Assembly (NCBI RefSeq): GCF_016638705.1
Contig: NZ_CP067341.1
Location: 3,227,501-3,291,500 of the forward strand
Source: Lysinibacillus agricola
GTDB taxonomy: Bacteria; Bacillota; Bacilli; Bacillales_A; Planococcaceae
DNA length: 64,000 nt
Direction of reading: 5' to 3'
A program made the translations under genes and the position numbers. This document shows, piece by piece, positions 1-64,000 of this stretch; position 1 is the stretch's first letter, and each line of letters begins with the position of its first letter. The notes beneath the pieces are model-generated. The model worked only from the letters and a program-made list of their open reading frames with translations, did not search any database and was not told where the DNA came from.

Positions 1-382
1 TTGTATGTACAGGCTTAAAAATGATTTTTACTTGTGGATGGGCTTTCTGAAATTGTTGTAAAATACTCGGAAGACGGTACACACATTGACTTTCCTGTGC
101 ACCTATTTTTAACACCACTTGTGCTTGTTCACTTAATACAGCTTTTTTCATATCCACATTTAAATCTAGCATTTTTTGAGCATACTGTTGTAATCGCTTG
201 CCCTCCTCCGTAAGGGTAATACGTTTTCCCAGCCTCTCAAAAAGAACAACACCTAGCTCATCTTCAAGCGATTTAATTTGTGCTGTTATACTTGACTGTG
301 CATAATCCAGTAGTTGAGCTGTCTGCGTAAAACTTAACGTTTCTGAAGCTGTTAAAAACGTTTGTAGTTGTTTCATATCCAT
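1..382 (-). CDS. LysR-family transcriptional regulator, N-terminal part (runs off left edge)
   Basis: The minus strand from 382 reads MDMKQLQTFLTAS and stays open to the window edge (127 codons visible). It shows the classic LysR winged-helix start: FTQTAQLLDYAQSSITAQI is the helix-turn-helix, followed by LEDELGVVLFERLGKRI and LTEEGKRL. The ribosome binding site GAGGTGAAG precedes the ATG. The effector domain begins before the edge and is cut. It is divergent from the FMN-reductase-like gene at 496, the same arrangement as ywqM/ywqN in Bacillus subtilis, so it probably controls that gene through the palindromes between them. Family is clear; the effector is unknown. Confidence 0.9.
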   Translation of the reverse strand, partial: MDMKQLQTFLTASETLSFTQTAQLLDYAQSSITAQIKSLEDELGVVLFERLGKRITLTEEGKRLQQYAQKMLDLNVDMKKAVLSEQAQVVLKIGAQESQCVYRLPSILQQFQKAHPQVKIIFKPVHT

Positions 383-405
383 CTACTTCACCTCTAAATC
401 GTTTT

Positions 406-445
406 TTTCGATACATTTCATCGAAACATTCATCTTTATCGATAA
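406..445. promoter_or_regulatory. Candidate LysR operator boxes in divergent intergenic region
   Basis: Two dyads lie between the divergent LysR and flavoprotein genes. TTTCGAT (406-412) and ATCGAAA (420-426) form a 7-bp inverted repeat around 7 bp, a T-N11-A-like LysR box. TTATCGATAA (436-445) is a perfect 10-bp palindrome. Their place between the two start codons fits joint control of both genes. Binding is inferred. Confidence 0.5.
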
Positions 446-495
446 TAAAAATAAGTTTACACTAGTTATAACTTGAATGACAGAGGAGGCTTCAT

Positions 496-1053
496 ATGAA
501 CATTACCGCATTTATTGGAAGCTCTAGAGCCGGTAGTAATAGTGAACAACTAGCTGATTATGTATTAGAGGGCATCAATCATGAAAAAATCGATCTAAAA
601 AATTTAACGATTGAGCCCATCAACGATTTACGTCATGATGACAATGGCTTTCAGTTTGTAGATGATGATTATGATCAAATCATCGATGCGTTTTTAACAA
701 GTGATATCGTTGTTTTTGCAACACCAATATATTGGTACAGCATGTCGGGACTCATGAAGAACATGGTGGATCGACTCAGTCAAGCAATTCGAGATGAGCG
801 TTTTCCACAGCTAAAGGAAAAATTACAAACTACCGAAGCTATTGTTCTTGCTGTCGGTGGTGACGACCCATATATAAAGGGTCTACCAATGATTCAACAA
901 TTCCAATACATCTTTGACTTCTTAAAAATGCCGTTCTCATCGTATATTATTGGGGAAGCAAACAAACCAGGTGAGATTAGTCATGACGCACAGGCACTAG
1001 CGCAGGCATCCATTTTAAATAAGCAGTTAAAAGCACGAATCTATCCCATTTAA
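496..1053 (+). CDS. ywqN: NAD(P)H-dependent FMN reductase / flavodoxin-fold protein (YwqN-like)
   Basis: A 185-residue flavodoxin-like fold. The N-terminus MNITAFIGSSRAGSNSEQLA is the FMN phosphate-binding loop, and FATPIYWYSMSGLMKNMVDR (about 75-94) is the conserved flavin ring/dimer region of NADPH-dependent FMN reductases. It probably reduces flavin or small quinone/azo substrates in the cytoplasm. The start has a strong GAGGAGG site. It is divergent from a LysR regulator as in ywqM/ywqN and is followed immediately by a terminator, so it is monocistronic. The natural substrate cannot be told. Confidence 0.85.
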   Translation: MNITAFIGSSRAGSNSEQLADYVLEGINHEKIDLKNLTIEPINDLRHDDNGFQFVDDDYDQIIDAFLTSDIVVFATPIYWYSMSGLMKNMVDRLSQAIRDERFPQLKEKLQTTEAIVLAVGGDDPYIKGLPMIQQFQYIFDFLKMPFSSYIIGEANKPGEISHDAQALAQASILNKQLKARIYPI

Positions 1054-1055
1054 AA

Positions 1056-1091
1056 AAACGACCTGAAAGCGGCTATGCTTTTAGGTCGTTT
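1056..1091 (+). terminator. Rho-independent terminator after the FMN reductase gene
   Basis: AAACGACCTGAAAGC (1056-1070) pairs with GCTTTTAGGTCGTTT (1077-1091) over a 6-nt loop with a single G-U pair. It starts 3 bp after the stop codon. An A-tract on one side and T-tract on the other would let it act in both directions. Confidence 0.85.
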
Positions 1092-1145
1092 CATTATGAA
1101 AACAAAATGGTCGAGGAAATCTTGGTGAGAATTGTGTCGCTTTAA

Positions 1146-1680
1146 ATGAGGGAGTTTCCGTTCCAGGCTACTTGCCATAATCAATTAGAATAACTAATAA
1201 CTGTGTCAGCGATTATATATCTGTTGTTGCTGACGCTACGTTGCCACTTTGCTTTCGCACAGAAAACATTTGTGGCTGTCGCTTCGCTTTCGCACATAAA
1301 ACATTTGTTGCTGTCGCTTCGCTTTCGCACATAAAACATTTGCTGCTGTCGCTTCGCTTTCGCACATAAAACATTTGCTGCTGTCGCTTCGCTTTCGCAC
1401 ATAAAACATTTGCTGCTGTCGCTTCGCTTTCGCACATAAAACATTTGCTGCTGTCGCTTCGCTTTCGCACATAAAACATTTGCTGCTGTCGCTTCGCTTT
1501 CGCACATAAAACATTTGCTGCTGTCGCTTCGCTTTCGCACATAAAACATTTGCTGCTGTCGCTTCGCTTTCGCACAGAAAACATTTGCTGCTGTTGCTTT
1601 GCTTTCGCACAGAAAACATTTGCTGGCCCAAGCAGCTCATCGACCCTCCAGGAAAGCGACCAGCCGGAATGGAAATCAAC
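1146..1680. repeat. Dispersed Bacillaceae-type repeat with inverted ends, expanded internally
   Basis: The left end reads GTTTCCGTTCCAGGCTACTT near 1151 on the plus strand. The right end, read on the minus strand from about 1680, is GTTGATTTCCATTCCGGCTG. Both resemble the TTTCCGTTCCAGGC ends of a non-coding repeat I recall as scattered through Bacillus-group intergenic regions. The two face each other, so the element is an inverted-end repeat with the 35-bp tandem array between. No protein gene is credible here although all three minus frames are open. Confidence 0.55.
1243..1625. repeat. Tandem array, 35-bp unit, about 11 copies
   Basis: The unit begins CGCTTCGCTTTCGCACATAA and continues AACATTTGCTGCTGT (35 bp). 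The segment ACATTT recurs every 35 bp from about 1267 to about 1616, giving eleven copies. Central copies are identical; edge copies differ (CAGAAAA for CATAAAA, GTGG or TTGC for CTGC). Because 35 is not a multiple of three and the unit has no minus-strand stop, each frame shows a false repetitive reading frame. This is a minisatellite, not a gene. Confidence 0.9.
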
Positions 1681-1753
1681 CCCTAGTTTTGCAAAGCTGT
1701 CATACTTTATTTAATAGGACACCTTAATTTCATTACATAATAGTTTTTATATG

Positions 1754-3505
1754 TTAAACTTCCGCTTCTACCGGAATATGCTGGAATGTTGTAACATCAA
1801 ATAACCCTGTATCGGTTAGCTTTAAAGCAGGTATAACAGGTAATGCGACAAATGAAAACGTCAATAAAAAATGGAAATCTAGTGTTGGATTAAGCTTGTG
1901 TAAGGCGTTATGCAGACTTGCTAATTGCTTTTTAGCTTCATCAGCTGGTACGTCAGTCATTAAGCCTCCAATTGTTAAAGGCATTTCCGCTAAAATCTCT
2001 CCATCAGCTACAATAACAAAACCACCTTGAATTTCTTGAATGCGTGATAAAGCAAGTAACATATCTTCATCATTCGCACCAACTACTAATGCATTATGCG
2101 AATCATGAGCTACAGTAGTGGCCACTGCCCCTTTTTGTAAACCAAAGCCCTTCACAATGCCTAGACCTGCCGTATGCAAATTATGATGACGCTCAATAAC
2201 TGCTAGCTTTAGTAAATCCTGTTCAACTGACGGTACAAATACACCATCTTTCACAGGTACATCTATTACCAAATGGTTCGTAATAAGCTGATTTGGTATA
2301 ATTTCCATTACATTCGCCTTCGTACCTTTTTGGAATGGAATGCTGAGCATGTCCTTCGTTACTTGCGGTAAATGTACAGAACGATGGATATGTGCAGGTA
2401 CATTAGGTTCAGTGCGATTCGTTAACATCGCACCATTTTCAGCAACCTTTACGCCATTTTTCCAAACTGCCTTTGCACGCATATTGTCGATGCTCTCGAT
2501 TAATACAAAATCCGCCTTATAGCCTGGTGCTAACACGCCTCGATCATATAAACGATAACACTCAGCTGTATTAACAGTGGCAAGCTGAATGGCTTGTAGC
2601 GGCTCCATCCCTTCCTCAATGGCCATTGCCACGTCAAAGTTAATGCTTCCTTCATCCATTAGCTCGTCAACGTATTTATCATCCGTACAAAAGCCAAAAC
2701 GGCGAGCATTTGTCGCATTGACAGCGGGCAATAAATCACGTAAATTTTTTGCTGCTGAGCCTTCACGTATTAGTACATACATCCCCTGCTCTACGCGATC
2801 AGCAGCCTCCTGTGCAGTTACACATTCATGATCTGTATGGATACCAGCAGCGCGATAACCAGTAATTTGATGGCTATTTAAGCCCGCGCAATGCCCATCT
2901 ACAACTAAATTAGCCTGCTGTGAAAGCATAATTTTTTCAAGCATACCCGCTTCCCCATTTAAAACAGCAGGAAAATCCATAACCTCCGCTAATCCTCGCA
3001 CATCTTCATGCTTTAAAAAGGGCTCTAAATCAGCAGCTGTCAGCGTTGCTCCTGCATTTTCAAAATGTGTGCCCGGAACACTAGATGGCAACATAACAAA
3101 AATATCCATTTCTGCTTTTTTGGCATCTTCAAGCATAAACTGAATACCTTCAGCACCCGCAACATTTGCAATTTCATGCGGATCTGTAAGGACAGTTGTG
3201 ATGCCATGTGGAATCAGTACACGGCTAAATTCTGCAGGTGTTAGCATTGACGACTCAATATGTATATGTCCATCAATCAGTCCAGGTACAACATATTTTC
3301 CTGCTGCATCCTCTTCTTTTTTAGCTTTACATCTATTCATTGTATCAAGCGCCACAATTTGTCCATTGTTAACGACTATATCTGCTTTTTTCCACGTCAA
3401 TGTAAAGACATCTGCAATTTGTGCGTTACGTAAAATAAAGTCCGCCTCGATTTTCCCTTGTGATGTTAAAATATTTTGTGCAAGCTGTTGTAGTTTGTTA
3501 GTCAT
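1754..3505 (-). CDS. ade: Adenine deaminase
   Basis: About 583 residues; amidohydrolase-superfamily adenine deaminase, converting adenine to hypoxanthine plus ammonia in purine salvage. The metal-binding start of the barrel is seen in VVPGLIDGHIHIESS (about 70-84), followed by HGITTVLTDPHEIANVAG. Later come VDGHCAGL and GICTDDK-type segments (here FGFCTDDKYVDEL), and a C-terminal domain with VAHDSHNALVVGAND typical of the bacterial Ade family. I chose ATG 3505 because AAAGGAGTGC precedes it at proper spacing; an upstream GTG (3514) overlaps that site. Single gene, with a hairpin terminator region upstream. No purine riboswitch was recognised in the leader. Confidence 0.95.
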   Translation of the reverse strand: MTNKLQQLAQNILTSQGKIEADFILRNAQIADVFTLTWKKADIVVNNGQIVALDTMNRCKAKKEEDAAGKYVVPGLIDGHIHIESSMLTPAEFSRVLIPHGITTVLTDPHEIANVAGAEGIQFMLEDAKKAEMDIFVMLPSSVPGTHFENAGATLTAADLEPFLKHEDVRGLAEVMDFPAVLNGEAGMLEKIMLSQQANLVVDGHCAGLNSHQITGYRAAGIHTDHECVTAQEAADRVEQGMYVLIREGSAAKNLRDLLPAVNATNARRFGFCTDDKYVDELMDEGSINFDVAMAIEEGMEPLQAIQLATVNTAECYRLYDRGVLAPGYKADFVLIESIDNMRAKAVWKNGVKVAENGAMLTNRTEPNVPAHIHRSVHLPQVTKDMLSIPFQKGTKANVMEIIPNQLITNHLVIDVPVKDGVFVPSVEQDLLKLAVIERHHNLHTAGLGIVKGFGLQKGAVATTVAHDSHNALVVGANDEDMLLALSRIQEIQGGFVIVADGEILAEMPLTIGGLMTDVPADEAKKQLASLHNALHKLNPTLDFHFLLTFSFVALPVIPALKLTDTGLFDVTTFQHIPVEAEV

Positions 3506-3585
3506 TCTCTGCACTCCTTTTTTCTTTATGAATTATCATGCAAAAAATTACTAATGATTGCAAACATTTAACGTTGATAAATAAA

Positions 3586-3617
3586 AAAGTCAACTCGTAT
3601 AATGAATGAGTTGACTT
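3586..3617. terminator. Bidirectional hairpin between adenine deaminase and small membrane protein
   Basis: AAAGTCAACTC (3586-3596) pairs with GAGTTGACTT (3608-3617), with A and T tracts on the two sides. It lies downstream of the 3646 gene on the minus strand and upstream of adenine deaminase, insulating the two. Confidence 0.75.
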
Positions 3618-3645
3618 CTCTTTTATAGCTAGAAGCTTGTAATTT

Positions 3646-3852
3646 TTAGTTCTTACTAAATTTCAAAACAGCTAAATTAAAAATCTTAAATAAATACTTT
3701 ATTGTCAGAAATCCAGCTGAAGTTAAAATCAGTAAATAAATAGAAAGATAAATTAGATTTTTAAAATCAGTCGTTACTGAAAGGTTGACAGATGGTATAG
3801 CAATGACAAAAGCCAAAATAAACATAAAAAAATTACTATTTAAAAGTTTCAT
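3646..3852 (-). CDS. Small two-helix membrane protein, unknown function
   Basis: Sixty-eight residues starting MKLLNSNFFMF. Two hydrophobic segments (about 8-24 and 30-50) with a lysine-rich C-terminus (KFSKN) suggest two transmembrane helices. The start ATG 3852 is chosen because GGAGGGG lies 7 nt upstream; the frame stays open further upstream but without a better start. Not recognised as a named family. Confidence 0.6.
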   Translation of the reverse strand: MKLLNSNFFMFILAFVIAIPSVNLSVTTDFKNLIYLSIYLLILTSAGFLTIKYLFKIFNLAVLKFSKN

Positions 3853-4027
3853 GAAACAACCCCTCCGCATCTTTGTAAATATATCTCCTATAGTTAAATA
3901 TACCTTATCTTCATTCGCATTACCAATTAAATGGCAATATATCGCTGTTTTTCGTATGTTCCTCGCCAAACTCTTCCTCTGTTGTATTGGTGAAGCAGTC
4001 AATACATAATCAGACAGTGATCAAATC

Positions 4028-4450
4028 TTAATGGTCGTTTGTAAATTCAAGTTCTTTAGGTGGCTCCCCTTTTTTATTCATTAGACGCATACGAATCGGT
4101 TCGATTTTTAGTGTAATCATTTCATCTTGATTACCAACGAAAATGCTTGTAAAAAACTCGGCTAACTTATTTTTTATTCCTTCCTCATGAATTTCTGTTA
4201 GTTTTCCTTCAATTTCAACATACGTATCCCCAAAGCCTTCATTTTCGTATCCATATAAAATATGGGTATACGGGTTTTTGCGAAGCTCTTCCATTTTTTC
4301 AGAATGTTTATTCGTCACTGTGTACAACACAAAATCTTCATTTTGGAACGTCATGTATCGTGAATATGGTTTGCCATTCTCAACTGTTGCCATCGTTCCT
4401 ATTTTTTCTCGATTTAAAACTTCTAATATTTCATCTCGTGCAGATGTCAA
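4028..4450 (-). CDS. Pyridoxamine 5'-phosphate oxidase-family (general stress protein 26-like) protein
   Basis: A 140-residue split-barrel flavin-binding fold: EVLNREKIGTMATVENGKPY (about 8-27) is the typical first strand pair, followed by FVLYTVTNKHSEKMEELRKNP and a GDTYVEIEGK strand. Such small proteins (YdaG/GSP26 type) bind FMN or a related cofactor; the reaction is usually unknown. The start is a TTG (4450) after GAAAGG...GGGAT. It stands alone between the small membrane gene and the divergent YczE-like gene. Confidence 0.8.
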   Translation of the reverse strand: MTSARDEILEVLNREKIGTMATVENGKPYSRYMTFQNEDFVLYTVTNKHSEKMEELRKNPYTHILYGYENEGFGDTYVEIEGKLTEIHEEGIKNKLAEFFTSIFVGNQDEMITLKIEPIRMRLMNKKGEPPKELEFTNDH

Positions 4451-4612
4451 TGTTATCCCAACCTTTCATAATCACTTATATTTTGCCCTACCTTCACTAA
4501 CCTAATCCGCCTTTTTTTGAAAAATATGAAATAATAATCTTCGGTGATTTTTCTTAATCTATTGCTATAATAATTTGCTGGACAACATGAATTTTTTAGA
4601 ATGAGGGTTATA

Positions 4613-5242
4613 ATGATGAAGCAAGCATTTTTCACACGGTGTCTGTTCTTCTTAACGGGTATTTTGCTTTTATCCTTAGGTATAACATTGACAATTAAAG
4701 GTCAGATTTTTGGTGTTGGTTCGTGGGATGTGTTACATATTGGACTAGTAAAAACATTGGGATTAACTATTGGTACTTGGTCCATTCTCATCGGACTAGC
4801 CATAATAGCATTTGATATAGTAGTAACAAAGAAGTTTCCGCTGCCGGGTACGTTTATAGATATGTTTTTAGCAGGAATTTTTATTGATATTTTTAACTAT
4901 TTGCTTCCTGATATAGATGGTTTTTGGATGCAGCTACTTTCATATGTATGCGGCTTACTATTACTTGGCTGGGGTTGCGGTATGTATATGGTGGCAAATT
5001 TAGGGATTGGTCCTCGTGACTCATTAATGCTTCTAATGGTCCATAAGCTTGGCTGGAGTGTCACACGCTCTCGAACAACTATGGAAGTAACTGTCGCTTT
5101 AATCGGCTTTTTACTAGGTGGTCCTATCGGGGTTGGTACTGTGCTAATGGCTTTCGGACTCGGACCGATTGTACAATTTGCTTTAACGTTTAATGAAAAA
5201 TTATTTCTAAGATGGACTGGCGTGAAAAGCGCTGTGGTATAG
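4613..5242 (+). CDS. yczE: YczE/YitT-family integral membrane protein
   Basis: About 209 residues with five to six hydrophobic segments. Family-typical sequences are ITLTIKGQIFGVGSWDVLH (about 26-44), GCGMYMVANLGIGPRDSLML and LLGGPIGVGTVLMAFGLGPI. YczE-like proteins are uncharacterised cytoplasmic-membrane proteins. The start is ATG 4613 (MMKQAFF) with GAGGG upstream; the upstream ATG at 4601 overlaps that site. Monocistronic, closed by a strong terminator. Confidence 0.85.
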   Translation: MMKQAFFTRCLFFLTGILLLSLGITLTIKGQIFGVGSWDVLHIGLVKTLGLTIGTWSILIGLAIIAFDIVVTKKFPLPGTFIDMFLAGIFIDIFNYLLPDIDGFWMQLLSYVCGLLLLGWGCGMYMVANLGIGPRDSLMLLMVHKLGWSVTRSRTTMEVTVALIGFLLGGPIGVGTVLMAFGLGPIVQFALTFNEKLFLRWTGVKSAVV

Positions 5243-5248
5243 GCTTAC

Positions 5249-5278
5249 AAGACAATGCAAAAGTGCATTGTCTTTTTT
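5249..5278 (+). terminator. Rho-independent terminator after yczE-like gene
   Basis: AAGACAATGCA (5249-5259), loop AAAG, TGCATTGTCTT (5264-5274), then a T run. Perfect 11-bp stem directly after the stop codon. Confidence 0.92.
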
Positions 5279-5291
5279 TATTCGGTTGCAT

Positions 5292-5339
5292 TATACAGTT
5301 CAACTGTATATAATCAAACTATATAGTTGAACTGTATAT
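5292..5339 (+). promoter_or_regulatory. Paired palindromic operators upstream of PadR gene
   Basis: TATACAGTTCAACTGTATA (5292-5310) is a perfect 19-bp palindrome around a central C. A second copy, ATATAGTTGAACTGTATAT (5321-5339), is palindromic except for one pair and shares the AGTTxAACT core. Centres are 28 bp apart. They sit just upstream of the padR start, between it and the preceding terminator, so autoregulation by the encoded PadR protein is likely. Confidence 0.75.
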
Positions 5340-5350
5340 GAGGTGAACTT

Positions 5351-5674
5351 GTGAAAAAACATAAATTACTACCTTTATCTGAAACCATGCATTATATTCT
5401 ACTCGCCTTACGTGAACCGCTATATGGCTATGCGATGATGCAAAAAATCGAGGAAATGAGCGCTGGTAGTGTAAGAATTGCGGCTGGGACTATGTATGGA
5501 GCTATTGAAAATTTGTTGAAATATCATTGGATTTCGCCTGTAGAGACCCAAGATACGAGACGCAAGGTTTATCAAACAACAGCTGAGGGACTAGCCATAT
5601 TAGCGGCCGAGCAAGAAAGATTGCAGCGAATTTTATCTTTATATGAGGGAGCAGATGAGCATGATAAAGTTTGA
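5351..5674 (+). CDS. PadR-family transcriptional regulator
   Basis: A 107-residue winged-helix protein: LPLSETMHYILLALREPLYGYAMMQKIEEMS (about 7-38) is the PadR helix-turn-helix region, followed by GTMYGAIENLL and the wing DTRRKVYQTTAEG, then a short dimer helix. The start has GAGGTGAAC upstream and may use GTG or ATG adjacent. It overlaps the following DUF2812 gene, a pairing often seen, where PadR represses a two-gene unit. The double palindrome at 5292-5339 is its likely operator. Confidence 0.9.
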   Translation: MKKHKLLPLSETMHYILLALREPLYGYAMMQKIEEMSAGSVRIAAGTMYGAIENLLKYHWISPVETQDTRRKVYQTTAEGLAILAAEQERLQRILSLYEGADEHDKV

Positions 5675-6025
5675 AATCTTTTTTGATATCGAAAAAGAAG
5701 AGCAATGGTTAAATCATATGTTGTTCAAAGGATGGGTTTGTACAAACATAAATTCTGCCGGTTTTTATACATTTAAAAATACGGTTGATCTTGAACAAGT
5801 TATCCGTATTGATTATCAGCAGGATCTTCGGAGAGAAGAGCGATCTAACTATAAACAGTTATATGAGGATTTTGGATGGCAAGCATTAAAAGAAAAATCG
5901 TATGACGGTACCTATTATTGGTTAAAAAGAAAAGATGGCAACGATGAATTATTTTCTGATCATGATTCGCAAATTGCTAAATATAAACGATTAATGAAGC
6001 ATTCCAGCAATTTGGCTATATTCTC

Positions 6026-7678
6026 CCTGAATTATTCACAGCCATCTGAGATTTAGGGAATTTGGCTAGTTTTTCAGAATTGAGGAAAATAATTAGGAGT
6101 AAGTGGTTTAGTAAATTGAGAATCAGGTTGGGTTTTGTACAAAAAACCTATTTTTAGGGCAGACTTCCCCCTTGATGTGGGTTCGATTTTTTAAAAAGGG
6201 CTATTTAGTTGAATGTTAGCTGTTGCACCCTGGTCAGGACGTCCCAAAAGAAGCGCTCATAGACAAAACTTGAGGACATTTTAAAATACAGTGAACGTCC
6301 AGACTTCACTAATTTACTTGCGACTTTTATCAAACGTGTGCGAATGGTTTGGATTTGAATCCCCTTATATTTTTTCGGGAAACTGAGTGTACGTAGCCAG
6401 TTCGTGAAGTTATAGGCAAGTAAACTTAACATCATCCGTGCTTCATTGACAAGGAAATCATGGCTTTTCATCTGATCAAAACCAAAGCCATCTTTCGCTT
6501 CTTTTGATGAAATTTTCCATTGTACCTCGCTGTTTGTATGATGCGACAATCGCTTGTGGTGAAAAAGGTTTCACCAAGACTTGTCACAAAAAAGGCATGA
6601 GAAAAGAACAGTTCACCGGCTGGACGAGTGGACTGAATGATAATACGACGAGGCTTCGACCAAGAAGAGGCTTGATAAATGGACTCTTCGACATAGCTTT
6701 CTGTTACGGACACATCACGGATTTCGTGTGTAGGATGCAATTCTTCCGCAAGAGCTTTTAACTTGGGGTTCGCTTTTAAACGAATAATATAGTACACGGA
6801 TTCCTTCTCGCATAATTCATATAGATCAGGCACCGCGAAGCCACTATCACCACGGACAAGGTACGATTTTTCAGGAAAAACTTCGTTATAATGTTCGATA
6901 AGTGGACGCATAAAATCTACGACACCATTGGAAGTATAAACGTTTCCTGGGCGTAATTGTGCTTTCAAGAAATCACCTGTTAGCCCATCAAATACGACCA
7001 GTGGATGAAAGCCCATTATACGATAATGCGCATTGTAGGATGAATGTTCTTGGTTTCCGTATGTATCAGAATGGGTGGAATCTAAATCAAAAATCAGTGC
7101 TTTTGATTGTCGGGCATGATGAACTCTATCAAGTAACCCCTGATTCGCCACTTGAAGTTGATGTAGTGCTTGCGTATCAAAGCGCTTGAAGAATCTTGAT
7201 AACGACGGTTGAGAAGCAAGTGCAGGTATACCAAGCACTTGTGTGAAAATCGGATCATGTGTTAAACGGTCCGCTGCATCATCCTCATGATAATCTGCGA
7301 TGAGCTGATAAATTTTTTGACGAAGTAGCTGTTCATTTTCATGAATGCAATACGTGCGATCATCTTTTAATTGGAGATGCTTAGCGATTGTTTGAGAAAA
7401 GCCGATTTTTTCATCAAATTCACGGAAAATCAATTCCCCGGTGTCAGAAGAAAGCATGCCTCCATCATTAGATAATTTAATGGAACGGTTGAAATGTAGG
7501 GTATTTTGCGTTAAAGTAGTCATCATAAGAATCCTTTCTTTTGGTTGATGTTTAGTCGCAATAACCTTAACAGAAATGGATTCTTTTTTCATCTTTTAAG
7601 TGAAAAAGAGAATCCCACAGAAAAGCTGATAGGTCAGTTTTTCTGTGGGATTTTGTATATGTTGATGAATAATCTAGG
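6026..7678 (-). mobile_element. IS1380-family insertion sequence (1653 bp)
   Basis: The left end reads CCTGAATTATTCAC (from 6026). The right end, read on the minus strand from 7678, is CCTAGATTATTCAT; 11 of the first 13 positions match. The element is flanked by TTCTC at 6021-6025 and 7679-7683, a target-site duplication of the short size expected for IS1380. The single transposase gene lies on the minus strand and is frame-disrupted, so the copy is probably immobile by itself. Confidence 0.9.
6205..7526 (-). pseudogene. IS1380-family transposase, two frameshifts
   Basis: The start is MMTTLTQNTLHFNRSIKLSN at 7526 (AGAAAGGATTC upstream). The DDE fold is visible: ALIFDLDSTHSDTYG (first Asp), YLVRGDSGFAVPDLYE (second Asp), and a C-terminal FIKEAKDGFGFDQMKSHDF (Glu box). 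The frame is broken twice at homopolymers: the five-A run (plus strand) 6562-6566 and the four-T run 6502-6505 each appear to hold one extra base. The bridging peptide SPQAIVASYKQRGTMEN is in a third frame between them. Real mutations or sequencing errors could both explain this. Confidence 0.85.
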
Positions 7679-7966
7679 TTCTCTTTTATATGGTTAATGT
7701 TTTGTTATTCCAATGACAACTTTTATTTTTTCAATATAAAAGATGCTTATTATACACCAGGTTTATGGGATACAGAAGGTTTTTCGTTCTTTTTTTCTTT
7801 TGTATTTGAGACCCCCTTTGCCATCATGCGTTTTATCCCACCTTGGCTATTTTTAGCAACTTTCGGTATGTACGTAGTGATGTATTTCCGTTATCGCAAA
7901 TCCATTCCCAGTTTATACAATAAACAACAAGGAACCACTTATGGAGTTACCCCCCTCTTCATTTGA

Positions 7967-8167
7967 GCGCCAAATCGTTTGGCAATAGAAGCTAAATATG
8001 ACTGAACAACATCTAATTTAAAATCATTTTATACGATTTTATCTAGGCATCCAAAAATCCCCTTTAAGTAAATGTTAACTACAGATTACTGTAGCTCTTT
8101 TAACATTTTCTACTTAAAGGGGATACTATCAAAAGTGCTCCTATTATATATATTCTCAGGTTCTTAT
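7967..8167. other. Intergenic region with long hairpin (8057-8124)
   Basis: No gene seen. ATCCCCTTTAAGTA (8057-8070) pairs with TACTTAAAGGGGAT (8111-8124), with further pairing ATGTTAA/TTAACAT and an inner CTACAG/CTGTAG stem. Located just after jetC on the minus strand, it is the likely end of the Wadjet operon transcript. Confidence 0.6.
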
Positions 8168-11100
8168 CTAATGCGTGAGCAATCGAATCGTTTTTGTACG
8201 ACTAATTGGAACTGCTGAATCGTGCTCGACGACGACAACAGTTGAAAATTTATTATAATAATGGTCATCATGTGCCTTAGGAGATAAAATAATAAGCTTG
8301 CGTTGTAATTCGTTTACATATAAATCAAACACTTTTTCTTTCCGCTCCTCATCTAATGCACTATCAAACTCATCTAGGACGATGAAGCTCGGTGAAGTAT
8401 TTAAATTTTGTAGCAAAGCTAGTGCAAATAATAGTGAGCTTAATGATTCTTCTCCGCCTGACACACCTTTTCCAAGCTTACCATGTCTGGCCTTTGTGCC
8501 AACATCTTCTAAACGGCCACTATGACCTATTTTCCGTGCTTTAATATACAATTTAAAAATCGTACGACCTTTTTTATCTTCAAAACGTTCATATTCAATT
8601 TTTCCTTCAAATTGGAATTCATCCATATATTTCGAAAATAAATTATTAATTTTAAGAACATTCATATTGATGGTCGTTTCAAGACGATTCTCATTTTCTA
8701 ATGCTCGATTTCTGTGGATTTCTAAGTATTCCTGTGTTTGATCTACTGTCTCTTTTTTTATGTCAAAGTCATCTTTTACCGCAATATAATTACGCTCCGC
8801 CTCTGGATTCACTTTTTCAGCTCGCGCATTCTCAAAGTTGATACGGGCTGTGGTATTATCATTTTTCAGCTTTGTCACAGTGCTATTTATTACTAGAGGC
8901 ACTTCTTGTACTTCAGCAAAAATATCTGGAATAATTGTTGCTAGCTCTTCCAAACAAAGTTGTTCTTGCAAAATAGAGGCCTCTGCCACTTCGAATTCTT
9001 CCTGATATTTGACAAGCATCTTTTTCGTACCTTGCACATCATTTTCCGCATCTGTTAAATCACGCTTAAGCGATCGAATATCACTTTCCTTCTGTCTACA
9101 AACATCATGAAGCTTGTAGCTCTCTTCCTTCAATTGGTTAACTGTGCTATTTGATTCATCAATAGTACGATTCATTTCTGTTAACTCTGATTTCGTTTTA
9201 GCAAGCTGTTCTTGCACTTTCTTTAAAGCCCCAAGCTGTTCATAAATACCTAGCTCGGCTTTTAGTTTTTCTAATTCAAATTGGATGGCTATTTTTTTCT
9301 CTTGCTCGTTTTGTAGAGCTGTTGTCATCTGGATTTCTTGCTTCTGAAGCGCTACAAACTGCTCGTCCAGCTTTGCTTTGTACTGTAGCTTATGATGCTT
9401 AAATTCGGCATCTACAACACTTGCTTCTGCCTTCTGCACATCCTTAATAATACTATTTAGCTTTTGCAAGTTGAGTTGATTTTCTTTAAATTGTGTTGTC
9501 GCTGCTGTTAACTGCACTTCAAGCTGCGTTCTTTGCTTGCGCATTTTGTGTAACTGCTCTGTCAGCATTTTATCATTTAAAATAACTGTATTTTTTTCTT
9601 GTGCACCTCGATAGCCACTCTCGTCTACTAATAAATCGCCTTCGATTTTAGGTGCTTGCATGTCGAAAAATTGCTGCACCCACCATAATGCTTTTACGGC
9701 AAAATTTTGTTCTGTTTCCGATAATCCTTGTCGAACAACTAATTTTTGCGCTGGTAAACTAGTGGTGAAGCGCTCTGGTACAATTGAACGCAATGACACA
9801 TGATACACATCATTGAACGCTACTTTCACTTTTGCATCATAGAAAATGGTATATTTAATTGAATTTAAACGATTTTCATGCTCTATTGTGGCACCTTCTG
9901 CTAACGTCACTAAGTCTCGGAATGTATAAGCCGGGATATCTCGTTGCTTGAATTGTTGTAAGCCCGCTAATTGACGAGCAGAATATATTTGATTGTTTTC
10001 ACGTTGGGTAATTTCAATTGTTGTATTTTCAAGTGCCTGCTCTAACGAAACTTTTTTCTTATAATAATCCTGAATTTGCTGTTCAAGATGTGTAATTTTT
10101 TGTTGTACTTGGTGAGCACTCGTATGCTCTGCTAGGAGTGCGATTGCTTCCTGTTCCGCTTTTTCGATTTCCTCTAGCTCCCATTTAAGGGTTAAACGAT
10201 TTTCATTAAGCTCATCCTTTTGCACAGTCAAATTTATTAATTGCTGCTGTAATTGTTTATATTGCCGTTCAATTATAGCTAGTTTTTGCTGTGCATCATT
10301 GAAATTCGCTTTTGTTACATCCTCTGTAAAACGAAGCTGTTTACGCTGTTCTTCTGTATGAACAAGCTGCGCCTTTAATTCCTGCTCTGTCGCAATCAGA
10401 GTCTCTCGTTTCTTGAATAACTGCTCAAGCAATGTTGACTTTGAACGCTTTTCCTCGTCCATTTTCAGTTGCTTTTTATGAAGCTCTTGTAATAGGAGCT
10501 TTGCTTTTTCGATTTGTTTCTTTATTTGTATTATTTTTTCTTCTGTATCTTGATGAATGTCTGTGTGCTTCTTTTGTTTTTCTTTAAGTTCTTGCTTTTG
10601 ATTGTTGTATAATTGGACTAGTGTCATGGTATAGAGGATATGTGCTTTTCCTGCATCATATAAACGAGCCTTATTATTTTTCAAACGATCAAATTCTTCT
10701 TTTGCTAATTTCAAATTAAATTCAGCCTGCTTAACAACTGTCTTTGCAGCTGCCAATTCTTGTTCCAACTCTTTAACACCTTCAATTGCCGTTTCCCACG
10801 ATTGCTGAATTTCAGTAATATTATGCATTTCACTAAATCGACGAAAACGCTCTTCGGGCGCCATCACAGCAAACTGATTCACTTCTTGCTGATACCAAAT
10901 TAAATAAAATAAATCTGAATCAATTTTATATTTAAACTGTAAATCTTCTTTATATGTTGTAAAATTACGTTGGTTTACATCACCTGAACGATAAATATCA
11001 CTGACCGTCAATGCATCCTCTGTTTCTCCTGTTAGGACTTGATATTCACGCTGTAATGCGCCTCGATTTGCATCCTGCTCAATCACTAAACGAAATGAAA

Positions 11101-11374
11101 CAAAAGGTGCTGCGTCAATCCGAGAAGGCCCTTCATTTTTAAAGGTTAGCTCCGCCATCGCTTTCCATTTTTGATTACTTGGTAAATTATTAGAACGCAA
11201 GCCCTCTAAATCGATTTTTGACGAATATAGTACCGCTCCCATGCAAAATGAAATAGTTGATTTTCCTGTTCCATTTGGTCCGGTGATTAGAATATGATCA
11301 TCAGCTTCACCAAACACGATGCGCGTCGGTTTATAGTCACGTATACCACTAAACTGCAGACGATAGGGAATCAT
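8168..11374 (-). CDS. jetC: Wadjet protein JetC, SMC/MukB-like ATPase
   Basis: A 1068-residue SMC-type protein and the motor of the Wadjet plasmid-defence complex, which extrudes and cleaves small circular DNA. Walker A is GPNGTGKST (about 33-41). Long heptad coiled coils (about 190-460 and 600-920) flank a globular hinge-like region with IKYTIFYDAKVKVAF and ALWWVQQFFD. The ABC signature is KGVSGGEESLSSLLFALALL and Walker B is FIVLDEFDSALDEE near the C-terminus. The start ATG overlaps the jetB stop by 4 bp (ATGA), so translation is coupled. Last gene of the operon. Confidence 0.93.
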   Translation of the reverse strand: MIPYRLQFSGIRDYKPTRIVFGEADDHILITGPNGTGKSTISFCMGAVLYSSKIDLEGLRSNNLPSNQKWKAMAELTFKNEGPSRIDAAPFVSFRLVIEQDANRGALQREYQVLTGETEDALTVSDIYRSGDVNQRNFTTYKEDLQFKYKIDSDLFYLIWYQQEVNQFAVMAPEERFRRFSEMHNITEIQQSWETAIEGVKELEQELAAAKTVVKQAEFNLKLAKEEFDRLKNNKARLYDAGKAHILYTMTLVQLYNNQKQELKEKQKKHTDIHQDTEEKIIQIKKQIEKAKLLLQELHKKQLKMDEEKRSKSTLLEQLFKKRETLIATEQELKAQLVHTEEQRKQLRFTEDVTKANFNDAQQKLAIIERQYKQLQQQLINLTVQKDELNENRLTLKWELEEIEKAEQEAIALLAEHTSAHQVQQKITHLEQQIQDYYKKKVSLEQALENTTIEITQRENNQIYSARQLAGLQQFKQRDIPAYTFRDLVTLAEGATIEHENRLNSIKYTIFYDAKVKVAFNDVYHVSLRSIVPERFTTSLPAQKLVVRQGLSETEQNFAVKALWWVQQFFDMQAPKIEGDLLVDESGYRGAQEKNTVILNDKMLTEQLHKMRKQRTQLEVQLTAATTQFKENQLNLQKLNSIIKDVQKAEASVVDAEFKHHKLQYKAKLDEQFVALQKQEIQMTTALQNEQEKKIAIQFELEKLKAELGIYEQLGALKKVQEQLAKTKSELTEMNRTIDESNSTVNQLKEESYKLHDVCRQKESDIRSLKRDLTDAENDVQGTKKMLVKYQEEFEVAEASILQEQLCLEELATIIPDIFAEVQEVPLVINSTVTKLKNDNTTARINFENARAEKVNPEAERNYIAVKDDFDIKKETVDQTQEYLEIHRNRALENENRLETTINMNVLKINNLFSKYMDEFQFEGKIEYERFEDKKGRTIFKLYIKARKIGHSGRLEDVGTKARHGKLGKGVSGGEESLSSLLFALALLQNLNTSPSFIVLDEFDSALDEERKEKVFDLYVNELQRKLIILSPKAHDDHYYNKFSTVVVVEHDSAVPISRTKTIRLLTH

Positions 11375-12051
11375 AGTGCATCCTCCCGAATATACAGATT
11401 ATAGCGTTTGAAAAATTTCAATACTTCTTCTTTATTCAACTGAGTGGATTGAGCAAATTCGGCTGTTCTTCGTAAAAACGAGTCGGAAAATATATGAACA
11501 CCAATCGCTGTTAACGAGTAAGCTTTTTCATTTTTTGAAATTTCATTTTCTTCTACTGCACCGATTTTTTTCAGTTGGTCGATATTTTTCAGTAATTTAG
11601 CACTCGCATTTAACAGCTCATGTCCAAAATCTGTTAATATTTGCTGTACTAATGTATATTCATGATTTAGTACTTCCTGCTGATAAAACATATACAGTAA
11701 AATGGCAAGTGCCTCTTTGCTTAATGTCGACTTTGCATCCTTTGCAGAAACTCGCATCATAACGATCACACGTGTTCTTTTTTCATCATAAATTACACGA
11801 AAATAGCGATGCACTGCTGCATTTACACGTTCAATAAAAGAATAGAAAGCCTTGTCATCATTTTTTATGTTTAATAGCTTTTCCAGATCCTTGCGTCTTA
11901 AACCATAATTACTGCCTAGTACACTTGCAGAGGATGAAAATAATAACTGCATGAATGCTAGCTCTTCCTCCGCCGATAAGTAGGCACGTAAATTACTCAT
12001 TGTCGCGAGTTGTGCGTTTATGTCGTTGTAATGTAAATCGTCTGTCGTCAT
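11371..12051 (-). CDS. jetB: Wadjet protein JetB (MukE-like, DUF4194)
   Basis: 226 residues, winged-helix rich, of the kite-subunit type that links the kleisin JetA to the JetC SMC heads. Position and size match JetB: LRRKDLEKLLNIKNDDKAFYSF, then a block with RVIYDEKRTRVIVMMRV and KEALAILLYMFYQQEVL. The start is set at 12051 because GGGAGTGG precedes it, overlapping jetA by 59 bp; an internal ATG at 12000 (MSNLRAYLS) is the alternative but has no clear ribosome binding site. Overlaps jetC by 4 bp. Confidence 0.88.
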   Translation of the reverse strand: MTTDDLHYNDINAQLATMSNLRAYLSAEEELAFMQLLFSSSASVLGSNYGLRRKDLEKLLNIKNDDKAFYSFIERVNAAVHRYFRVIYDEKRTRVIVMMRVSAKDAKSTLSKEALAILLYMFYQQEVLNHEYTLVQQILTDFGHELLNASAKLLKNIDQLKKIGAVEENEISKNEKAYSLTAIGVHIFSDSFLRRTAEFAQSTQLNKEEVLKFFKRYNLYIREDAL

Positions 12052-13417
12052 CTTCTACCCACTCCCATCGTTTATCGAATTGTTTTGTGTCCAATACTTC
12101 CTTCATATTTACCTTTTGCTTACTCGTTAAAGCTGATACAGCTAGAAGGGAACGAATTGCATCTCCCCATTCCGCAGAGCTTGATTCAATCATCACTTCC
12201 TCTAGCTCACTTTCACCGTGTACGTCTAAGTAATGTTCGATGATATCCGTATTAATAACTGCCTTCGTCATTTGCCAAGCTGCATCATCAAACAATTGTT
12301 GAACAGATTCACCTTCAACAATTGTTTCTTCAAAATCGATTTCCGCCTCAGTCTCAATTGGATCATTCACTTTTGGTTCATAGGTTTCTAAATAGTGAAT
12401 AGCATCATCAATATCTTGCCCACCTATTGGAGCAGCAAATTTAATTGGCATCCAAATACCGTCAAGTTCCTCGTCCTCATACTGTGCCTGTTCCATAAAA
12501 CTAAATAAATCATACGCATTTGGGATATTTGAATCGATTGGTGGGTTATACATATTTACTATAAATGTACGTATCTTTTCTGGTGAAATCGAATCAGAGA
12601 GAGGCGTATCCTGCATCGTTACAAAGCGAATATATTTCGTAAGCATTCCTAGACTAAGCGCTGTTCCCTTTGATAAAACAGCTGTCCCACGTTGTACTAA
12701 TTCACTCATTACTAAGCTCTCTTCTACTGTTCGGAACTGACTAAGTCGCTCTTGCATTTTTATTTCAAGTTCCTGCATTAGCTGATGGATAATTTCAAGC
12801 TGTGGCAAAGCATTTCGATCTGCAAAAAATTCTAATTGACGAAGTTCCAGTTTTTGAATAGCATCTTCAACATTGTGAATCATAGATGCAATTTTATTGC
12901 CTCCTGAAATGCCATTATCATCATAGGCTGCACTGAGCTCCGCATCTCGTCGTGCTTGGAAGAGTGAACGCCCAATATCATCCTGTAAATAATAAGCTAA
13001 TGAATCGTTCGCAAGTCGAATAAGTGCATCCATCATCCGTTTACCACGGTCTAATAATTTTATTTGACGCGTTTGCTTTGTGAGCCAGCTATTACGTGAC
13101 AAAATGTAAATTAAGTGTTCAAGTTGTTTAATGGTTGGTGGGGCATCATCAATATATGTATTGCGATAGCGATAATACAGCATTTCTGTATCCTCAATCA
13201 CGCCTGCTAACCCTAAAGACTCTTCATATAAAAGCTGAATCGTATTCAGAAACCGTAAAATTTCAAGTGGTGATTCATAAATTTGCTGGCTCCCTAACTC
13301 GTTTAATACTCCAGCCAATGATGCAATATCACGCATTGATGTTTTAAGCTCAGCTGTGTTTGATTCAACATTAAAAATAGAGATTGGCGCACGCTTTACT
13401 GTATCCATTTCATCCAT
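11993..13417 (-). CDS. jetA: Wadjet protein JetA (kleisin, DUF3375/MukF-like)
   Basis: 474 residues, mostly helical. MRDIASLAGVLNELGS and IYESPLEILRFLNTIQLLYE form the N-terminal winged-helix region. Long helices follow (MIHNVEDAIQKLELRQLEFF; RLSQFRTVEESLVMSELVQR), then an acidic linker (TEAEIDFEETIVEGE) and a C-terminal segment binding the SMC head in this family. AGGAGATGTAGAACA precedes the ATG. It overlaps jetD by 22 bp and jetB by up to 59 bp, a tightly coupled operon. Confidence 0.88.
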   Translation of the reverse strand: MDEMDTVKRAPISIFNVESNTAELKTSMRDIASLAGVLNELGSQQIYESPLEILRFLNTIQLLYEESLGLAGVIEDTEMLYYRYRNTYIDDAPPTIKQLEHLIYILSRNSWLTKQTRQIKLLDRGKRMMDALIRLANDSLAYYLQDDIGRSLFQARRDAELSAAYDDNGISGGNKIASMIHNVEDAIQKLELRQLEFFADRNALPQLEIIHQLMQELEIKMQERLSQFRTVEESLVMSELVQRGTAVLSKGTALSLGMLTKYIRFVTMQDTPLSDSISPEKIRTFIVNMYNPPIDSNIPNAYDLFSFMEQAQYEDEELDGIWMPIKFAAPIGGQDIDDAIHYLETYEPKVNDPIETEAEIDFEETIVEGESVQQLFDDAAWQMTKAVINTDIIEHYLDVHGESELEEVMIESSSAEWGDAIRSLLAVSALTSKQKVNMKEVLDTKQFDKRWEWVEDDDRRFTLQRHKRTTRDNE

Positions 13418-14634
13418 TGTTCTACATCTCCTAATTGCTGCTCTTGTTCGTGCTCAGCTATTTCAAGTTCGCCAAGTAGCCATTTTTTATAGGCTTCGAT
13501 ATCAGAAAAAGTCCGATTGTCCCTAGCAATGATTTTATACGGTGTATTAATCATTTGTACTGCATGCTTAGCTATTGTTAAGCCTGCAACATCAAAATCT
13601 GTCCAAATAATTACTGTTTGTGTGGTGACTAGTTGACGAATCAACATTTTATGCGCAGATCTTATTTGACCATCTAAGCATAAAATAAAGGCATTTGTAC
13701 ACTGTAAAAAGCTAGTTTCCTTCGCCATTCGTGTGAGGATTGCCCTATTTTCAACAAGCCAAATAATACTAGCCTCCGTTTTATATGTATCCTTTAAAAT
13801 AGCATCATCGGTTAATGCATGAATAACACCTTGTTGATATTGGCTAAATGTCCCCGTTAACTCACCTGCAAAAAAGACTGGTGTAATTTTCCCTAAACTA
13901 ATTAAACCGCAATCGCTTGTTTGAATAGAGAAAACACGTTCTAGCTCTTCAATAAATTCTTTTTGCTCACGGTCGAAAACTTTTGAGCCACCAATCTTAT
14001 CAAAAAGCGTTGCACCTATTTCTTTAAAATCAAACAGTACGCCTTTATTTGCCAATTGGAAAAAGCCGATTGAAAAATGTAAAAAACGTAATCGTTTTTC
14101 AATCGACCAATGGGACAATAACTGTGTCGTATGTGTTAATTTTTCAATGGGCATTGCTACAAGTTCATTTAATTGTTGTACAACTTGTTGAAGTTCTTCT
14201 ATTGGCTGTATGTCCGCACTTTTTTGTAACTGCAATGCATAATTTTCTAACTTTTGCGTCTGCTGCTCGTTCTGTGCATCAAAATAGTACTTTAAACTTG
14301 GTCCAATCCGGTAATGGATTGCTTTTGCGGTACGTCCATCTTGCGCGAAAACAATTTCCTCTATAATCCAGCCTTCCGTAATCCAGCTCTGAATTGTAGA
14401 AAAATCTTCTGACAGTTTCCGCTTTGCATTTTTTGTGAATTTATAGTTCAATAGCCCTTGCGGCGGCATTGTTTTTGTTAGTTGACCAACCTTTAAAAAC
14501 GATACATTGCGGTATGTTCGTGCAGTTTGTTTCGCTACCGTATACTGCTTAATTGTATCGGTAATATATTTTGGAGGTACTTCAAGGTGCTCCCTATTTT
14601 TGACAAAATTAGAAGCCAAAAATTGTTCTATCAT
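13396..14634 (-). CDS. jetD: Wadjet protein JetD (DUF3322/DUF2220, toprim nuclease)
   Basis: 412 residues. The C-terminal toprim-like centre is IIWTDFDVAGLTIAKHA (about 342-358) with the paired acidic residues of DFD; an upstream glutamate in AGELTGTFSQYQQG-like context may complete it. JetD is the nuclease subunit that cuts plasmid DNA trapped by JetABC. The N-terminus (FLASNFVKNREHLEVPPKY) matches the DNA-binding arm region. First gene of the operon, starting at ATG 14634 after AAAGGGTG. Here jetD leads, whereas the first-described operons are listed as A-B-C-D. Confidence 0.88.
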   Translation of the reverse strand: MIEQFLASNFVKNREHLEVPPKYITDTIKQYTVAKQTARTYRNVSFLKVGQLTKTMPPQGLLNYKFTKNAKRKLSEDFSTIQSWITEGWIIEEIVFAQDGRTAKAIHYRIGPSLKYYFDAQNEQQTQKLENYALQLQKSADIQPIEELQQVVQQLNELVAMPIEKLTHTTQLLSHWSIEKRLRFLHFSIGFFQLANKGVLFDFKEIGATLFDKIGGSKVFDREQKEFIEELERVFSIQTSDCGLISLGKITPVFFAGELTGTFSQYQQGVIHALTDDAILKDTYKTEASIIWLVENRAILTRMAKETSFLQCTNAFILCLDGQIRSAHKMLIRQLVTTQTVIIWTDFDVAGLTIAKHAVQMINTPYKIIARDNRTFSDIEAYKKWLLGELEIAEHEQEQQLGDVEQWMKWIQ

Positions 14635-14657
14635 ACTACCACACCCTTTCTCCCTCC

Positions 14658-14690
14658 ATTATACAAAACTTGTTTTTTGAATGCAGTATA
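14658..14690 (-). promoter_or_regulatory. Candidate promoter for the jetDABC operon
   Basis: A perfect TATAAT (14663 down to 14658) lies 24 bp before the jetD start with GGAGGGAGAAAGG between. The -35 box at 17-bp spacing (TGCATT) is weak. A nearby palindrome GTATATATAC might bind a regulator. Medium-weak call. Confidence 0.45.
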
Positions 14691-14762
14691 TATACTTTAC
14701 CTATATAAGGAAGTAAGGGTTACACCTCATCTAAATAATCTGCTAAAACGTATCATAAAAAA

Positions 14763-14801
14763 ACTACATCATCCATCAGGCAATCTGATTTCTGACGTAG
14801 T
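14763..14801 (-). terminator. Terminator after rplY/ctc
   Basis: Read on the minus strand: ACTACGTCA pairs with TGATGTAGT (one G-U pair), followed by seven T. It lies 11 bp after the L25 stop codon. Confidence 0.75.
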
Positions 14802-14811
14802 CTTTTTCTTT

Positions 14812-15438
14812 TTAAGCTTCCTCTGTATTTTTCCCAGTACCCCCGATTACTTCAGGGGTCCCATCCACTGTGTCTTCCTGCACATTTTCAGCGGCAGGAG
14901 GTGTAATCGTCACCAATGTATAGTCATCTTCCTGTAATATTTCAAAGGAAAACTTTTCGCGAATATCTCCTACATAAAGTGATGTCCCGATGGCTACATC
15001 AGTCACATCCACCTCTATTGTTTCAGGGATTTCAGATGGATTTACTTTTATTCGAACTTCACGATTAGGCTGTAATAGGAATCCACCATCGGCAACTCCA
15101 ATAGCATTACCACTAACCGTTACTGGAATATCGACCTCTAGTTCCTCTGACATATTAATGGATTTAAAATCTACATGCTTAACATTGCCCTTTAGCGCAC
15201 AGCGTTGTACTTCTGTTAGTACTGCGTTTATCCGCTTACCGTCAACATCTAATTGAAAAACACTTTTATGACCGAATTCAGATAACATTTTTGCAAATTG
15301 TCTGGCATTTAGTGATACCGCCGTTGACTCCATTTGATAGCCATAAACGACGCCTGGTATAGCACCCTTCTGTCTGAGTTGAGTTAATGATGAATGACGC
15401 CCTTTATCGCGTTTTTTTACAGTTAAAACAGTATTCAT
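14812..15438 (-). CDS. rplY: 50S ribosomal protein L25 / general stress protein Ctc
   Basis: About 208 residues: the N-terminal L25 5S-rRNA-binding domain (LRQKGAIPGVVYGYQ, then FQLDVDGKRINAVLTEVQR and VKHVDF) plus the longer TL5/Ctc C-terminal beta domain (EELEVDIPVTVSGNAIGV, EIPETIEVDVTDVAIGTSLYV), ending in an acidic tail. The start is ATG 15438 (MNTVLTVKK) because AAAGGGG is 8 nt upstream; an in-frame ATG at 15471 lies before that site. In Bacillus this gene is sigma-B controlled; I did not find a convincing sigma-B promoter. Confidence 0.93.
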   Translation of the reverse strand: MNTVLTVKKRDKGRHSSLTQLRQKGAIPGVVYGYQMESTAVSLNARQFAKMLSEFGHKSVFQLDVDGKRINAVLTEVQRCALKGNVKHVDFKSINMSEELEVDIPVTVSGNAIGVADGGFLLQPNREVRIKVNPSEIPETIEVDVTDVAIGTSLYVGDIREKFSFEILQEDDYTLVTITPPAAENVQEDTVDGTPEVIGGTGKNTEEA

Positions 15439-15439
15439 C

Positions 15440-15755
15440 GTATTTTCCCCTTTCATGGAAACTAGTCTCATAAAAGGTTTTTGCCCGTTCTATAAATTTT
15501 TATACATTTTATTAAAATACTGATCTCCGGCTACATCTTTTGTTTCTTCATTAAATGTGGGTTGAAGCACAATGTGGAGCTTTCTCAATATGTACATAGT
15601 TGGTTGGCTCTTAATAGGCATGTGCCTGCATTGGAATGGCCAATGATATGCCTATCAATCCTGCCGATACAGCCTTTGAGATTTTCCCCTTCCTCTCGTT
15701 TCTCCCTTCTTAACTAAGTTAAATATCGTATTTTTAGAGAATTGTTCTATCTAAA
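15440..15755. other. Intergenic stretch with a possible signal-peptide gene remnant
   Basis: No complete gene seen. On the minus strand around 15705-15620 a frame reads KISKAVSAGLIGISLAIPMQ then AHAY and stop, preceded by GTTAAGAAGGGAGAAACG. It looks like the end of a secretion signal (n-region lysines, hydrophobic core, AHA cleavage-like end) but has no start codon in frame and stops at once. Probably decayed. Confidence 0.3.
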
Positions 15756-15803
15756 AACTACACTTCAGCCTGTTCTGGCTTACGAACAGGCTGAAGTGTA
15801 GTT
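15756..15803 (-). terminator. Strong terminator after HAD phosphatase gene
   Basis: AACTACACTTCAGCCTGTTC (15756-15775) pairs perfectly over 20 bp with 15784-15803 around an 8-nt loop. A T run follows on the minus strand. It starts 12 bp past the stop codon of the gene at 15815. Confidence 0.9.
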
Positions 15804-15814
15804 CTGACATGCAC

Positions 15815-16519
15815 TTATAGGATTGCAATTTTATTATCTAACAACAAATGTAAATCATGAAGCTTTTTAATTTCATATTGTGGTTGAATATCGCTTGTAT
15901 TTTCAATATCACGTATATTAAACCAGCATGTATCAATTCCGGCTTGTAGTCCGCCTTTTACATCCGATGTCAAGGAATCCCCAATAATTATAGTTTTATC
16001 TTTATTTATATCATCGATACGTTCAAAAACATAGTCGAAAAAGGCTGGCATTGGTTTTTGATAGCCTGTTTGTTCTGAGATAAAAATGCCTTTAAAAAAT
16101 GGAGCTAGATTTGCGTCCTCTAGTCGTTTATTTTGAGTCATTGTTTTACCATTTGACACGACATATAAATCATAATTATCGGCAAGCTGTTCGATTACTT
16201 CGTAGGCACCATCAACATAATGATGTGCTTCCTTCAAATATTTTTGAAAGACTGCTTCCAAGTACTCCCCATCTACATCTAAGCCGAATTCCTTTAACGC
16301 AACCGAAAATCGAGTGTTATGTAATGTATTTTTAGACACCTCGCCACGTTCAAAAGCACGCCACATTGACTCATTGATCTCTTTATAACGCGCAATCATC
16401 GTTGGAGTTGTTGCAATATTTTCCTGTTTAAATAAACGGTCAAGTGCTGCATTTTCTGCTAAATCAAAATCTAATAATGTGTCATCCACGTCAAACAATA
16501 ATGTTTCATACTTAGTCAT
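15815..16519 (-). CDS. HAD-family hydrolase, YjjG/YfnB-type noncanonical pyrimidine nucleotide phosphatase
   Basis: 234 residues. HAD motif I is LFDVDDTLLDFDLAE (about 8-22, nucleophile Asp in DVDDT), motif II VVSNGKT (about 120), motif III K in GYQKPMPAFF, motif IV IIIGDSLTSDVKGG. The helical cap (EINESMWRAFERGE) matches the YjjG/YfnB group, which dephosphorylates noncanonical nucleoside monophosphates for house-cleaning. Monocistronic, with a strong terminator after it. Confidence 0.9.
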   Translation of the reverse strand: MTKYETLLFDVDDTLLDFDLAENAALDRLFKQENIATTPTMIARYKEINESMWRAFERGEVSKNTLHNTRFSVALKEFGLDVDGEYLEAVFQKYLKEAHHYVDGAYEVIEQLADNYDLYVVSNGKTMTQNKRLEDANLAPFFKGIFISEQTGYQKPMPAFFDYVFERIDDINKDKTIIIGDSLTSDVKGGLQAGIDTCWFNIRDIENTSDIQPQYEIKKLHDLHLLLDNKIAIL

Positions 16520-16785
16520 GTCATTCCCTACTTTCTCTGGTGCTGTTTTACCATTTTGCTCCTTCTATCATAACGTTTTTTTTAAAAAATGACAGTAAAT
16601 ATACCTATTTCTCCAGTTTACAGAATTTTGGGAAATGTCTTACGAAGAAAGTTGTTAAATATATTTCCTTAATTGGGTAATAAAAATGATCATCTGACCT
16701 AAAAATAGCCCTTTCGACAATTTCATATTTGAAATTATTAGCGAATATGAGACAATAGAATGCTAGAAAGGAAGATGTACGAAAT

Positions 16786-17040
16786 ATGACGACCTTACAA
16801 AAAATTACGCCTGTCTTGGATCCATGGGAAGCGTACTTAGATGTTGAACAACATGGGCATATGACACTATCCAATATTGAATTTACAACAACAACACTTT
16901 GTAATATGCGCTGTGCTCACTGCGCAGTAGGTTATACATTGCAAAATAAAGACCCTGAAGCATTACCAATCGACTTGTTAACGAAGCGTTTAGATGAAAT
17001 TCCACACCTTAAAACAATCTCGATTACTGGCGGAGAACGC
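16786..17040 (+). pseudogene. yfkAB: 5' fragment of radical SAM gene yfkAB, interrupted by prophage
   Basis: Starts MTTLQKITPVLDPWEAYLDV after a GAAAGGAAG site. It contains the radical-SAM cluster motif TTLCNMRCAHCAVGY (about 37-51, three cysteines) and the SAM-binding strand SITGGE (about 80-85). Normal family members continue GGEP and for some 290 more residues; here the sequence turns into phage DNA right after GGCGGAGAA. The reading frame runs on to a phage stop at 17166 with unrelated residues. The 3' half should lie beyond the right prophage end, outside this window. Confidence 0.88.
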
Positions 17041-18755
17041 CCCATTATAGAAGATATAACTTCATTTAAGTCATCTGAAGCGCCGTCATTACTAGCCTTG
17101 CCACCTTTAATGTCGGATAACCCAACTTTAAGCATCATACGAATGTCCCCGCCTTTATTAATATAAATATCTGAGAATAGATTGTTCAGCATTTGCTTCT
17201 TCACACCTATCGGAGCACTGTCAAATGCATGTCCAAACTTAACTGCCAATCCCATGAATTCCTCAAGGTTAAAAGAGTTGTCTTGATCTTGAATAGATTT
17301 TTCTTCTAATGTTGAATAAAATTCTTTCATATCATTCAATTCATGTAAGATATCTTTTTGTTTTTTTAAATAAACAATTTGTAAATCTAAGTCGTCATCT
17401 AATTCGGATACAAGCTCAGTAATGTTATCTAACTTTGTTTGTAGTTTATCGATATCCTTTTTTACTTTGTCTGCCTCTGATGAATAAGTGAACTTATCAG
17501 CTTCTAATTTCAGTTTAATTGTTTCTATCATATCTGGTTTAATCAAATGTTGAATTTTTTCTTTAGCTATATCGACAACAATTTTCTCTAATACTTCCTT
17601 TCTGTATAAAGTATTGTGTTGGCAATTATCTTTTTTTGATGAACGTTTATTTCGGCAAGTGTAATAGGAAAACTGTTTTTTAGCATTTTTAGGTTGAGAT
17701 GTAATAACAGTCATTCGCTCTCCACATTCAGAACAATATACTAACCCTGATAATAGAAATTGAGTATTTAATGTCACCCTTTCACTTACGCCTGATTTTC
17801 TTTTTTCATAGGCACTATTAATCTTCTTCTGTTTCTCTTCTGTGCGACAAACTTCAATTAATTCAGACCTCTCAATTACACGATCTAAATCTGGATTCAT
17901 TTTACTCTCATACGAAAAATGACCTGTGTAAATTGGATTAAATAATATCGTATGAATATTTTTATGATTCCATTCTTCAACGGTAGATTCTTCTATTCGT
18001 ATTGGCTTCAATATCGGTTCTTTTAGTTGTTCTTTGCCTCTTATTTTTCCACCATTAAGATATTTTGCAATTGAGAGCATTCCAATTCCTTCTAAATATA
18101 GTTCTTCTACTAATTCAATTACTTTTTTTGCTCTTGGTAATAATTCTAATTTATATTGTCCTTTACCAAATGTATATCCAATTGGCGCACTTCCACCTGT
18201 AAATTCACCTTTTTTAGCTTTCATTAACATGGTATCTGACACACGAGTTGCAGTTGTAGCACTTTCCATTTCTGCAACCATAGACATGACAACTTCCATC
18301 ATTTTAGATGCTCCTGCGAATTTAAACGCCTCTAAGTCTACTTGTTGTTCACCAGATGCAGAAAGATAGATTTCCACGTTGTAATCTGCTAAAAATTGAA
18401 GGAATCCTATATACTCCATTGTGTTACGAAACATTCTATCTCGCTTATAAGCAATGACATAATTAACTTTTCCATCTCTTATATCTTGCATTAACTCTTG
18501 AATAATATTTCGATTTTCAATCCTTACCTTCCTAGCAGATACTCCCTCTTCAATATAAGGTTTATATATCAAACCTTTAATTTGTTTTGCGTGATTGTTT
18601 GCAAGATCCATTTGCATCTCTAGTGAGTCACCTTCTTCAACTTGCATATCAGTAGATACTCGAATTAGTACGCCAATTGATATTGTATTTTGTTCGATGA
18701 CATCAGTATTCTTTGATGTTTTGTTGTATTTATTTTTAGTTGAAAATAAACTCAT
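16932..18755 (-). CDS. Large serine recombinase, prophage integrase
   Basis: 607 residues. The catalytic domain starts SIGVLIRVSTDMQVEEGDSL with the nucleophile Ser34 in RVST, then VIAYKRDRMFRN and AEMESATTATRVSDTM. The recombinase domain has TGGSAPIGYTF and a zinc ribbon with CSECG (about 345) and later cysteines in YYTCRNKRSSKKDNCQHN, then a coiled coil (SEADKVKKDIDKLQTKLDN). GGAGG precedes ATG 18755. The last ~35 residues (from about position 573) are read antisense through host yfkAB, so the C-terminus differs between integrated and excised forms. Drives site-specific integration into yfkAB, as SprA does in SPbeta. Confidence 0.93.
   Translation of the reverse strand: MSLFSTKNKYNKTSKNTDVIEQNTISIGVLIRVSTDMQVEEGDSLEMQMDLANNHAKQIKGLIYKPYIEEGVSARKVRIENRNIIQELMQDIRDGKVNYVIAYKRDRMFRNTMEYIGFLQFLADYNVEIYLSASGEQQVDLEAFKFAGASKMMEVVMSMVAEMESATTATRVSDTMLMKAKKGEFTGGSAPIGYTFGKGQYKLELLPRAKKVIELVEELYLEGIGMLSIAKYLNGGKIRGKEQLKEPILKPIRIEESTVEEWNHKNIHTILFNPIYTGHFSYESKMNPDLDRVIERSELIEVCRTEEKQKKINSAYEKRKSGVSERVTLNTQFLLSGLVYCSECGERMTVITSQPKNAKKQFSYYTCRNKRSSKKDNCQHNTLYRKEVLEKIVVDIAKEKIQHLIKPDMIETIKLKLEADKFTYSSEADKVKKDIDKLQTKLDNITELVSELDDDLDLQIVYLKKQKDILHELNDMKEFYSTLEEKSIQDQDNSFNLEEFMGLAVKFGHAFDSAPIGVKKQMLNNLFSDIYINKGGDIRMMLKVGLSDIKGGKASNDGASDDLNEVISSIMGRSPPVIEIVLRCGISSKRFVNKSIGNASGSLFCNV
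17030..17046. other. Prophage attachment junction (attL-like) in yfkAB
   Basis: YfkAB similarity stops after ACTGGCGGAGAA, within the codons for the TGGE motif, and the integrase reading frame begins to be convincing to its right. The exact core cannot be set without the other junction, but serine integrases use a very short core, so crossover within 17030-17046 is expected. Confidence 0.7.
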
Positions 18756-18818
18756 TAATAGACGACCTCCATATTTATATTTTCTATAACCATTGATTAT
18801 ATTTTATAACAACTAGCA

Positions 18819-18857
18819 AAAAAATCAAGAAATGACCGAAGTATCTCTTGATTTTTT
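18819..18857 (-). terminator. Terminator between nucleotide operon and integrase
   Basis: AAAAATCAAGA pairs with TCTTGATTTTT around an 11-18-nt loop, with T tracts on either side. It closes the leftward nucleotide-metabolism transcript just past the small gene at 18863 and keeps it from running into the integrase gene. Confidence 0.8.
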
Positions 18858-18862
18858 CTATA

Positions 18863-19021
18863 TTAATTTCTATATGTATTATTTTTAAAGTAAGATACGA
18901 ATAAATCTATGATATTATCTTCTAATTGCTCTCTATTTTTTTTAGCCTCATCACTATAATCAAACTCAACAGCTTTGACAGAAGGAATACTTCGTACCTT
19001 TAAGTCATCAAAATTTTTCAT
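18863..19021 (-). CDS. Small phage protein, unknown
   Basis: 52 residues, MKNFDDLKVRSIPSVKAVEF then an acidic and amphipathic helix (EAKKNREQLEDNIIDLFVSY). GGGGAAA precedes the ATG, and the gene overlaps the DHFR end by 14 bp, so it is the last gene of that operon. Not recognised. Confidence 0.6.
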   Translation of the reverse strand: MKNFDDLKVRSIPSVKAVEFDYSDEAKKNREQLEDNIIDLFVSYFKNNTYRN

Positions 19022-19547
19022 TTTCCCCATTAAAATCATCCTTTCTTACATAATCAATAAATTCAAACTTCAATCCATTTTCTTCGTGTTCTTCTTTATG
19101 TATTATTTTAAATTGTTGCTTAACTTGTTCATAAGGAAAGTACCTGTCTCCCTTTTTATTATCATGAATATATGTAATATAAACTTTATCTGAGAATGGT
19201 AACGCTTGTTCAAACAGTTTTTCTCCACCACAAATCCATAAATCCTTGTCTTGGCTTCCACTATGTAGATAATGATTCAATACTTTATCAAATGACGATT
19301 CTACAATAACATCTTTAGGTGCTTTAAACTTCTTATTTGAAGTTAAAACGACATTGATACGTTTATCTAGAGATTTATCTAATTCTAAAAATGTATTTTT
19401 GCCCATCAAGCAAATATTAGGATGTGCATTGTTGCCAGTTGTAAGTTTTCGAAAACGATCCATATCTTTTTTAATTCTATGTAGTAAATGTCCATTCTTA
19501 CCTATAGAGTTCGTTTTATTAATTGCTGCTATGATATTGATTACCAT
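19008..19547 (-). CDS. folA: Dihydrofolate reductase
   Basis: 179 residues. INIIAAINKTNSIGKNGHLL is the N-terminal strand and substrate loop; DRFRKLTTGN and CLMGKNTFLEL (NADPH-binding GKxT) follow, with the second dinucleotide motif in LWICGGEKLFEQAL. It reduces dihydrofolate to tetrahydrofolate, replenishing what thymidylate synthase consumes. The start has GCAGGAGGATTTC upstream. Phage copy grouped with thymidylate synthase and dUTPase. Confidence 0.93.
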   Translation of the reverse strand: MVINIIAAINKTNSIGKNGHLLHRIKKDMDRFRKLTTGNNAHPNICLMGKNTFLELDKSLDKRINVVLTSNKKFKAPKDVIVESSFDKVLNHYLHSGSQDKDLWICGGEKLFEQALPFSDKVYITYIHDNKKGDRYFPYEQVKQQFKIIHKEEHEENGLKFEFIDYVRKDDFNGENEKF

Positions 19548-19573
19548 GAAATCCTCCTGCTTTTCATTGACTT

Positions 19574-19645
19574 AATACGTGACTTGATAGTAAAATCAAG
19601 ATGTGACTAAACCGAATTTACCTGATTCACTTCTAAGTCACGTAT
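19574..19645. repeat. Inverted repeat upstream of DHFR
   Basis: ATACGTGACTT (about 19575-19585) and AAGTCACGTAT (19635-19645) form an 11-bp inverted repeat with a 49-bp spacer holding a further GTGACT. A second hairpin (GTGAG/CTCAC near 19648-19672) follows. It lies between the 19677 gene and DHFR; it may be a terminator-like or regulatory RNA fold. Confidence 0.5.
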
Positions 19646-19676
19646 GAGTGAGTGTCTTATAGGCATCTCACTTTTT

Positions 19677-19982
19677 TTATTTACCTTTCTTGGCATGAAT
19701 TATTTTCTTGTTATCATATACAGTAACCACTTCCCATCCATCAGATTCTAATTGCTCTACCTCACTGTAGTCTTTGTAATTGTAGTAGATATGTTTTTCT
19801 TTTGTTGACAATGAAGACACTATTACTGCAAAAACTAATATTCCTATACCTATGCATATATTTATTTTTGAATTAGTATAATTTTTAAAATAAACACTCA
19901 CTGGAATTATTATCATTAATAATAAAACTGCTACTACAACTGTCCATAAGTAAGAATTGACTGTCCATTCATTAATTATCAA
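19677..19982 (-). CDS. Membrane protein with C-terminal DUF4177-like segment
   Basis: 101 residues: two hydrophobic helices (about 12-32 and 40-58) then a soluble tail with YSEVEQLESDGWEVVTVYD, which resembles the DUF4177/DUF1737 'LNxxGxEGWELV' pattern. Probably a small inner-membrane protein exposing this domain to the cytoplasm. Function unknown. Lies between thymidylate synthase and DHFR. Confidence 0.6.
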   Translation of the reverse strand: MIINEWTVNSYLWTVVVAVLLLMIIIPVSVYFKNYTNSKINICIGIGILVFAVIVSSLSTKEKHIYYNYKDYSEVEQLESDGWEVVTVYDNKKIIHAKKGK

Positions 19983-20012
19983 TTAACACTACTTCCTTTT
20001 TTGTTTGTATAA

Positions 20013-20876
20013 TCACACAGCTAATTCAAATTTAAGTTGTGGCAAGATTGGGTTATAATCAATCAACTCAAAATCCTTTTCTGAAATGTCATAAAAATTA
20101 GTACCGTCATGGACATTTAGAATTAACTTAGGTTGAGATTGAACTTCTCTAGATTTTAATTCTTCTACTCGCTTTAACATTTCTATAGCGTTATCAGAGT
20201 GATTGTCGTAGACATGGAGGTTTTGAGTTAGCATATTAAACTTACCAACTTTCATTGAAGTGTGTTTAGCTATCATCATTTGAAACGCTAAATATTGCAT
20301 CCTATTTATGTGTCCTGCTGTTAGGTAATCACTGCTACGAGATGTTAATGTCATATCTAAAAAGAAATCATCTTTTACTTTTCTTACTGTAAACATAGTT
20401 TGGTAGCAACATGGGTTCAAGCCATCTGATTCCTTAAAATCCTCATTCTGCCACATTGATAAGATATGTCTACGACCAAACTTGTTATTCATTAAACCGT
20501 CTAATAAATTGTTCATTAAGTCATGTTTCTTTACAGTTGCACCATATCTAATACCGATTGAATCGTCTCCGATATCAAAATCATTCCACCAGTTAATATT
20601 GTAATTGTCACGTAGAAGCTTCAAATCGTTACTTTGCTCCTTATAAATCCATTCAATTTCCCTAATGGCACTTTTAATTGCAATTGGACGTAATTCTGTA
20701 ATAGGAGTCTCACCTTTTGAAATATCATATGTTTCAAATACTGGACTGATAAATGCGCTATATGCAGGAGTTCCATCTTTCCATTTTGGTCTAGGATTAT
20801 CATCCATACATCCTTCATTAGCCAATCTAGTTAAGTTTTCAATCAGATACTTTTCTGCTTTATTTAATTCTGTCAA
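20013..20876 (-). CDS. thyA: Thymidylate synthase
   Basis: 287 residues. The catalytic cysteine is in SDGLNPCCYQTMFTVR (about 150-165), the dUMP-binding arginine/serine segment in LTSRSSDYLTAGHINRMQYL, and the later asparagine/histidine in NLHVYDNHSDNA. It methylates dUMP to dTMP using methylene-tetrahydrofolate. The start is TTG 20876 after AAGGAGAG. Works with the phage dUTPase (dUMP supply) and DHFR. Confidence 0.93.
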   Translation of the reverse strand: MTELNKAEKYLIENLTRLANEGCMDDNPRPKWKDGTPAYSAFISPVFETYDISKGETPITELRPIAIKSAIREIEWIYKEQSNDLKLLRDNYNINWWNDFDIGDDSIGIRYGATVKKHDLMNNLLDGLMNNKFGRRHILSMWQNEDFKESDGLNPCCYQTMFTVRKVKDDFFLDMTLTSRSSDYLTAGHINRMQYLAFQMMIAKHTSMKVGKFNMLTQNLHVYDNHSDNAIEMLKRVEELKSREVQSQPKLILNVHDGTNFYDISEKDFELIDYNPILPQLKFELAV

Positions 20877-20947
20877 CCTAAACTCTCCTTATGTATAAAA
20901 ATTAATGAGAGCAGAAATAAATCCACTCCCATATTAAGTTATGTATT

Positions 20948-21301
20948 TTATTTATTAAAAAGCTTCTTCATAACTTTTTTAAACTTACCCTTCTTTTTAG
21001 GTTGCTCTACTACTAATTCAGTTTCATCTACTTCAATCTTTCCTTCATTGTTATTATTTGAGTCAGTTTTATCAATCTCAACTAGACGTTCTTGAACATG
21101 TTCTTTATAAGAATCAATAAATTCATCTGCAATCTTTTCTTCAACTTTCTTATCAAACTTTACAAATTTATTATTAAATCGCTCATTACCTAATCCATAA
21201 AAATCCTCAAATGATACTGCACCATTTCCATTATATTGAGGTACAAATTGTACTCCGTTTTGCTTAGCTTCTAACTTGCGTTCTTTACGTGATTTCATCA
21301 T
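20948..21301 (-). CDS. Phage protein, unknown, lysine-rich tail
   Basis: 117 residues with a charged N-terminus (KSRKERKLEAKQNG), an aromatic-rich middle (FEDFYGLGNERFNNKFVKF), an acidic asparagine-rich linker and a strongly basic end (KKKGKFKKVMKKLFNK). AAAGGAG with the AAAATACATAA motif lies directly upstream. Not recognised. Confidence 0.6.
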   Translation of the reverse strand: MMKSRKERKLEAKQNGVQFVPQYNGNGAVSFEDFYGLGNERFNNKFVKFDKKVEEKIADEFIDSYKEHVQERLVEIDKTDSNNNNEGKIEVDETELVVEQPKKKGKFKKVMKKLFNK

Positions 21302-21330
21302 AAGATCATACTCCTTTAATTATGTATTTT

Positions 21331-21609
21331 TTATTTCAATTTACTTGCATCAAAATATTTCCATTTCATATTACTCAACATTAAATCTAATGTATATTTT
21401 GCCTCATCTTCATTCATGTTTGAATTGGCTTTCGTCCATGTATTCACTAGCAAACTATCATCTGTTTGATGTAATATAGCCATCTTACGAACCATGAGCA
21501 ATTCTTCATCTGTTAGATTTAGGTCAGTGTCATTTTTAGTTGAATCAATTAGTTTTACTGCAATACTTTTAATCGTGTTTTCTTCTGAATGAGTAAACTC
21601 ATATCCCAT
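21331..21609 (-). CDS. Phage protein, unknown
   Basis: 92 residues, acidic and helical (EENTIKSIAVKLIDSTKNDT; LMVRKMAILHQTDDSLLV). AAAAGGAGTTAATACT precedes the ATG. Between dUTPase and the basic protein at 20948. Not recognised. Confidence 0.6.
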   Translation of the reverse strand: MGYEFTHSEENTIKSIAVKLIDSTKNDTDLNLTDEELLMVRKMAILHQTDDSLLVNTWTKANSNMNEDEAKYTLDLMLSNMKWKYFDASKLK

Positions 21610-21666
21610 AGTATTAACTCCTTTTTCAAGTTTAAATAGTATCCATGATTTATTGAAGGTTATTTA

Positions 21667-22167
21667 TCACTTTCCACTACTACCTAATGCACCCGTACCT
21701 CGTTCAGATGGAATGCTCAACAATTCCTCATAAGTAATTACCTCTTCTTTAACTTCTGGAACAATTTCAACTGCCATTTGGCATACTGCTTTAGTAATTG
21801 GATATTTAACTTCTGTATCAGTTTCAACTTTATCTTCTACTAACTTAGAAATTACAATATTTTTATTAGTTGTATTTTGTAGCTTCAGGAATACTTCTCC
21901 TCGATAACCACTATCAACCTGACCGCATCGAGGTACTAAACCAATTGATCCTGTTGAACCACGTTCACGTTTAAAGTCTAGTCGGTATTTGTAGCTTACT
22001 GCTGTTGCGATTCCTGTATTAAATGTAACAATTTCATGTGGCTTAATTACTACTTCATCTTCATTGAATAATACATAGATGTCATAACATCCATCTTCCT
22101 TTCGTTTTGTTGGGATAACTGCATCTTCTTTAACCTTTGCGAAAAATAACGTGTCGTTTGAATTCAT
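21667..22167 (-). CDS. dut: dUTP diphosphatase (dUTPase)
   Basis: 166 residues with the five trimeric dUTPase motifs: DGCYDIY (motif I, about 25), RERGSTGSIGLVPRCG (II), QVDSGYRGEV (III), KAVCQMAVEIVP (IV) and SERGTGALGSSGK (V, C-terminal P-loop-like arm). It hydrolyses dUTP to dUMP and pyrophosphate, avoiding uracil in phage DNA and feeding thymidylate synthase. The motif TACATAA then AAAGGAG precede the start. Counterpart of SPbeta YosS. Confidence 0.93.
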   Translation of the reverse strand: MNSNDTLFFAKVKEDAVIPTKRKEDGCYDIYVLFNEDEVVIKPHEIVTFNTGIATAVSYKYRLDFKRERGSTGSIGLVPRCGQVDSGYRGEVFLKLQNTTNKNIVISKLVEDKVETDTEVKYPITKAVCQMAVEIVPEVKEEVITYEELLSIPSERGTGALGSSGK

Positions 22168-22202
22168 ATTGTAACTTCTCCTTTGTTTATGTATTTATTA
22201 AA

Positions 22203-23879
22203 CTACGCTTCACAAGCAGTACATAATTTATCTTTACTAAATTGTTGTGCAGCATTTGTACTATGTTGGTAATATAAAGTTTTAATTTTATTTTTCCATG
22301 CGAAAATGTGTAAATCATTGATTTCCTTAGCTGACATTTTTGGATTAACCATGATATTCAATGATTGACTTTGATCGATATACTGTTGACGTAATGCAGC
22401 TTGTTCTAAAACTACATACTGGTCAATTTCACTAAACGTCTTAAATACTTCTTTTTCATGGTCAGATAAGAAATTCAAATGTTGTACCGAACCATCATTG
22501 TTTCGAATACTAATCCATGTTTCTCGGTCATCTTTATTGTAAGACTCTAAGACTTTCTTTAAGTACGGATTACGAATAGTCACCTTTGCTTTTGCTACAT
22601 CTTTTACATAAATATTAGACCATACAGGCTCAATCGACTGACTTACTTGTCCCAAGATAAACGCTGAACTTGTAGTGGGTGCAATCGCTAATAGCGTAGA
22701 GTTGCGACGACCATAACCTTTCAAAATTTCTGGCTCTCCAAATAATTTAGCTAATTCTTTTGAAGCTTTCAGTGATTTCTTTTGTAAAATACGAGCAATA
22801 CGAACATTCAATTGAGATGCTTCAACACTTTCAAATGGAATCATGTTAGATTGTAAATATGAATGATAACCAAGTGTACCAAGTCCTAAGGCTCTGTTAT
22901 CTTTAGCAAAGTTATATGCTCTCTCCATATATGTAAATGCATTACGTTTTTCAGCATCTTCTGAGTCTCGCATTACCTCTAAGTCACTAATAAATTCTGA
23001 AATGACTGCATCTAAGAAATAAGTCATTGTTTCGACTGCGTCAGTATCTTTCCATTCATCAAAATATAGTAGATTCATGGAAGATAAGCAACATACGAAT
23101 GACCAATTATCATTATTTGGTAAGCTAATTTCTGAACATAGATTCGAGTGATTGATTCTTAAGCCTTTATCTCTATATACATCTACTGTATGGTTATTTA
23201 CTGTATCTGTAAAGAAAATATATGGATAGCCTTTTTCAACGCGACTCTGGATAACCTTAGCCCATAGTGAACGTTTTTCAGTATCCCCTGCAATCATTTC
23301 TTTCATCCACTTATCAGTAGCAGTTACTCCATGAGTTAATTTTTGAATAGGATCTCCTTCTGATCCAATTTTTAAAAATTCCTCGCTATCATGGTGTTCA
23401 ATAGGTAAATATGGAGAAAATGCTCCTCTGCGAATATTTCCTTGACTGGCAACGTCAATTAGAGTTTCAAACATCTTCATAAAGTGAACTGATCCTGAAG
23501 ATTCGCCATTATCAGAGATAGCAGCACCTCGATGTCGGAGATTCCCAAAGTAACCAGAAGTACCTCCACCAAATTTACTCATCATTCCTACTTCTCCGTG
23601 TGTATATAAAATGTTAGCCATATTATCATCGATATTACTTCCGAAACAGCTAATACTTAAGCCTTTTGATGTTCCAAAGTTAGACCACACTGGAGATGAA
23701 AGCGAATAGTAACCTTTAGATAAATAGTCATAGAATTTATCGGAAAACCCTTTAATTCCTAAAATTTTCTCTGCATGTTTTGAAATGTCTTTCAATCGTT
23801 GCTCAGGAGTTACACCTTCGGGTAAGTATCCGCCCTCTAAAAATTTTCTACTATTTTCGTTTAACCATTTAAATGACAT
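22203..23879 (-). CDS. nrdE: Class I ribonucleotide reductase alpha subunit (R1)
   Basis: About 558 residues, shorter than typical R1 (about 700) and without an N-terminal ATP-cone. Catalytic features: SISCFGSN (first redox Cys), NLCSEISLP (Asn, Cys, Glu of the active site, about 253-261), and FVCCLSSMNL (second redox Cys). A C-terminal LCTACEA provides the swinging CxxC that is re-reduced by glutaredoxin. ATG 23879 (MSFKWLN) is chosen because AAGGGGAAA sits 8 nt upstream. Contiguous reading shows no intein or intron, unlike SPbeta. Partner of the R2 upstream. Confidence 0.93.
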   Translation of the reverse strand: MSFKWLNENSRKFLEGGYLPEGVTPEQRLKDISKHAEKILGIKGFSDKFYDYLSKGYYSLSSPVWSNFGTSKGLSISCFGSNIDDNMANILYTHGEVGMMSKFGGGTSGYFGNLRHRGAAISDNGESSGSVHFMKMFETLIDVASQGNIRRGAFSPYLPIEHHDSEEFLKIGSEGDPIQKLTHGVTATDKWMKEMIAGDTEKRSLWAKVIQSRVEKGYPYIFFTDTVNNHTVDVYRDKGLRINHSNLCSEISLPNNDNWSFVCCLSSMNLLYFDEWKDTDAVETMTYFLDAVISEFISDLEVMRDSEDAEKRNAFTYMERAYNFAKDNRALGLGTLGYHSYLQSNMIPFESVEASQLNVRIARILQKKSLKASKELAKLFGEPEILKGYGRRNSTLLAIAPTTSSAFILGQVSQSIEPVWSNIYVKDVAKAKVTIRNPYLKKVLESYNKDDRETWISIRNNDGSVQHLNFLSDHEKEVFKTFSEIDQYVVLEQAALRQQYIDQSQSLNIMVNPKMSAKEINDLHIFAWKNKIKTLYYQHSTNAAQQFSKDKLCTACEA

Positions 23880-23952
23880 TAACATTTCCCCTTATTAAGT
23901 AAAAGTATATTAGCAGTTTTACAACATGCTTAGGTTATGAATTACGCTTATA

Positions 23953-25224
23953 TCAGAATAAATCTGAACTTGTAATACTTCTAGTACGCTTTGTATAGTT
24001 TACTGAGCGTTTATCAAAGAAATCTACATGTTTAGTTCCGATAATTTCATCATCAAACCAGTCAGTTTGTTCTACTAATTCCATGTCTACATCGAACAAC
24101 GGTTCAAAGCCAGTACTCTTCAACGAGTTATTTAATCTATTTTTAATGAATTCTTTAACGACGTTCTTAGGTAAGAAGTCTAAATCTCCATCTTCGTAAA
24201 TCCAATCGATTACCTTCATCTCTGATTCGAATGTTTTCTTACAAGCTTCATAAACTTTAGCTGTCATATCTTCATTGAACCATTTTGGATTTTCATTTCG
24301 AATAATATCTACTAACTCAATTCCGAACAATCCATGCAATTGTTCTTCTTTCGACGTTGCCTCGATTGCATTAGACATACCTTTAAACATGTTTTTATGC
24401 TTATTAAAGGACATAATAACTAGGAATTGAGAGAACAGGGATACATGCTCAATGAACAGTGAGAATAAGATTAAAGATAATGTAAAATCTTTATTGCTTT
24501 CTGATTTAGTATATTTAACTGCTTGTGTTAGACTATTTACTCGATTCGCTAATGCAGGAATATCTTGAATTCGTTCGAACTCACTATTTAAACCTAGAAT
24601 TTCAAGTAGATGTGAATAAGCGTCACTATGTCTTACTTCAGATTCTCCAAATATAGCTCCAACAGCACCAACTTCAGGTTTAGGCATTCGATTATGTAAA
24701 TCTCCCCAGAAGTTTTTTACAGCTACTTCTACTTGAGAAATTGCCAACATTGCATTTTTGATTACGTTTCGTTCTTTATCACTAATATTAACCTTATAAT
24801 CGTGAATATCTGATGTGTAATTAAATTCAGTATGTAGCCAATATGAATGTTGTACAGCCTCTTTATATGCATTTAACTGAGGATACTCATATGGCTTCAA
24901 GTTTAATCGTTGTTTGAAAATATCAGGTTTTCGTTCCTGTGATCGCTTTTCACGGTAAAGGATATACGCTTTAGCTGTTATTTTATACTCGGAATTAAGA
25001 AGAATCATTTCTACAATATCTTGCACATATTCAACTGACAATTCATTTTCTCCATCATTTGATTTACTCAATGCTTCTAATACATCTTGAGCAAGTGCCT
25101 CTGACTCTTCACTGTCAAACTCTCCTGTTTCCCTCCCTGCTTTGCTAATTGCATTAGTAACCTTCTCTAGTTTAAATTCGACTATTGAGTTATCTCTCTT
25201 CTTAATTGTTTTTGATAATGCCAA
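23953..25224 (-). CDS. nrdF: Ribonucleotide reductase beta subunit (R2) with N-terminal ATP-cone
   Basis: 423 residues. Residues about 1-95 are an ATP-cone (TIKKRDNSIVEFKLEKVTNA, VLEALSK, VEYVQDIVEMILLNS, KAYILYREKR), a domain normally found on R1. The R2 core follows: first carboxylate in SQVEVAVKNFWGDL, then ESEVRHSDAYSHLL with metal ligands Glu and His and the radical tyrosine four residues after the His, LFIEHVSLFSQF, and SKEEQLHGLFG (second ExxH). Start after TACATAAACAAGGAGG. The phage thus seems to place allosteric nucleotide sensing on R2, and its R1 lacks the cone. Confidence 0.92.
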   Translation of the reverse strand: MALSKTIKKRDNSIVEFKLEKVTNAISKAGRETGEFDSEESEALAQDVLEALSKSNDGENELSVEYVQDIVEMILLNSEYKITAKAYILYREKRSQERKPDIFKQRLNLKPYEYPQLNAYKEAVQHSYWLHTEFNYTSDIHDYKVNISDKERNVIKNAMLAISQVEVAVKNFWGDLHNRMPKPEVGAVGAIFGESEVRHSDAYSHLLEILGLNSEFERIQDIPALANRVNSLTQAVKYTKSESNKDFTLSLILFSLFIEHVSLFSQFLVIMSFNKHKNMFKGMSNAIEATSKEEQLHGLFGIELVDIIRNENPKWFNEDMTAKVYEACKKTFESEMKVIDWIYEDGDLDFLPKNVVKEFIKNRLNNSLKSTGFEPLFDVDMELVEQTDWFDDEIIGTKHVDFFDKRSVNYTKRTRSITSSDLF

Positions 25225-25275
25225 ATTATTTCCTCCTTGTTTATGTATCTGATTGATTCACTTTAATTGAAATTT

Positions 25276-25524
25276 TTATTCTTCTTCAAGGAGTTCTTTG
25301 ATAACTTCAATTGGCTGAATTCCATTTAGTTTTACTTGTCCTTCATCACTGTCTATTAGGATTACTGGTACGCTTGATAAACCATACTTCTCAATCGCCT
25401 CTGCATCTTTAGCAATGTCTATTGTATCGAATGGAATGCCCTCTCCTTCTAAGATGATTTGCATTTTATTGCAATCTGGACACATTGGTGTTGAACGTTT
25501 AATTAATGTTAACTTATTTTTCAA
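25276..25524 (-). CDS. Glutaredoxin/NrdH-like redox protein (YosR-like)
   Basis: 82 residues of thioredoxin fold with active site TPMCPDCNKMQ (about 12-22) and the cis-proline segment LSSVPVILID. It probably donates electrons to the phage ribonucleotide reductase next to it. Acidic C-terminal helix (ELLEEE). Start TTG or ATG near 25524 after GGAAAGAGGATGG. Confidence 0.85.
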   Translation of the reverse strand: MKNKLTLIKRSTPMCPDCNKMQIILEGEGIPFDTIDIAKDAEAIEKYGLSSVPVILIDSDEGQVKLNGIQPIEVIKELLEEE

Positions 25525-25577
25525 AATACCATCCTCTTTCCATATTCAATATTTTTATTATTTATGTATTTATTTTA

Positions 25578-26090
25578 TTAATAGGTAAGTAGAATATGCT
25601 CAACAATTTCCTTAGTTGTCATCTTACCTGTATCAAATCGTACTACTTCTAAATCTTTAACTTTACTTAACGATTGCTCATACTTACCTTTAGCATATTT
25701 CAATTTATCTAATGTTACATAATCATCACCGCGATAATTGAATCGTTGCTCTAATACTTCATCATCAGCATATAAATAGATGATTGTTGCTTTATTTTTC
25801 ATTTCTTTTTCTATGTATCTTCGTTGTTCATCTGATAACATTGCAAAATCGTCATACATTTCTGCGTAAACTTCATTGCAAAAAGTGAACCTATCAAATA
25901 TTACATTATCCATCTTAGTAAACTCTAAAAACTTATTAAACAGTTCATCTTGAGTACACTGCGAGTGAGAAAAACTTGATCCTTTCATTACTTTAAACTC
26001 TGTAATGTCAGATAACATTTCAACTAAACTAGTCTTTCCACTACAATCTGTACCAACTACAATATAATTTATAATTACCACCACAATCAT
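25578..26090 (-). CDS. Deoxynucleoside/deoxynucleotide kinase-like P-loop protein (YorR-like)
   Basis: About 160-170 residues. The P-loop is VVGTDCSGKTSLVEML, then IFDRFTFCNEVY (the DRF/DRS dNK-type base-binding segment) and a lid region YLYADDEVLEQRFNYRGDDY. Supplies deoxynucleotides alongside the reductase. The start is uncertain: ATG 26090 has no ribosome binding site, while GTGGTGG at 26084-26078 would fit a rare ATA/ATT start a few codons later. The upstream gene's stop codon overlaps the ATG region. Confidence 0.8.
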   Translation of the reverse strand: MIVVVIINYIVVGTDCSGKTSLVEMLSDITEFKVMKGSSFSHSQCTQDELFNKFLEFTKMDNVIFDRFTFCNEVYAEMYDDFAMLSDEQRRYIEKEMKNKATIIYLYADDEVLEQRFNYRGDDYVTLDKLKYAKGKYEQSLSKVKDLEVVRFDTGKMTTKEIVEHILLTY

Positions 26091-26503
26091 TATGTATTTT
26101 TATATGTATTATTGTTTCCATAATTTAAATCACTTAATTCTCTAGGTTTATATTTCTTATTTGAGCTGCTATTAATTATCTTTCTTACTTCACCCAAAGC
26201 AGTACTTAAAGTTGAAACTGATACCTTATCTTTAGTCAAATCATTTGTCAATTTTACTATTTCATATAAATTCTTAGCTTGTCTTCGTTCGTTACGAACA
26301 ATATGTAATTTTCGATATGCTGTATATCCTTGATTTGCAGGTAATTTAACAAATTCAATGTGATGCAATAAATCTTCTTGTTCTCTATCCTTACAACTAA
26401 TTACTTTTGATAAGCTTGCTACTTCTCTAGGTAACTTTTCTAAAAAGTTCCTTACAAATGTTAAGTCTTTTTCAAATTATTTAATGTCTTCCAATTCAAT
26501 CAC
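26090..26503 (-). pseudogene. Phage gene with in-frame stop near its start
   Basis: From GTG 26503 the frame reads VIELEDIK, then TAA (26479-26477), then continues without another stop as FEKDLTFVRNFLEKLPREVA, SLSKVISCKDREQEDLLHHI and on to SDLNYGNNNTYKNT at 26090. No usable start follows the TAA until a TTG at 26368 that lacks a ribosome binding site. The GTG overlaps the stop of the small gene before it, as expected for a coupled pair. So this seems a 137-residue protein broken by one nonsense change, or sequence error. Helical, basic; function unknown. Confidence 0.6.
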
Positions 26504-26612
26504 CTAGCTCTCGCTTAAGGTACTCTTCAAATGTAATTCCTTCCTTCTCGCGTACCTTGCTATTAACAAATTTGCAACCATAATATTCTAATGTTGAATC
26601 GCTGATCTTCAT
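26496..26612 (-). CDS. 38-residue phage protein
   Basis: MKISDSTLEYYGCKFVNSKV then REKEGITFEEYLKRELGD. AAAGGAGATGAGAGT stands upstream of the ATG, and a sigma-A promoter lies 30-60 bp before it. The C-terminal TFEEYLKRELG is like the tail motif of small phage proteins that begin operons. Overlaps the next gene. Confidence 0.65.
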   Translation of the reverse strand: MKISDSTLEYYGCKFVNSKVREKEGITFEEYLKRELGD

Positions 26613-26643
26613 ACTCTCATCTCCTTTACTTATTTATAATCTA

Positions 26644-26671
26644 ATTATAACATCACATTTCCGAATTACAA
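26644..26671 (-). promoter_or_regulatory. Sigma-A-like promoter
   Basis: TTGTAA (26671-26666), 16-bp spacer, TATAAT (26649-26644), minus strand. About 10 bp upstream of the -35 is AAAATACATAA with an AT-rich block. The same layout occurs at 49017-49044, and a similar one at 56900-56928. Drives the gene at 26612 and those below. Confidence 0.75.
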
Positions 26672-26699
26672 GTATTTTTATGTATTTTATTATTTAATT

Positions 26700-27011
26700 T
26701 TAATAACCATCTGTATAACTTACTTCAAAGTATAATCCATATTCATCTTCACCGTAAATGAATTGTAAATCTGGATACTTTCTTATTTTATTTGAAATGT
26801 AGTCTTTTGTATATAAGAATAACCATTCTAAATATTTGATCTCAAATACACTACAGTAAATCTTATGGTATAGTTCTAACTCATATTTAAATGATTCATC
26901 TCGTAGAGTATTTGCATTCATGTAATACCTAATTGCTGTCTTATTGTTATAGGTAAATTCATCTTTAATATGATGGTATAGGTATTTATAAAATGGCTTT
27001 TTAAGTACCAT
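26700..27011 (-). CDS. Phage protein, unknown, tyrosine-rich
   Basis: 103 residues rich in Tyr/Phe/Lys (FYKYLYHHIKDEFTYNNKTA; LELYHKIYCSVFEIKYLEWL). Start ATG or nearby at 27011 with a weak AGAG site. Not recognised. Confidence 0.55.
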   Translation of the reverse strand: MVLKKPFYKYLYHHIKDEFTYNNKTAIRYYMNANTLRDESFKYELELYHKIYCSVFEIKYLEWLFLYTKDYISNKIRKYPDLQFIYGEDEYGLYFEVSYTDGY

Positions 27012-27023
27012 ATCTCTAATTTT

Positions 27024-27077
27024 CTATTTAAACTTTCTAATTCGCTTATTCCACTTTATCTTATTTCTAAATGTCAT
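27024..27077 (-). CDS. Possible 17-residue basic peptide
   Basis: MTFRNKIKWNKRIRKFK, preceded by AGAAGGTGACAAG at ideal spacing. Very basic with alternating aromatics. Its ribosome binding site is better than that of the gene after it, so it may be a leader peptide coupling translation into 27011. Too short to be sure. Confidence 0.35.
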   Translation of the reverse strand: MTFRNKIKWNKRIRKFK

Positions 27078-27145
27078 CTTGTCACCTTCTTTAGAATTGA
27101 GCAGAGAAAGAAATATCAATCTCCACTCAATTATTATGTATTATT

Positions 27146-27913
27146 TTAATTTAAAACTGTAACTAATAGTTTTTGTCTGCCTAAATTTCTTGCTTTAGAC
27201 AATGAGTCTACATAAACGTCTAAATGTCCGTTTACAATTGCTCCACCTCGATCTTCACACACTCTATATCCAAATCCTTCAATATGTATTTTAGTTCCAA
27301 ATGGAATTGACTTGGGACATGCAGCTGTTCGTCCTTCATAAACTGTAGTTCCACTTGCGGTTAAGCCGTAATCTTTGTCACCTCTAGCCTTTCCTGTCGA
27401 TTCCACTCCTGCTGTATAGAAGGTTACATCATAATAAGATTTGCTATTTGCATTTTCACTACTGCCTCTACTAATAATCTGTTGTTGTTTTCCTGTCTCT
27501 ATCTGTTGCTGTTTCTTTCTTACCTCTACTTGCGCTACTCGTACTTGTTCAGCTTTTTTAGCTTCTTCTATTCTCTTGGCTTCAGCTAATTGTCTTTCCC
27601 TTTCAATCCTAGCCAATCGTTCTTGTTCAAGTTTAACCTGTCTTTCTTGTTCTAATTTCTCTAAGCGTTGACGTTCTAACTCCTCTAACTTTTTTCTTTC
27701 CTCCTCTTTCAAACGCTCATATTCCTTATGGAATGATTCAACTTGATAAACGATTGAATTCTTTTTAATTTCCTCCATACGTTTAATAGCATTTGATGAT
27801 TCTGATGTACCTCCTTTATTATCATCTTCTATATCATGTGATAAAAACCAAGCCCATGCTATTGTACATGTGATAATAGTTGGTACTTTTAAAGATTTAG
27901 TTAGTTTGTTCAT
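27146..27913 (-). CDS. yorM: 3D-domain cell-wall protein (YorM-like)
   Basis: 255 residues: an N-terminal hydrophobic segment (VPTIITCTIAWAWFLSH, about 10-26, signal/anchor), a long charged Glu/Arg/Gln coiled coil (about 65-145), then a C-terminal 3D domain (about 160-255) with YDVTFYTAGVEST, GKARGDKDYGLTASGTTV, CPKSIPFGTKIHIEG and GYRVCEDRGGAIVNGHLDVY (the Asp-rich triad). 3D domains occur in lytic transglycosylase-like and resuscitation enzymes. Membrane-anchored wall remodelling is likely. SPbeta has a similar gene in this region. Confidence 0.82.
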   Translation of the reverse strand: MNKLTKSLKVPTIITCTIAWAWFLSHDIEDDNKGGTSESSNAIKRMEEIKKNSIVYQVESFHKEYERLKEEERKKLEELERQRLEKLEQERQVKLEQERLARIERERQLAEAKRIEEAKKAEQVRVAQVEVRKKQQQIETGKQQQIISRGSSENANSKSYYDVTFYTAGVESTGKARGDKDYGLTASGTTVYEGRTAACPKSIPFGTKIHIEGFGYRVCEDRGGAIVNGHLDVYVDSLSKARNLGRQKLLVTVLN

Positions 27914-28033
27914 TTGTTCGCTTATTCTCTACAAAACTTGTCTCATTTGAAGCTCTTAACGACAATCAAATATTGTGCGCTTCTCTTGCAGAAATAAACT
28001 CCCTACCTTTCGTTTTATGTATTTTTTTATTAT

Positions 28034-28468
28034 CTACTTTACCTTGTCATAAATTGTAATATGTGATTTACCATCTACAACTTTAGATGAAATGATATAT
28101 CCACTTTTCAATAACACATTTTGAGTATTTTCAGCATCATATTCATCATTAATCTCTAATGTAAAGCATCCTAATTCGTCTTCAATTGCTTGTTCTAAAG
28201 TGTTGTAGCATACTTTTCTATCCTCAATTTTAATTACATCACCATTTTCAGATAGATAAAACCCATTATTATAAAGTTGCTTTATAAATGATTGCGTATA
28301 CTCATTATCTGAACCGAAGATAACCTTTGAAGGTGTATCCGACTTAAAGCGTGAATATAGTTGCTCTGAAATATTTTCATCATATGTATAATACTTTACT
28401 GAAACGTTCTTAATTTCTACTTTTACATAAGACAGATCATCTGCTGTTAAAATGTTCATTATTGTCAT
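28034..28468 (-). CDS. Phage protein, unknown
   Basis: 144 residues starting MTIMNILTADDLSYVKVEIK; AAGGAGTGATTAT precedes this ATG, so the longer frame to 28498 is not used. Two similar halves are possible (FYLSENGDVIKIED; YIISSKVVDGKSHI). Acidic, soluble. Not recognised. Confidence 0.6.
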   Translation of the reverse strand: MTIMNILTADDLSYVKVEIKNVSVKYYTYDENISEQLYSRFKSDTPSKVIFGSDNEYTQSFIKQLYNNGFYLSENGDVIKIEDRKVCYNTLEQAIEDELGCFTLEINDEYDAENTQNVLLKSGYIISSKVVDGKSHITIYDKVK

Positions 28469-28472
28469 ATAA

Positions 28473-28721
28473 TCACTCCTTATCGTCCAATGTTTCAATT
28501 TCTTTCTGTAAACGAATAGTTTTATTGTGATAATACTTTTCTAATTCTCCAAAGAGTAATCCTATTGCAGAGAAGAAAAAAGTTATCCCATATATTGCAA
28601 ATTCGTATCTTGGAATATTTTCACCTTTAATAAATACATTAAACAACTCAATAGGTACGGTTACAGTACAACTTGCAAAAATAATTACCCAAAATATATT
28701 CCATTTTTTATTATATTTCAT
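28473..28721 (-). CDS. Small phage membrane protein
   Basis: 82 residues, MKYNKKWNIFWVIIFASCTV, with two hydrophobic helices (about 8-28 and 40-60) and a charged tail (KEIETLDDKE). Start ATG 28721 follows AAGGAGTGGTTTT. It ends 5 bp before the next gene, forming a pair. Confidence 0.65.
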   Translation of the reverse strand: MKYNKKWNIFWVIIFASCTVTVPIELFNVFIKGENIPRYEFAIYGITFFFSAIGLLFGELEKYYHNKTIRLQKEIETLDDKE

Positions 28722-28780
28722 AAAACCACTCCTTATTTTATGTATTATCTTAAATAATAAATGGTTTTTATTTAAGGTGA

Positions 28781-29422
28781 TTATCCGATGCTGCAAGATA
28801 ATTTAACCTTACGGTAAGCATCCTTGATCCGTTGTAATAATCGAACACTACTTTCCAATGTTTTATAATCTCCATCTTTTAAGCTTTCTTTGATTCTATC
28901 TTCAAGTAAACTTTCTATACGAGACAGTTCTGATCCTTCTTTACTTGTTATATAGAAACCCTCATTGTTGATACTTCTAATTGTTGATAAAATATAATCA
29001 ATTTCCTTATTCGTAGTTCCAGTGTCTACTTTCGTTAGTAATTGTAATGGAATAGAGGAAATATTAAATTCTTTTTTAACCTTAACAGGATTTTCACTTT
29101 CAAATTTAGAGATGAATTGTCCAATAATAGTTATTGGAGATTCTTCAGGCGATAATCTCTTTACCAATGCTTTTACTGCTCCAAACAGTTGTACTTCTAA
29201 TAATGAATTAAATGTATATTCATAAATCTCATCATAAGCAAACTCGTCATTCTTGCTATCTTTTAAAACAACTCTAAGTTTGAAGTCTGCCCCAGTTATT
29301 TCTGCTTCATATCTACTGCTACTGACTTGATATAATTTTTCACGAGGTACATTCAATTTCACTTGATTTATCACTTCTTGAATCACTTTCGAATTTTCTG
29401 CAATTACTAAAATGTTTTTCAT
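28781..29422 (-). CDS. Phage protein, unknown
   Basis: 213 residues. MKNILVIAENSKVIQEVINQ could open a Rossmann-like alpha/beta domain; VEVQLFGAVKALVKRL (as LEVQLFGAVKALVKRL) and SPITIIGQFISKFES follow, then a helical C-terminus (SRIESLLEDRIKES). No motif I recognise. An IS30 copy lies just upstream of its ribosome binding site and may have separated it from its promoter. Confidence 0.6.
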   Translation of the reverse strand: MKNILVIAENSKVIQEVINQVKLNVPREKLYQVSSSRYEAEITGADFKLRVVLKDSKNDEFAYDEIYEYTFNSLLEVQLFGAVKALVKRLSPEESPITIIGQFISKFESENPVKVKKEFNISSIPLQLLTKVDTGTTNKEIDYILSTIRSINNEGFYITSKEGSELSRIESLLEDRIKESLKDGDYKTLESSVRLLQRIKDAYRKVKLSCSIG

Positions 29423-29558
29423 TATAAATTACCATCCTTTTTAATTTTGGCGAATAGTAGAATCAAGTTGAACACTTTAGAAAAATAAAAACATCGTACG
29501 CGAAATCGTGTATTATTGAGGTTCCTACACCAATCAATAAGAAGGGATTTCGAATACG

Positions 29559-30630
29559 ATGCTAGAACAGAATAACATAAAAATAACGAATAAGAAACCA
29601 CGCCTTACACAGTTTCAACGTGGAGAACTTCAAGGCTATTTGAATGCCGGAATTACAAATAAGAGCGAACTTGCGCGAAAACTCAAGGTTTCGCGCGGGA
29701 CAATCTACAATGAACTTGCTCGTGGCACGACCACTCAAGTAAAAAAAATCAATGGAAAACATATCTACACAACGCAATATCTTGCTGAAACAGGTCAAGC
29801 TGTAACAGATCGAAATGTGGCTCGTTCTCGTAAACCGTTGAAGTTTGGGCGTGTGAAGGCATTCTTGGCATTTGTTGACGAACTATTACTTGATCGCACA
29901 AGGACCCTATCTCCAGATGCGATTGTTGGTCTTATGAAGCTCAAAGGGTTGTTTTTCTCCGGATGAAATGATCTCAACAAAGACCCTTTATCATTATATC
30001 GAGCTGGGTCTTCTGAAAAACTCGAAACAGTGACCTTCTCTAAAGGTACGTCGAAATACCAAAAAGGTTAAGAAAACGCAACGCCCAAATAAGACAGTTC
30101 TCGGTAAAAGTATTGAAGAACGTCCTGATAGCGTTGAATCTCGTGAAGAATTCGGTCATTTTGAAATTGACTCCGTCGTAGGGCGCAAGGATAAAGAAGA
30201 TGATGTACTATTAACTTTGATTGAACGCAAAACGCGTCGTGAATTCATCGTAAAGATGGACGGGAAAGATGCCGACTCAGTTAACTACGCACTCTCTTCA
30301 GTCCTCGAAGAATTCGGTGAATACACATCTGCGGTCTTTAAATCAATCACCGCAGATAATGGTTCTGAATTCGCTAGGTTGTCAGAAATGTTTGGTGATA
30401 GGATAAATATCTATTTCACTCATCCATACTCTTCGTGGGAACGTGGAACAAATGAAAACCACAACGGAATCATCCGTCGTTTCATCCCTAAAGGACATGC
30501 GATTGAGGATTATAGCCGGACGCAAATTCGTATGATTGAGAGGGCAATGAACAACCTACCAAGAAAAATCTTTGCCTACAAGACACCAAATGAACTGTTT
30601 GAAGAGGAACTTCAGAAACTCGTCTCTTAA
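29559..30630 (+). pseudogene. IS30-family transposase, frame-disrupted
   Basis: The N-terminal part has the IS30 helix-turn-helix: RLTQFQRGELQGYLNAG and SELARKLKVSRGTIYNELAR. The C-terminal part has the DDE catalytic core: FGHFEIDSVVGRKD (first Asp), SITADNGSEFARLSEMF (second Asp), and HNGIIRRFIPKG (Glu region shifted, N-E-N-H). Three indels between 29950 and 30060 break the middle: an extra T in the T5 run near 29951, an extra A in the A5 run near 30018, and one base lost near 30040. Not a functional single protein as read. Confidence 0.85.
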
Positions 30631-30634
30631 GACC

Positions 30635-30649
30635 GCGGGGACACCCCGC
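30635..30649 (+). terminator. GC-rich hairpin after IS30 transposase
   Basis: GCGGGG (30635-30640), ACA, CCCCGC (30644-30649), 5 bp after the transposase stop. No T run follows, so it is a stable hairpin within the element's 3' region instead of a standard terminator. Confidence 0.5.
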
Positions 30650-30890
30650 ACCCCTGAGCCTCCCTCCAACAGAAAGTCTCCTGTTCATCAGTCAGCTACA
30701 GATCCTAACCTGTACTGGCTAGATCCACAAGGGAAACCGCCTTGCAGATCTAGCCAACACAGGTTGAACGGACTACGCCGACCGACAAACAGAAGACAAA
30801 GGAACCTCTGGGGTGTTTTTAAAAAAAAGTGTTCAACTTGTAATTGCAATTTAGGCCTTTTTAATTTTATGTATTTTAAAATATTACTAG

Positions 30891-31136
30891 TTACTCTTTA
30901 GCCTCTTTAGCTAACTGTTCTACATTTTCCTTCATATACTCACTAACTTTAATGTAGCCGTCTGTATTTGAATCCTCGTCAAAGCCTCTAAACTTTACTC
31001 TAGCAGGATAAACTCGTTTAATTTCTTCGTCTTCAAATTCCATAACTATAGCCCATCCGAAGGTGTGTAGTAGCATGTTAATCCACCAAAATAGTCCAGA
31101 CTCTCTAAACTCTTTCCATGACTTTTCATTTACCAT
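30891..31136 (-). CDS. Conserved phage protein, unknown
   Basis: 81 residues: SWKEFRESGLFWWINMLLHT then FGWAIVMEFEDEEIKRVYPARVKFRGFDE (pattern recalled from many Firmicutes phage small proteins), ending SEYMKENVEQLAKEAKE. Function unknown. AAGGGAAATAAA lies before the start. Confidence 0.65.
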   Translation of the reverse strand: MVNEKSWKEFRESGLFWWINMLLHTFGWAIVMEFEDEEIKRVYPARVKFRGFDEDSNTDGYIKVSEYMKENVEQLAKEAKE

Positions 31137-31184
31137 TATTTTATTTCCCTTCGATTTATGTGTTTTATAAAATCAAAATATTAT

Positions 31185-32009
31185 TTAATACAATCCACCC
31201 TTATTCTTCTTAATTTTATCCACAATAATATCTGCAAACATTTTTGCTTCTTCATTACTTAAACCTAAGGCTTCGGGTTTGATGATTTTGAGAGCCAATT
31301 TCGTTCCTTGCGACAGTTCATTTATTGATACTGAGATATTGAAATTACTATCAATTTCACTCAGCTTATCTTTATAGTATTTCTCCCAATAATCCATTGT
31401 AAATTTAATATTTTTCATAAGCTTATCATGTATTTCTTGTTGCTTATTCTTTTCTTCCTCAATCATCTTCATATGCTCATCTTTACGTTCTTGAATATAA
31501 GCTTTTAAATCAATGTCACCATTTAAGTTATTCTTGTTATCATCTTTAATTTCAGCAAGATCGTTTGTTTGTTCATCAATAATATTTTTCACTTCTTCAA
31601 AGTGTTTATTGATAATGTCTGTTGCTGCGTTGGTATTAGTCAAATCCCATTTATACTTATTTTCATCAAATTGCACTGTTTCACCTTTTACAATCAAGCC
31701 GTTCAATTTATTGTACTTTTCTTCTAACTCATATGTGATATATACTGGATACTCTCCGTAATTAATATTTAATGACAATATATTTCCTGATACGCAGCTT
31801 TTTAATTTCTGTAATGTTTTTAAAGTTTCTTTCTCGCTTTGAATTTTATCGTAACCGTAATGATCATTAGTGACGTAACGTAATAAATTATTTTCTGTAT
31901 TTGTGATCGATTTGTCTAATTTATTCAAAGCGTAGTCTTTAAACTCATTAATCTCTTTCTCGTACTTCTTAGATAAATAGGCATTATAAGCGTTTTGTAA
32001 AATCGTCAT
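31185..32009 (-). CDS. Coiled-coil phage protein, unknown
   Basis: 274 residues, largely helical: two coiled regions (about 12-70 and 140-215 with KAYIQERKDEHMKMIEEEKN) around a small beta segment (YGEYPVYITYELEEKYN). C-terminal IKNKGG-like end (DKIKKNKGGLY). ATG at 32009 after GAATGGAGAAATTA. Not recognised. Confidence 0.6.
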   Translation of the reverse strand: MTILQNAYNAYLSKKYEKEINEFKDYALNKLDKSITNTENNLLRYVTNDHYGYDKIQSEKETLKTLQKLKSCVSGNILSLNINYGEYPVYITYELEEKYNKLNGLIVKGETVQFDENKYKWDLTNTNAATDIINKHFEEVKNIIDEQTNDLAEIKDDNKNNLNGDIDLKAYIQERKDEHMKMIEEEKNKQQEIHDKLMKNIKFTMDYWEKYYKDKLSEIDSNFNISVSINELSQGTKLALKIIKPEALGLSNEEAKMFADIIVDKIKKNKGGLY

Positions 32010-32077
32010 ACATTAATTTCTCCATTCTGTTTATGTATTTTTATTATTTAAATAATATTGTCATTTTATCTAAATTC

Positions 32078-32128
32078 TATAGTAGGAATATGATAATAAA
32101 GTGATATTTCCACCATATTCCTACTATA
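32078..32128 (-). terminator. Perfect 15-bp hairpin after gene 32137
   Basis: TATAGTAGGAATATG (32078-32092) and CATATTCCTACTATA (32114-32128) with a 21-nt loop. It begins 9 bp beyond the stop of the gene at 32137 (minus strand). No long T run, so it could be an RNA-stability or pausing element. Confidence 0.6.
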
Positions 32129-32136
32129 TTTACTAC

Positions 32137-32616
32137 TTATTTTTCAATCAATTCTAATTCAAAGCTATTTCCATTATCATCTACACGAATAGCAAATACA
32201 TGTGTATATTCACTGATATCGACATTACTAAATTCAAATTCTAATCCAGACATCAATACTGACTCATTAATAATCACTTTAAAGTCATGAGAAACGTCTC
32301 CAGAGCTATTATATAACTCACCTTCAGCAACCAACTTAAACTTCTTCTCATTTTCATTGCGATACAATGGTTTAAATTTAATCTTAGTTGACTTAGGAGC
32401 TAATTCTTTTTCGAAATCAGATAATGATTCAGTATTTTCAACTTCTCCAATGGCTTTTATCATATCAATATTAAAATCCGAAATGTTAATTGCGAAATAT
32501 GATGCTTGATCACTATGTACTAATTCACCTTTTGTAGCAGTATCTAACTTTGTGATAAATTTACCTTTCTCATCAAAAACTTTTAAGTCCATTACATTCA
32601 TTAAGAAATTTTTCAT
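32137..32616 (-). CDS. Phage protein, unknown
   Basis: 159 residues beginning MKNFLMNVMDLKVFDEKGKF; AGGAGAATAATTAAT precedes ATG 32616. Beta-rich (AINISDFNIDMIK; FSNVDISEYTHVFAIRVDDN) and acidic. Domain content suggests an immunoglobulin-like or structural accessory fold, but this is a guess. Confidence 0.6.
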   Translation of the reverse strand: MKNFLMNVMDLKVFDEKGKFITKLDTATKGELVHSDQASYFAINISDFNIDMIKAIGEVENTESLSDFEKELAPKSTKIKFKPLYRNENEKKFKLVAEGELYNSSGDVSHDFKVIINESVLMSGLEFEFSNVDISEYTHVFAIRVDDNGNSFELELIEK

Positions 32617-32653
32617 ATTAATTATTCTCCTCTGGCGTAAGTTGCCACCTATC

Positions 32654-32809
32654 TTATTTTTCAACCGTAACCTTAACACCAATGAATTGATTCTCTGGTA
32701 GTAAAACACTTACATCTTCATTTACTAATTCTAGATATTGATTCATATCCACTTCATTACGATTGAAAATCCCTGTCTCACATCTAATACTAACTTTTAC
32801 ACTATCCAT
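32654..32809 (-). CDS. 51-residue phage protein
   Basis: MDSVKVSIRCETGIFNRNEV then DMNQYLELVNEDVSVLLPEN and QFIGVKVTVEK. AAGGAGATGGATATTA is correctly placed before ATG 32809. Short beta protein, not recognised. Confidence 0.65.
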   Translation of the reverse strand: MDSVKVSIRCETGIFNRNEVDMNQYLELVNEDVSVLLPENQFIGVKVTVEK

Positions 32810-32823
32810 TAATATCCATCTCC

Positions 32824-33033
32824 TTACTTTCTTCTGATTGTATTTTTGTACTTAGGCTTACGATTCTCCATAAGTTTTTCATACTTACTTTTCCATTGAC
32901 TAATCACACGCTTAAGCTGGTTAATTTGTCTATTCTTATTGACAAGTTGTTTCTTTAGGTGAAAGTTTTCTGCTTCCACCCTTTTGTAATGTTCCCACAC
33001 ATTTTGTTCGGTTACTGTTTTCCCATCCTGCAT
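32824..33033 (-). CDS. Small basic coiled-coil phage protein
   Basis: 69 residues starting MQDGKTVTEQNVWEHYKRVE, then a heptad helix (ENFHLKKQLVNKNRQINQLK) and a very basic end (KPKYKNTIRRK). GGAGTTGAGTCTT precedes ATG 33033. Could bind nucleic acid; unknown. Confidence 0.6.
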   Translation of the reverse strand: MQDGKTVTEQNVWEHYKRVEAENFHLKKQLVNKNRQINQLKRVISQWKSKYEKLMENRKPKYKNTIRRK

Positions 33034-33059
33034 AAGACTCAACTCCATTTATATATTTA

Positions 33060-33296
33060 TTAAAGCATATTCTTATTGATATCTTTAAAATTGCTAGGTA
33101 ATAATCCATTAGTCTCTAAGTAGTCCTGATTAATTGTATACTTACCAAAAGTACCATCTAACTCTTTGTAATGGTCTTTCAATAGATTCATGATGTCATA
33201 AGTAGTGATACGATGACTTTCTTTAAACAATTTACCTTTAAAATATAGTCCTTCCCAGTCTCCTACTTCTCCAGATACAATGATGAATTGCTCCAT
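33060..33296 (-). CDS. Phage protein, unknown
   Basis: 78 residues: MEQFIIVSGEVGDWEGLYFK, then RITTYDIMNLLKDHYKELDG and YLETNGLLPSNFKDIN. AAAGGAGATTTATTAATC lies upstream. Not recognised. Confidence 0.6.
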   Translation of the reverse strand: MEQFIIVSGEVGDWEGLYFKGKLFKESHRITTYDIMNLLKDHYKELDGTFGKYTINQDYLETNGLLPSNFKDINKNML

Positions 33297-33357
33297 GATT
33301 AATAAATCTCCTTTTATGTATTTGTTTTTATAATACTAATCTTTTATAGAATACTTA

Positions 33358-33504
33358 TTAATCCTCGTTATTCATCATTTCATAAGCATCACTGTATCCA
33401 CCCCAATTATCCACTCCACAGGCTTCTAAGCAAGATAGAAATTCAGATGACTCCAATAAGGAATCATACTCTTCTTTAGCAATTGTAATCATTTCTTTTG
33501 TCAT
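33358..33504 (-). CDS. 48-residue acidic phage protein
   Basis: MTKEMITIAKEEYDSLLESS then EFLSCLEACGVDNWGGYSDA and YEMMNNED. AAAGGAGAATGATTC, which overlaps the end of the preceding gene, lies before ATG 33504. The YDSLLES..FLSCLEACGVDNW pattern resembles small phage proteins of the same length class. Function unknown. Confidence 0.7.
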   Translation of the reverse strand: MTKEMITIAKEEYDSLLESSEFLSCLEACGVDNWGGYSDAYEMMNNED

Positions 33505-33507
33505 GAA

Positions 33508-33795
33508 TCATTCTCCTTTATTTAGAAAGTCACTAATTTCTTGATATACTTCGCTGTCATCCATATGTACATTGCTAAGGACATCTTGCGCATAGTCCAA
33601 TAAATTTTTAGCTTCTATTAACTGATTCTCTAATTGTTCAAATTTGTCCATAAAGGATATCAACATTTTAGGCGCAGGAGGGTCTTCTACCCAAATATCT
33701 CCTCCTCGTAAGTATTGAACCTTGTAATCATTAGTTAAAACCATATTATACTTCCCATTTTCTAGTTCGATATTATATTCATACTCTTTATTCAT
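33508..33795 (-). CDS. Phage protein, unknown
   Basis: 95 residues: an N-terminal beta part (YNIELENGKYNMVLTNDYKV) and a C-terminal helix (MDKFEQLENQLIEAKNLLDY). The ending GGAGAATGA supplies the ribosome binding site of the next small gene. Not recognised. Confidence 0.6.
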   Translation of the reverse strand: MNKEYEYNIELENGKYNMVLTNDYKVQYLRGGDIWVEDPPAPKMLISFMDKFEQLENQLIEAKNLLDYAQDVLSNVHMDDSEVYQEISDFLNKGE

Positions 33796-33832
33796 TGGTT
33801 GATCTCTCCATTCTTATAATAATAGTGTGATT

Positions 33833-34012
33833 TTATTGAAAGCTAATTGTTAAAATTCCTTCTTTGTTCACATAAATACCTTTAACATCAGCATTCCTTA
33901 ATATTTCATCATAATCAAGATCATTATATGTAGTATTGTAAAGGTTATTAGTGCCCTCAACTACAATCGTTTCAGAAGCACTCACTAGATTTAGTAATTC
34001 TTTAAATTTCAT
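33833..34012 (-). CDS. 59-residue phage protein
   Basis: MKFKELLNLVSASETIVVEG then TNNLYNTTYNDLDYDEILRN and ADVKGIYVNKEGILTISFQ. AAAAAGGAGTCATTTT is before ATG 34012. The FKELLNLVSASETIVV opening is typical of small SPbeta-group proteins. Function unknown. Confidence 0.7.
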   Translation of the reverse strand: MKFKELLNLVSASETIVVEGTNNLYNTTYNDLDYDEILRNADVKGIYVNKEGILTISFQ

Positions 34013-34062
34013 AAAATGACTCCTTTTTCTTTAACTTTAAATAATATGCGTGTATTTATTAT

Positions 34063-34551
34063 TTAAATAATATTAATATCTTTTTCTAAGTCTGCAGATA
34101 TTGATTCTTCACCTTCATAACTTTTATATATGTCCCAATTAGATTCAATCTTAAAGAAGTAATCTTCTACTACTTTTTTATATTTATTTACAATTCCTAT
34201 TTCGTCACCTTTAAATTTCCTACGTAATGTAATATTAGAACTTTTCTTATGACTGTAATCCTTGACACTAACCCGAGTACGATTGATGTTAAAGTCTTCA
34301 TTTATAACATCAACAATTTCATATTTAAATTTATAATCATCATTATTTAATTCTTTTTCTGCGTAAACTTTAATTATTTTAACTGAGTCAATCACAACTT
34401 GATCTAACGGATATGTTTCGATTCTATAATCATCACTTCCTCCATTATTTTGCAACTTCACATATTTATTTGCCTTTTCTAAATCTGTAAATATACAGTC
34501 AATCCCATAATCCGAATAAGTTCCATAAGTAACAACATATACTTCTTTCAT
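34063..34551 (-). CDS. Phage protein, unknown
   Basis: 162 residues. MKEVYVVTYGTYSDYGIDCIF then TDLEKANKYVKLQNNGGSDDYRIETYPLD: this beginning recurs in small phage proteins of DUF7336 type (VVTYGxYSDYxI). The remainder is beta-rich and ends EGEESISADLEKDINII. AGGAGGATCAATTT precedes the start. Confidence 0.6.
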   Translation of the reverse strand: MKEVYVVTYGTYSDYGIDCIFTDLEKANKYVKLQNNGGSDDYRIETYPLDQVVIDSVKIIKVYAEKELNNDDYKFKYEIVDVINEDFNINRTRVSVKDYSHKKSSNITLRRKFKGDEIGIVNKYKKVVEDYFFKIESNWDIYKSYEGEESISADLEKDINII

Positions 34552-34608
34552 AAATTGATCCTCCTAATTTTATATATTTATTTAAATAAAAGATGAATAT
34601 TATTTAAA

Positions 34609-34680
34609 GAAAGTTTGTGAAATCGAATCAAGAATGTTGATATAACAAGGTTTACAAGGTGTCAGATTTCACAAACTTTC
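34609..34680 (-). terminator. Perfect 16-bp inverted repeat with 40-nt spacer
   Basis: GAAAGTTTGTGAAATC (34609-34624) and GATTTCACAAACTTTC (34665-34680). It begins 6 bp past the stop of the gene at 34687. No T run, so it may be an RNA-end stabiliser or a protein site instead of a classical terminator. Confidence 0.6.
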
Positions 34681-34686
34681 ATCTAT

Positions 34687-34962
34687 TTATTTCAAACCAA
34701 GACGTTTAAACATATAGTCACTACGAAGTTCCTCCCAGTTAGCGTAATTAGTATTAACTTTAACTACGTTATCTAATTCTGAAATAAACTCGTCGCTTTC
34801 AAATTCAATATTATTCGTATTACATTTGAGTTCAAATTCATTGAATACATGATGTCCTAATGTGTCAATTAACATTTCTCCCATAGTAAAACTAATGTGC
34901 TTTTGAGCATTATCTAACTTTTTTATAAGGTCATCCATTCCACTTGTATCAATTTTAATCAT
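34687..34962 (-). CDS. Phage protein, unknown
   Basis: 91 residues: MIKIDTSGMDDLIKKLDNAQ, reminiscent of small proteins with 'IDTSGLDxLxKKLxxL' openings, then KCNTNNIEFESDEFISELDN and an aromatic end. Function unknown. AGGAGACATGATAGT precedes the ATG. Confidence 0.6.
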   Translation of the reverse strand: MIKIDTSGMDDLIKKLDNAQKHISFTMGEMLIDTLGHHVFNEFELKCNTNNIEFESDEFISELDNVVKVNTNYANWEELRSDYMFKRLGLK

Positions 34963-35010
34963 ACTATCATGTCTCCTATTATATTTATTTTATGTTCCTT
35001 CTATTTGATA

Positions 35011-35220
35011 CTACTTATCCTTCAAATACTCTTTAAATCCTTTAATATGCCTTATGTAAATGAATGCTCTGATATAAAAATTCTCGTCATCCCAACCATA
35101 CATTCGTCCATATCTATCATAACGTCTAGGTAGCACTCTTATGATTCCTTCTACCGTAAATCCGTCATTGTTGAAATTATTATCTAAAATACTTTGAATC
35201 ATAGATTCTTTAGTTTCCAC
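35011..35220 (-). CDS. Phage protein, unknown
   Basis: 69 residues: METKESMIQSILDNNFNNDG, FTVEGIIRVLPRRYDRYGRM and YGWDDENFYIRAFIYIRHIK. The middle looks like a helix-wing DNA-binding fold but no family is certain. Start ATG or GTG at 35220 after GAAGGGATTGATGTT. Confidence 0.55.
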   Translation of the reverse strand: METKESMIQSILDNNFNNDGFTVEGIIRVLPRRYDRYGRMYGWDDENFYIRAFIYIRHIKGFKEYLKDK

Positions 35221-35250
35221 AACATCAATCCCTTCAACGATATACTCCTT

Positions 35251-35490
35251 TTATTTCAAATGACTAACATCAAACTCATTAAAATCGTTTGGAAAGCTCC
35301 AATTATAAACTTCAGCTAATTTATTTTGTTTTATGTAATATGTAACATACTTAACGATATGTTTATTAACCAAGTAATTAATCACTTCTGATAAATTTAA
35401 AGAATCTTCTTCAAATACTAACTTTCCATTTGCATATAAAACTTCATAGTCATCTGTATTTACTTTAATTAATTCAACTTCATTATTCAT
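35251..35490 (-). CDS. Phage protein, unknown
   Basis: 79 residues starting MNNEVELIKVNTDDYEVLYA; AAGGAGAAGGTGTAAT before ATG 35490 decides this start over the upstream frame to 35511. Contains LVFEEDSLNLSEVINYLVNK and YYIKQNKLAEVYNWSFPNDF. Not recognised. Confidence 0.6.
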   Translation of the reverse strand: MNNEVELIKVNTDDYEVLYANGKLVFEEDSLNLSEVINYLVNKHIVKYVTYYIKQNKLAEVYNWSFPNDFNEFDVSHLK

Positions 35491-35553
35491 ATTACACCTT
35501 CTCCTTTTCATAATAGGTTTCTTTTATTTAAATCAAATTATGTATTTTCTTGA

Positions 35554-36594
35554 TTAGAATACGCACTCACATGCTATCGTATTTTCTTCTACCTCTACGT
35601 TTGAGTTAATATCTCCTTCTAAAACTTCTAATCGATATTCTTCTAATGAATAAGGTACTTTCTTTTTCTTCTCTTTACCTTTCTCATCAAGCTCACCAGT
35701 AGGAATCAACTTACTTAAAATTGTATAACGTCTACCATTCTTTGCAATTTGGGCATCATTGATTTCTCGCTCTAACTTTTCCATTTTTAAATACCGATCT
35801 TCCCAAACAGCATATAATACAGAGTAATGCCCCATACCTCCCTTAACACAAATTCCTCCACAATTTGCATGAGAAAAACCTTTGACTCCTTTTTCTAAAA
35901 GTTCATTTGCTTTCATATTACTCTTATCTTTAGCAGCTTCTTCAACAGCACTATACATTCTTGGTAATTTAATTCCCCAATTATTCTCGATTTCGTGCTT
36001 CGGATTAGCAGTACAAATAGTAGCTCCTTGGGATTCTAATGATTCATAAATTTCCTTATTGTATACTTTAGGCATTTTATCAGAATTTAGAAAATCTCTA
36101 TTATGTATTAATTGTTTGCCATTTACTGGTTCACCATCAATTTCAGCTATCAGAGGGAAACGTAACTCTACTCCATCCTCAAACACGTCTACATTATGTT
36201 TATAGTTATAAGCCAACCTAGGAGCACGTCTAGCTTCTTTATAATCAATGCCAAAATATAAGATTGGTAAAATACCCTGTTCAATTAATTCTTGTATGTA
36301 TAAAAATGTTTGCTTCATCTTCAACTCTTTACTACATGGAGCTGTTCCGAAGTTTCCAAAATACAAATCCTTTCTAAATATATCCTCTGGAGTACGTCCA
36401 TCTGATTTCTCAGTAATTTCTATTCCAATGTAATCAGCAACTTCTTTCATGAAACGGTAATTGTCTTCATCTTCCCATTTAGTGTCTGTAATTAAGATGA
36501 TCGTATTTTCCTTACCATACTTGTCTACTACATACTTAGTTAACCATGCACTTCCTGCTCCTGTTGAGAACATCACAACGTGTTTTGTTTGCAG
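35554..36594 (-). CDS. PP-loop / PAPS-reductase-like adenine nucleotide alpha hydrolase protein
   Basis: About 346 residues. VVMFSTGAGSAWLTKYVVD replaces the usual SGGxDS PP-loop with STGAGS; then IILITDTKWEDEDNYRF (second strand with acidic residues), GNFGTAPCSKELKMK, and a cysteine cluster HANCGGICVKGGMGHY (about 238-253). The family activates a substrate with ATP; members act in sulfate reduction, tRNA thiolation and DNA phosphorothioation, and phage versions are uncharacterised. The likely start is CTG 36594 (or ATT 36597), since AGGAAGTGG precedes these and the GTG at 36576 would cut off KHVV. Sits between small genes and DNA polymerase. Confidence 0.78.
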   Translation of the reverse strand: MQTKHVVMFSTGAGSAWLTKYVVDKYGKENTIILITDTKWEDEDNYRFMKEVADYIGIEITEKSDGRTPEDIFRKDLYFGNFGTAPCSKELKMKQTFLYIQELIEQGILPILYFGIDYKEARRAPRLAYNYKHNVDVFEDGVELRFPLIAEIDGEPVNGKQLIHNRDFLNSDKMPKVYNKEIYESLESQGATICTANPKHEIENNWGIKLPRMYSAVEEAAKDKSNMKANELLEKGVKGFSHANCGGICVKGGMGHYSVLYAVWEDRYLKMEKLEREINDAQIAKNGRRYTILSKLIPTGELDEKGKEKKKKVPYSLEEYRLEVLEGDINSNVEVEENTIACECVF

Positions 36595-36668
36595 AATAAC
36601 CCACTTCCTTTTTTACATTTAATAATATTTAATTTTTATCAAAATTATGTATTTTGTAATATAAATGT

Positions 36669-39600
36669 TTAAGCCTTCTTAGTTAACTCCCATGCCGACA
36701 ACCAATTCTGCATTATATCAGTCGGTATCCATTTACCTCCTATTAACTGTTGTTTAGGTCTACGATCAACTTTTAACACCTTGATTAAGTCACCTTTAAT
36801 TAATAGCGCTTTACCCTTGTTGTCTGTAAACAATTTTTTATTAATTTTAACTTCTACTTCACTGCCATTGTTTACAATATATAACTTTATGGTAGGAGAA
36901 TACCTAGTTTCTACATCAGTAATTACAGCAAACGATTTATCATAAGAATCATCTGTACTCTGTGGGTATCCCAATACCTCTACTTCAAACATTATTTTTT
37001 CATTAATTGAGTAGTCATTGATATCAATTAGAGTTGAGATAAACTCCTGAACCTCTTGAATTCGTTTGGCTTTCGTATTATCTTTATGATTTTTTTTATA
37101 TCGATCATTAAATTTTTCTGCAATTAGCTCTAAATATCGACTATTGCCAAAATCACTAAAGAATCCTAATCGAATAAGAATATTGAGCTGCCTAGTGTTA
37201 ACTGATGTATTTTCTGTTATATCAATAAGTAATTCTAGAAAATCCGTATGCTTCTTAGATTGTGCTAATTCAAATAGCTCTTCAGATATATTATCATTAA
37301 TGAATTTAATTGATTTTAACCCTTTATATATAGATTTATCACTGCTACTATACTCATATTTAGACTTAGATTTGCCAAACTTGATTGGCTTAATTTTTAT
37401 TCCTTTTTGTTTAGCATAAGCAATTACTTTTGCACTCTTATCCATCTTATCTTCTCGTACATTTAATATTGTTGTAATGAATTCATGTGGATAATGATAT
37501 CTTAAGTATGCGCACACATAACCAATAAATGAATATGGTTGCGAATGGTTTAGAGAAAATCCATAATCTGAAGCATCCTCAATTACCTTTAAGAAGCTCT
37601 GAAGTATTTCTTCTGACTTTTCAACTGTTTCCCCATACTGAGTTGTCATTATTTCTATAAATCCTTCTCTAATTTTGGGTAAGAACTGTTCTGTCCCCTC
37701 TTTCTTACTTAACCCTCGTCTTACACTGTCAGATTCAGAACCAGAGTGATTGCAGAAGTCAGTTAAGAACCGCATAATATCTTCTTGGAAAACTAAATAG
37801 CCTAAGTTTGATTTAAGAAATTCGTTTAAAGATACATGCCCGTTATCATTCGTAATACCATTAGACAATTTACTTCTGTAAGAATCGCCTGCAGGTCTGA
37901 TCGCACCATTAGCTAAACTTAACAAGCTGATATAGTCAATCTCTCCAATATCACTCTTTATATTTGAGAGTGTCTTATCACTAAACAACTGTTGTACATA
38001 ATCAAACGCAGTATCAGATTCAAATTGGAACACACCAAGCGTAGAGTCACGAAGCGATCTCCAAACATTCATATCGTTTACATCTATATTATCTGGTGTA
38101 AGCCGTTCAATATTAGCTAATTTACAAGTCTCGTTTATTATCTCGATATTATCTAGACCCAATATATCTAGTTTTACATATGATTGACCATCTAATTCCT
38201 TCATGTTGATTGAAGTTACTTTATAATTACTTTCCTTAGTGTAGATTGTTGATATATGACTATTAAGGTCAATAGGAGAAACTACAAATCCTGAAGGATG
38301 ACTACCCATAGAAACTATAGTACCTTCTAATAGATCGACAAATTCAAATAGTTCTTTGTATTTACTTCTATATCTGTCCAATGTGTTGTTATCTACAGCT
38401 TTTGATATTTCATCTACTTCATTTAAAGGAATATTTAAGGCACGAGATACATCTCGAATAGCTCCTTTAGTTGCAATTGTATTAAATGTGATAATTTCTG
38501 CAAAATCAATTCCTTTAATTGATGCCAAGTAATCAATTACGTCTTGTCTACGAGATGGCTCAAAATCAACATCTATATCTGGCATTGAAACTCGATCTGG
38601 ATTTAAGAAACGGAAAAAGTTTAAGTTATGCTTGACGCTATCCATCTCAGTAACACCTAACAGATAAGCAATAAGTGAGCCATTTACAGAACCACGTCCG
38701 TATCCTTGATAAATGTCATTTTCGTGACACCACTCAATAATGTTAGTTTGCAGCAACATGTAGTCAACTGCATCTAGCTTTTCATATGTATCAAATTCTT
38801 CATGCACACGGTCTAAGTAAACTTTTCTTTCTTCTTTTGGCAGCTTATTAAATCCACGTTTTATGAAACCTTCGTTTATCTTACTTTTAAATACCTCAAT
38901 TGGATTTTCATACAACTTAGGGTACTTGGGTTTTCTATCTAATTCAAAACCATCTATCATATTTGACATTACATTTGTATTTTCAATAGCCTCTAAATAC
39001 TCATTACGTGATAAAGCACCCTGAACTTCAAACATTTCTACTAATTCATCAAATGATTTCATTGTTAAATCAAATTGATCTTCATCACCATAACTAGCAC
39101 CTTTAGCTTTAAGAAGTGTTTCACGACCTTTTGCATGAATATTATTCAAACAATGTGTATCTGTTCCTGCAATCAATGGAATCCCTGTCTCTTTTGATAG
39201 GTATGATAACATTTGATTAAACTTAACTTGCTCTGGATGTGTATGATATTGAACCTCAAAAAACATTCTATGTTTATTTTGGATAAACCATTGCATCAAC
39301 TCTTCGTATTCAATATGTAAACTATCGTCTTTAATTACCTTGTTACCACCTATAACTTCATATGCATTGTTATATAACCGCCAAATTGGAGAAGCCAAAC
39401 ATGCAGATGTCATAATGATATTGTCTGATGTGTTCTTTAAGTCATCAAATGTTAAACGTGGATTGTAATAAAAGTGACCATCTTCTCGGTTAAAAGACCT
39501 TGAAGTTAATTCATTTAATTCTTTTACTCCTTCATAGTTCTTAGCAATAGTCATAAAATGATAATTATCACGTTGAAGGATTAATTTGTCTTTTCCTTTT

Positions 39601-39854
39601 ACTTCTTCTACTCCTATCCCCTTAGTTAAATAAATTTCATTGGCATGAATATATTTTAATCCACGCTTTTCTACCTCTTGCTTCTTCTTTACCCAATTCA
39701 TTACACTTCCATGCTCAGAAAAGGCAATTGAATGCATTCCTAACTCTTGAGCTTTATCAAGGTAATCAGTAAATTTAGTTATACTGTCTGCTCCTGTACC
39801 TGCGGTTAAATTAGATACATCACTATGAAGGTGGTAAACAGTATAGTTGTCCAA
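36669..39854 (-). CDS. yorL: DNA polymerase III alpha subunit (YorL-like, phage replicative polymerase)
   Basis: 1061 residues, C-family polymerase. The N-terminal PHP domain begins YTVYHLHSDVSNL (HxH about 8-10) with AFSEHGS following. The polymerase catalytic centre is PDIDVDFEPSRRQDVIDYL (about 425-445), preceded by YQGYGRGSVNGSLIAYLLG. FSLNHSQPYSFIGYVCAYLR is the later fingers segment and a C-terminal OB-like part (LLIKGDLIKVLKVDRR) ends the chain. It replicates phage DNA. Directly downstream of the DHH exonuclease, as yorK-yorL in SPbeta. Confidence 0.93.
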   Translation of the reverse strand: MDNYTVYHLHSDVSNLTAGTGADSITKFTDYLDKAQELGMHSIAFSEHGSVMNWVKKKQEVEKRGLKYIHANEIYLTKGIGVEEVKGKDKLILQRDNYHFMTIAKNYEGVKELNELTSRSFNREDGHFYYNPRLTFDDLKNTSDNIIMTSACLASPIWRLYNNAYEVIGGNKVIKDDSLHIEYEELMQWFIQNKHRMFFEVQYHTHPEQVKFNQMLSYLSKETGIPLIAGTDTHCLNNIHAKGRETLLKAKGASYGDEDQFDLTMKSFDELVEMFEVQGALSRNEYLEAIENTNVMSNMIDGFELDRKPKYPKLYENPIEVFKSKINEGFIKRGFNKLPKEERKVYLDRVHEEFDTYEKLDAVDYMLLQTNIIEWCHENDIYQGYGRGSVNGSLIAYLLGVTEMDSVKHNLNFFRFLNPDRVSMPDIDVDFEPSRRQDVIDYLASIKGIDFAEIITFNTIATKGAIRDVSRALNIPLNEVDEISKAVDNNTLDRYRSKYKELFEFVDLLEGTIVSMGSHPSGFVVSPIDLNSHISTIYTKESNYKVTSINMKELDGQSYVKLDILGLDNIEIINETCKLANIERLTPDNIDVNDMNVWRSLRDSTLGVFQFESDTAFDYVQQLFSDKTLSNIKSDIGEIDYISLLSLANGAIRPAGDSYRSKLSNGITNDNGHVSLNEFLKSNLGYLVFQEDIMRFLTDFCNHSGSESDSVRRGLSKKEGTEQFLPKIREGFIEIMTTQYGETVEKSEEILQSFLKVIEDASDYGFSLNHSQPYSFIGYVCAYLRYHYPHEFITTILNVREDKMDKSAKVIAYAKQKGIKIKPIKFGKSKSKYEYSSSDKSIYKGLKSIKFINDNISEELFELAQSKKHTDFLELLIDITENTSVNTRQLNILIRLGFFSDFGNSRYLELIAEKFNDRYKKNHKDNTKAKRIQEVQEFISTLIDINDYSINEKIMFEVEVLGYPQSTDDSYDKSFAVITDVETRYSPTIKLYIVNNGSEVEVKINKKLFTDNKGKALLIKGDLIKVLKVDRRPKQQLIGGKWIPTDIMQNWLSAWELTKKA

Positions 39855-39867
39855 GTTATAACCTCCA

Positions 39868-41541
39868 TTACTTAATAATATTTATATCATCAATAATAAA
39901 TTGATATTGCTTGATTCCCTTATATTTATTAATACTACAAGTTCCAACTATTTCAATTTCTTTTGCATTTTTTATATTTAAAATAGCTTCTTCATTCTGT
40001 TTAAACATTATGTACGTAATATTTCCACGTTGCATTTGAATCGTATCTAATTTAGAACCAATGATTTCTAAGTTTACATCATTTAATTTAAAATCATTAA
40101 TTACTATCTTTGGCTCAGATAAATCTTTTCCCCATACAGGAGAAAGCTCACTAATTTCTTCGATAACAGATGAGTTCATTGATTTTAAAGGTATTAAAAA
40201 ATCAACTTTATACTTCTTACTAAAATCAACTTTAGACATCAGGTCATTTAGATGCGTTGTAATACCTTCAATATTTTCCTTACTGATTCCTAATCCAAAT
40301 GCTGATCCATGACCCTTAGCGTATTCAATGTGTTCGCTATCGTTTAAGATATCCCTTAACTCATCAAATCCACCATAACTTCTCCCACTACCAGTATACA
40401 AACCCTCTTTGCTATTGTAGTCAACAATAATAATCGGCTTCATAAATTTACTTGCTAGTTGGTTAGCTATCAAACCTTTTGATCCATTATCAATATTCAT
40501 GTCCTTTAGGAATAAAACCTTATCTTCGTCATTCACTGATGCTTTTTCAATAATAGCTTCTACCATCTTATTTTTCATTCTGTCTTGTCGTGACTTTATG
40601 TTTACACATTGTCTGGCAAAGTCACTTACAAAAGGAACTAACTCTGACTTATCTTTTCCTCTAGGAGTATATTCAACTAGCTCTTTATACTCGATAAACG
40701 CCTTAAACATGTCTTCTCTTTCTTCAATAGTTCCTATCCTAGTAACAGCATTAATGAGAGGCGCAATATAGAAACCAATAGTAGTTGGATTTAATTTACT
40801 CTTCATTGAGTATTCTTGTTTGGTTATTAATGCTTGTAGAAATGAATTATTTATATTTAGTAAACCTTCATTAATTAAGTAACGTGTCTCTAATTCTTTC
40901 AATGACATCATATCTGCAACATTTCCTACTGCCACTAAGTCTAAGAAATAATCGGCAAAATCGGTATCGTAGTGTTCATCTAATGCTTGGCATACTTTGT
41001 ATACCATCCCTGCACCACTTAATGACATATTGCCTTCATTATTTAAATATGGATTAACGATTGCTGCGTACTTACTTTCTTCACAATCTATTTCATGGTG
41101 ATCAATTACTACAACATCTATGCCTTTATCATAAAACCGTTTATGTTCTTTTTCTTCATTTGATGAAGCATCTGGAATTAATAATAAATCTATTTCTAAG
41201 CCATCACTTACATTTGCAATGCCATGTGTTTTTTTGTCGTGAATGTGATAAGCAATGTCTAATTCTTCGTTTTGTAATTTTAAATATTGATACAATATTG
41301 ATGCACTTGTATAACCATCAGCATCTGAGTCTACAACTATATGTATTTTTGAACCATTATCAATATGTTTAGCAATTGCATTTTTAACATTATGTATATT
41401 CTTTAATATTTTCCAATCCTGAGTAACTGATTTATCTAAATCAAGATAATCATTAAGGTTTGAAACATCTCTGTTTTGTGAAAGAGTACCAATAATATCA
41501 AATATATAGTCATTGTCTCCGATTAGTTCGTATTTAAACAA
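39868..41541 (-). CDS. yorK: RecJ/DHH-family single-strand DNA exonuclease (YorK-like)
   Basis: 557 residues. Phosphoesterase motifs: HIVVDSDADGYTSASILYQY (about 67-86), LLIPDASSNEE, VVVIDHHEID (DHH), and AALVNPYLN-type NPY segment (AAIVNPYLN). The DHHA1 part has YAKGHGSAFGLGISKENIEG (GGxH-like). A 5'-3' ssDNA exonuclease for repair or lagging-strand processing. Overlaps or abuts YorJ-like by 1 bp and YorL by 13 bp. Confidence 0.9.
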   Translation of the reverse strand: MFKYELIGDNDYIFDIIGTLSQNRDVSNLNDYLDLDKSVTQDWKILKNIHNVKNAIAKHIDNGSKIHIVVDSDADGYTSASILYQYLKLQNEELDIAYHIHDKKTHGIANVSDGLEIDLLLIPDASSNEEKEHKRFYDKGIDVVVIDHHEIDCEESKYAAIVNPYLNNEGNMSLSGAGMVYKVCQALDEHYDTDFADYFLDLVAVGNVADMMSLKELETRYLINEGLLNINNSFLQALITKQEYSMKSKLNPTTIGFYIAPLINAVTRIGTIEEREDMFKAFIEYKELVEYTPRGKDKSELVPFVSDFARQCVNIKSRQDRMKNKMVEAIIEKASVNDEDKVLFLKDMNIDNGSKGLIANQLASKFMKPIIIVDYNSKEGLYTGSGRSYGGFDELRDILNDSEHIEYAKGHGSAFGLGISKENIEGITTHLNDLMSKVDFSKKYKVDFLIPLKSMNSSVIEEISELSPVWGKDLSEPKIVINDFKLNDVNLEIIGSKLDTIQMQRGNITYIMFKQNEEAILNIKNAKEIEIVGTCSINKYKGIKQYQFIIDDINIIK

Positions 41542-42588
41542 TCAACCTCTCACCTTTCTTTTCGTTTCATAAAGCTTGTTCCAGTTATCAAAATTATCAC
41601 TAGGGCTTTCCTTATCTTTAAGTAAACCTTTTGTATCATAGATGCAATACAACTCTTGATTCTTCATAAATTTATCAAATTCATTAGTATAGAAGTTTTT
41701 ATCTACGAGTCCATCCCTACCTATCTCTACACCTTTGTCGTATGCAATTACAATTCTCACACCTAACAAAGTCAACTTTTTCACTTGTGTTTTTGATAAT
41801 TTATGACCACCAATAGCAACCGCATTCTTTACTCCTTTATCCCAAAGTTGTTGAACGCTCTTTTCAGCCTCTAGTACTATCACTTCTTTTTGTTTTAATA
41901 TGTTATGTTTTGCCTTGTCTAGACCATACAAGATTTTTGTCTTAGCGCAAGGATGCAGATATATGTACTTATTTTCGTGCGGTTTAACAACTTCACTATT
42001 CAATCTTCCTTTAATTCCCACTAAATTCCCTAATTCATCTCGAATTGGCATGGCGATCATGTTTGACTCTATATCGTAACCCAACTCAAATTCCTCTTGT
42101 GTATGATAACCTATTCCATCATTTTTAAATAAATCAGTCACATAAAGACCGTAATAATTAAGGATTTCTTCATCTATAGGTTCAAGGTGTTCGTCAACAG
42201 ATTCTTTTTCTCTATTTTTTATCCGCATCATATCTCTAGCCCATGTTGCTAATTTTGATTTTGGCTTTTGTTTTTCATAATAATCATAACCACAAACATC
42301 ACATATCCACTTTAAGCTATCGGAGAAATAAGCTTCATTTACATATGATACTAATGAAATGATATCGCTATTACCGTAAGCGTCTTTTATGTTTCTTGTA
42401 TATGCATCAACATTTAAATTATCCCTATATATAATAGTCGAGTTTTGATTGTCTCCGTCAGGCATACCACAAGAATAGTACCTACTGTTTGATTCTATTG
42501 AATGCATACCTAATTCTTCTAGGATTAATCTAACTTTATCATCATCAATAATCCTTTCTTTTAAATCTAAAGCATCCAAAGTATTCAC
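41542..42588 (-). CDS. yorJ: DnaG-type primase (YorJ-like)
   Basis: 348 residues. The N-terminus has SRYYSCGMPDGDNQNS and a C-x2-C pair IICDVCGYDYY-like (WICDVCGYDYYEKQ), a CHC2-like region with DIISLVSY. The toprim domain is VIVLEAEKSVQQLWDKG (Glu), AIGGHKLSKTQ and RIVIAYDKGVEIGRDG (Asp). Makes RNA primers for the phage polymerase. Followed one base later by YorK-like. Confidence 0.88.
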   Translation of the reverse strand: MNTLDALDLKERIIDDDKVRLILEELGMHSIESNSRYYSCGMPDGDNQNSTIIYRDNLNVDAYTRNIKDAYGNSDIISLVSYVNEAYFSDSLKWICDVCGYDYYEKQKPKSKLATWARDMMRIKNREKESVDEHLEPIDEEILNYYGLYVTDLFKNDGIGYHTQEEFELGYDIESNMIAMPIRDELGNLVGIKGRLNSEVVKPHENKYIYLHPCAKTKILYGLDKAKHNILKQKEVIVLEAEKSVQQLWDKGVKNAVAIGGHKLSKTQVKKLTLLGVRIVIAYDKGVEIGRDGLVDKNFYTNEFDKFMKNQELYCIYDTKGLLKDKESPSDNFDNWNKLYETKRKVRG

Positions 42589-42605
42589 CTCAATTACATA
42601 TAAAG

Positions 42606-44060
42606 TTATTTATCGTTCTTCGGTTTAAATACCTTAGTTAGAAATCCTACTTCATACCATGTATTCCTATCTAAATTCACCTCTGTAACTAAGACAGTTC
42701 CCTTACCTGTACCACGATTCTTTGCTATTTTTTGACCATAGTACGTTTTATTTTTATCCAATCTGTATGTACCCCATTCGTTAGTAATTCTGTACTTATG
42801 ATAATCATTAGGATTCAACCGTTTCTCCAAAATCATATGATCGACTACGTGATATAGCTGTTTAGCATTGGCAATATTATTTGAATTCAAATCAAAGATA
42901 TCGATATTATGAGTCTCATCAGTTAATTGAATTGTACAGTATCCTGCGACATTCATTTCTCCACAAACATTTTTAATCATTGTTGTTGTCTGCTTAACTG
43001 TCTCCCATTGATCGCCCTTAAAGCCTTTTAAAGTATCGTAATAAATTACTTCTACACCTAATCCTAATACGTGCTTTTTAATTTCACGTTGTAAGTCTTC
43101 ATCTGAATACTGATTAAGCTCTAAGAAATAAACCCTTGTGTTTTCTTTAATCCATTCTCCTACAATTTCTGTAATCAAATGATACTGTTCCTCTGACTCG
43201 TAAACACCGTTCAGTATGTCTGACTCTGTGATATTCGTAAGTGATTCTTTATTGTCATGATTCGTATTTAAAAAATTAAACTCATAGTTATTGCAAATTG
43301 TAGATGCTTGCATTGCGTACCACTCATCTTCATCTTGCTCATTAACCAATACTAAGATAGGAACTCGCTTTAATACCCCAATGAAGTTTACTACCTTAGC
43401 CATACGTCTACTTTTACCTTCATTCGATAACATACCATCGACCAATACTTTCTTTTTACGTAACCCTCTAAAGTACTCATCCCACTTAGGGAAAGGTAAT
43501 GGATGCCCGATGTCTGGAGTCTGTTTCCATGACTCTAATTTATCTTTAAATTTACTACCTAATAGTGTTGCTTGTTTTCCTCCACCAATAACAGTATTAA
43601 TATTATCTACTGCATAACGCATTGTACTGATAATATCTTCAGCTTTCATCTGGGGAAACTTAGGATGTTGTAACATTTTATCTGTTGGGAAGTTCTTTCT
43701 TGCGAATTCACGTATTAATGAATACTTCTTCACTGTATCAAAATACCTATCAATATCTTTATCGTCTGCTAGGCTCATTTGATATTCGATTGTTCGCCAA
43801 CCACCTATATCTTTATATCTCTTTGCACGTTCGCTATCCTGACTCATAAAGATAGTGAATTTTGACTCGTTCATTTCTTGTGAGAACGTCATATAAAACA
43901 GCTCAAACATATCGTATAAATAACGAAGTTCTTCATCGTGAAAATCGTATTTTGATTTAATTAAATCCGCATATTCTATGTATAAATCTACGTTTTTATA
44001 TAATGAACCAACTAATAATGCTTCAGATGCGTAGTCATTATCTTTTCTTTTTTCAACCAT
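42606..44060 (-). CDS. yorI: Replicative DNA helicase, DnaB-like (YorI-like)
   Basis: 484 residues with the DnaB two-part plan: an N-terminal helical domain (LLVGSLYKNVDLYIEYAD) and a RecA-type ATPase. The P-loop is unusual, VDGMLSNEGKSRRMAKVV (about 218-235), keeping GKS. Walker B-like EVIYYDTLKGFKGD and later ANAKQLYHVVDHMILEKR follow. It unwinds phage DNA as the hexameric fork helicase with YorJ and YorL. Confidence 0.87.
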   Translation of the reverse strand: MVEKRKDNDYASEALLVGSLYKNVDLYIEYADLIKSKYDFHDEELRYLYDMFELFYMTFSQEMNESKFTIFMSQDSERAKRYKDIGGWRTIEYQMSLADDKDIDRYFDTVKKYSLIREFARKNFPTDKMLQHPKFPQMKAEDIISTMRYAVDNINTVIGGGKQATLLGSKFKDKLESWKQTPDIGHPLPFPKWDEYFRGLRKKKVLVDGMLSNEGKSRRMAKVVNFIGVLKRVPILVLVNEQDEDEWYAMQASTICNNYEFNFLNTNHDNKESLTNITESDILNGVYESEEQYHLITEIVGEWIKENTRVYFLELNQYSDEDLQREIKKHVLGLGVEVIYYDTLKGFKGDQWETVKQTTTMIKNVCGEMNVAGYCTIQLTDETHNIDIFDLNSNNIANAKQLYHVVDHMILEKRLNPNDYHKYRITNEWGTYRLDKNKTYYGQKIAKNRGTGKGTVLVTEVNLDRNTWYEVGFLTKVFKPKNDK

Positions 44061-44070
44061 TTGCTTCCTC

Positions 44071-44751
44071 CTAGATCAACTCATCGTGAATATCTGCTAC
44101 TCTAAAATCGTCAGTATCCTTTCTGGCTTTTTCAACTACTTGATTGAACTTATTAGAGGAGTCGATTTTTGACTTGATATCAACTGTTTGATGATTCTTT
44201 TCTTCTAATCTTTCTTTGTAATTCTTATAATCTTCATATTTACTAATAACAATAGCTAATTCATAATTCATTCTCTGAGAAGTGTTTTTGAATTTCTTAT
44301 TTAATGTTTGCTTTGCTAGGTAATTAATCAACATAGAGTACATTTCTAAAAACTCATCATAGGAAATCGAACCGTAAACCTTGTCGTCTCTCCCTTGTGT
44401 GATCTTATCAACCCTCATACAATAATAATTAGGCAATGTAACTTGATAATGTTCTTTGATCCATTCATAAAATCTATTTTTAGATTCAGCTAATTGTTTG
44501 TCTTTATGTTGTTCTAATTGATAACCGACAATCATGCCGTCTATTTCCTCCTTACTCATCTTGCCTTTCTTAGTTAATTCATTTTTAAAACACTCCTCAT
44601 GGTAATACCTTCCGTTTATTTTTAAGTAAGAATCTCTTTCAGTGTCGATTGACTGTAATCTAATTGACTTTCCATGTTTATCTTTATCTAATCCTTGCAA
44701 TTTTAATTCTTTTAGCTTTTTTGTATCACATGAATGACATTTGTACTTCAT
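44071..44751 (-). CDS. YorH-like zinc-finger phage protein
   Basis: 226 residues. An N-terminal cysteine pair MKYKCHSCDTKKLKEL and later YYHEECF form a likely zinc site. The rest is helical and charged (SYDEFLEMYSMLINYLAKQT). Between helicase and YorG-like ATPase in the replication block; possible helicase loader or accessory. Function inferred from position only. Confidence 0.6.
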   Translation of the reverse strand: MKYKCHSCDTKKLKELKLQGLDKDKHGKSIRLQSIDTERDSYLKINGRYYHEECFKNELTKKGKMSKEEIDGMIVGYQLEQHKDKQLAESKNRFYEWIKEHYQVTLPNYYCMRVDKITQGRDDKVYGSISYDEFLEMYSMLINYLAKQTLNKKFKNTSQRMNYELAIVISKYEDYKNYKERLEEKNHQTVDIKSKIDSSNKFNQVVEKARKDTDDFRVADIHDELI

Positions 44752-44778
44752 AATAGCTACACCTCATTTTAAAAAATA

Positions 44779-44804
44779 AGGGGAAAGAAAAAATTCAATC
44801 CCCT
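44779..44804 (-). terminator. Weak terminator between YorG- and YorH-like genes
   Basis: On the minus strand AGGGGA pairs with TCCCCT around a 14-nt loop, then TATTTTTT. It lies 14 bp after the stop of the gene at 44818. Partial termination would reduce expression of the downstream replication genes. Confidence 0.55.
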
Positions 44805-44817
44805 AATGTTGTATGTA

Positions 44818-45960
44818 TTATTCTTTAATTAATTTTAAGAATTTCTCTAAATCTGAAATAGCTTCAATTTGGTTAAAGTCAATATCCAAACCAGAAGCCT
44901 TAACTTTTGCACCTAACGATTTCTTTTTCAGTGGAGTTAATGCTGAAATTAACTTTCCGATCTCGTCACGCAAACTATCTACAGCCACTTCTGGAAGAGC
45001 TTCTTCTTCTTGCGCTTTTTCTTTTTTATTTGTCATTGATTCAGATAATAAGTCTTCATCTTTTTTGATAGAATCTGACATACTATTTCCTACAACATTC
45101 GATTTTTTACCTTTGTTTTTATCAATTACATCTTGCCATAATAAAGGCGAAGGATCGTCAATTACAACATTTTGAGCATAAACTTGTGTTCTATCTTTAC
45201 GCATTACTTGTGCTTTAATTTGTCCCATATCATCTTCGAAATGACGTAGTACTGTAAAGAACTCGTACTCTACTCCATCCCATGTATCAGGGACTTTGCC
45301 AACTTCAACTAATTGCATTTTTCCATCAACATCAACCATTTGCTTTTTAGTTTTCTCACGAGAAGTCACTACTACATATTTATCTGTTCCTGTAATAAGG
45401 CTACGTAACAAATTCTTACCCTTCATTTTGATTTTGTCGTGGTCTTTAAATTCTAATCCTGCAGTGGACTCAGCCACAAACTGCTCTGTAGCTGTTTTAT
45501 CTTGAGATTTCGCTTTTAACTTAGCACGTTTTTCTGATACATTGATTGCAGCAAATTTTACATTATCACTAATTACCGTAATGCCATCTACTACAATTAC
45601 ATCTGCAATGAAAGGATTTCCATCTGCATCGAATACTTCTTCAAGATTTCCTTCATCATCTTCGATATACAATGTCTCCTCTTGCATGGCTTTTTGCGCC
45701 CACTCTTCAACCTCTGAATAAGATGTTGTATAAACAAGTAAAAGGTTGTCTAAGTTAATACCTTGCTCTTCAAGCGATTCAAGGTAGTTATCTACACTAC
45801 CTGCTTCACAATCGATATATAATACACGTAACGGCTTTCCGTTTTCGCCTTTCATCTTCATGAAGTCTAATGCAAATGTAGATTTCCAAGTTCCTGCTTC
45901 ACCAAAATTAAAGAACTTTAAACCTTTTTTTACTGTACTACCACGTTTAGCTTTTGCCAT
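44818..45960 (-). CDS. yorG: RecA-like AAA NTPase (YorG-like, Sak4-type)
   Basis: 380 residues. Walker A is FNFGEAGTWKSTFALDF (about 18-34), LRVLYIDCEAGSVDNYL follows, and Walker B is FIADVIVVDGITVIS (about 110-124). KYVVVTSREKTKKQM and the VEYEFFTVLRHFE strand complete the core. An acidic linker and a C-terminal helical domain (ALTPLKKKSLGAKVKASG) follow. Such phage NTPases (Sak4 group) work with an SSB partner in recombination or fork maintenance; an SSB-like gene is two positions upstream. Confidence 0.85.
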   Translation of the reverse strand: MAKAKRGSTVKKGLKFFNFGEAGTWKSTFALDFMKMKGENGKPLRVLYIDCEAGSVDNYLESLEEQGINLDNLLLVYTTSYSEVEEWAQKAMQEETLYIEDDEGNLEEVFDADGNPFIADVIVVDGITVISDNVKFAAINVSEKRAKLKAKSQDKTATEQFVAESTAGLEFKDHDKIKMKGKNLLRSLITGTDKYVVVTSREKTKKQMVDVDGKMQLVEVGKVPDTWDGVEYEFFTVLRHFEDDMGQIKAQVMRKDRTQVYAQNVVIDDPSPLLWQDVIDKNKGKKSNVVGNSMSDSIKKDEDLLSESMTNKKEKAQEEEALPEVAVDSLRDEIGKLISALTPLKKKSLGAKVKASGLDIDFNQIEAISDLEKFLKLIKE

Positions 45961-46011
45961 GAATAAATTACACTCCTATTAATTATGTATTTTTTATTTT
46001 AATTACAAATG

Positions 46012-46767
46012 TTATGCCTGTTTTATTAAGTCCCACTTATCTTTATACACGTCATATTTACTTCTCATTCCTACGCTAAAATTATAAGATCGAAGTTCCT
46101 TAGAAGGAATAATTAAAGTTTTAAATATTTTCTCATCAAGAACGCAATGTGCTATATAATAATCGCAATTATGCTTTTTACTCCAGATATTAAACTTGAA
46201 GAACGAACCAGTTTTAGTATTATGTAAATTAGATGTCTTAACATCGATTTTAGTTTCTTTATTTACTAATATATCGTATGGATGCTTAACACTCATTTTT
46301 TCAACTTCAAAACCTTTGTTTAATAGCATGTCTAGTGTTTTAAATTCATAATCTATTCCAAAATTGGTTTCAGAAGTTTGTAAATCTAAGTTTAATAAGT
46401 TAGCGTAATATCTATATCCATTACCTTTAGAGATTAATCCTGTTATGCTGTAACCATTCTCTAAAGTTGTTCTAATTTGACTATATGTTGGCATACAGTT
46501 TATCTTTAATATTTCCTGAACCTGTTTGATGCCTCTGATTATCTCTTCTTCTTTTGTCAAACTGGAATCTCTATATATCTTTTTCTTTGTGGGCAAATTT
46601 AATTTTTTCGCCCACAAAGTCATACCACCATTAGAATATATCATTCTTTCCAATTCACGATAATTTGAACGCCTTATTTCTTCAATTGTTGGCATTCTAT
46701 CAATATTTAATTCATCCATTATGTATAAGGTAATATTTTTTATATCTTCTATAATGTCTGTTACCAA
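46012..46767 (-). CDS. Homing-endonuclease-like protein (repeat domains plus PD-(D/E)XK nuclease)
   Basis: 251 residues. Two copies of a helical repeat: DRMPTIEEIRRSNYRELERM then MTLWAKKLNLP, and NCMPTYSQIRTTLENGYSIT then YRYYANLLNL, like the homing-endonuclease-associated repeat. The C-terminal nuclease fold has HPYDILVNKETKIDVKTSNL (D...D-x-K) and HNCDYYIAHCVLDE. Start uncertain: TTG 46767 overlaps the SSB-like stop (TTGGTAA), while ATG 46719 (MDELNIDRM) follows a TACATAATGG copy of the phage motif. It sits alone between YorG-like and SSB-like genes, so it may be a free-standing selfish insert. Confidence 0.68.
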   Translation of the reverse strand: MVTDIIEDIKNITLYIMDELNIDRMPTIEEIRRSNYRELERMIYSNGGMTLWAKKLNLPTKKKIYRDSSLTKEEEIIRGIKQVQEILKINCMPTYSQIRTTLENGYSITGLISKGNGYRYYANLLNLDLQTSETNFGIDYEFKTLDMLLNKGFEVEKMSVKHPYDILVNKETKIDVKTSNLHNTKTGSFFKFNIWSKKHNCDYYIAHCVLDEKIFKTLIIPSKELRSYNFSVGMRSKYDVYKDKWDLIKQA

Positions 46768-47780
46768 GGTAATGAGTCTTCCTCAATCTCAACTTCTTCT
46801 TTTTTGCCTTTGCCCCAAGTTTCAGATGACTTCTGTTGACCTTCTGCATTTAATTTCTCTAACGCTTCATCTACAATTGATTGGGTATACGTTTCAGTAT
46901 CAATTGTTTCTGGATTAGCACCTTCGATTACATATTCACGAGTATATGATGTATTTGCTCTGTCAAATGAATTTGTTTTGCCCCAAGAGTCAGTTTCTTT
47001 TACTTCTTCTACATCAGCCTTATTGACGATTTTCCCACTAACATCAATAGATGTGTATGGTTTTAAATTCTTCTTGATCATATTTGCTAGAGACTTTTCA
47101 TAAACTACAAACTCTACATTTTCGATTGAATTTTGAGTAATGATTTTTGCTTCGATTAAGAATTTATCTCCATTTTCAGCTTTTTCAATTCCGATAAACA
47201 CAATTTTTTGTTTAAAATCTGATAATGATTCAAATCCTTCTTCTTCAAAATCAATATCTTTAGTATTTAAGAATACTGCATCAGCAAGCAGCTTTTTATT
47301 ACGAATGGCATCGCCTTCACGATTTCTAAATGAAGAGTATTCAATTTGACCTTGTATATAAATAGAAGTATCATCACTTAAACCGCTAACTACTTCTTCT
47401 GCTGCATCGTATTGTGCAAATGTAGAAATGACGTTCTTACCTTTCTCATCTTTTTCTAATCCTAAGCGAGTACCGATAACTTTAAATCCTTCTTCTTCGT
47501 AGTTGTATCGATCATCCCAAGGTACAATTTTTTGTTGCGGTTTTTCTCCTTTAACTTCAGACTGTTTGAAAAGATATGCATTCTTACTTTTAAAACCTTC
47601 TACATTAATAAAGACAGTTGATTCTTGGTCTACCTTTACACCGAATTTTGCTGTATTCTTTTCTGCACCTGATGGGAATGTTTGTGGTTTAAGGGCATCT
47701 TCCTTTTTTAATCCTGTTGCAATTCCTCGTAATCGGAAGAATCCTTTTGTTTCCGGTAATCCATGAGTTGTTTTAGCCAT
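46761..47780 (-). CDS. Probable phage single-strand DNA-binding protein
   Basis: 339 residues, two beta-rich halves (KGFFRLRGIATGLKKEDA; ESLSDFKQKIVFIGIEKAEN) that could be OB folds, and an acidic C-terminus EVEIEEDSLPW, which copies the SSB tip pattern of acidic residues then a hydrophobic-Pro-aromatic end. ATG 47780, AAATGGAGAG upstream. First gene of the replication block. The SSB role is inferred from the tail and context, not from a clear family match. Confidence 0.65.
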   Translation of the reverse strand: MAKTTHGLPETKGFFRLRGIATGLKKEDALKPQTFPSGAEKNTAKFGVKVDQESTVFINVEGFKSKNAYLFKQSEVKGEKPQQKIVPWDDRYNYEEEGFKVIGTRLGLEKDEKGKNVISTFAQYDAAEEVVSGLSDDTSIYIQGQIEYSSFRNREGDAIRNKKLLADAVFLNTKDIDFEEEGFESLSDFKQKIVFIGIEKAENGDKFLIEAKIITQNSIENVEFVVYEKSLANMIKKNLKPYTSIDVSGKIVNKADVEEVKETDSWGKTNSFDRANTSYTREYVIEGANPETIDTETYTQSIVDEALEKLNAEGQQKSSETWGKGKKEEVEIEEDSLPW

Positions 47781-47819
47781 TAAATAAATCTCTCCATTTC
47801 AATTATGTATTTTAATTAT

Positions 47820-48000
47820 TAATTATCGAACCAATCACAATGTACCTAACTAAAAGTTTAAATAATATTAGGATTTTACTGAGAACATATGTAATAAGCT
47901 TTGGCGAAACTTATTGTTTGAGAACATGCGAATGTTAGTTATTTTTACCTTCATTAATTTAAGCTTCAATTATTTACATCGCTCAAGGTTCGATAGTTAA
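47820..48000. promoter_or_regulatory. Gene-free regulatory region upstream of the replication block
   Basis: No gene. Direct repeats TGAGAACAT at 47880-47888 and 47919-47927 (39 bp apart) flank an imperfect palindrome with arms AATAAG (47893-47898) and CTTATT (47910-47915) around CTTTGGCGAAA. A possible minus-strand promoter is TTGAAG-N16-TAAAAA near 47960-47935. Either an operator/promoter or an origin-like site for the replication genes that follow. Confidence 0.45.
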
Positions 48001-48006
48001 TTTTAA

Positions 48007-48423
48007 TTACTTTTTCTTGCTTTTATTCTTTTTCCGTAATGCTCTAGCTTGTTTCAATGCTTCTAATGTTATCCATCCGCCATCAATTTTACTGTATGTA
48101 ATAAGAGTTAATGGATGACCATGATGATAATGATACATTTTCTCCTTCATATTGAATAAAGGTGTAGTCATTCCTTTTACATCAATTATCTCTATACTTT
48201 CATCATTATGTATTACTTTGAAATCAGCCTTATATGTAATTGCTCTGTACTTTTTACCATCCTTTTCAAACTTGGATTGTAATTCGAAAGACGGTTGTAA
48301 AGTAAAACCTTTGATCTCACCTTGTGATCGTTGTTGCTTTAAGTATAAATAGTAGTCACGTTCCATTTTCGAGTCAAACCGAATATCATCTTCTACTACT
48401 TTTTTAGCTCCGTACTTGGTCAA
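48007..48423 (-). CDS. DUF1064 phage nuclease-like protein
   Basis: 138 residues: TKYGAKKVVEDDIRFDSKME (Glu in SKMERDYYLYL), LQPSFELQ, KYRAITYKADFKVIHND and IEIIDVKGMTT, which form the E-D-xVK nuclease pattern of DUF1064 (Holliday-junction resolvase/RecU-like, PD-(D/E)XK). Lysine-rich C-terminus (RKKNKSKKK). Overlaps the preceding gene by 4 bp (ATGA). Likely resolves phage recombination intermediates. Confidence 0.8.
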   Translation of the reverse strand: MTKYGAKKVVEDDIRFDSKMERDYYLYLKQQRSQGEIKGFTLQPSFELQSKFEKDGKKYRAITYKADFKVIHNDESIEIIDVKGMTTPLFNMKEKMYHYHHGHPLTLITYSKIDGGWITLEALKQARALRKKNKSKKK

Positions 48424-48794
48424 TCAGCATCACCGTCTACATTTTCTTTTAACTTAGGATTGTATTGAAGAATAGTCACCTTATCCAAAACATGCTGCAC
48501 AATCTCATCTCGTAACTTTTCAATTTGTAGATGTGCATCTTCAATTTTTCCTGTCATTGTAGCTGATAAAGGAACTTCATAATTCACTAATCCATTTAGT
48601 AATGATTTTAAATTACCAAAGTATCCTACATCCTTGTAGTCGTAACTATCAATTAGAGGAGAATTCTTCCCACGACCTTCACGCTTCTGATAACGTTTCT
48701 GCAAAATGATGTTACGTTGATCACTTGTAATTCTGTAGTCTTCAGTTAACTGTACTGCATTCTTTTCTTCCACTGGAGTTTCTACCAATATCAA
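48420..48794 (-). CDS. Phage protein, unknown
   Basis: About 124 residues, LILVETPVEEKNAVQLTEDY, with a basic patch (ILQKRYQKREGRGKN) and a C-terminal helix (EDAHLQIEKLRDEIVQHVLD). I place the start at TTG 48794 because TACATAA and TTAGGTG lie just before; the frame is open to ATG 48836. Coupled to the DUF1064 gene through ATGA. Confidence 0.6.
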   Translation of the reverse strand: MILVETPVEEKNAVQLTEDYRITSDQRNIILQKRYQKREGRGKNSPLIDSYDYKDVGYFGNLKSLLNGLVNYEVPLSATMTGKIEDAHLQIEKLRDEIVQHVLDKVTILQYNPKLKENVDGDAD

Positions 48795-48816
48795 ATCACC
48801 TAACTTTTTATGTATT

Positions 48817-48984
48817 TTATTGATTAATAATATCATTTCTTATAAAATGTAATTCTAGTAGCAGTTTCTTGATCGTCTTATTACACCAAACAACATTATC
48901 ACGAGTAAATTCTTGTTGTTCATTCAATAAGTCTAGCTCGTTCAAAATCTCCATCTCATGTTCATAAGTCAATCTACTGACCAT
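48817..48984 (-). CDS. 55-residue phage protein
   Basis: MVSRLTYEHEMEILNELDLL then NEQQEFTRDNVVWCNKTIKK and LLLELHFIRNDIINQ: almost entirely helical. GGGAGTGATGACG precedes ATG 48984 (another ATG is 6 bp earlier). Its stop codon is followed at once by the AAAATACATAA motif of the next gene. The first gene after the promoter at 49017. Confidence 0.7.
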   Translation of the reverse strand: MVSRLTYEHEMEILNELDLLNEQQEFTRDNVVWCNKTIKKLLLELHFIRNDIINQ

Positions 48985-49016
48985 CGTCATCACTCCCTTT
49001 CTTAACTTATATATTT

Positions 49017-49044
49017 ATTATAACATCTTATTTTAATATTACAA
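49017..49044 (-). promoter_or_regulatory. Sigma-A-like promoter
   Basis: TTGTAA (49044-49039), 16-bp spacer, TATAAT (49022-49017). Upstream and flanking bases (AAAATACATAA, then AAAATAC) are nearly identical to the promoter at 26644-26671, including GATGT before TATAAT. Serves the genes from 48984 leftward. Confidence 0.75.
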
Positions 49045-49073
49045 GTATTTTTATGTATTTTATTATTTAATTT

Positions 49074-49625
49074 TTATAACTGTGTTTGTACCATGCGTAA
49101 ATCATTTTGTAACCTTTCGATTTGTGCTTCTATTTCTAAAGCTTTTTCTAAGTTCTTTTTATGTAATGCTTCTTTTTCATAATCAGTCGTCCATTTTTCC
49201 TCTAAAGCCCATAAATCACGTGCATATCCCTGAAAATCATGGCTAACAATACTTATTTCTTTAGTGATCGAAATTCTAGGAGCGTAGAAGTCACATCCAT
49301 TTCCGCAACAATCATGTTCTATATTGTAGAGTTCATCAGTTGTACTGCATTCACAATAACTACCTGACATGTTACCCAACTCTAAATGGATTTTGTAAAC
49401 TACTCCTAATGAATTATTATGTATTTCAAACGTTCCAATTAACCAACCATTATCACTTTCTACAAACTCAATGTCGTCTAAGCAAGTATAGTCATTTAGC
49501 AACTCCTTCATTTCTGAGTATGACTCTAGCTGCAATAATGTTTCATAATACGGAATTAGTGTCTTCTTCGTCTCTTGATCTTGATTTAGAATGAATACTT
49601 TTAGATCCTCGTAAAATTTATGCAT
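49074..49625 (-). CDS. Phage protein with cysteine cluster
   Basis: 183 residues. The middle has NMSGSYCECSTTDELYNIEH then DCCGNGCDFYAPRI, six cysteines that could bind zinc; the rest is a helical N-terminus and coiled-coil end (KNLEKALEIEAQIERLQNDL). AAAAATTGGAGGAAGATAG upstream gives a clear start. Not recognised. Confidence 0.65.
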   Translation of the reverse strand: MHKFYEDLKVFILNQDQETKKTLIPYYETLLQLESYSEMKELLNDYTCLDDIEFVESDNGWLIGTFEIHNNSLGVVYKIHLELGNMSGSYCECSTTDELYNIEHDCCGNGCDFYAPRISITKEISIVSHDFQGYARDLWALEEKWTTDYEKEALHKKNLEKALEIEAQIERLQNDLRMVQTQL

Positions 49626-49709
49626 CTATCTTCCTCCAATTTTTATAAAATGTGATTTTTAATTAATTGTGGTCAACTATTTCTAATCGACCACAATATA
49701 TGTATATCT

Positions 49710-50531
49710 CTATTCCTTCACTACTGTAGTATTAGCTCCTTGTACAGAAACCCAACCATGCTCCATTCGTGCTTCCATTTCTTTAAGTTTAAGTAATTCA
49801 GGAGTAATAGAGTTGCTTAATAATTTATTTGCCTCTGATTCACCTTTAGCTTTTTCAATTTTAGCATCGGCAGTACCTTTGGCTTCAATACGTTTCTTCT
49901 CTGCTTGTTCAGCTGCAATTTGTTTCTCTAATTTTAACTTTTCTAATTCTTGTGAAGCTTGTACTCGTGCATCAATTGCTTTTTGTGTGTTTTCATCCAG
50001 TTCAGGAGTACCAAGTGTTACATCTGCAATGATGAATCCTAGTTTATCAGATTCTTTAGCCATTAATTCAGTTACTTTTGCAGATGCTTCAGAAGTTTTA
50101 GTTCCATAAATATCTAATACAGAGTAACCTGAAACAACTTCTCGTGCTGATTTAAAAAGTTTTTGTGCTAGATAACCTTCTTGAATTTGTTCGATTTTTT
50201 GTGATCCTAACTCTTTAAAAATATCTAATACTTTAGATTTATCAACTTTCATTTCATAACGAACAGGCATAGTGATTTTCTTTCCATCTTCTGTAGTTAC
50301 ACTAATATTATCTTTCACGATAGTAACACGTGTTGGATATTCTTGAGTCTTCTCTAATAATCCTACTAAGTGCCATCCTGGATTTAACACTTCTTTAGCT
50401 CCATTAGATGGACTATAGACTACAGCAACCTTACCTTCAGGTACTTTTTCGACAAATACCATAAGTCCAATTGATAAACCTAATACTCCAATTCCTGTGC
50501 CTACTAAACCTAAAATACCTTTTAAGCTCAT
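49710..50531 (-). CDS. SPFH/Band 7 (prohibitin-like) membrane protein
   Basis: 273 residues. One N-terminal transmembrane helix (GLVGTGIGVLGLSIGLMVFV, about 8-27), then the SPFH domain: VPEGKVAVVYSPSNGAKEVL, NPGWHLVGLLEKTQEYPTRV, KDNISVTTEDGKKITMPVRY, ADVTLGTPELDENTQKAIDA. A coiled coil follows (EKLKLEKQIAAEQAEKKRIE, about 195-235), typical of prohibitin oligomers. These form membrane rings. Its start overlaps the stop of a one-helix membrane protein, suggesting a pair. Confidence 0.88.
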   Translation of the reverse strand: MSLKGILGLVGTGIGVLGLSIGLMVFVEKVPEGKVAVVYSPSNGAKEVLNPGWHLVGLLEKTQEYPTRVTIVKDNISVTTEDGKKITMPVRYEMKVDKSKVLDIFKELGSQKIEQIQEGYLAQKLFKSAREVVSGYSVLDIYGTKTSEASAKVTELMAKESDKLGFIIADVTLGTPELDENTQKAIDARVQASQELEKLKLEKQIAAEQAEKKRIEAKGTADAKIEKAKGESEANKLLSNSITPELLKLKEMEARMEHGWVSVQGANTTVVKE

Positions 50532-50686
50532 TTTACATTCTCCTCTTCATCGTTTGATTTTGTATTGTATACTTTGTTAATTCTATTTACTTCTGATTTA
50601 ATATAATTCTTTAATGATGGAAATATAAATGTTATTACATATGTAATTATTACTGTTATAATCAATAACGATAATATTGCCCTCAA
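50528..50686 (-). CDS. Small single-helix membrane protein paired with SPFH gene
   Basis: 52 residues: RAILSLLIITVIITYVITFIF is one transmembrane helix, then a basic stretch (KNYIKSEVNRINKVYN) and an acidic end. Start TTG 50686 after AAAGGAGATTGATTAA. ATGA overlap with the SPFH start implies coupled translation and probably a shared membrane complex. Confidence 0.65.
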   Translation of the reverse strand: MRAILSLLIITVIITYVITFIFPSLKNYIKSEVNRINKVYNTKSNDEEENVK

Positions 50687-50731
50687 TTAATCAATCTCCT
50701 TTTATATATTTTCTTAAATAAAACTGAAATA

Positions 50732-50956
50732 TTATTTAATGTTTTCTATTTCAATTGTGAGTTCTTTTATAATGCTAGTTTCAAAAACTCTTATAAATTT
50801 GCGTAATTCTTTCTGTACATTTTCATATAACCTCTTGTTTGATGGATTATTATAATAACCTGATGATATCAAATCATCGATACTTATATTCCTCAGGATA
50901 GAGTCTTTATACATTGTGAATAGAATTCTTTGTTGTGTTTTAGTTAGTTTAATCAT
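50732..50956 (-). CDS. Small helical phage protein
   Basis: 74 residues: MIKLTKTQQRILFTMYKDSI, a helix-turn-helix-like first part, then ELRKFIRVFETSIIKELTIE. Only 2 bp after the previous gene. Could be DNA-binding; not recognised. Confidence 0.55.
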   Translation of the reverse strand: MIKLTKTQQRILFTMYKDSILRNISIDDLISSGYYNNPSNKRLYENVQKELRKFIRVFETSIIKELTIEIENIK

Positions 50957-50958
50957 GA

Positions 50959-51243
50959 TTATATAACCCTTTTATTGTAGTTGAAATTAGTATAGTTAAA
51001 ATGAATATGACCTAAATTAAGCTGCCAATCTAAACATTTATGTTCTTTGTTGCCTTTGATAGCTCCGTTGGTATGAATTCCCCATTTACGCTTAATATTG
51101 ATATCTGGATCATTCCCATACTCTAAATAATTCTGCTTACGAATATAACGATAATCATGAATTGAAGTGTTTTTATTCCCTTTATTGAACCAAAAACTTA
51201 ATTCTCCGTCACCTTTAATCAATTTCTTTATAAGTTTAATCAA
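50959..51243 (-). CDS. Phage protein, unknown
   Basis: 94 residues, basic, aromatic-rich: GDGELSFWFNKGNKNTSIHD then IHTNGAIKGNKEHKCLDWQL and NLGHIHFNYTNFNYNKRVI. Start near 51243 after GGAGGGC. Not recognised. Confidence 0.55.
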   Translation of the reverse strand: MIKLIKKLIKGDGELSFWFNKGNKNTSIHDYRYIRKQNYLEYGNDPDINIKRKWGIHTNGAIKGNKEHKCLDWQLNLGHIHFNYTNFNYNKRVI

Positions 51244-51301
51244 ACTGTAAGCCCTCCTATTCCCATTGAAGATACTTTCATAAAAGCAGAATATTACTTA
51301 A

Positions 51302-52549
51302 TTAAAACAGAGGTGAATCACAATATGCTCCTTCTTTTGAGACATGTTTATTCCCGATCCACATTTTCCATTCCAATTCTGGCACTTCACGAACAACATA
51401 TACTTTACGAGCTGTCACTTTTGTAGAATGATCAATATCAAGCAAATCATCTGTATTGAACATTACTTCTAATAAAACTTTATCTTTCTTATCAAAATAT
51501 GTAGACTTTTTAATTTTCTCTTTTGTGTTAAAGTGCAATTTACCTTTATCACAAGAATATGTACCAACTGCTCCATTTGCTTCTGCTATTTCGCCAATCT
51601 TATATGTAAATTTATCATCGTAGTAACTACTGTATGTACCATCTTCATTCTTTTTAACAAATTTATATAACTTATTATCTTTGAATATGTCTTTAATATC
51701 TAACATTGTGTGATTGTCGTATTTGACACTTTCTTCATCAATTTCTCCACTATTATGTACACGATAAATCTTACCTTTAAACTCAACATATTTAATTGCT
51801 TTAGGTGAAATTTTACTAATTACTTCGTCTAATTCTAAAATGAACTCAAGCTCAGGTTTCTCAAAGTACTCATCTGACAATGTAATTTCTGCCAACTTTT
51901 CAATAGCTGCTTGTAAACTAAACTCATCATCTTTAATATCTTCAAACAGTTTGTCTAGATTAACACCATACATTCCACCTAAATGTTCCTGTAATTCCTC
52001 ATATGAGTTAATTTCTAATTTCATACATGTCATGACAATTCGTAGATATTCAGCTTTGGAAATCTTATACCCTTTATCTTCATACTTTTGAACACGTAAT
52101 GCTGAAATTAATGGGTATGCAGTATTTGAATTAAACTTGATAATTTTTTGAGAGTTATGTTTCATGAAATCATCATGGAAATAATACTTATTATCTTTGA
52201 AATCATATGCTCCCATAACTGATGTGAAGTCAAATGAATCAAAAATATCTTCTGCTGTATCAAAGCATTTGAAATGTATTGCTTGAACTAATAACTCTCC
52301 ATCTGCAAATAATGTAGATTTTTTCGTACTACTTAAAACTTTATTTCCACAGTGATCAAATAGTTCTTCGATAAGTCCCAATAAATCATCTTCATTACGA
52401 GTGTAAACATCAATATCATTAATTTCACTATTAGTAAAAATACTTGTAATAGCTCCACCTGCTACAAATACATTGTACTTTTTAAATAAATCTACTAATT
52501 CACTTCCTAGTAATTTCAGCAACTTCTTTTCTTCAAATTGTGTATTCAA
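51302..52549 (-). CDS. Nucleotidyltransferase-fold phage protein
   Basis: 415 residues. The first domain shows a polymerase-beta nucleotidyltransferase signature: NVFVAGGAITSIF (GG/GS-type loop, about 26-38) and EINDIDVYTRNEDD (DxD, about 44-57), then FADGELLVQAIHFKCFDTAE and FDFTSVMGAYDFKDN with a further acidic strand. This is the pattern of tRNA-nucleotidyltransferase and antitoxin/toxin NTases. The C-terminal half (about 240-415) is beta-rich and unknown. The transferred nucleotide and target cannot be told. Confidence 0.75.
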   Translation of the reverse strand: MNTQFEEKKLLKLLGSELVDLFKKYNVFVAGGAITSIFTNSEINDIDVYTRNEDDLLGLIEELFDHCGNKVLSSTKKSTLFADGELLVQAIHFKCFDTAEDIFDSFDFTSVMGAYDFKDNKYYFHDDFMKHNSQKIIKFNSNTAYPLISALRVQKYEDKGYKISKAEYLRIVMTCMKLEINSYEELQEHLGGMYGVNLDKLFEDIKDDEFSLQAAIEKLAEITLSDEYFEKPELEFILELDEVISKISPKAIKYVEFKGKIYRVHNSGEIDEESVKYDNHTMLDIKDIFKDNKLYKFVKKNEDGTYSSYYDDKFTYKIGEIAEANGAVGTYSCDKGKLHFNTKEKIKKSTYFDKKDKVLLEVMFNTDDLLDIDHSTKVTARKVYVVREVPELEWKMWIGNKHVSKEGAYCDSPLF

Positions 52550-52578
52550 TATGTTTATTCTCCTTTTCGCTATGTATT

Positions 52579-53160
52579 TTATTTTGTAATTGGATTGAAA
52601 TCATTAACTCCATCTAACTTATTAAATTCATTAATAATTGTTTCAACTTGCTTTCTAAACTTCTCTGGAAAACGATCATCTTTTCCGTAGTTTTTATTTA
52701 GATACTTATAATTACTTTCTATCTTTTTATAATAATTTGCCTCTGTAAAAATTCGATCTCCAAACCTATCTCCTCCTAGTAATCTAACAAGAAATCGAAC
52801 ATGTTTATTATCATTCTCTTTAATATACGCATATACGTACTCATGAAATGAACCATCTTCGTCTTTTGAGCACTTACTTGGTAGAGCATATAAAGTATTG
52901 TCGACATGTTTAAACTCATAATCGTCATCAAGACCACTTATAAATTCTGGAATAACAATCTCTACACCATCAATAGTTTTTGTTTTCAGTCTATTCCTAT
53001 TGTATTCATCATGTTCTTCATCCCAAATTTTACTTTTAATCACTCTAATCATCTTAGATAGTTCATTATGTAAATATTTATCTTCTGTTGTAGAAGTTTT
53101 ATATGTATCACGGAAAGACATAATATTATCAAGTTGTTCTTTTAGGTATTCAGTATTCAA
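52579..53160 (-). CDS. Phage protein, unknown
   Basis: 193 residues: an N-terminal helix (LKEQLDNIMSFRDTYKTSTT), a central part (EIVIPEFISGLDDDYEFKHV; KHVRFLVRLLGGDRFGDRIF) and a helical end. AAGAGGAGGTTTAAATTG is upstream. Next to the nucleotidyltransferase-like gene with 30 bp between, so possibly its partner. Not recognised. Confidence 0.6.
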   Translation of the reverse strand: MNTEYLKEQLDNIMSFRDTYKTSTTEDKYLHNELSKMIRVIKSKIWDEEHDEYNRNRLKTKTIDGVEIVIPEFISGLDDDYEFKHVDNTLYALPSKCSKDEDGSFHEYVYAYIKENDNKHVRFLVRLLGGDRFGDRIFTEANYYKKIESNYKYLNKNYGKDDRFPEKFRKQVETIINEFNKLDGVNDFNPITK

Positions 53161-53209
53161 TTTAAACCTCCTCTTTTCGATAATACGTGTATTTTATGTA
53201 TTTTCTATA

Positions 53210-53635
53210 TTAAATAATGTTATTTGGATCTACAGTAATTTTATTTGAATGTGTATCAATTTTGGCATTTTTAAACTTTAGTTTAATATCATCCTCAATC
53301 TTATTCCCATTTCCATCAAACGCACTAATTGATACAAGTAAATCGCCTTCAATTAGTATGTCTTCAATTCTCACATTCACTTCACCAGTTGAGTTAGAAA
53401 TGGTTGGCATAAGTGTGATGAACTCAATATCTTTATTATAAATTTCAAATTTAACATCTACTACTGATGTCATAACAATATTTTTATACTTTGACTTAAT
53501 TTCATCAATAACATTCTTAGTTTTGTATGCAATTACATCATTATTGAAAATGTATTTCTCTTCAGGAACAACAGCCTTATTTATTTGTTGAGTATTATTT
53601 TTCTTTTTGAATTTCTTAAAAATATTTTTAAACAT
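53210..53635 (-). CDS. Phage protein, unknown, beta-rich
   Basis: 141 residues: basic N-terminus (FKNIFKKFKKKNNTQ) then beta strands (VVDVKFEIYNKDIEFITLMP; VNVRIEDILIEGDLLVSISA; IKLKFKNAKIDTHSNKITVD). Similar in flavour to the 32137 protein. AAAAGGAGATGTTACA before ATG. Confidence 0.6.
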   Translation of the reverse strand: MFKNIFKKFKKKNNTQQINKAVVPEEKYIFNNDVIAYKTKNVIDEIKSKYKNIVMTSVVDVKFEIYNKDIEFITLMPTISNSTGEVNVRIEDILIEGDLLVSISAFDGNGNKIEDDIKLKFKNAKIDTHSNKITVDPNNII

Positions 53636-53671
53636 TGTAACATCTCCTTTTTTTTAGATGATATCGTACTA

Positions 53672-53974
53672 TTACTTAATTTCAATATTATGTGCTTTTA
53701 ATGCAACATTAACAATAGCTTCGCTAGGTGTATTACCAAATGCTGAGCATTCTTTATTTTCATGTATAACCCACGCACGATAATTTAAACCATTCATTCT
53801 CTTTCTGACTAAACCTTCTTCGAAAGTTTCTAGCACTTCCCAAGCATCACTAATAGTGTGGGTAGGATTCCAATACGACTTACCTAGAAGCATATGCTTA
53901 ACTTTCCAACGGCCAGACTCCTCATCAGTCTCCCATTTCATTATCTTTTCGGCAATGATGTGATTTACATTCAT
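53672..53974 (-). CDS. Phage ABA-sandwich-domain protein
   Basis: 100 residues: a first unit (AEKIMKWETDEESGRWKVKH), then YWNPTHTISDAWEVLETFEE, ending FGNTPSEAIVNVALKAHNIE. The 'WNPTxxISDAWEVxE...SAxGxTxxxAICxAALKA' pattern is the phage ABA sandwich domain found in many Firmicutes phages. Role unknown. AAGGAGAATAAAACA precedes the start. Confidence 0.8.
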   Translation of the reverse strand: MNVNHIIAEKIMKWETDEESGRWKVKHMLLGKSYWNPTHTISDAWEVLETFEEGLVRKRMNGLNYRAWVIHENKECSAFGNTPSEAIVNVALKAHNIEIK

Positions 53975-54005
53975 TGTTTTATTCTCCTTTATAAAAAGTG
54001 AATTA

Positions 54006-54179
54006 TTATTTAATAGCAGTTATCTCATGTATTTTCGCTATTTCTGATTTATGTAATTTTGTATCTGAAACTGAGTACCCTCTATCGTTTATCAAATCCA
54101 AAACAATATTTCCTTCATATTCAAAAATTGCAACAGTGAATCCATTTGGTAATGTCATTTCTATTTCTTTATCATTCAT
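54006..54179 (-). CDS. 57-residue phage protein
   Basis: MNDKEIEMTLPNGFTVAIFE then YEGNIVLDLINDRGYSVSDT and KLHKSEIAKIHEITAIK. AAGGAGAGATTTTA precedes ATG 54179. Compact beta protein; not recognised. Confidence 0.65.
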   Translation of the reverse strand: MNDKEIEMTLPNGFTVAIFEYEGNIVLDLINDRGYSVSDTKLHKSEIAKIHEITAIK

Positions 54180-54191
54180 TAAAATCTCTCC

Positions 54192-54452
54192 TTAATATTT
54201 TTCATTTTCAATAGCATTTAACATATAATCAATATCTACATATTTACAGTCATTGACCTTTTTCATCTGAAGCAAATCTTTATGTATTTTATCTAATTTG
54301 CTTTCTAACTTCTTATACTCATCTAATTCATTAATCTTTTTAGCATATTTTAATGTTAATTTTTGAGTTAAAATGCCTCCGTTGTTATCATATTCATTGA
54401 TTAAATCAATAATTAATTGAACTGTATTATTTACTTCCAATATGACTCTCAT
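54192..54452 (-). CDS. Helical phage protein, unknown
   Basis: 86 residues: VNNTVQLIIDLINEYDNNGG then LTLKYAKKINELDEYKKLES and KLDKIHKDLLQMKKVNDCKY. Predicted helix bundle or coiled coil. Starts at 54452 after GAAGGGATGAG. Not recognised. Confidence 0.6.
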   Translation of the reverse strand: MRVILEVNNTVQLIIDLINEYDNNGGILTQKLTLKYAKKINELDEYKKLESKLDKIHKDLLQMKKVNDCKYVDIDYMLNAIENEKY

Positions 54453-54487
54453 CCCTTCAATAATACTTATTTTTTATTTTAGTTTTA

Positions 54488-54676
54488 TCAATCTAAAATA
54501 ACCCAAGTTCCTTCAATTAAATCTTCAAATGAGTATAGTTCAATTCCGTTTTCATTGATTGGATAATTGTATTTAAATACTGAATTATAAAAACCTTCTT
54601 TGTCATAAAATCTTACAACTTTACCATTCTTACTTGCCTCCATAGCATCCATAAATGTTACAGTGCTACTCATCAT
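54488..54676 (-). CDS. Small phage protein, DUF2829-like
   Basis: 62 residues: SSTVTFMDAMEASKNGKVVR then FYDKEGFYNSVFKYNYPINE and ends LIEGTWVILD. The 'FxEAMxAxKxGKxVR...DxLAxDWxxxD' pattern resembles DUF2829-type phage proteins, loosely. GGAGGGATTT before the paired ATGs. It faces the plus-strand gene at 54768, with a shared divergent region. Confidence 0.55.
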   Translation of the reverse strand: MMSSTVTFMDAMEASKNGKVVRFYDKEGFYNSVFKYNYPINENGIELYSFEDLIEGTWVILD

Positions 54677-54767
54677 AAATCCCTCCCATATAATCGTTTT
54701 ATTTGAAAATAATCAATGTGAAATGCTAACATTAACTGTGATATAAGTTGTAAAGGATTGATTATGT

Positions 54768-54929
54768 ATGTCTGAAAAACTTAATACTAATAAAGTTAAT
54801 TGTGATGAGCATCTTGCATTGAAAAATTTGTTCAATGATATTTCTAAAGATGAATTAGAAATCGCCAAGAAGTATATTGAAGCACTAGAACATCTTAATA
54901 AGAAGTCTGAGAATAAACCTAAAGGATGA
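54768..54929 (+). CDS. Lone plus-strand phage gene, 53-residue helical protein
   Basis: MSEKLNTNKVNCDEHLALKN then LFNDISKDELEIAKKYIEAL and EHLNKKSENKPKG. AAAGGA is upstream of ATG 54768; a possible promoter has TATAAG near 54743 and TGAAAT 17 bp before. A perfect terminator overlaps its stop codon. It is the only convincing plus-strand phage gene seen in the window outside the IS30. The helix-loop-helix with LSKDELE..KKYIEAL is like small regulators' dimer helices, but no family is sure. Confidence 0.72.
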   Translation: MSEKLNTNKVNCDEHLALKNLFNDISKDELEIAKKYIEALEHLNKKSENKPKG

Positions 54930-54942
54930 AATCATCCTTTTT
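54920..54942 (+). terminator. Terminator of the plus-strand gene
   Basis: AAAGGATGA (54921-54929), two A, TCATCCTTT (54932-54940), then a long T run. Perfect 9-bp stem that includes the stop codon. It may also serve the minus-strand gene at 55209, which ends at 54943, giving a convergent terminator. Confidence 0.9.
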
Positions 54943-55209
54943 TTATTTTTCTTCTCCTTTATGCTCAAATGCATGGTCAATATGCCCTTCTACCTCCCAT
55001 AACTCTAGAGTCGCATATATACGAGCAATACTATCTTTGATTAAGACTAATTGACGTTCTTCATATCCACTAAGTAGTTCTTTATCCTTCAAATGTTCTT
55101 TATCATCTAATTCAAAAGCTAGTGATAATTGAGACGCTGTCATACTAAGTAGACTTGCTTCCTCACTAATTCTGTTATATGTACCTCTATTAAATTTCAC
55201 GTTTATCAA
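54943..55209 (-). CDS. Helical phage protein, unknown
   Basis: 88 residues: INVKFNRGTYNRISEEASLL then SMTASQLSLAFELDDKEHLK and LVLIKDSIARIYATLELWEV. GAAAGGATTTGATAAACGTG precedes the start. Lies right after the sigma-like gene, perhaps its co-regulated partner. Not recognised. Confidence 0.6.
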   Translation of the reverse strand: MINVKFNRGTYNRISEEASLLSMTASQLSLAFELDDKEHLKDKELLSGYEERQLVLIKDSIARIYATLELWEVEGHIDHAFEHKGEEK

Positions 55210-55242
55210 ATCCTTTCATTAATATCATTCTTTCATTTAAAA

Positions 55243-55869
55243 CTAGGAAACTATTTCACCATTTGAATAATGATAAATATATTCACGCACATGCTCTCTA
55301 AACATTGTAGTTGTATAATGCACTGTTCTTGGACTTACCCCAATAATTGGAGCTACTTCATACGTAGTTGTTTCTCTAAATAGCAATGGTAATAAGTACG
55401 GATGATACTTTTCAATTATCAGTGTCCTTGCGTATTCTATTGCATTATGTAAGTATGTATAGTCATTTTTATGTAATACATCGTTATCTGAAGCGTCCAA
55501 TATTTCTATCAAAGAAGATTTTTTATTTTCTAAAGATATCTTAAGGTCTAATGATGAAATAATAAAATCTGAGTCATCATTCTTCTTATATTTGTAGTAT
55601 TCTAAACTTTTACATACTTCATTTTTCATAACAGTGTAACAGTATGTAGAGAATTTTATTCCTTTTGATTCATTAAAAGTTTTAATAGCTTTTGCAAATC
55701 CATAGTAAGATGCACTTATTATATCTTCTTCGCTCAACCTAGACTTATTATTAAACTTTCTTACGATTTCATAGATTAAACCTTTATTCCTATTAAATAA
55801 TTCATTTCCTGCCTCTTCTTTGCCTTTCTTATATAACTCCACTAATTCTTCATTTGTTAATTTATCCAT
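55243..55869 (-). CDS. Sigma-70-family RNA polymerase sigma factor (phage)
   Basis: 208 residues. Region 2: ELFNRNKGLIYEIVRKFNNK, LSEEDIISASYYGFAKAIKT, FNESKGIKFSTYCYTVMKNE (the 2.1-2.4 signature of sigma-H-like factors). Region 4: YEVAPIIGVSPRTVHYTTTM (helix-turn-helix). The linker is long and acidic. It can redirect host polymerase to a phage promoter class. Second gene after a unit starting at 56182. Confidence 0.85.
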   Translation of the reverse strand: MDKLTNEELVELYKKGKEEAGNELFNRNKGLIYEIVRKFNNKSRLSEEDIISASYYGFAKAIKTFNESKGIKFSTYCYTVMKNEVCKSLEYYKYKKNDDSDFIISSLDLKISLENKKSSLIEILDASDNDVLHKNDYTYLHNAIEYARTLIIEKYHPYLLPLLFRETTTYEVAPIIGVSPRTVHYTTTMFREHVREYIYHYSNGEIVS

Positions 55870-55873
55870 CTAT

Positions 55874-56182
55874 TTACCCTTCTCGATCCCAGATAAAGTA
55901 TTCAGTATGTAATTCAAACTTTCGTTTACGTGGACGCTTTATATTAAACAATACCTTAGTTCCATTTTCTTTAAATGGGAAACGTTCTGTATTATCAACG
56001 TCATGAATACTAATACCTTGTCCTATCTTATTTAAATCTGTTGCTTTGGATGTAAATTGTTCTGAACATCCGCCTTTTGTTAACATTACATCGTTCGCAC
56101 TATGAAATTCTACTTCTTTATATGTATTTAGTAATTCATTAATTTTATCATATATAAACTGATTTAGTGTAATTTTACTCAC
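55874..56182 (-). CDS. Phage protein, unknown
   Basis: About 102 residues starting GTG 56182 (AAAGGTGG upstream; an ATG lies 12 bp earlier). Contains SKITLNQFIYDKINELLNTY, SANDVMLTKGGCSEQFTSKA and KRPRKRKFELHTEYFIWDRE. Ends 4 bp before the sigma start, so co-translated. Not recognised. Confidence 0.6.
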   Translation of the reverse strand: MSKITLNQFIYDKINELLNTYKEVEFHSANDVMLTKGGCSEQFTSKATDLNKIGQGISIHDVDNTERFPFKENGTKVLFNIKRPRKRKFELHTEYFIWDREG

Positions 56183-56203
56183 TACAGATCCCACCTTTCC
56201 ATA

Positions 56204-56455
56204 TCAATATCTTTCCTTATTATTTAATAACTTACCTTTCGTTGGTACGGTTACACTCATCACTCCTTCGATCTTAAGTAACTCATTTTTACTTTTATAT
56301 GTATCAATAAATAAAACATTTAATACTGGTGATTTGTATGTAATTGAACCTAACTTAGATATTTCTTTAATAGTTTCTTTAGTTTCGTATGTAATAATGT
56401 ATTGCTGAGATGTCTTTCTATTGAATCGCATTTCATCTAATAAATGTATAACCAT
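56204..56455 (-). CDS. Phage protein, unknown
   Basis: 83 residues, beta-rich: MVIHLLDEMRFNRKTSQQYI then GSITYKSPVLNVLFIDTYKS and KIEGVMSVTVPTKGKLLNNK. AGGTGTAAAA before the ATG. Not recognised. Confidence 0.55.
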   Translation of the reverse strand: MVIHLLDEMRFNRKTSQQYIITYETKETIKEISKLGSITYKSPVLNVLFIDTYKSKNELLKIEGVMSVTVPTKGKLLNNKERY

Positions 56456-56582
56456 TTTTACACCTCTATTCTTATGTATTTTTAAATTAAAAACATCCGT
56501 TTATTAAAATCCACATTGCTTTAACAGTTAATATTAATTTATAGTATTTACTATTAAAGCAACATAGTCTTCTTTAGTTAAC
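56456..56582. other. Gap with inverted repeat
   Basis: No clear gene; contains one copy of the AAAATACATAA motif (56472) and an inverted repeat TTGCTTTAACAGT / ACTATTAAAGCAA (about 56518-56556) that could terminate the short transcript from 56774. A 19-codon GTG frame exists here without a good start. Confidence 0.45.
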
Positions 56583-56774
56583 TTACCATTCACCTTTTAC
56601 AATATTATCATTAATTGTTTCAGCTTCACTTTCCAGATGAAACATGTCGTTTGCCATTTGAAGATTGATTTCATACATTTGTTGATAACCTATTTCCATT
56701 TGCTTAATCATAGCTTGTCTTAGTTTATCATCTATTATGGGGTCACTACTAACCTGCTTTATCTCTTCATACAT
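56583..56774 (-). CDS. Small acidic helical phage protein
   Basis: 63 residues: MYEEIKQVSSDPIIDDKLRQ then AMIKQMEIGYQQMYEINLQM and ANDMFHLESEAETINDNIVK. GGAGATGTTGACG before ATG 56774 decides the start over an ATG at 56789 that overlaps it. First gene after the promoter at 56900. Confidence 0.65.
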   Translation of the reverse strand: MYEEIKQVSSDPIIDDKLRQAMIKQMEIGYQQMYEINLQMANDMFHLESEAETINDNIVKGEW

Positions 56775-56899
56775 CGTCAACATCTCCATTTCATTATTAT
56801 GTATTTTATTAATTAATCACCGACTTTTGCTACATAACAACTATTTATTTATAATGAGAATGTTATAATTATCATTTCTTCGTTTCATTTGTTAAATAT

Positions 56900-56928
56900 A
56901 TCTTAATCTAACAACTTATTAATTTCAA
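56900..56928 (-). promoter_or_regulatory. Sigma-A-like promoter
   Basis: TTGAAA (56928-56923), 17-bp spacer, TAAGAT (56905-56900), minus strand. AAAATACATAA lies ~8 bp upstream of the -35, as in the promoters at 26644 and 49017. A ~120-bp untranslated leader follows before the gene at 56774. Confidence 0.65.
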
Positions 56929-56971
56929 GTGCATTTTATGTATTTTATTATTTAATTTACGATATTCGCTT

Positions 56972-57385
56972 TTATTTCATTAGCAATCCTACTAAGGTCA
57001 CCGAATATTTACCACCTAATTCACCAGATTCACAATTAAGAGGAATATCATCAAAATCAGTAAATTTATAAATGGGTTTTATTTTACTATATTGAGAAAA
57101 CTCTTTTAATTCTTCTAAAGTAATTATTTCTTTTAATTTTCTACGTATATTCATGAACTCAACTTTTTCACAATCATTATTTTTAAATTTTATATCAAAA
57201 TATGTCTGATCAACATTTAAAAATGTATATTGTCCATATCCTACTTTGACAATATCTTTTTTCCATATTACATAATCCCAATAGCTCAGTTCGTCACGAT
57301 ACAAATGAATGTTTAATTCTTTTTTATCAAAAATTCTACACAACTTTTCCATTGATATAAATTTATGTTTTTTAAATTTTTTCAT
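56972..57385 (-). CDS. Phage protein, unknown
   Basis: 137 residues, basic: MKKFKKHKFISMEKLCRIFD then KKELNIHLYRDELSYWDYVI and GELGGKYSVTLVGLLMK. AAGAAGGAGAGAGTTAT upstream. Not recognised. Confidence 0.6.
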   Translation of the reverse strand: MKKFKKHKFISMEKLCRIFDKKELNIHLYRDELSYWDYVIWKKDIVKVGYGQYTFLNVDQTYFDIKFKNNDCEKVEFMNIRRKLKEIITLEELKEFSQYSKIKPIYKFTDFDDIPLNCESGELGGKYSVTLVGLLMK

Positions 57386-57427
57386 ATAACTCTCTCCTTC
57401 TTTCTATAATATTCCACTTTTAATTAA

Positions 57428-57610
57428 TTATTTTACTGGAATATAGTCATAATCTTTAGCTAAACTAATCTTTACACCGTCTTGTGTCACGTTGTATAGT
57501 TCAACTTCTATAAATGTTTCGTCTCCAATACATCCGCAGCCAACATCCAACTGTAACTCACCGCTCTTAAACATTTCAATTACTGCTTCCTTAATTAATT
57601 TCTTATCCAT
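57428..57610 (-). CDS. 60-residue phage protein with CGC motif
   Basis: MDKKLIKEAVIEMFKSGELQ then LDVGCGCIGDETFIEVELYN and VTQDGVKISLAKDYDYIPVK. Begins with an amphipathic helix then a beta unit with GCGC. ATCAGGAGGAATGTATTT before the ATG. Not recognised. Confidence 0.65.
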   Translation of the reverse strand: MDKKLIKEAVIEMFKSGELQLDVGCGCIGDETFIEVELYNVTQDGVKISLAKDYDYIPVK

Positions 57611-57663
57611 AAATACATTCCTCCTGATTTTTAATATTTTGTAATAGAGTGGTATTATAAAAC

Positions 57664-58047
57664 TTACAGCATCTCTGGATTTTCGTAGATGTTGCCAATA
57701 ATTTCATAAGTCATATTAAGCTCATCATCCATGCCGAAATACTGTTTAACACCACGAACTTTAAACGCACTATGTACATAAGCGACTCTACCAACGTGTC
57801 TATACCCTTTTCCTTTTCTCCACAAGTGTCCTTTAGTTACATCTCCTTCATAAATATCCTTACTATTCTTATCTTTTAAGCCAGTAAATTCATCTCTGCC
57901 AATCAATTTATATCCAAATTCAGCATTGAAACATGGTGATAAATCCTTTGTGTTCCGTTCTTCTAATTGATTCAATGTATAAATCTTCTGTTCAATATTT
58001 CCTGTTTGAACATGCATAAATGTATATCGAAAATTTTTTTCTCGCAT
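57664..58047 (-). CDS. yopX: YopX-family phage protein
   Basis: 127 residues. The family hallmark GRDEFTGLKDKNSKDIYEGD (about 56-75) and later YEIIGNIYENPEML identify YopX. Widespread in Gram-positive phages; role unknown, probably an oligomeric early protein. The stop of the exonuclease gene overlaps its start by 1 bp. The cysteine usually near FSTVGQYTGL is absent. Confidence 0.85.
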   Translation of the reverse strand: MREKNFRYTFMHVQTGNIEQKIYTLNQLEERNTKDLSPCFNAEFGYKLIGRDEFTGLKDKNSKDIYEGDVTKGHLWRKGKGYRHVGRVAYVHSAFKVRGVKQYFGMDDELNMTYEIIGNIYENPEML

Positions 58048-58634
58048 TACTCTGCCTCTTTATTCATTAAAATTTCGTAACACTTAACTATTAATCTAAT
58101 TTGATAAGCAATATCATCAAAAGCATCATGCTTACGCTCATTTTCATCTGTTACAGACGCTTTAATTTCATCTTCACTTAGTCCTGACTTCATACTTGCT
58201 AACTCTAAAATTGTCCGTACATCACGATCATTTTTATAATAAATTGGATACTTCAGATCATTACACCCATTTAAGTTAGTTTGCAACTTTGCATTATCGA
58301 ATAGGATACCGTTACCCCATAAGTAGACATCCTTCATATCGCCTGTCTCTGATTGAGATAATAACCATGTGTGTAAAATTTCAAATAAATCGTATTCATT
58401 ACACGTACCTTTATTCAACAATTCAGTAAGTAGTTCTTTATCTGTATTTAACCACCATTTTAGAGTTGAACCATCAACATTTAAGCTGCTGTATTTTTCA
58501 ATATCGCCGATCAAATTAATTGAGTCATGCTTGTCCCCTGTTTGAATATCAAAGCTCATTGCTGAAATTTGAAATACTGTTGCATTTTCTCCAGTACCTA
58601 GTGTTTCAATATCAACCATAATATCTTTTCGCAT
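58047..58634 (-). CDS. 3'-5' exonuclease, DnaQ/Rv2179c-like
   Basis: 195 residues starting MRKDIMVDIETLGTGENATV with DxE motif I (about 8-10). LWGNGILFDNAKLQTNLNG is motif II (Asp) and ENERKHDAFDDIAYQIRLIV is motif III (HDAxxD). The substrate could be DNA or RNA ends. ATG 58634 follows GAGGAGAATTAGT, so the frame to 58649 is trimmed. Confidence 0.88.
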   Translation of the reverse strand: MRKDIMVDIETLGTGENATVFQISAMSFDIQTGDKHDSINLIGDIEKYSSLNVDGSTLKWWLNTDKELLTELLNKGTCNEYDLFEILHTWLLSQSETGDMKDVYLWGNGILFDNAKLQTNLNGCNDLKYPIYYKNDRDVRTILELASMKSGLSEDEIKASVTDENERKHDAFDDIAYQIRLIVKCYEILMNKEAE

Positions 58635-58663
58635 ACTAATTCTCCTCATTATGTATATGTATT

Positions 58664-58837
58664 TTAAAATCCTGTGTATTTCATTAGTATTTGAAATGGA
58701 CGATAATCGTTTGATATGTATCGCATATTACTACCAACTTGCCATCCATTCCTATTACATTCTATAATGTTTTCATGTAACTCAATTTCATTGCTTGCCT
58801 TAAGAATCTTCTTTCCGTTAAATTTATTAAAGTCCAT
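58664..58837 (-). CDS. 57-residue phage protein
   Basis: MDFNKFNGKKILKASNEIEL then HENIIECNRNGWQVGSNMRY and ISNDYRPFQILMKYTGF. AAGAGGATGCAGAT before ATG 58837, with TACATAA 5' of it. The NGWxxxSxxxxxxxxFxxLMKY ending is like small DUF1737/DUF4177-type folds. Function unknown. Confidence 0.7.
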   Translation of the reverse strand: MDFNKFNGKKILKASNEIELHENIIECNRNGWQVGSNMRYISNDYRPFQILMKYTGF

Positions 58838-58897
58838 ATCTGCATCCTCTTTTATGTATAATTAATTTTAAATATATATTTATTTAAATTATGTATT

Positions 58898-59089
58898 TTA
58901 ATATTTAATTTCCTTGACTGCACCTTGTTCCAACATATATTTAGTATAACAAATTGAGTCACAATATAAATTGTGATCATCTACCAGATACTCATCTTCT
59001 CTAGTTATTTCATTTAAGCATTCTTTGTTTACACAACGTCCAATTACATTATATTCTTTAGGTTCAATCCAATTATTCAGTTTCTTCAC
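58898..59089 (-). CDS. Small zinc-finger-like phage protein
   Basis: About 63 residues: KKLNNWIEPKEYNVIGRCVN then KECLNEITREDEYLVDDHNL and YCDSICYTKYMLEQGAVKEI. Four cysteines (RCVNKEC and YCDSIC) form a likely zinc ribbon. Start set at GTG 59089, overlapping the end of the gene upstream; the longer frame to 59143 lacks a ribosome binding site. Confidence 0.6.
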   Translation of the reverse strand: MKKLNNWIEPKEYNVIGRCVNKECLNEITREDEYLVDDHNLYCDSICYTKYMLEQGAVKEIKY

Positions 59090-59312
59090 CCTCACCAATG
59101 TTGCTATTTTCCTGAAGAGGATTATACTCTTTTTGCAGCTCAAAATATTTGAATCCTGCTCCTACTTTAATGTCTACCATCTGTTTAACAAGCCAATCAC
59201 ATCTAGCAATCCAAGACTTTATGCTATCGTCATCATTAAACATCGAACCTTTATCGTATTCATTAATAATTGAATCAAAAGTATTCTTTAAGTTTGTAAC
59301 ATCACTACTCAT
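59073..59312 (-). CDS. Acidic phage protein, unknown
   Basis: 79 residues: MSSDVTNLKNTFDSIINEYD then SIKSWIARCDWLVKQMVDIK and a Glu-rich end. AAAGGTGAGATAAG is upstream. Overlaps the zinc-finger gene by about 17 bp. Not recognised. Confidence 0.6.
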   Translation of the reverse strand: MSSDVTNLKNTFDSIINEYDKGSMFNDDDSIKSWIARCDWLVKQMVDIKVGAGFKYFELQKEYNPLQENSNIGEGEETE

Positions 59313-59341
59313 TCTTATCTCACCTTTATGTATATGTATTT

Positions 59342-59731
59342 TTAAACTACTCGTCTCAATTTAGTCTTCATCATCTTACGACATTCAGTGTCAGCTAATT
59401 TAATTCTATAATGTCGTCTATTCTTCCACTGTATTTTTGAATTTGTTACTTTAAGTAAATGTGCTATGTATCGAAAATCCTCATTATTAAATTTATCATG
59501 CTTAACTCCAAATACAGTAGTTAATGAATCTGTATAAACTGTTACTCCTTTCCATTCTTTCTTTAATACCATCTGTAAAGCCTTAATTATCGTTGTTGCT
59601 TCTGCTTTCATAGAAGATTCATCAAATCCAATAAATGTTCTTCTTTTAATTCTTCTGTTTCCTTTCATGACAAAGTAGTGGTGTGTGGATGATCCATCCT
59701 TGTAACTACTATCTGTATAAATTTTAATCAT
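59342..59731 (-). CDS. RNase H-like protein
   Basis: 129 residues with the RNase H1 catalytic set: IKIYTDSSYKDG (first Asp), ESSMKAEATTIIKALQ (Glu), GVTVYTDSLTTVFGVKH (Asp), RIKLADTECRKMM (last Asp). Basic C-terminus. Could remove RNA primers in phage replication or act on R-loops. AGGTAAATATAT before the start with a TACATAA copy. Confidence 0.85.
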   Translation of the reverse strand: MIKIYTDSSYKDGSSTHHYFVMKGNRRIKRRTFIGFDESSMKAEATTIIKALQMVLKKEWKGVTVYTDSLTTVFGVKHDKFNNEDFRYIAHLLKVTNSKIQWKNRRHYRIKLADTECRKMMKTKLRRVV

Positions 59732-59758
59732 ATATATTTACCTCAGTCATTATGTATT

Positions 59759-59968
59759 TTATGTATTTGCTTCCCATTTAGCTTTTGAATTATCTATAAG
59801 ATCAATCATTTCATCTATCCATCTTTGCGCTGAGTCTTTATCTTTGTAAGTTTTGTCAAATATCCAACCATCCTCATCTCTTATTATTTTAAACCCATCT
59901 CCACGTCTATTAGGAGAAATGAACAGTCCAAAATCTTCATATCGCTTTTTACTATACTTTTTAATCAT
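59759..59968 (-). CDS. Small basic phage protein
   Basis: 69 residues, MIKKYSKKRYEDFGLFISPN then RRGDGFKIIRDEDGWIFDKT and DKDSAQRWIDEMIDLIDNSK. TACATAA then AAAGGTGGTATGTTC precede ATG 59968; the frame to 60010 crosses the motif and is unlikely. The GWxFDxTYxxKxxAxxWIDE unit resembles a double-stranded-RNA-like/AAxxW fold; unknown. Confidence 0.6.
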   Translation of the reverse strand: MIKKYSKKRYEDFGLFISPNRRGDGFKIIRDEDGWIFDKTYKDKDSAQRWIDEMIDLIDNSKAKWEANT

Positions 59969-60073
59969 GAACATACCACCTTTATGTATTTTATTGTTTA
60001 TTAATTTCAAGGTGCGACATTAGAAAACACCCTAATACCACACCCTAACATTAATCATCATTAATTAATCTGA

Positions 60074-60523
60074 TCAGGTAATCTTACGAAGCACTATGTA
60101 TTCCGGATAGTTTTGTTCTAGATATAGCTTCGTATCATTGATATTTTTTACGTTGTCCATCTCAATAGTAGTCTGTGTTTCGCCGTTGTATAAAAATGCA
60201 AACATAGGAGTCAAGATGATATTGTAGTCACCTTTCCCATTAATCCTAATCATATCATTAGTTTTAAAAGTATTATTTGTTGAAGGATAATATTTTAATT
60301 CTGGTTTACGATTTAAAAAAGTTACTTCTTGTCCATCTTCATCGATTTCTAAAATCTCTGTAAATTGCGAATCCATACATTCAACTAATAATTTTCTACC
60401 CTTTATGTTTTTCATATGGAGTCCGTTTGACGGTAGCAATCCATCAAACAACTCCTCCAACTCTTCTGGACTTTTATCTTTTATTACTAGATTAGCTTCA
60501 AATGATACTAAAAGTGCACTCAT
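60074..60523 (-). CDS. Early phage protein, unknown
   Basis: 149 residues: SALLVSFEANLVIKDKSPEE, an N-terminal unit, then a C-terminal small domain (NNTFKTNDMIRINGKGDYNI; QNYPEYIVLRKIT). AGGAATATTACAAT before ATG 60523. First gene after the strong promoter at 60595, so an immediate-early product of the lytic pathway is likely. Confidence 0.6.
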   Translation of the reverse strand: MSALLVSFEANLVIKDKSPEELEELFDGLLPSNGLHMKNIKGRKLLVECMDSQFTEILEIDEDGQEVTFLNRKPELKYYPSTNNTFKTNDMIRINGKGDYNIILTPMFAFLYNGETQTTIEMDNVKNINDTKLYLEQNYPEYIVLRKIT

Positions 60524-60594
60524 ATTGTAATATTCCTCCATTTTCCATTAATTTTAGTATAGATGTAGCATCTACTATCATCTCTATTGATACA

Positions 60595-60623
60595 ATTTTA
60601 CCAACCATATACAGTATTGTCAA
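60595..60623 (-). promoter_or_regulatory. Strong early sigma-A promoter facing left
   Basis: TTGACA (60623-60618), 17-bp spacer, TAAAAT (60600-60595), minus strand; a near-consensus promoter. Flanks contain dyads: AAATG TTTG CATTT just upstream of -35 and TAGATG TAG CATCTA downstream. It lies between the repressor-like gene and the first early gene, so it is the prime candidate for repression by the YopR-like protein. Confidence 0.85.
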
Positions 60624-60751
60624 TATAGAAATGCAAACATTTGTTCTTATTTTTCGTTTGATTGTTCCTAGAAATATTCTCCATTTCTATTTCTTTGAAT
60701 AAATTTAGCAAAAATCAAACATTGTACAATCATTTATTTATTTTTATGTAT

Positions 60752-60784
60752 AAAGGAAACCGAATGGTAAACATTCAGTCCTTT
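60752..60784. terminator. Hairpin after the YopR-like gene
   Basis: AAAGGAAACCGAATG (60752-60766) pairs with CATTCAGTCCTTT (60772-60784) with a 2-nt bulge. T runs follow on the plus side; on the minus strand the tract after the stem is weaker. Begins 7 bp past the stop of the 60791 gene. Confidence 0.7.
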
Positions 60785-60790
60785 TTAAAT

Positions 60791-61768
60791 TTATTTAAAT
60801 TCATATTTAAAGCTGCCATAGTTATCTTCAAAAAATTCATCATTTATAACTTCTTTATATCTCATAAATGAAGGATAACTTTTCTTTTCACCTTTGAACG
60901 AGTATAAACCGTATCTATTCATTACATTGGTAGCTATTTCTTTAGTAATAACTCTGTCATCTTTTAGTAATGAATTTGTATACCACATTGCCCCAGATTC
61001 AATTAATGAGGTTACTGTTATTTGAGCATCTTCAAACTCAGTTTTAATGATGCCCGAGAATAAACTATTAATCATACTGACTGTAAATCTAATATCACCT
61101 TCACCTACTCGATTCTTTCTTAATATATATTCTCCATCAGCAACACGAGTAACATTTCCTTTCTTTCCAATGTACTCTGTTTTTCTATAAGTTTGAACAA
61201 ATAAGTCGTATAACTCTTTAGATATTTCAATTTGACGATTATCTAAATTAATTTCATCAGAAAGCAATGATGCATAATATTTACCTTCTTTTTCAGATAA
61301 ATCTTCATATCGTAAATTAGTTAATTCAGATAAAGCCTTACCTCTGATCCCCTCAAACACTGCTAAAACGATTGCTTTATCACGAACATTTATAAGCTTT
61401 TCAATATTCATAAGTAAAGCTTCTCTTGTATAATAAGTTAATCCTTCTTTATATAAGTATTTATCAACAAAAGAAGTATTGATAGATTCCACGATTGGAT
61501 GAACTGGTGATACGCCATAACCATTATCTTTAGCCCATGTAATGTAATTTTTTATAGTTGTAATATATGAAATTAGTGATCGATGCTTACTTCTCTTAGC
61601 TGCATAAAAAGTAATTTCCAATTCTTCGAAATTCATATCAAACAAATCTTTATTAATTTTAAATTCAACTTCCGCTGTTTTTTCAAAAAGATAAACATAA
61701 CGCTCCTCACTTATTTCTTTAACATCTAAAGTTTCAATAAATTTCATTTTATATTCTCTGTTATACAC
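60791..61768 (-). CDS. mrpR: YopR-like master repressor (MrpR type), integrase fold without catalysis
   Basis: 325 residues, the same length as SPbeta YopR/MrpR. It has a tyrosine-recombinase layout: an N-terminal core-binding domain (NFEELEITFYAAKRSKHRSL) and a catalytic-like domain (EGIRGKALSELTNLRYEDLS holds the box I Arg). The HxxR and final Tyr boxes are lost (here ITVTSLIESGAMWYTN and YKEVINDEF). In SPbeta this protein holds the lysogenic state. Start GTG 61768 overlaps the YopQ-like stop (TAGTG), with GAGGAGG upstream. Next to it is the leftward early promoter at 60595. Confidence 0.82.
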   Translation of the reverse strand: MYNREYKMKFIETLDVKEISEERYVYLFEKTAEVEFKINKDLFDMNFEELEITFYAAKRSKHRSLISYITTIKNYITWAKDNGYGVSPVHPIVESINTSFVDKYLYKEGLTYYTREALLMNIEKLINVRDKAIVLAVFEGIRGKALSELTNLRYEDLSEKEGKYYASLLSDEINLDNRQIEISKELYDLFVQTYRKTEYIGKKGNVTRVADGEYILRKNRVGEGDIRFTVSMINSLFSGIIKTEFEDAQITVTSLIESGAMWYTNSLLKDDRVITKEIATNVMNRYGLYSFKGEKKSYPSFMRYKEVINDEFFEDNYGSFKYEFK

Positions 61769-63114
61769 TACAATTCTGCCTCCTCTAACATACCTTCAAA
61801 GAAATCACTTATCTTCCTTCTCATTTTCTTGTTTACTACTTTACCTTCATTATTGATTACATTTGTATCTTTCCAGAATTTATTCTCTATATTAAATGCT
61901 TCAATTTTAATTATTTCAGACAGTTTGTCATACGGAATTTTATTCTCTTTCATCTTACTAGCCAAAGTTAAATGAGCTTCGAATAAATCTGCATCAAACA
62001 ATACTTTATATTCATCTCTTTCGTGCTTACCAAAATACCCAAATAGATATACTAGATATTCATTTATTTCATCTGCAACTTTTCTTGATTGAAGTACAGA
62101 ATCAATATTATAAACATTACTAATAGCAGCATGTAGCATTTTATAAGGGATAATATCACTACCGCGTAAAGTTGCCTTACTGTCTCCTACTGAACTAATT
62201 CTGTCTTTTAATTCACCTTTAGATTTTAAAATATTAATCACATTACTAACATGCCCACCTGAATACTCGACAATCTTACTTCTTGTTAATGGAGTTTGTT
62301 TATCCATATTTACTTGATATCTCTGAATTTCTTCATCTGATTTGTTAGAAATAGTAATTGGATAAGATCCGTTAATGTCTTTATCTTTTGAATATGCACT
62401 ATATGTTGCTAACGTTCTATGCATTCCGTCTACGATATCTAAAATTGTCCCTGAATTTATTGTTAATTTGTGCGATTTTTCATCGTAAATTAGTTCTTCA
62501 CCTTCATCAGACGACATTTGTGCTGCATTTAATGTTATTGTTGATGGTTCTAATTTATCTTCTAATGTCAATTTACTCATTTCAGTTACTTTACTTTTAA
62601 ATACAATTGGTTCTTCCATCTCTTTACCATAACGATAGACTTTTCTCATTCCACGTTGTACATTTGGATTGTAGTTTAATTTACCGTATTTATATAACCT
62701 ACCAAGCAATTGTCTTGTAATTGTTAAATTATAGTATCCATTTCCAAGATAAGTTACATTGGAAAGCGTTATAGGGAAATCTAGATCATCAATTGATTGC
62801 ATATCAACAAATTGAAATCTTTCGAATTCTTTAATTTCTCTTTCAGTGAACCAAGTATTCATCCATTCAATATTATCAATTCCTAATTTTACAGTTAATT
62901 GTTTTCCGAATAATGCTAATTCTTCTAATGTTAATTTAGATACATTATTTGAGTTGTTAAGTAACATATAAACATTAGACTTTTTAATTCCATGTTTACT
63001 ATTTAAATGCTCTACAATTAAGTCAAATTCTTTTTTATCTACAGTTGTAGCAAATAAAGAAATTAGACTTTTTACTTCTGTCTCTAAAGATTCTCTATCT
63101 TTATTGATTTTCAT
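61768..63114 (-). CDS. yopQ: YopQ-like protein, ParB/DGQHR-like domain
   Basis: 448 residues. TILDIVDGMHRTLATYSAYS (about 215-235) is a DGQHR/ParB-type motif, with NPNVQRGMRKVYRYG upstream and NMDKQTPLTRSKIVEYSGG after, as in DndB/ParB-like folds. In SPbeta yopQ sits directly before yopR. It probably works with the repressor. AAAGGAGTTTTTTAA before ATG 63114. Transcribed from the promoter at 63143. Confidence 0.78.
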   Translation of the reverse strand: MKINKDRESLETEVKSLISLFATTVDKKEFDLIVEHLNSKHGIKKSNVYMLLNNSNNVSKLTLEELALFGKQLTVKLGIDNIEWMNTWFTEREIKEFERFQFVDMQSIDDLDFPITLSNVTYLGNGYYNLTITRQLLGRLYKYGKLNYNPNVQRGMRKVYRYGKEMEEPIVFKSKVTEMSKLTLEDKLEPSTITLNAAQMSSDEGEELIYDEKSHKLTINSGTILDIVDGMHRTLATYSAYSKDKDINGSYPITISNKSDEEIQRYQVNMDKQTPLTRSKIVEYSGGHVSNVINILKSKGELKDRISSVGDSKATLRGSDIIPYKMLHAAISNVYNIDSVLQSRKVADEINEYLVYLFGYFGKHERDEYKVLFDADLFEAHLTLASKMKENKIPYDKLSEIIKIEAFNIENKFWKDTNVINNEGKVVNKKMRRKISDFFEGMLEEAEL

Positions 63115-63142
63115 TTAAAAAACTCCTTTCAATACTATGTTG

Positions 63143-63171
63143 ATTTTACCATTTATCATCTATAATGTCAC
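63143..63171 (-). promoter_or_regulatory. Sigma-A promoter with extended -10 for yopQ-mrpR operon
   Basis: GTGACA (63171-63166), 17-bp spacer ending TGG, TAAAAT (63148-63143), giving an extended -10 (TGGTAAAAT). It is 28 bp before the YopQ-like start. It shares the GGTAAAAT end with the early promoter at 60595, so one regulator may recognise both. Confidence 0.75.
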
Positions 63172-63181
63172 ATAAATTTAT

Positions 63182-64000
63182 TCATTTTGTTATTTTATTC
63201 TTGATTTTATTATTTAGTAATAAAAGCATCTCTGGACGCATTTCTTCTAAACATTCTAATAATAATTCATGTGAAGCTGTTTTATATAATTCTTCAGCAG
63301 TAGTCATTTTTGCAGATATAATACCTGTAACATTCAGATTGGTTAATCTTAGATATCTCATAGTGGTATTTACATTTTTATGTCGAGCCTTTTTCATTGC
63401 TGAATCTATGCAATTTCCATTGTTTAAATAACACATCGTAACGGATAATTTTTTAAATGAATGGAAAGAGTATTCTAAATCTGTATTATTTAATAGCTTA
63501 TTAGCCCTATCCATCATCCCGACTAATTTTTTGTAAGTCAAAGTAAATAATTTATTCGTATTTCCAATTTCTTTTAGTTGTAACAACTTATTATATAGTT
63601 CAAAGGATATCTTGTCTATCCATTCTTCATTGCCTTTTCCTTTATTGTAACCATGAGACTTCATAATAACTCCGTCTTCTACTGGTGTGAAATTTGACCA
63701 TTCTATCTTTAATAATTCAGATGCTCTAAGTGCGGAGTCTATAGCTAATTCAATAATTAATGATTTCTCTAAGCCCTGTTCTTCTTTTCCAAAATATTCA
63801 ATGTATTCCATTGATAATTCAAATGGTATCATTTCTATTTCTTCGCCTATGTTCTTAAGCGATTCAATTACTTTCAAATCATCTAAATCATACTTTATTA
63901 AATTTTCTCCATCTATTTTCTTTGTCTTTAAATAAGTGATCAATGACTTAATCGCAGATTGTCTACTATTAATCGTCTGATTAGCATACATCCTAGTACC
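63182..64000 (-). CDS. yopP: YopP-like tyrosine recombinase, 3' part (5' end outside window)
   Basis: The frame is open to the right edge, with codons GTR before MYANQTINSRQSAIKSLITY, so the start is probably outside; about 272 codons seen (SPbeta YopP is longer). Core-binding region, then SALRASELLKIEWSNF (box I Arg), YSFHSFKKLSVTMCYLN (HxxK, where most enzymes have HxxR), and KKARHKNVNTTMRYLRLTN (His and Tyr). Part of the yopP-yopQ-yopR lysogeny module. The HxxK change may lower strand-cleavage activity. Confidence 0.82.
   Translation of the reverse strand, partial: GTRMYANQTINSRQSAIKSLITYLKTKKIDGENLIKYDLDDLKVIESLKNIGEEIEMIPFELSMEYIEYFGKEEQGLEKSLIIELAIDSALRASELLKIEWSNFTPVEDGVIMKSHGYNKGKGNEEWIDKISFELYNKLLQLKEIGNTNKLFTLTYKKLVGMMDRANKLLNNTDLEYSFHSFKKLSVTMCYLNNGNCIDSAMKKARHKNVNTTMRYLRLTNLNVTGIISAKMTTAEELYKTASHELLLECLEEMRPEMLLLLNNKIKNKITK

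Follow-up and report, generated by a model that had tools for sequence, protein, structure and literature searches.

A gene-oriented motif array in an SPbeta-like prophage of Lysinibacillus agricola: candidate operators of an MrpR-type repressor

An SPbeta-like prophage of Lysinibacillus agricola carries dozens of copies of a short motif, and this motif is probably the operator at which the MrpR-type master repressor encoded by the prophage itself is predicted to bind. Repressors of this type have a tyrosine-recombinase fold and keep SPbeta-like phages lysogenic. Judged from sequence comparison, the motif is best explained as an operator that has diverged from SPBRE, the corresponding element of SPbeta. 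Direct observations are the number of the copies, their orientation, their two preferred placements, the presence of a repressor gene, and the tracking of the repressor by the motif word in two contrasts. Whereas about ten sites bound by MrpR are known for SPBRE in SPbeta, sites of apparently the same kind are present here in 50-80 copies, many of them without a recognisable adjacent promoter.

Number and orientation of the motif copies

The window, i.e. the whole analysed stretch of 64,000 nt, contains 21 exact copies of AAAATACATAA between positions 20939 and 59992, and all 21 are located on the minus strand, which is the gene strand. By chance, 0.38 copies are expected (at most 3 in 100 dinucleotide shuffles). 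A sequence-only reading had reported about thirty same-facing copies. The copies are real and face the same way, and the number is reached if near matches are included; the exact counts are lower, i.e. 21 for AAAATACATAA and 26 on the minus strand for the shorter AAATACATAA. When one mismatch is allowed, AAAATACATAA matches 46 times on both strands, compared to 11.2 expected matches. The 20-bp form TTAANTAANAAAATACATAA has 26 matches with up to three mismatches, all on the minus strand (1.65 expected). The full site is asymmetric, about 20 bp long, approximates TTAAnTAAnAAAATACATAA, and is oriented with transcription.

The prophage has a size of about 155-156 kb, and the SprA-like recombinase was taken as its left end. 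It contains 51 exact copies of AAAATACATAA, versus 17 in the remainder of the 5.29 Mb genome, so that the motif is strongly enriched in the prophage but not confined to it, in contrast to the earlier claim of a prophage-only motif. The identification of the prophage as SPbeta-like was upheld. The copies are distributed over the minus strand (29) and the plus strand (22), and the strand switches where the gene direction switches, with two exceptions, the plus copies at 71706 and 93196 (window-based coordinates) within the minus-gene arm. The motif is also present in the left arm, among replication genes and small genes.

Across the 156 kb stretch, AAATACATAA occurs exactly 79 times, 67 times in intergenic regions and 12 times within coding sequences (11 sense, one antisense). 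The genes were called with a simple script instead of a standard annotator, and start positions may thus be off. In the window, the copies at 26090, 49417, 54280, and 59759 lie inside genes as called, at variance with the view that the motif is exclusively intergenic. For 62 of the 67 intergenic copies a codirectional gene follows downstream, and 55 are situated between two codirectional genes. The 199 upstream regions of the prophage contain 56 forward copies of AAATACATAA and a single reverse copy, versus a mean of 0.56 and a maximum of 3 in shuffles of the same regions; the density is thus not that of shuffled intergenic DNA. A genome search with the reversed pattern (61 vs 68) was discarded as a control, since A prevails at either side of the motif, which reads nearly the same backwards.

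Two preferred placements

The distances between motif copies and start codons show a sharp peak at 10-25 bp, i.e. a preferred spacing, followed by a second, broad accumulation at about 60-90 bp; further copies are more distant. Two classes were defined, class A with 8-30 bp and class B with 50-170 bp to the start, with limits that were chosen after the distribution had been seen. The start-proximal group (8-30 bp) is the largest single group. About 29 of the 115 exact intergenic copies have other distances and are outside both classes. The ribosome-site sequence AAGGAG, which had been reported to follow the motif at six positions, is exact at 21320, 22187, and 25241, and only loosely matched at 45983, 58852, and 59982.

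A strong sigma-A promoter match just downstream of the motif was found for 19 of the 39 class B copies, compared to 5.4 in shuffles. In class A the value is 6 of 47, compared to 6.1 in shuffles, i.e. there is no excess, and the view that the motif is not a plain sigma-A -10 box was upheld by this absence. For 61 of the 86 classed sites, the sequence just downstream contains no strong promoter match, although these sites may have promoters further upstream. Promoter matches upstream of the motif were found for 28 of 47 class A copies (24.3 in shuffles) and, in excess, for 32 of 39 class B copies (22.0 in shuffles). When copies with a strong sigma-A match and a distance of 40 bp or more to the start are considered, the -35 box begins 5-7 bp past the motif in 9 of 13 cases here and in 8 of 11 cases in genome G049, which carries the same word (see below). 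Expressed as fractions of all exact intergenic copies, 9 of 67 and 8 of 48, respectively, are found 5-7 bp before a recognisable -35 box. In SPbeta, the spacing between motif and -35 box at PaimR is 6 bp. The sites in the window are listed in Table 1.

Table 1. Motif sites and selected genes in the window
Feature	Position	Strand	Remarks
SprA-like large serine recombinase	16932..18755	-	Resolvase, Recombinase, Zn_ribbon_recom domains; phmmer of SprA 1.3e-7
Site	20939..20958	-	62 bp before thymidylate synthase gene 20013-20876 (as called); overlaps end of gene 20948-21301
Class A site	21320..21339	-	18 bp to start of gene 20948-21301
Class A site	22187..22197	-	19 bp to start of gene 21667-22167
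Site	25562..25581	-	37 bp to start of gene 25276-25524
Site	26090..26109	-	At start of gene 25578-26090 as called; inside called gene 26090-26368
Class B site TTAAATAATAAAATACATAA	26678..26697	-	6 bp before TTGTAA-16-TATAAT
Site	28015..28034	-	101 bp before gene 27146-27913
Site	30867..30877	-	No close downstream codirectional gene as called; next start 1444 bp off
Class A site	32031..32050	-	21 bp to start of gene 31185-32009
Class A site	33314..33333	-	17 bp to start of gene 33060-33296
Site	35538..35557	-	47 bp to start of gene 35251-35490
Site	36645..36664	-	Just beyond 3' end of DNA polymerase gene (36669-39854); 71 bp to start of gene 35554-36573
Class A site	45983..46002	-	22 bp before gene 44818-45960 (380 aa; weak Sak4/UvsX-like match)
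Class A site	47803..47822	-	22 bp to start of gene 46761-47780
Class A site	48808..48827	-	19 bp to start of gene 48420-48788
Class B site TTAAATAATAAAATACATAA	49051..49070	-	6 bp before TTGTAA-16-TATAAT
Site	53194..53213	-	33 bp to start of gene 52579-53160
Class A site	56472..56491	-	16 bp to start of gene 56204-56455
Class A site	56797..56816	-	22 bp to start of gene 56583-56774
Class B site TTAAATAATAAAATACATAA	56936..56955	-	7 bp before TTGAAA-17-TAAGAT
Site	58889..58908	-	Upstream of small ORF 58664-58837
Class A site	59750..59760	-	18 bp before gene 59342-59731; second copy 59759-59769 overlaps
Class A site	59982..60001	-	13 bp to start of gene 59759-59968
MrpR-type master repressor gene, yopR homologue	60791..61768	-	Proposed binder of the motif
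YopQ homologue	61768..63114	-	Directly upstream of mrpR; phmmer of SPbeta YopQ 4e-25; phrog_5732
YopP homologue, integrase-like	63182..63991, continues beyond window to 64255	-	Phage_integrase 5e-9; phmmer YopP 1.8e-14

The repressor gene and the studied case of SPbeta

The product of the candidate repressor gene matches Pfam MrpR_N_CB (1.4e-15) and, below the curated cut-off of that family, MrpR_C_cat (3.3e-5). It also has PDB matches to MrpR (8a0a, 8bjv, 8bj6) and to the phi3T-type repressor (9rd5). The gene order yopP-yopQ-yopR is common to the prophage and SPbeta. A motif copy at about 64338 (in L001) is located upstream of the YopP homologue, and TTTACA-17-TATACT follows 7 bp on.

SPBRE (CAAATACAAATAATATGTATA) is the MrpR operator of SPbeta, as reported from ChAP-seq with ten peaks and from gel shifts, and the PaimR promoter is repressed by MrpR; the term "stoperator" is absent from the text of that paper (PMC10516654). 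We found SPBRE de novo upstream of nine of the ten MrpR ChAP-target genes, oriented with the gene in 9 of 9 cases; for the tenth gene, yorM, an SPBRE copy is located at 110912. The distance from the SPBRE end to the start codon is 15-36 bp for six copies and 52, 78, and 111 bp for yonT, aimR, and yosX, respectively. The prophage motif resembles SPBRE in the repressor family, the orientation with genes, the start- and promoter-proximal placement, and the PaimR-like -35 spacing, but it has another sequence. The exact SPBRE core is present ten times on the plus and four times on the minus strand of SPbeta, and AATATGTATA has 2+1 copies in the prophage versus those 10+4, so that the prophage motif is at most a diverged counterpart of SPBRE. 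It also differs in number, with 51 (11-mer) or 79 (10-mer) exact copies versus ten ChAP peaks; as the sites in SPbeta are few, an array of 50-80 goes far past the studied case.

The word in phages with different repressors

SPbeta and SPbetaL5 share 98.7% identity in the DNA polymerase and 98.4% in the portal protein, but only 29.5% in MrpR, and SPbetaL5 has a different word at 6 of 6 aligned SPBRE loci. In 98 ortholog pairs, SPBRE faces the other word in four, one of the two is present alone in 1 + 6, and neither is present in 87 (p 2.8e-4); an exact SPBRE core was not found upstream of the SPbetaL5 partners in these pairs. The SPbetaL5 word is present in 3 of the 98 SPbeta upstream regions. 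In SPbetaL5, YonO is split into two pieces, and its identity to YonO of SPbeta amounts to 97.8% for residues 1-625 and to 78.9% for residues 632-821. At yosX of SPbeta, SPBRE is directly adjoined by a copy of the SPbetaL5 word with one mismatch. Owing to the C-terminal fifth of YonO and to the yosX copy, this contrast is not clean.

The opposite situation is found for the prophage and G049, which have the same word. The identities are 21.9% for the RNA polymerase, 22.8% for the helicase, 27.3% for the terminase, and 27.5% for the portal protein, versus 53.1% for MrpR. Among shared orthologs, the word is upstream of both partners in 16 cases, of one only in 8 and 2, and of neither in 54 (p 3e-9). 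In both contrasts, it is thus the repressor with which the word goes, and not the RNA polymerase, the host, or the gene set.

Oriented words that differ from that of the prophage also occur in other MrpR-bearing phages. In IMG/VR, where many loci are close relatives of each other, the strand that encodes mrpR has 8-12 phi3T-type words in 29 of 29 loci with a phi3T-type MrpR, compared to 0-1 on the opposite strand, and SPbeta-type loci have 0-5 of these words. The phi3T repressor gene was confirmed by a deletion that resulted in a lytic phage (PMC10769878). Three of three loci with an MrpR of the prophage's own type have nine copies of AAAATACATAA each, compared to 0-1 in the other 48 loci. The SPBRE pattern separates poorly, with 2-4 copies in SPbeta-type loci and 0-2 in phi3T-type and own-type loci. 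A strict SPBRE pattern was used, because a loose one (three mismatches) matches both strands about equally in unrelated genomes.

Seven phages were analysed among 30 records with an MrpR match (SPbetaL5, E3, Perkons, Sundance, a Staphylococcus SPbeta-like phage, phi116, and FADO); SPbeta was added by accession, and KKP_3916 and phi36 were covered at the gene locus alone. Ten of the 17 genomes with a match, our own included, were examined around the gene, leaving out G029, G040, G044, G045, G133, G234, and G067. Motif finding by EM initially fell mostly on the ribosome site, and the sequences were then cut before it. The forward/reverse ratios of one motif run are biased upward, because models were picked by the forward minus three times the reverse score, and the EM-derived words for E3, Perkons, G164, and SPbeta are weak or mixed. 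For 11 phages, no correlation of MrpR identity and motif similarity was detected (Mantel rho 0.07, p 0.31; rho 0.01 minus the pair of the prophage and G049), and no array was found in seven genomes with MrpR-like proteins of about 25-33% identity.

Alternative explanations

The prophage has a gene for a protein of the YonO family (L003:6172-8946; phrog_8308 7e-146, Pfam RdRP 2e-16), and SPbeta YonO also belongs to phrog_8308. The motif could hence be the promoter of this single-chain RNA polymerase, a sequence that was described as not established in 2017 (PMC5467207). Such a promoter would be phage-specific and oriented, the positions of the copies would fit, and the ribosome site would be kept because the RNA would start directly after the motif. 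However, word and polymerase do not go together: the word differs between SPbeta and SPbetaL5 at the YonO identities given above and is the same at 21.9% polymerase identity. In addition, the motif is found in the left arm, it precedes sigma-A promoters at a preferred distance, and a single start upstream of yonK has been suggested for the SPbeta late operon (PMC5467207). We consider this explanation quite improbable. An element that aids translation, or a signal for RNA processing, seems very unlikely. It would be in line with the sharpest peak of copies, beside the ribosome site. Cluster K mycobacteriophages have start-associated sequences (SAS), GGGATAGGAGCCC, which have been proposed to be linked to translation (PMC3203893). 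SAS are likewise oriented repeats just ahead of starts, but the word here, AAATACATAA, is not GGGATAGGAGCCC-like, it stands ahead of the ribosome site, and many copies are linked to promoters. Of the 86 classed copies, 39 are 50-170 bp away from starts, and for 19 of these a strong promoter match follows directly. Two phages recorded from B. subtilis have differing words at the same loci, which disfavours a role on the side of the ribosome or the host; the analogy to mycobacteriophage SAS drawn in the sequence-only reading is thus less supported than the phage DNA-binding protein that was among its options, and the reading as a whole is partly supported. SPBRE and the stoperators of cluster A mycobacteriophages resemble the motif more closely than SAS do. 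Both contrasts, SPbeta/SPbetaL5 and prophage/G049, disfavour the YonO promoter as well as the translation element.

As yopP and yopQ co-vary with mrpR, another gene of the operon could encode the binder. Activators commonly sit just upstream of the -35 box, where part of the copies is found, and the sites could also belong to an activator. The equivalent element of SPbeta is, however, bound by MrpR (ChAP-seq, gel shift), with repression of PaimR (PMC10516654), and a regulator other than MrpR is unlikely. That the copies are landing sites for recombination, or a by-product of AT-rich gaps, is very improbable: the motif and the gaps are both AT-rich, but the gaps contain 56 copies in the forward and one in the reverse direction, compared to a mean of 0.56 in shuffles of the same gaps. 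Neither RNA processing nor recombination gained support from the analysis.

Candidate stoperators

If MrpR binds the motif, class B copies just before a -35 box would allow the bound repressor to block initiation, as at PaimR of SPbeta. At the start-proximal copies, the bound repressor would most likely halt RNA polymerase arriving from upstream, i.e. these copies would be stoperators, and operons would be silenced at many points. Upon induction, MrpR would depart and the sites would open together. What we infer is that MrpR physically binds in this phage, that it blocks elongation, and that it is released on induction.

The stoperators of cluster A mycobacteriophages are numerous asymmetric repressor sites that face the direction of transcription; they are present in promoters and in short gaps, and each phage has a word of its own, which changes along with the repressor (PMC6550527, PMC9283540). 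The prophage array resembles those of L5 and Bxb1 in having tens of asymmetric sites genome-wide with one main orientation to transcription (criterion from PMC6550527). It differs in that the candidate repressor is MrpR-type rather than a protein with HTH and stoperator domain, and in its higher number of copies; the elongation block is a property of cluster A stoperators and putative for the prophage sites. The comparison with mycobacteriophage L5 suggests that the copies without a nearby promoter may be stoperators.

It is quite possible, if still tentative, that a repurposed tyrosine-recombinase fold is the basis of a genome-wide stoperator system in SPbeta-like phages of Firmicutes. This system would have arisen independently of that of L5, would stop both initiation and elongation at dozens of one-way sites, and would use an own word per immunity group, so that an exchange of mrpR would require the rewriting of dozens of sites. 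If true, immunity specificity could become readable from the sequence, and an elongation stop by a repressor with a recombinase fold would become testable. The question is raised how a whole array is rewritten upon a change of the repressor allele, and SPbeta and SPbetaL5 represent a ready pair in a laboratory host for this question. Both phages were recorded from B. subtilis, and their gene set is largely common.

Distribution and orientation of the motif

In the window, the 11-mer AAAATACATAA is present 21 times, always on the minus strand, compared with 0.38 in shuffled sequence. The next 113.5 kb past the window were also examined. The whole genome (G000, with the window at C1:3227501-3291500) contains 68 exact copies, 51 of which lie between window position 20939 and ~170 kb, 29 on the minus and 22 on the plus strand. 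The last minus copy is at 90274 (window-based coordinates) and 20 plus copies are found beyond 97 kb; the called genes switch strand at ~96-97 kb. The two other plus copies (71706 and 93196) are within the minus-gene arm. This region is an SPbeta-like prophage of ~155 kb. Its left arm has genes for a DNA polymerase, a RecJ-like nuclease, a primase and a helicase, and its right arm those for terminase and portal.

The word AAATACATAA has 79 exact copies in the prophage stretch, of which 67 are intergenic; 62 of these 67 have a codirectional gene downstream, and 55 lie between two codirectional genes. For the 199 prophage upstream regions, 56 forward and 1 reverse occurrences were counted, compared with a mean of 0.56 and a maximum of 3 in shuffles. 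Inclusion of the flanks extended the motif to TTAAnTAAnAAAATACATAA. One gap in L001, a stretch of the prophage beyond the window, holds an inverted pair (Table).

Features of the prophage and of SPbeta
Feature	Sequence	Position	Strand	Remark
SprA-like recombinase	window	16932-18755		
MrpR gene	window	60791-61768		
Motif copy upstream of yopPQR genes	window-based	~64338		
Inverted pair, plus copy	L001, window-based	71706	+	exact
Inverted pair, minus copy	L001, window-based	71740	-	followed by a promoter match
YonO-family protein	L003 (same prophage), right arm	6172-8946	+	924 aa
SPBRE copy at yorM	SPbeta	110912		barely inside the annotated start
yosX upstream region	SPbeta, NC_001884	~129180-129240		SPbetaL5 word, one mismatch, right beside SPBRE

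Placement relative to starts and promoters

The distances between motif and start codon show a sharp peak at 10-25 bp and a broader group at ~60-90 bp. Copies were accordingly grouped into class A (8-30 bp) and class B (50-170 bp), with limits chosen after the distribution had been seen, and pooled with those of G049, a second genome of the genus whose prophage has the same word. A strong promoter match just downstream is found for 19 of 39 class B copies (5.4 in shuffles) and for 6 of 47 class A copies (6.1 in shuffles). Upstream, the values are 32 of 39 for class B (22.0 in shuffles) and 28 of 47 for class A (24.3 in shuffles). Where a copy lies 40 bp or more from the start and has a strong sigma-A match, the motif is followed by the -35 box at a spacing of 5-7 bp in 9 of 13 cases in the window's prophage and in 8 of 11 in G049.

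Comparison with the SPbeta repeated element

The SPbeta repeated element (SPBRE) was reportedly described in a 1999 paper. For MrpR (YopR), the SPbeta master repressor, PMC10516654 reports ten ChAP-seq peaks, which lie in promoter regions holding SPBRE. We derived the SPBRE sequence from the upstream regions of the ten target genes and recovered CAAATACAAATAATATGTATA, which is present upstream of nine, in gene orientation in all nine; the copy of the tenth, yorM, is listed in the Table. SPBRE ends 15-36 bp before the start at six genes (yopM, yonX, yopV, yonP, yorZ, and yorE), and the distance is 52 bp at yonT, 78 bp at aimR, and 111 bp at yosX. At aimR, it lies 6 bp ahead of TTGACT-17-TATTAT. 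SPBRE thus follows the same orientation rule as the prophage motif and has comparable placements, whereas its sequence differs.

Motif and repressor in related phage pairs

Judged by sequence, the repressor of SPbetaL5 is of the phi3T type, because SPbetaL5 and phi3T have equal tblastn scores against the window's MrpR and PDB 9rd5, the chain of which we infer to be phi3T's repressor, matches SPbetaL5 MrpR along its full length. The chains of 9rd5 and 9rgl, both full-length matches, are labelled "Core-binding (CB) domain-containing protein"; no paper on them was found in the literature searched. MrpR is 29.5% identical between SPbeta and SPbetaL5, compared with 98.7% for DNA polymerase and 98.4% for portal. 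YonO, in two pieces in SPbetaL5, is 97.8% identical over residues 1-625 and 78.9% over 632-821.

The oriented upstream word of SPbetaL5 is AGAATAAAAATAAAAT. It is present, without SPBRE, at six aligned SPBRE loci (yosX, yonT, yorZ, yorM, yorE, and yonP); the flanks align poorly at yorE and yorM, and at yonT the stretch from -10 box to start is nearly unchanged. Among 98 reciprocal-best gene pairs, four have SPBRE in one phage and the SPbetaL5 word in the partner, one and six have only one of the two, and 87 have neither (p = 2.8e-4). The SPbetaL5 word occurs in three SPbeta upstream regions, whereas the exact SPBRE core is absent upstream of the SPbetaL5 partners. The copy at SPbeta yosX (Table) may be left over from an earlier repressor type.

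The window's prophage and G049 have AATACATA in 62 and 47 upstream regions, respectively. In 80 ortholog pairs, the word is present in both partners in 16, only in the window's prophage in 8, only in G049 in 2, and in neither in 54 (p = 3e-9). The identities are 53.1% for MrpR, 62.2% for YopQ, and 67.2% for YopP; they are 21.9% for the YonO-family polymerases, 22.8% for helicase, 27.3% for terminase, and 27.5% for portal. Thymidylate synthase is 96.9% identical and some other genes are well conserved, so that the contrast is one of modules and not of whole genomes. The YonO-family protein (phrog_8308, as is YonO; Pfam RdRP, 2e-16) is probably a diverged single-chain RNA polymerase.

A wider sample of MrpR-bearing phages

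From IMG/VR, 19 SPbeta-type, 29 phi3T-type and 3 own-type MrpR loci (the type of the window's prophage), many of them close relatives, were taken with up to 10 kb per side. Each of the 29 phi3T-type loci contains 8-12 phi3T-type words on the strand of mrpR and 0-1 on the opposite strand; SPbeta-type loci have 0-5. The three own-type loci (MrpR identities of 100, 52, and 51%) have nine AAAATACATAA each, compared with 0-1 in the other 48; the one with 100% may be nearly the same phage as the window's prophage. A two-mismatch SPBRE pattern separated the groups poorly, with 2-4 matches in the 19 SPbeta-type loci and 0-2 elsewhere.

Six further phages and genome G164 also have their own oriented words, some of which are weak. 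In a set of 11 phages, motif similarity did not correlate with the identity of MrpR (rho = 0.07, p = 0.31). The two pairs with >40% MrpR identity rank first and second in motif similarity: the window's prophage with G049 (0.92) and phi116 with Staphylococcus (0.69); the next value is 0.65.

Bacillus phage FADO (L130-L137) has the oriented word TGATACAAATAATGATATAA, in places between -35 and -10 boxes, and Psychrobacillus phage Perkons (L102-L108) has two, ATAATTAAG and AATACATA, at times fused. In the record of Mammaliicoccus phage phi36 (L092), two adjoining integrase genes are annotated at the MrpR match, so that the gene appears to be interrupted there. Seven genomes (G052, G056, G054, G037, G039, G047, and G066; L038-L074 and L081-L086) have MrpR-like genes with YopQ-like neighbours, in stretches of lower GC with long genes. 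These regions contain no motif array and are perhaps another class of element using an MrpR-type repressor.

Proposed function of the motif

That MrpR is a repressor and SPBRE its site is already known. We regard the motif, from these comparisons, as a probable operator of the prophage's own MrpR-type repressor. By analogy, and with confidence just short of even, SPbeta-like phages may have a genome-wide stoperator system of the MrpR type, with its own word for each immunity group. Three points weaken both readings: the C-terminal divergence of YonO, the additional word at yosX, and SPBRE counts that separate the locus types poorly. In the literature searched (titles and abstracts, with few subscription papers and no preprints), nothing was found on so large an array, on stoperators in any SPbeta-like phage, or on different MrpR words from other phages. 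Others are working on the phi3T-type repressor, since structures 9rd5 and 9rgl exist.

Tyrosine recombinases have catalytic histidines in the C-terminal domain. The window's MrpR homologue has histidines at residues 62 and 90 only, none of them in that domain. PMC10516654 describes MrpR as a tyrosine-recombinase fold that has lost recombinase function. At class B sites, bound repressor would block initiation, as at PaimR. At class A sites, it would block elongation, as at stoperators; this would fit the lack of a promoter excess in class A and the position of most intergenic copies between codirectional genes. Stoperators are described in PMC6550527 as 20-30 repressor sites that are oriented with transcription and mostly not associated with promoters, and in PMC9283540 reversal of a stoperator abolished repression. 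The motif copy upstream of the yopPQR genes, whose order is kept here, suggests that these genes are autoregulated.
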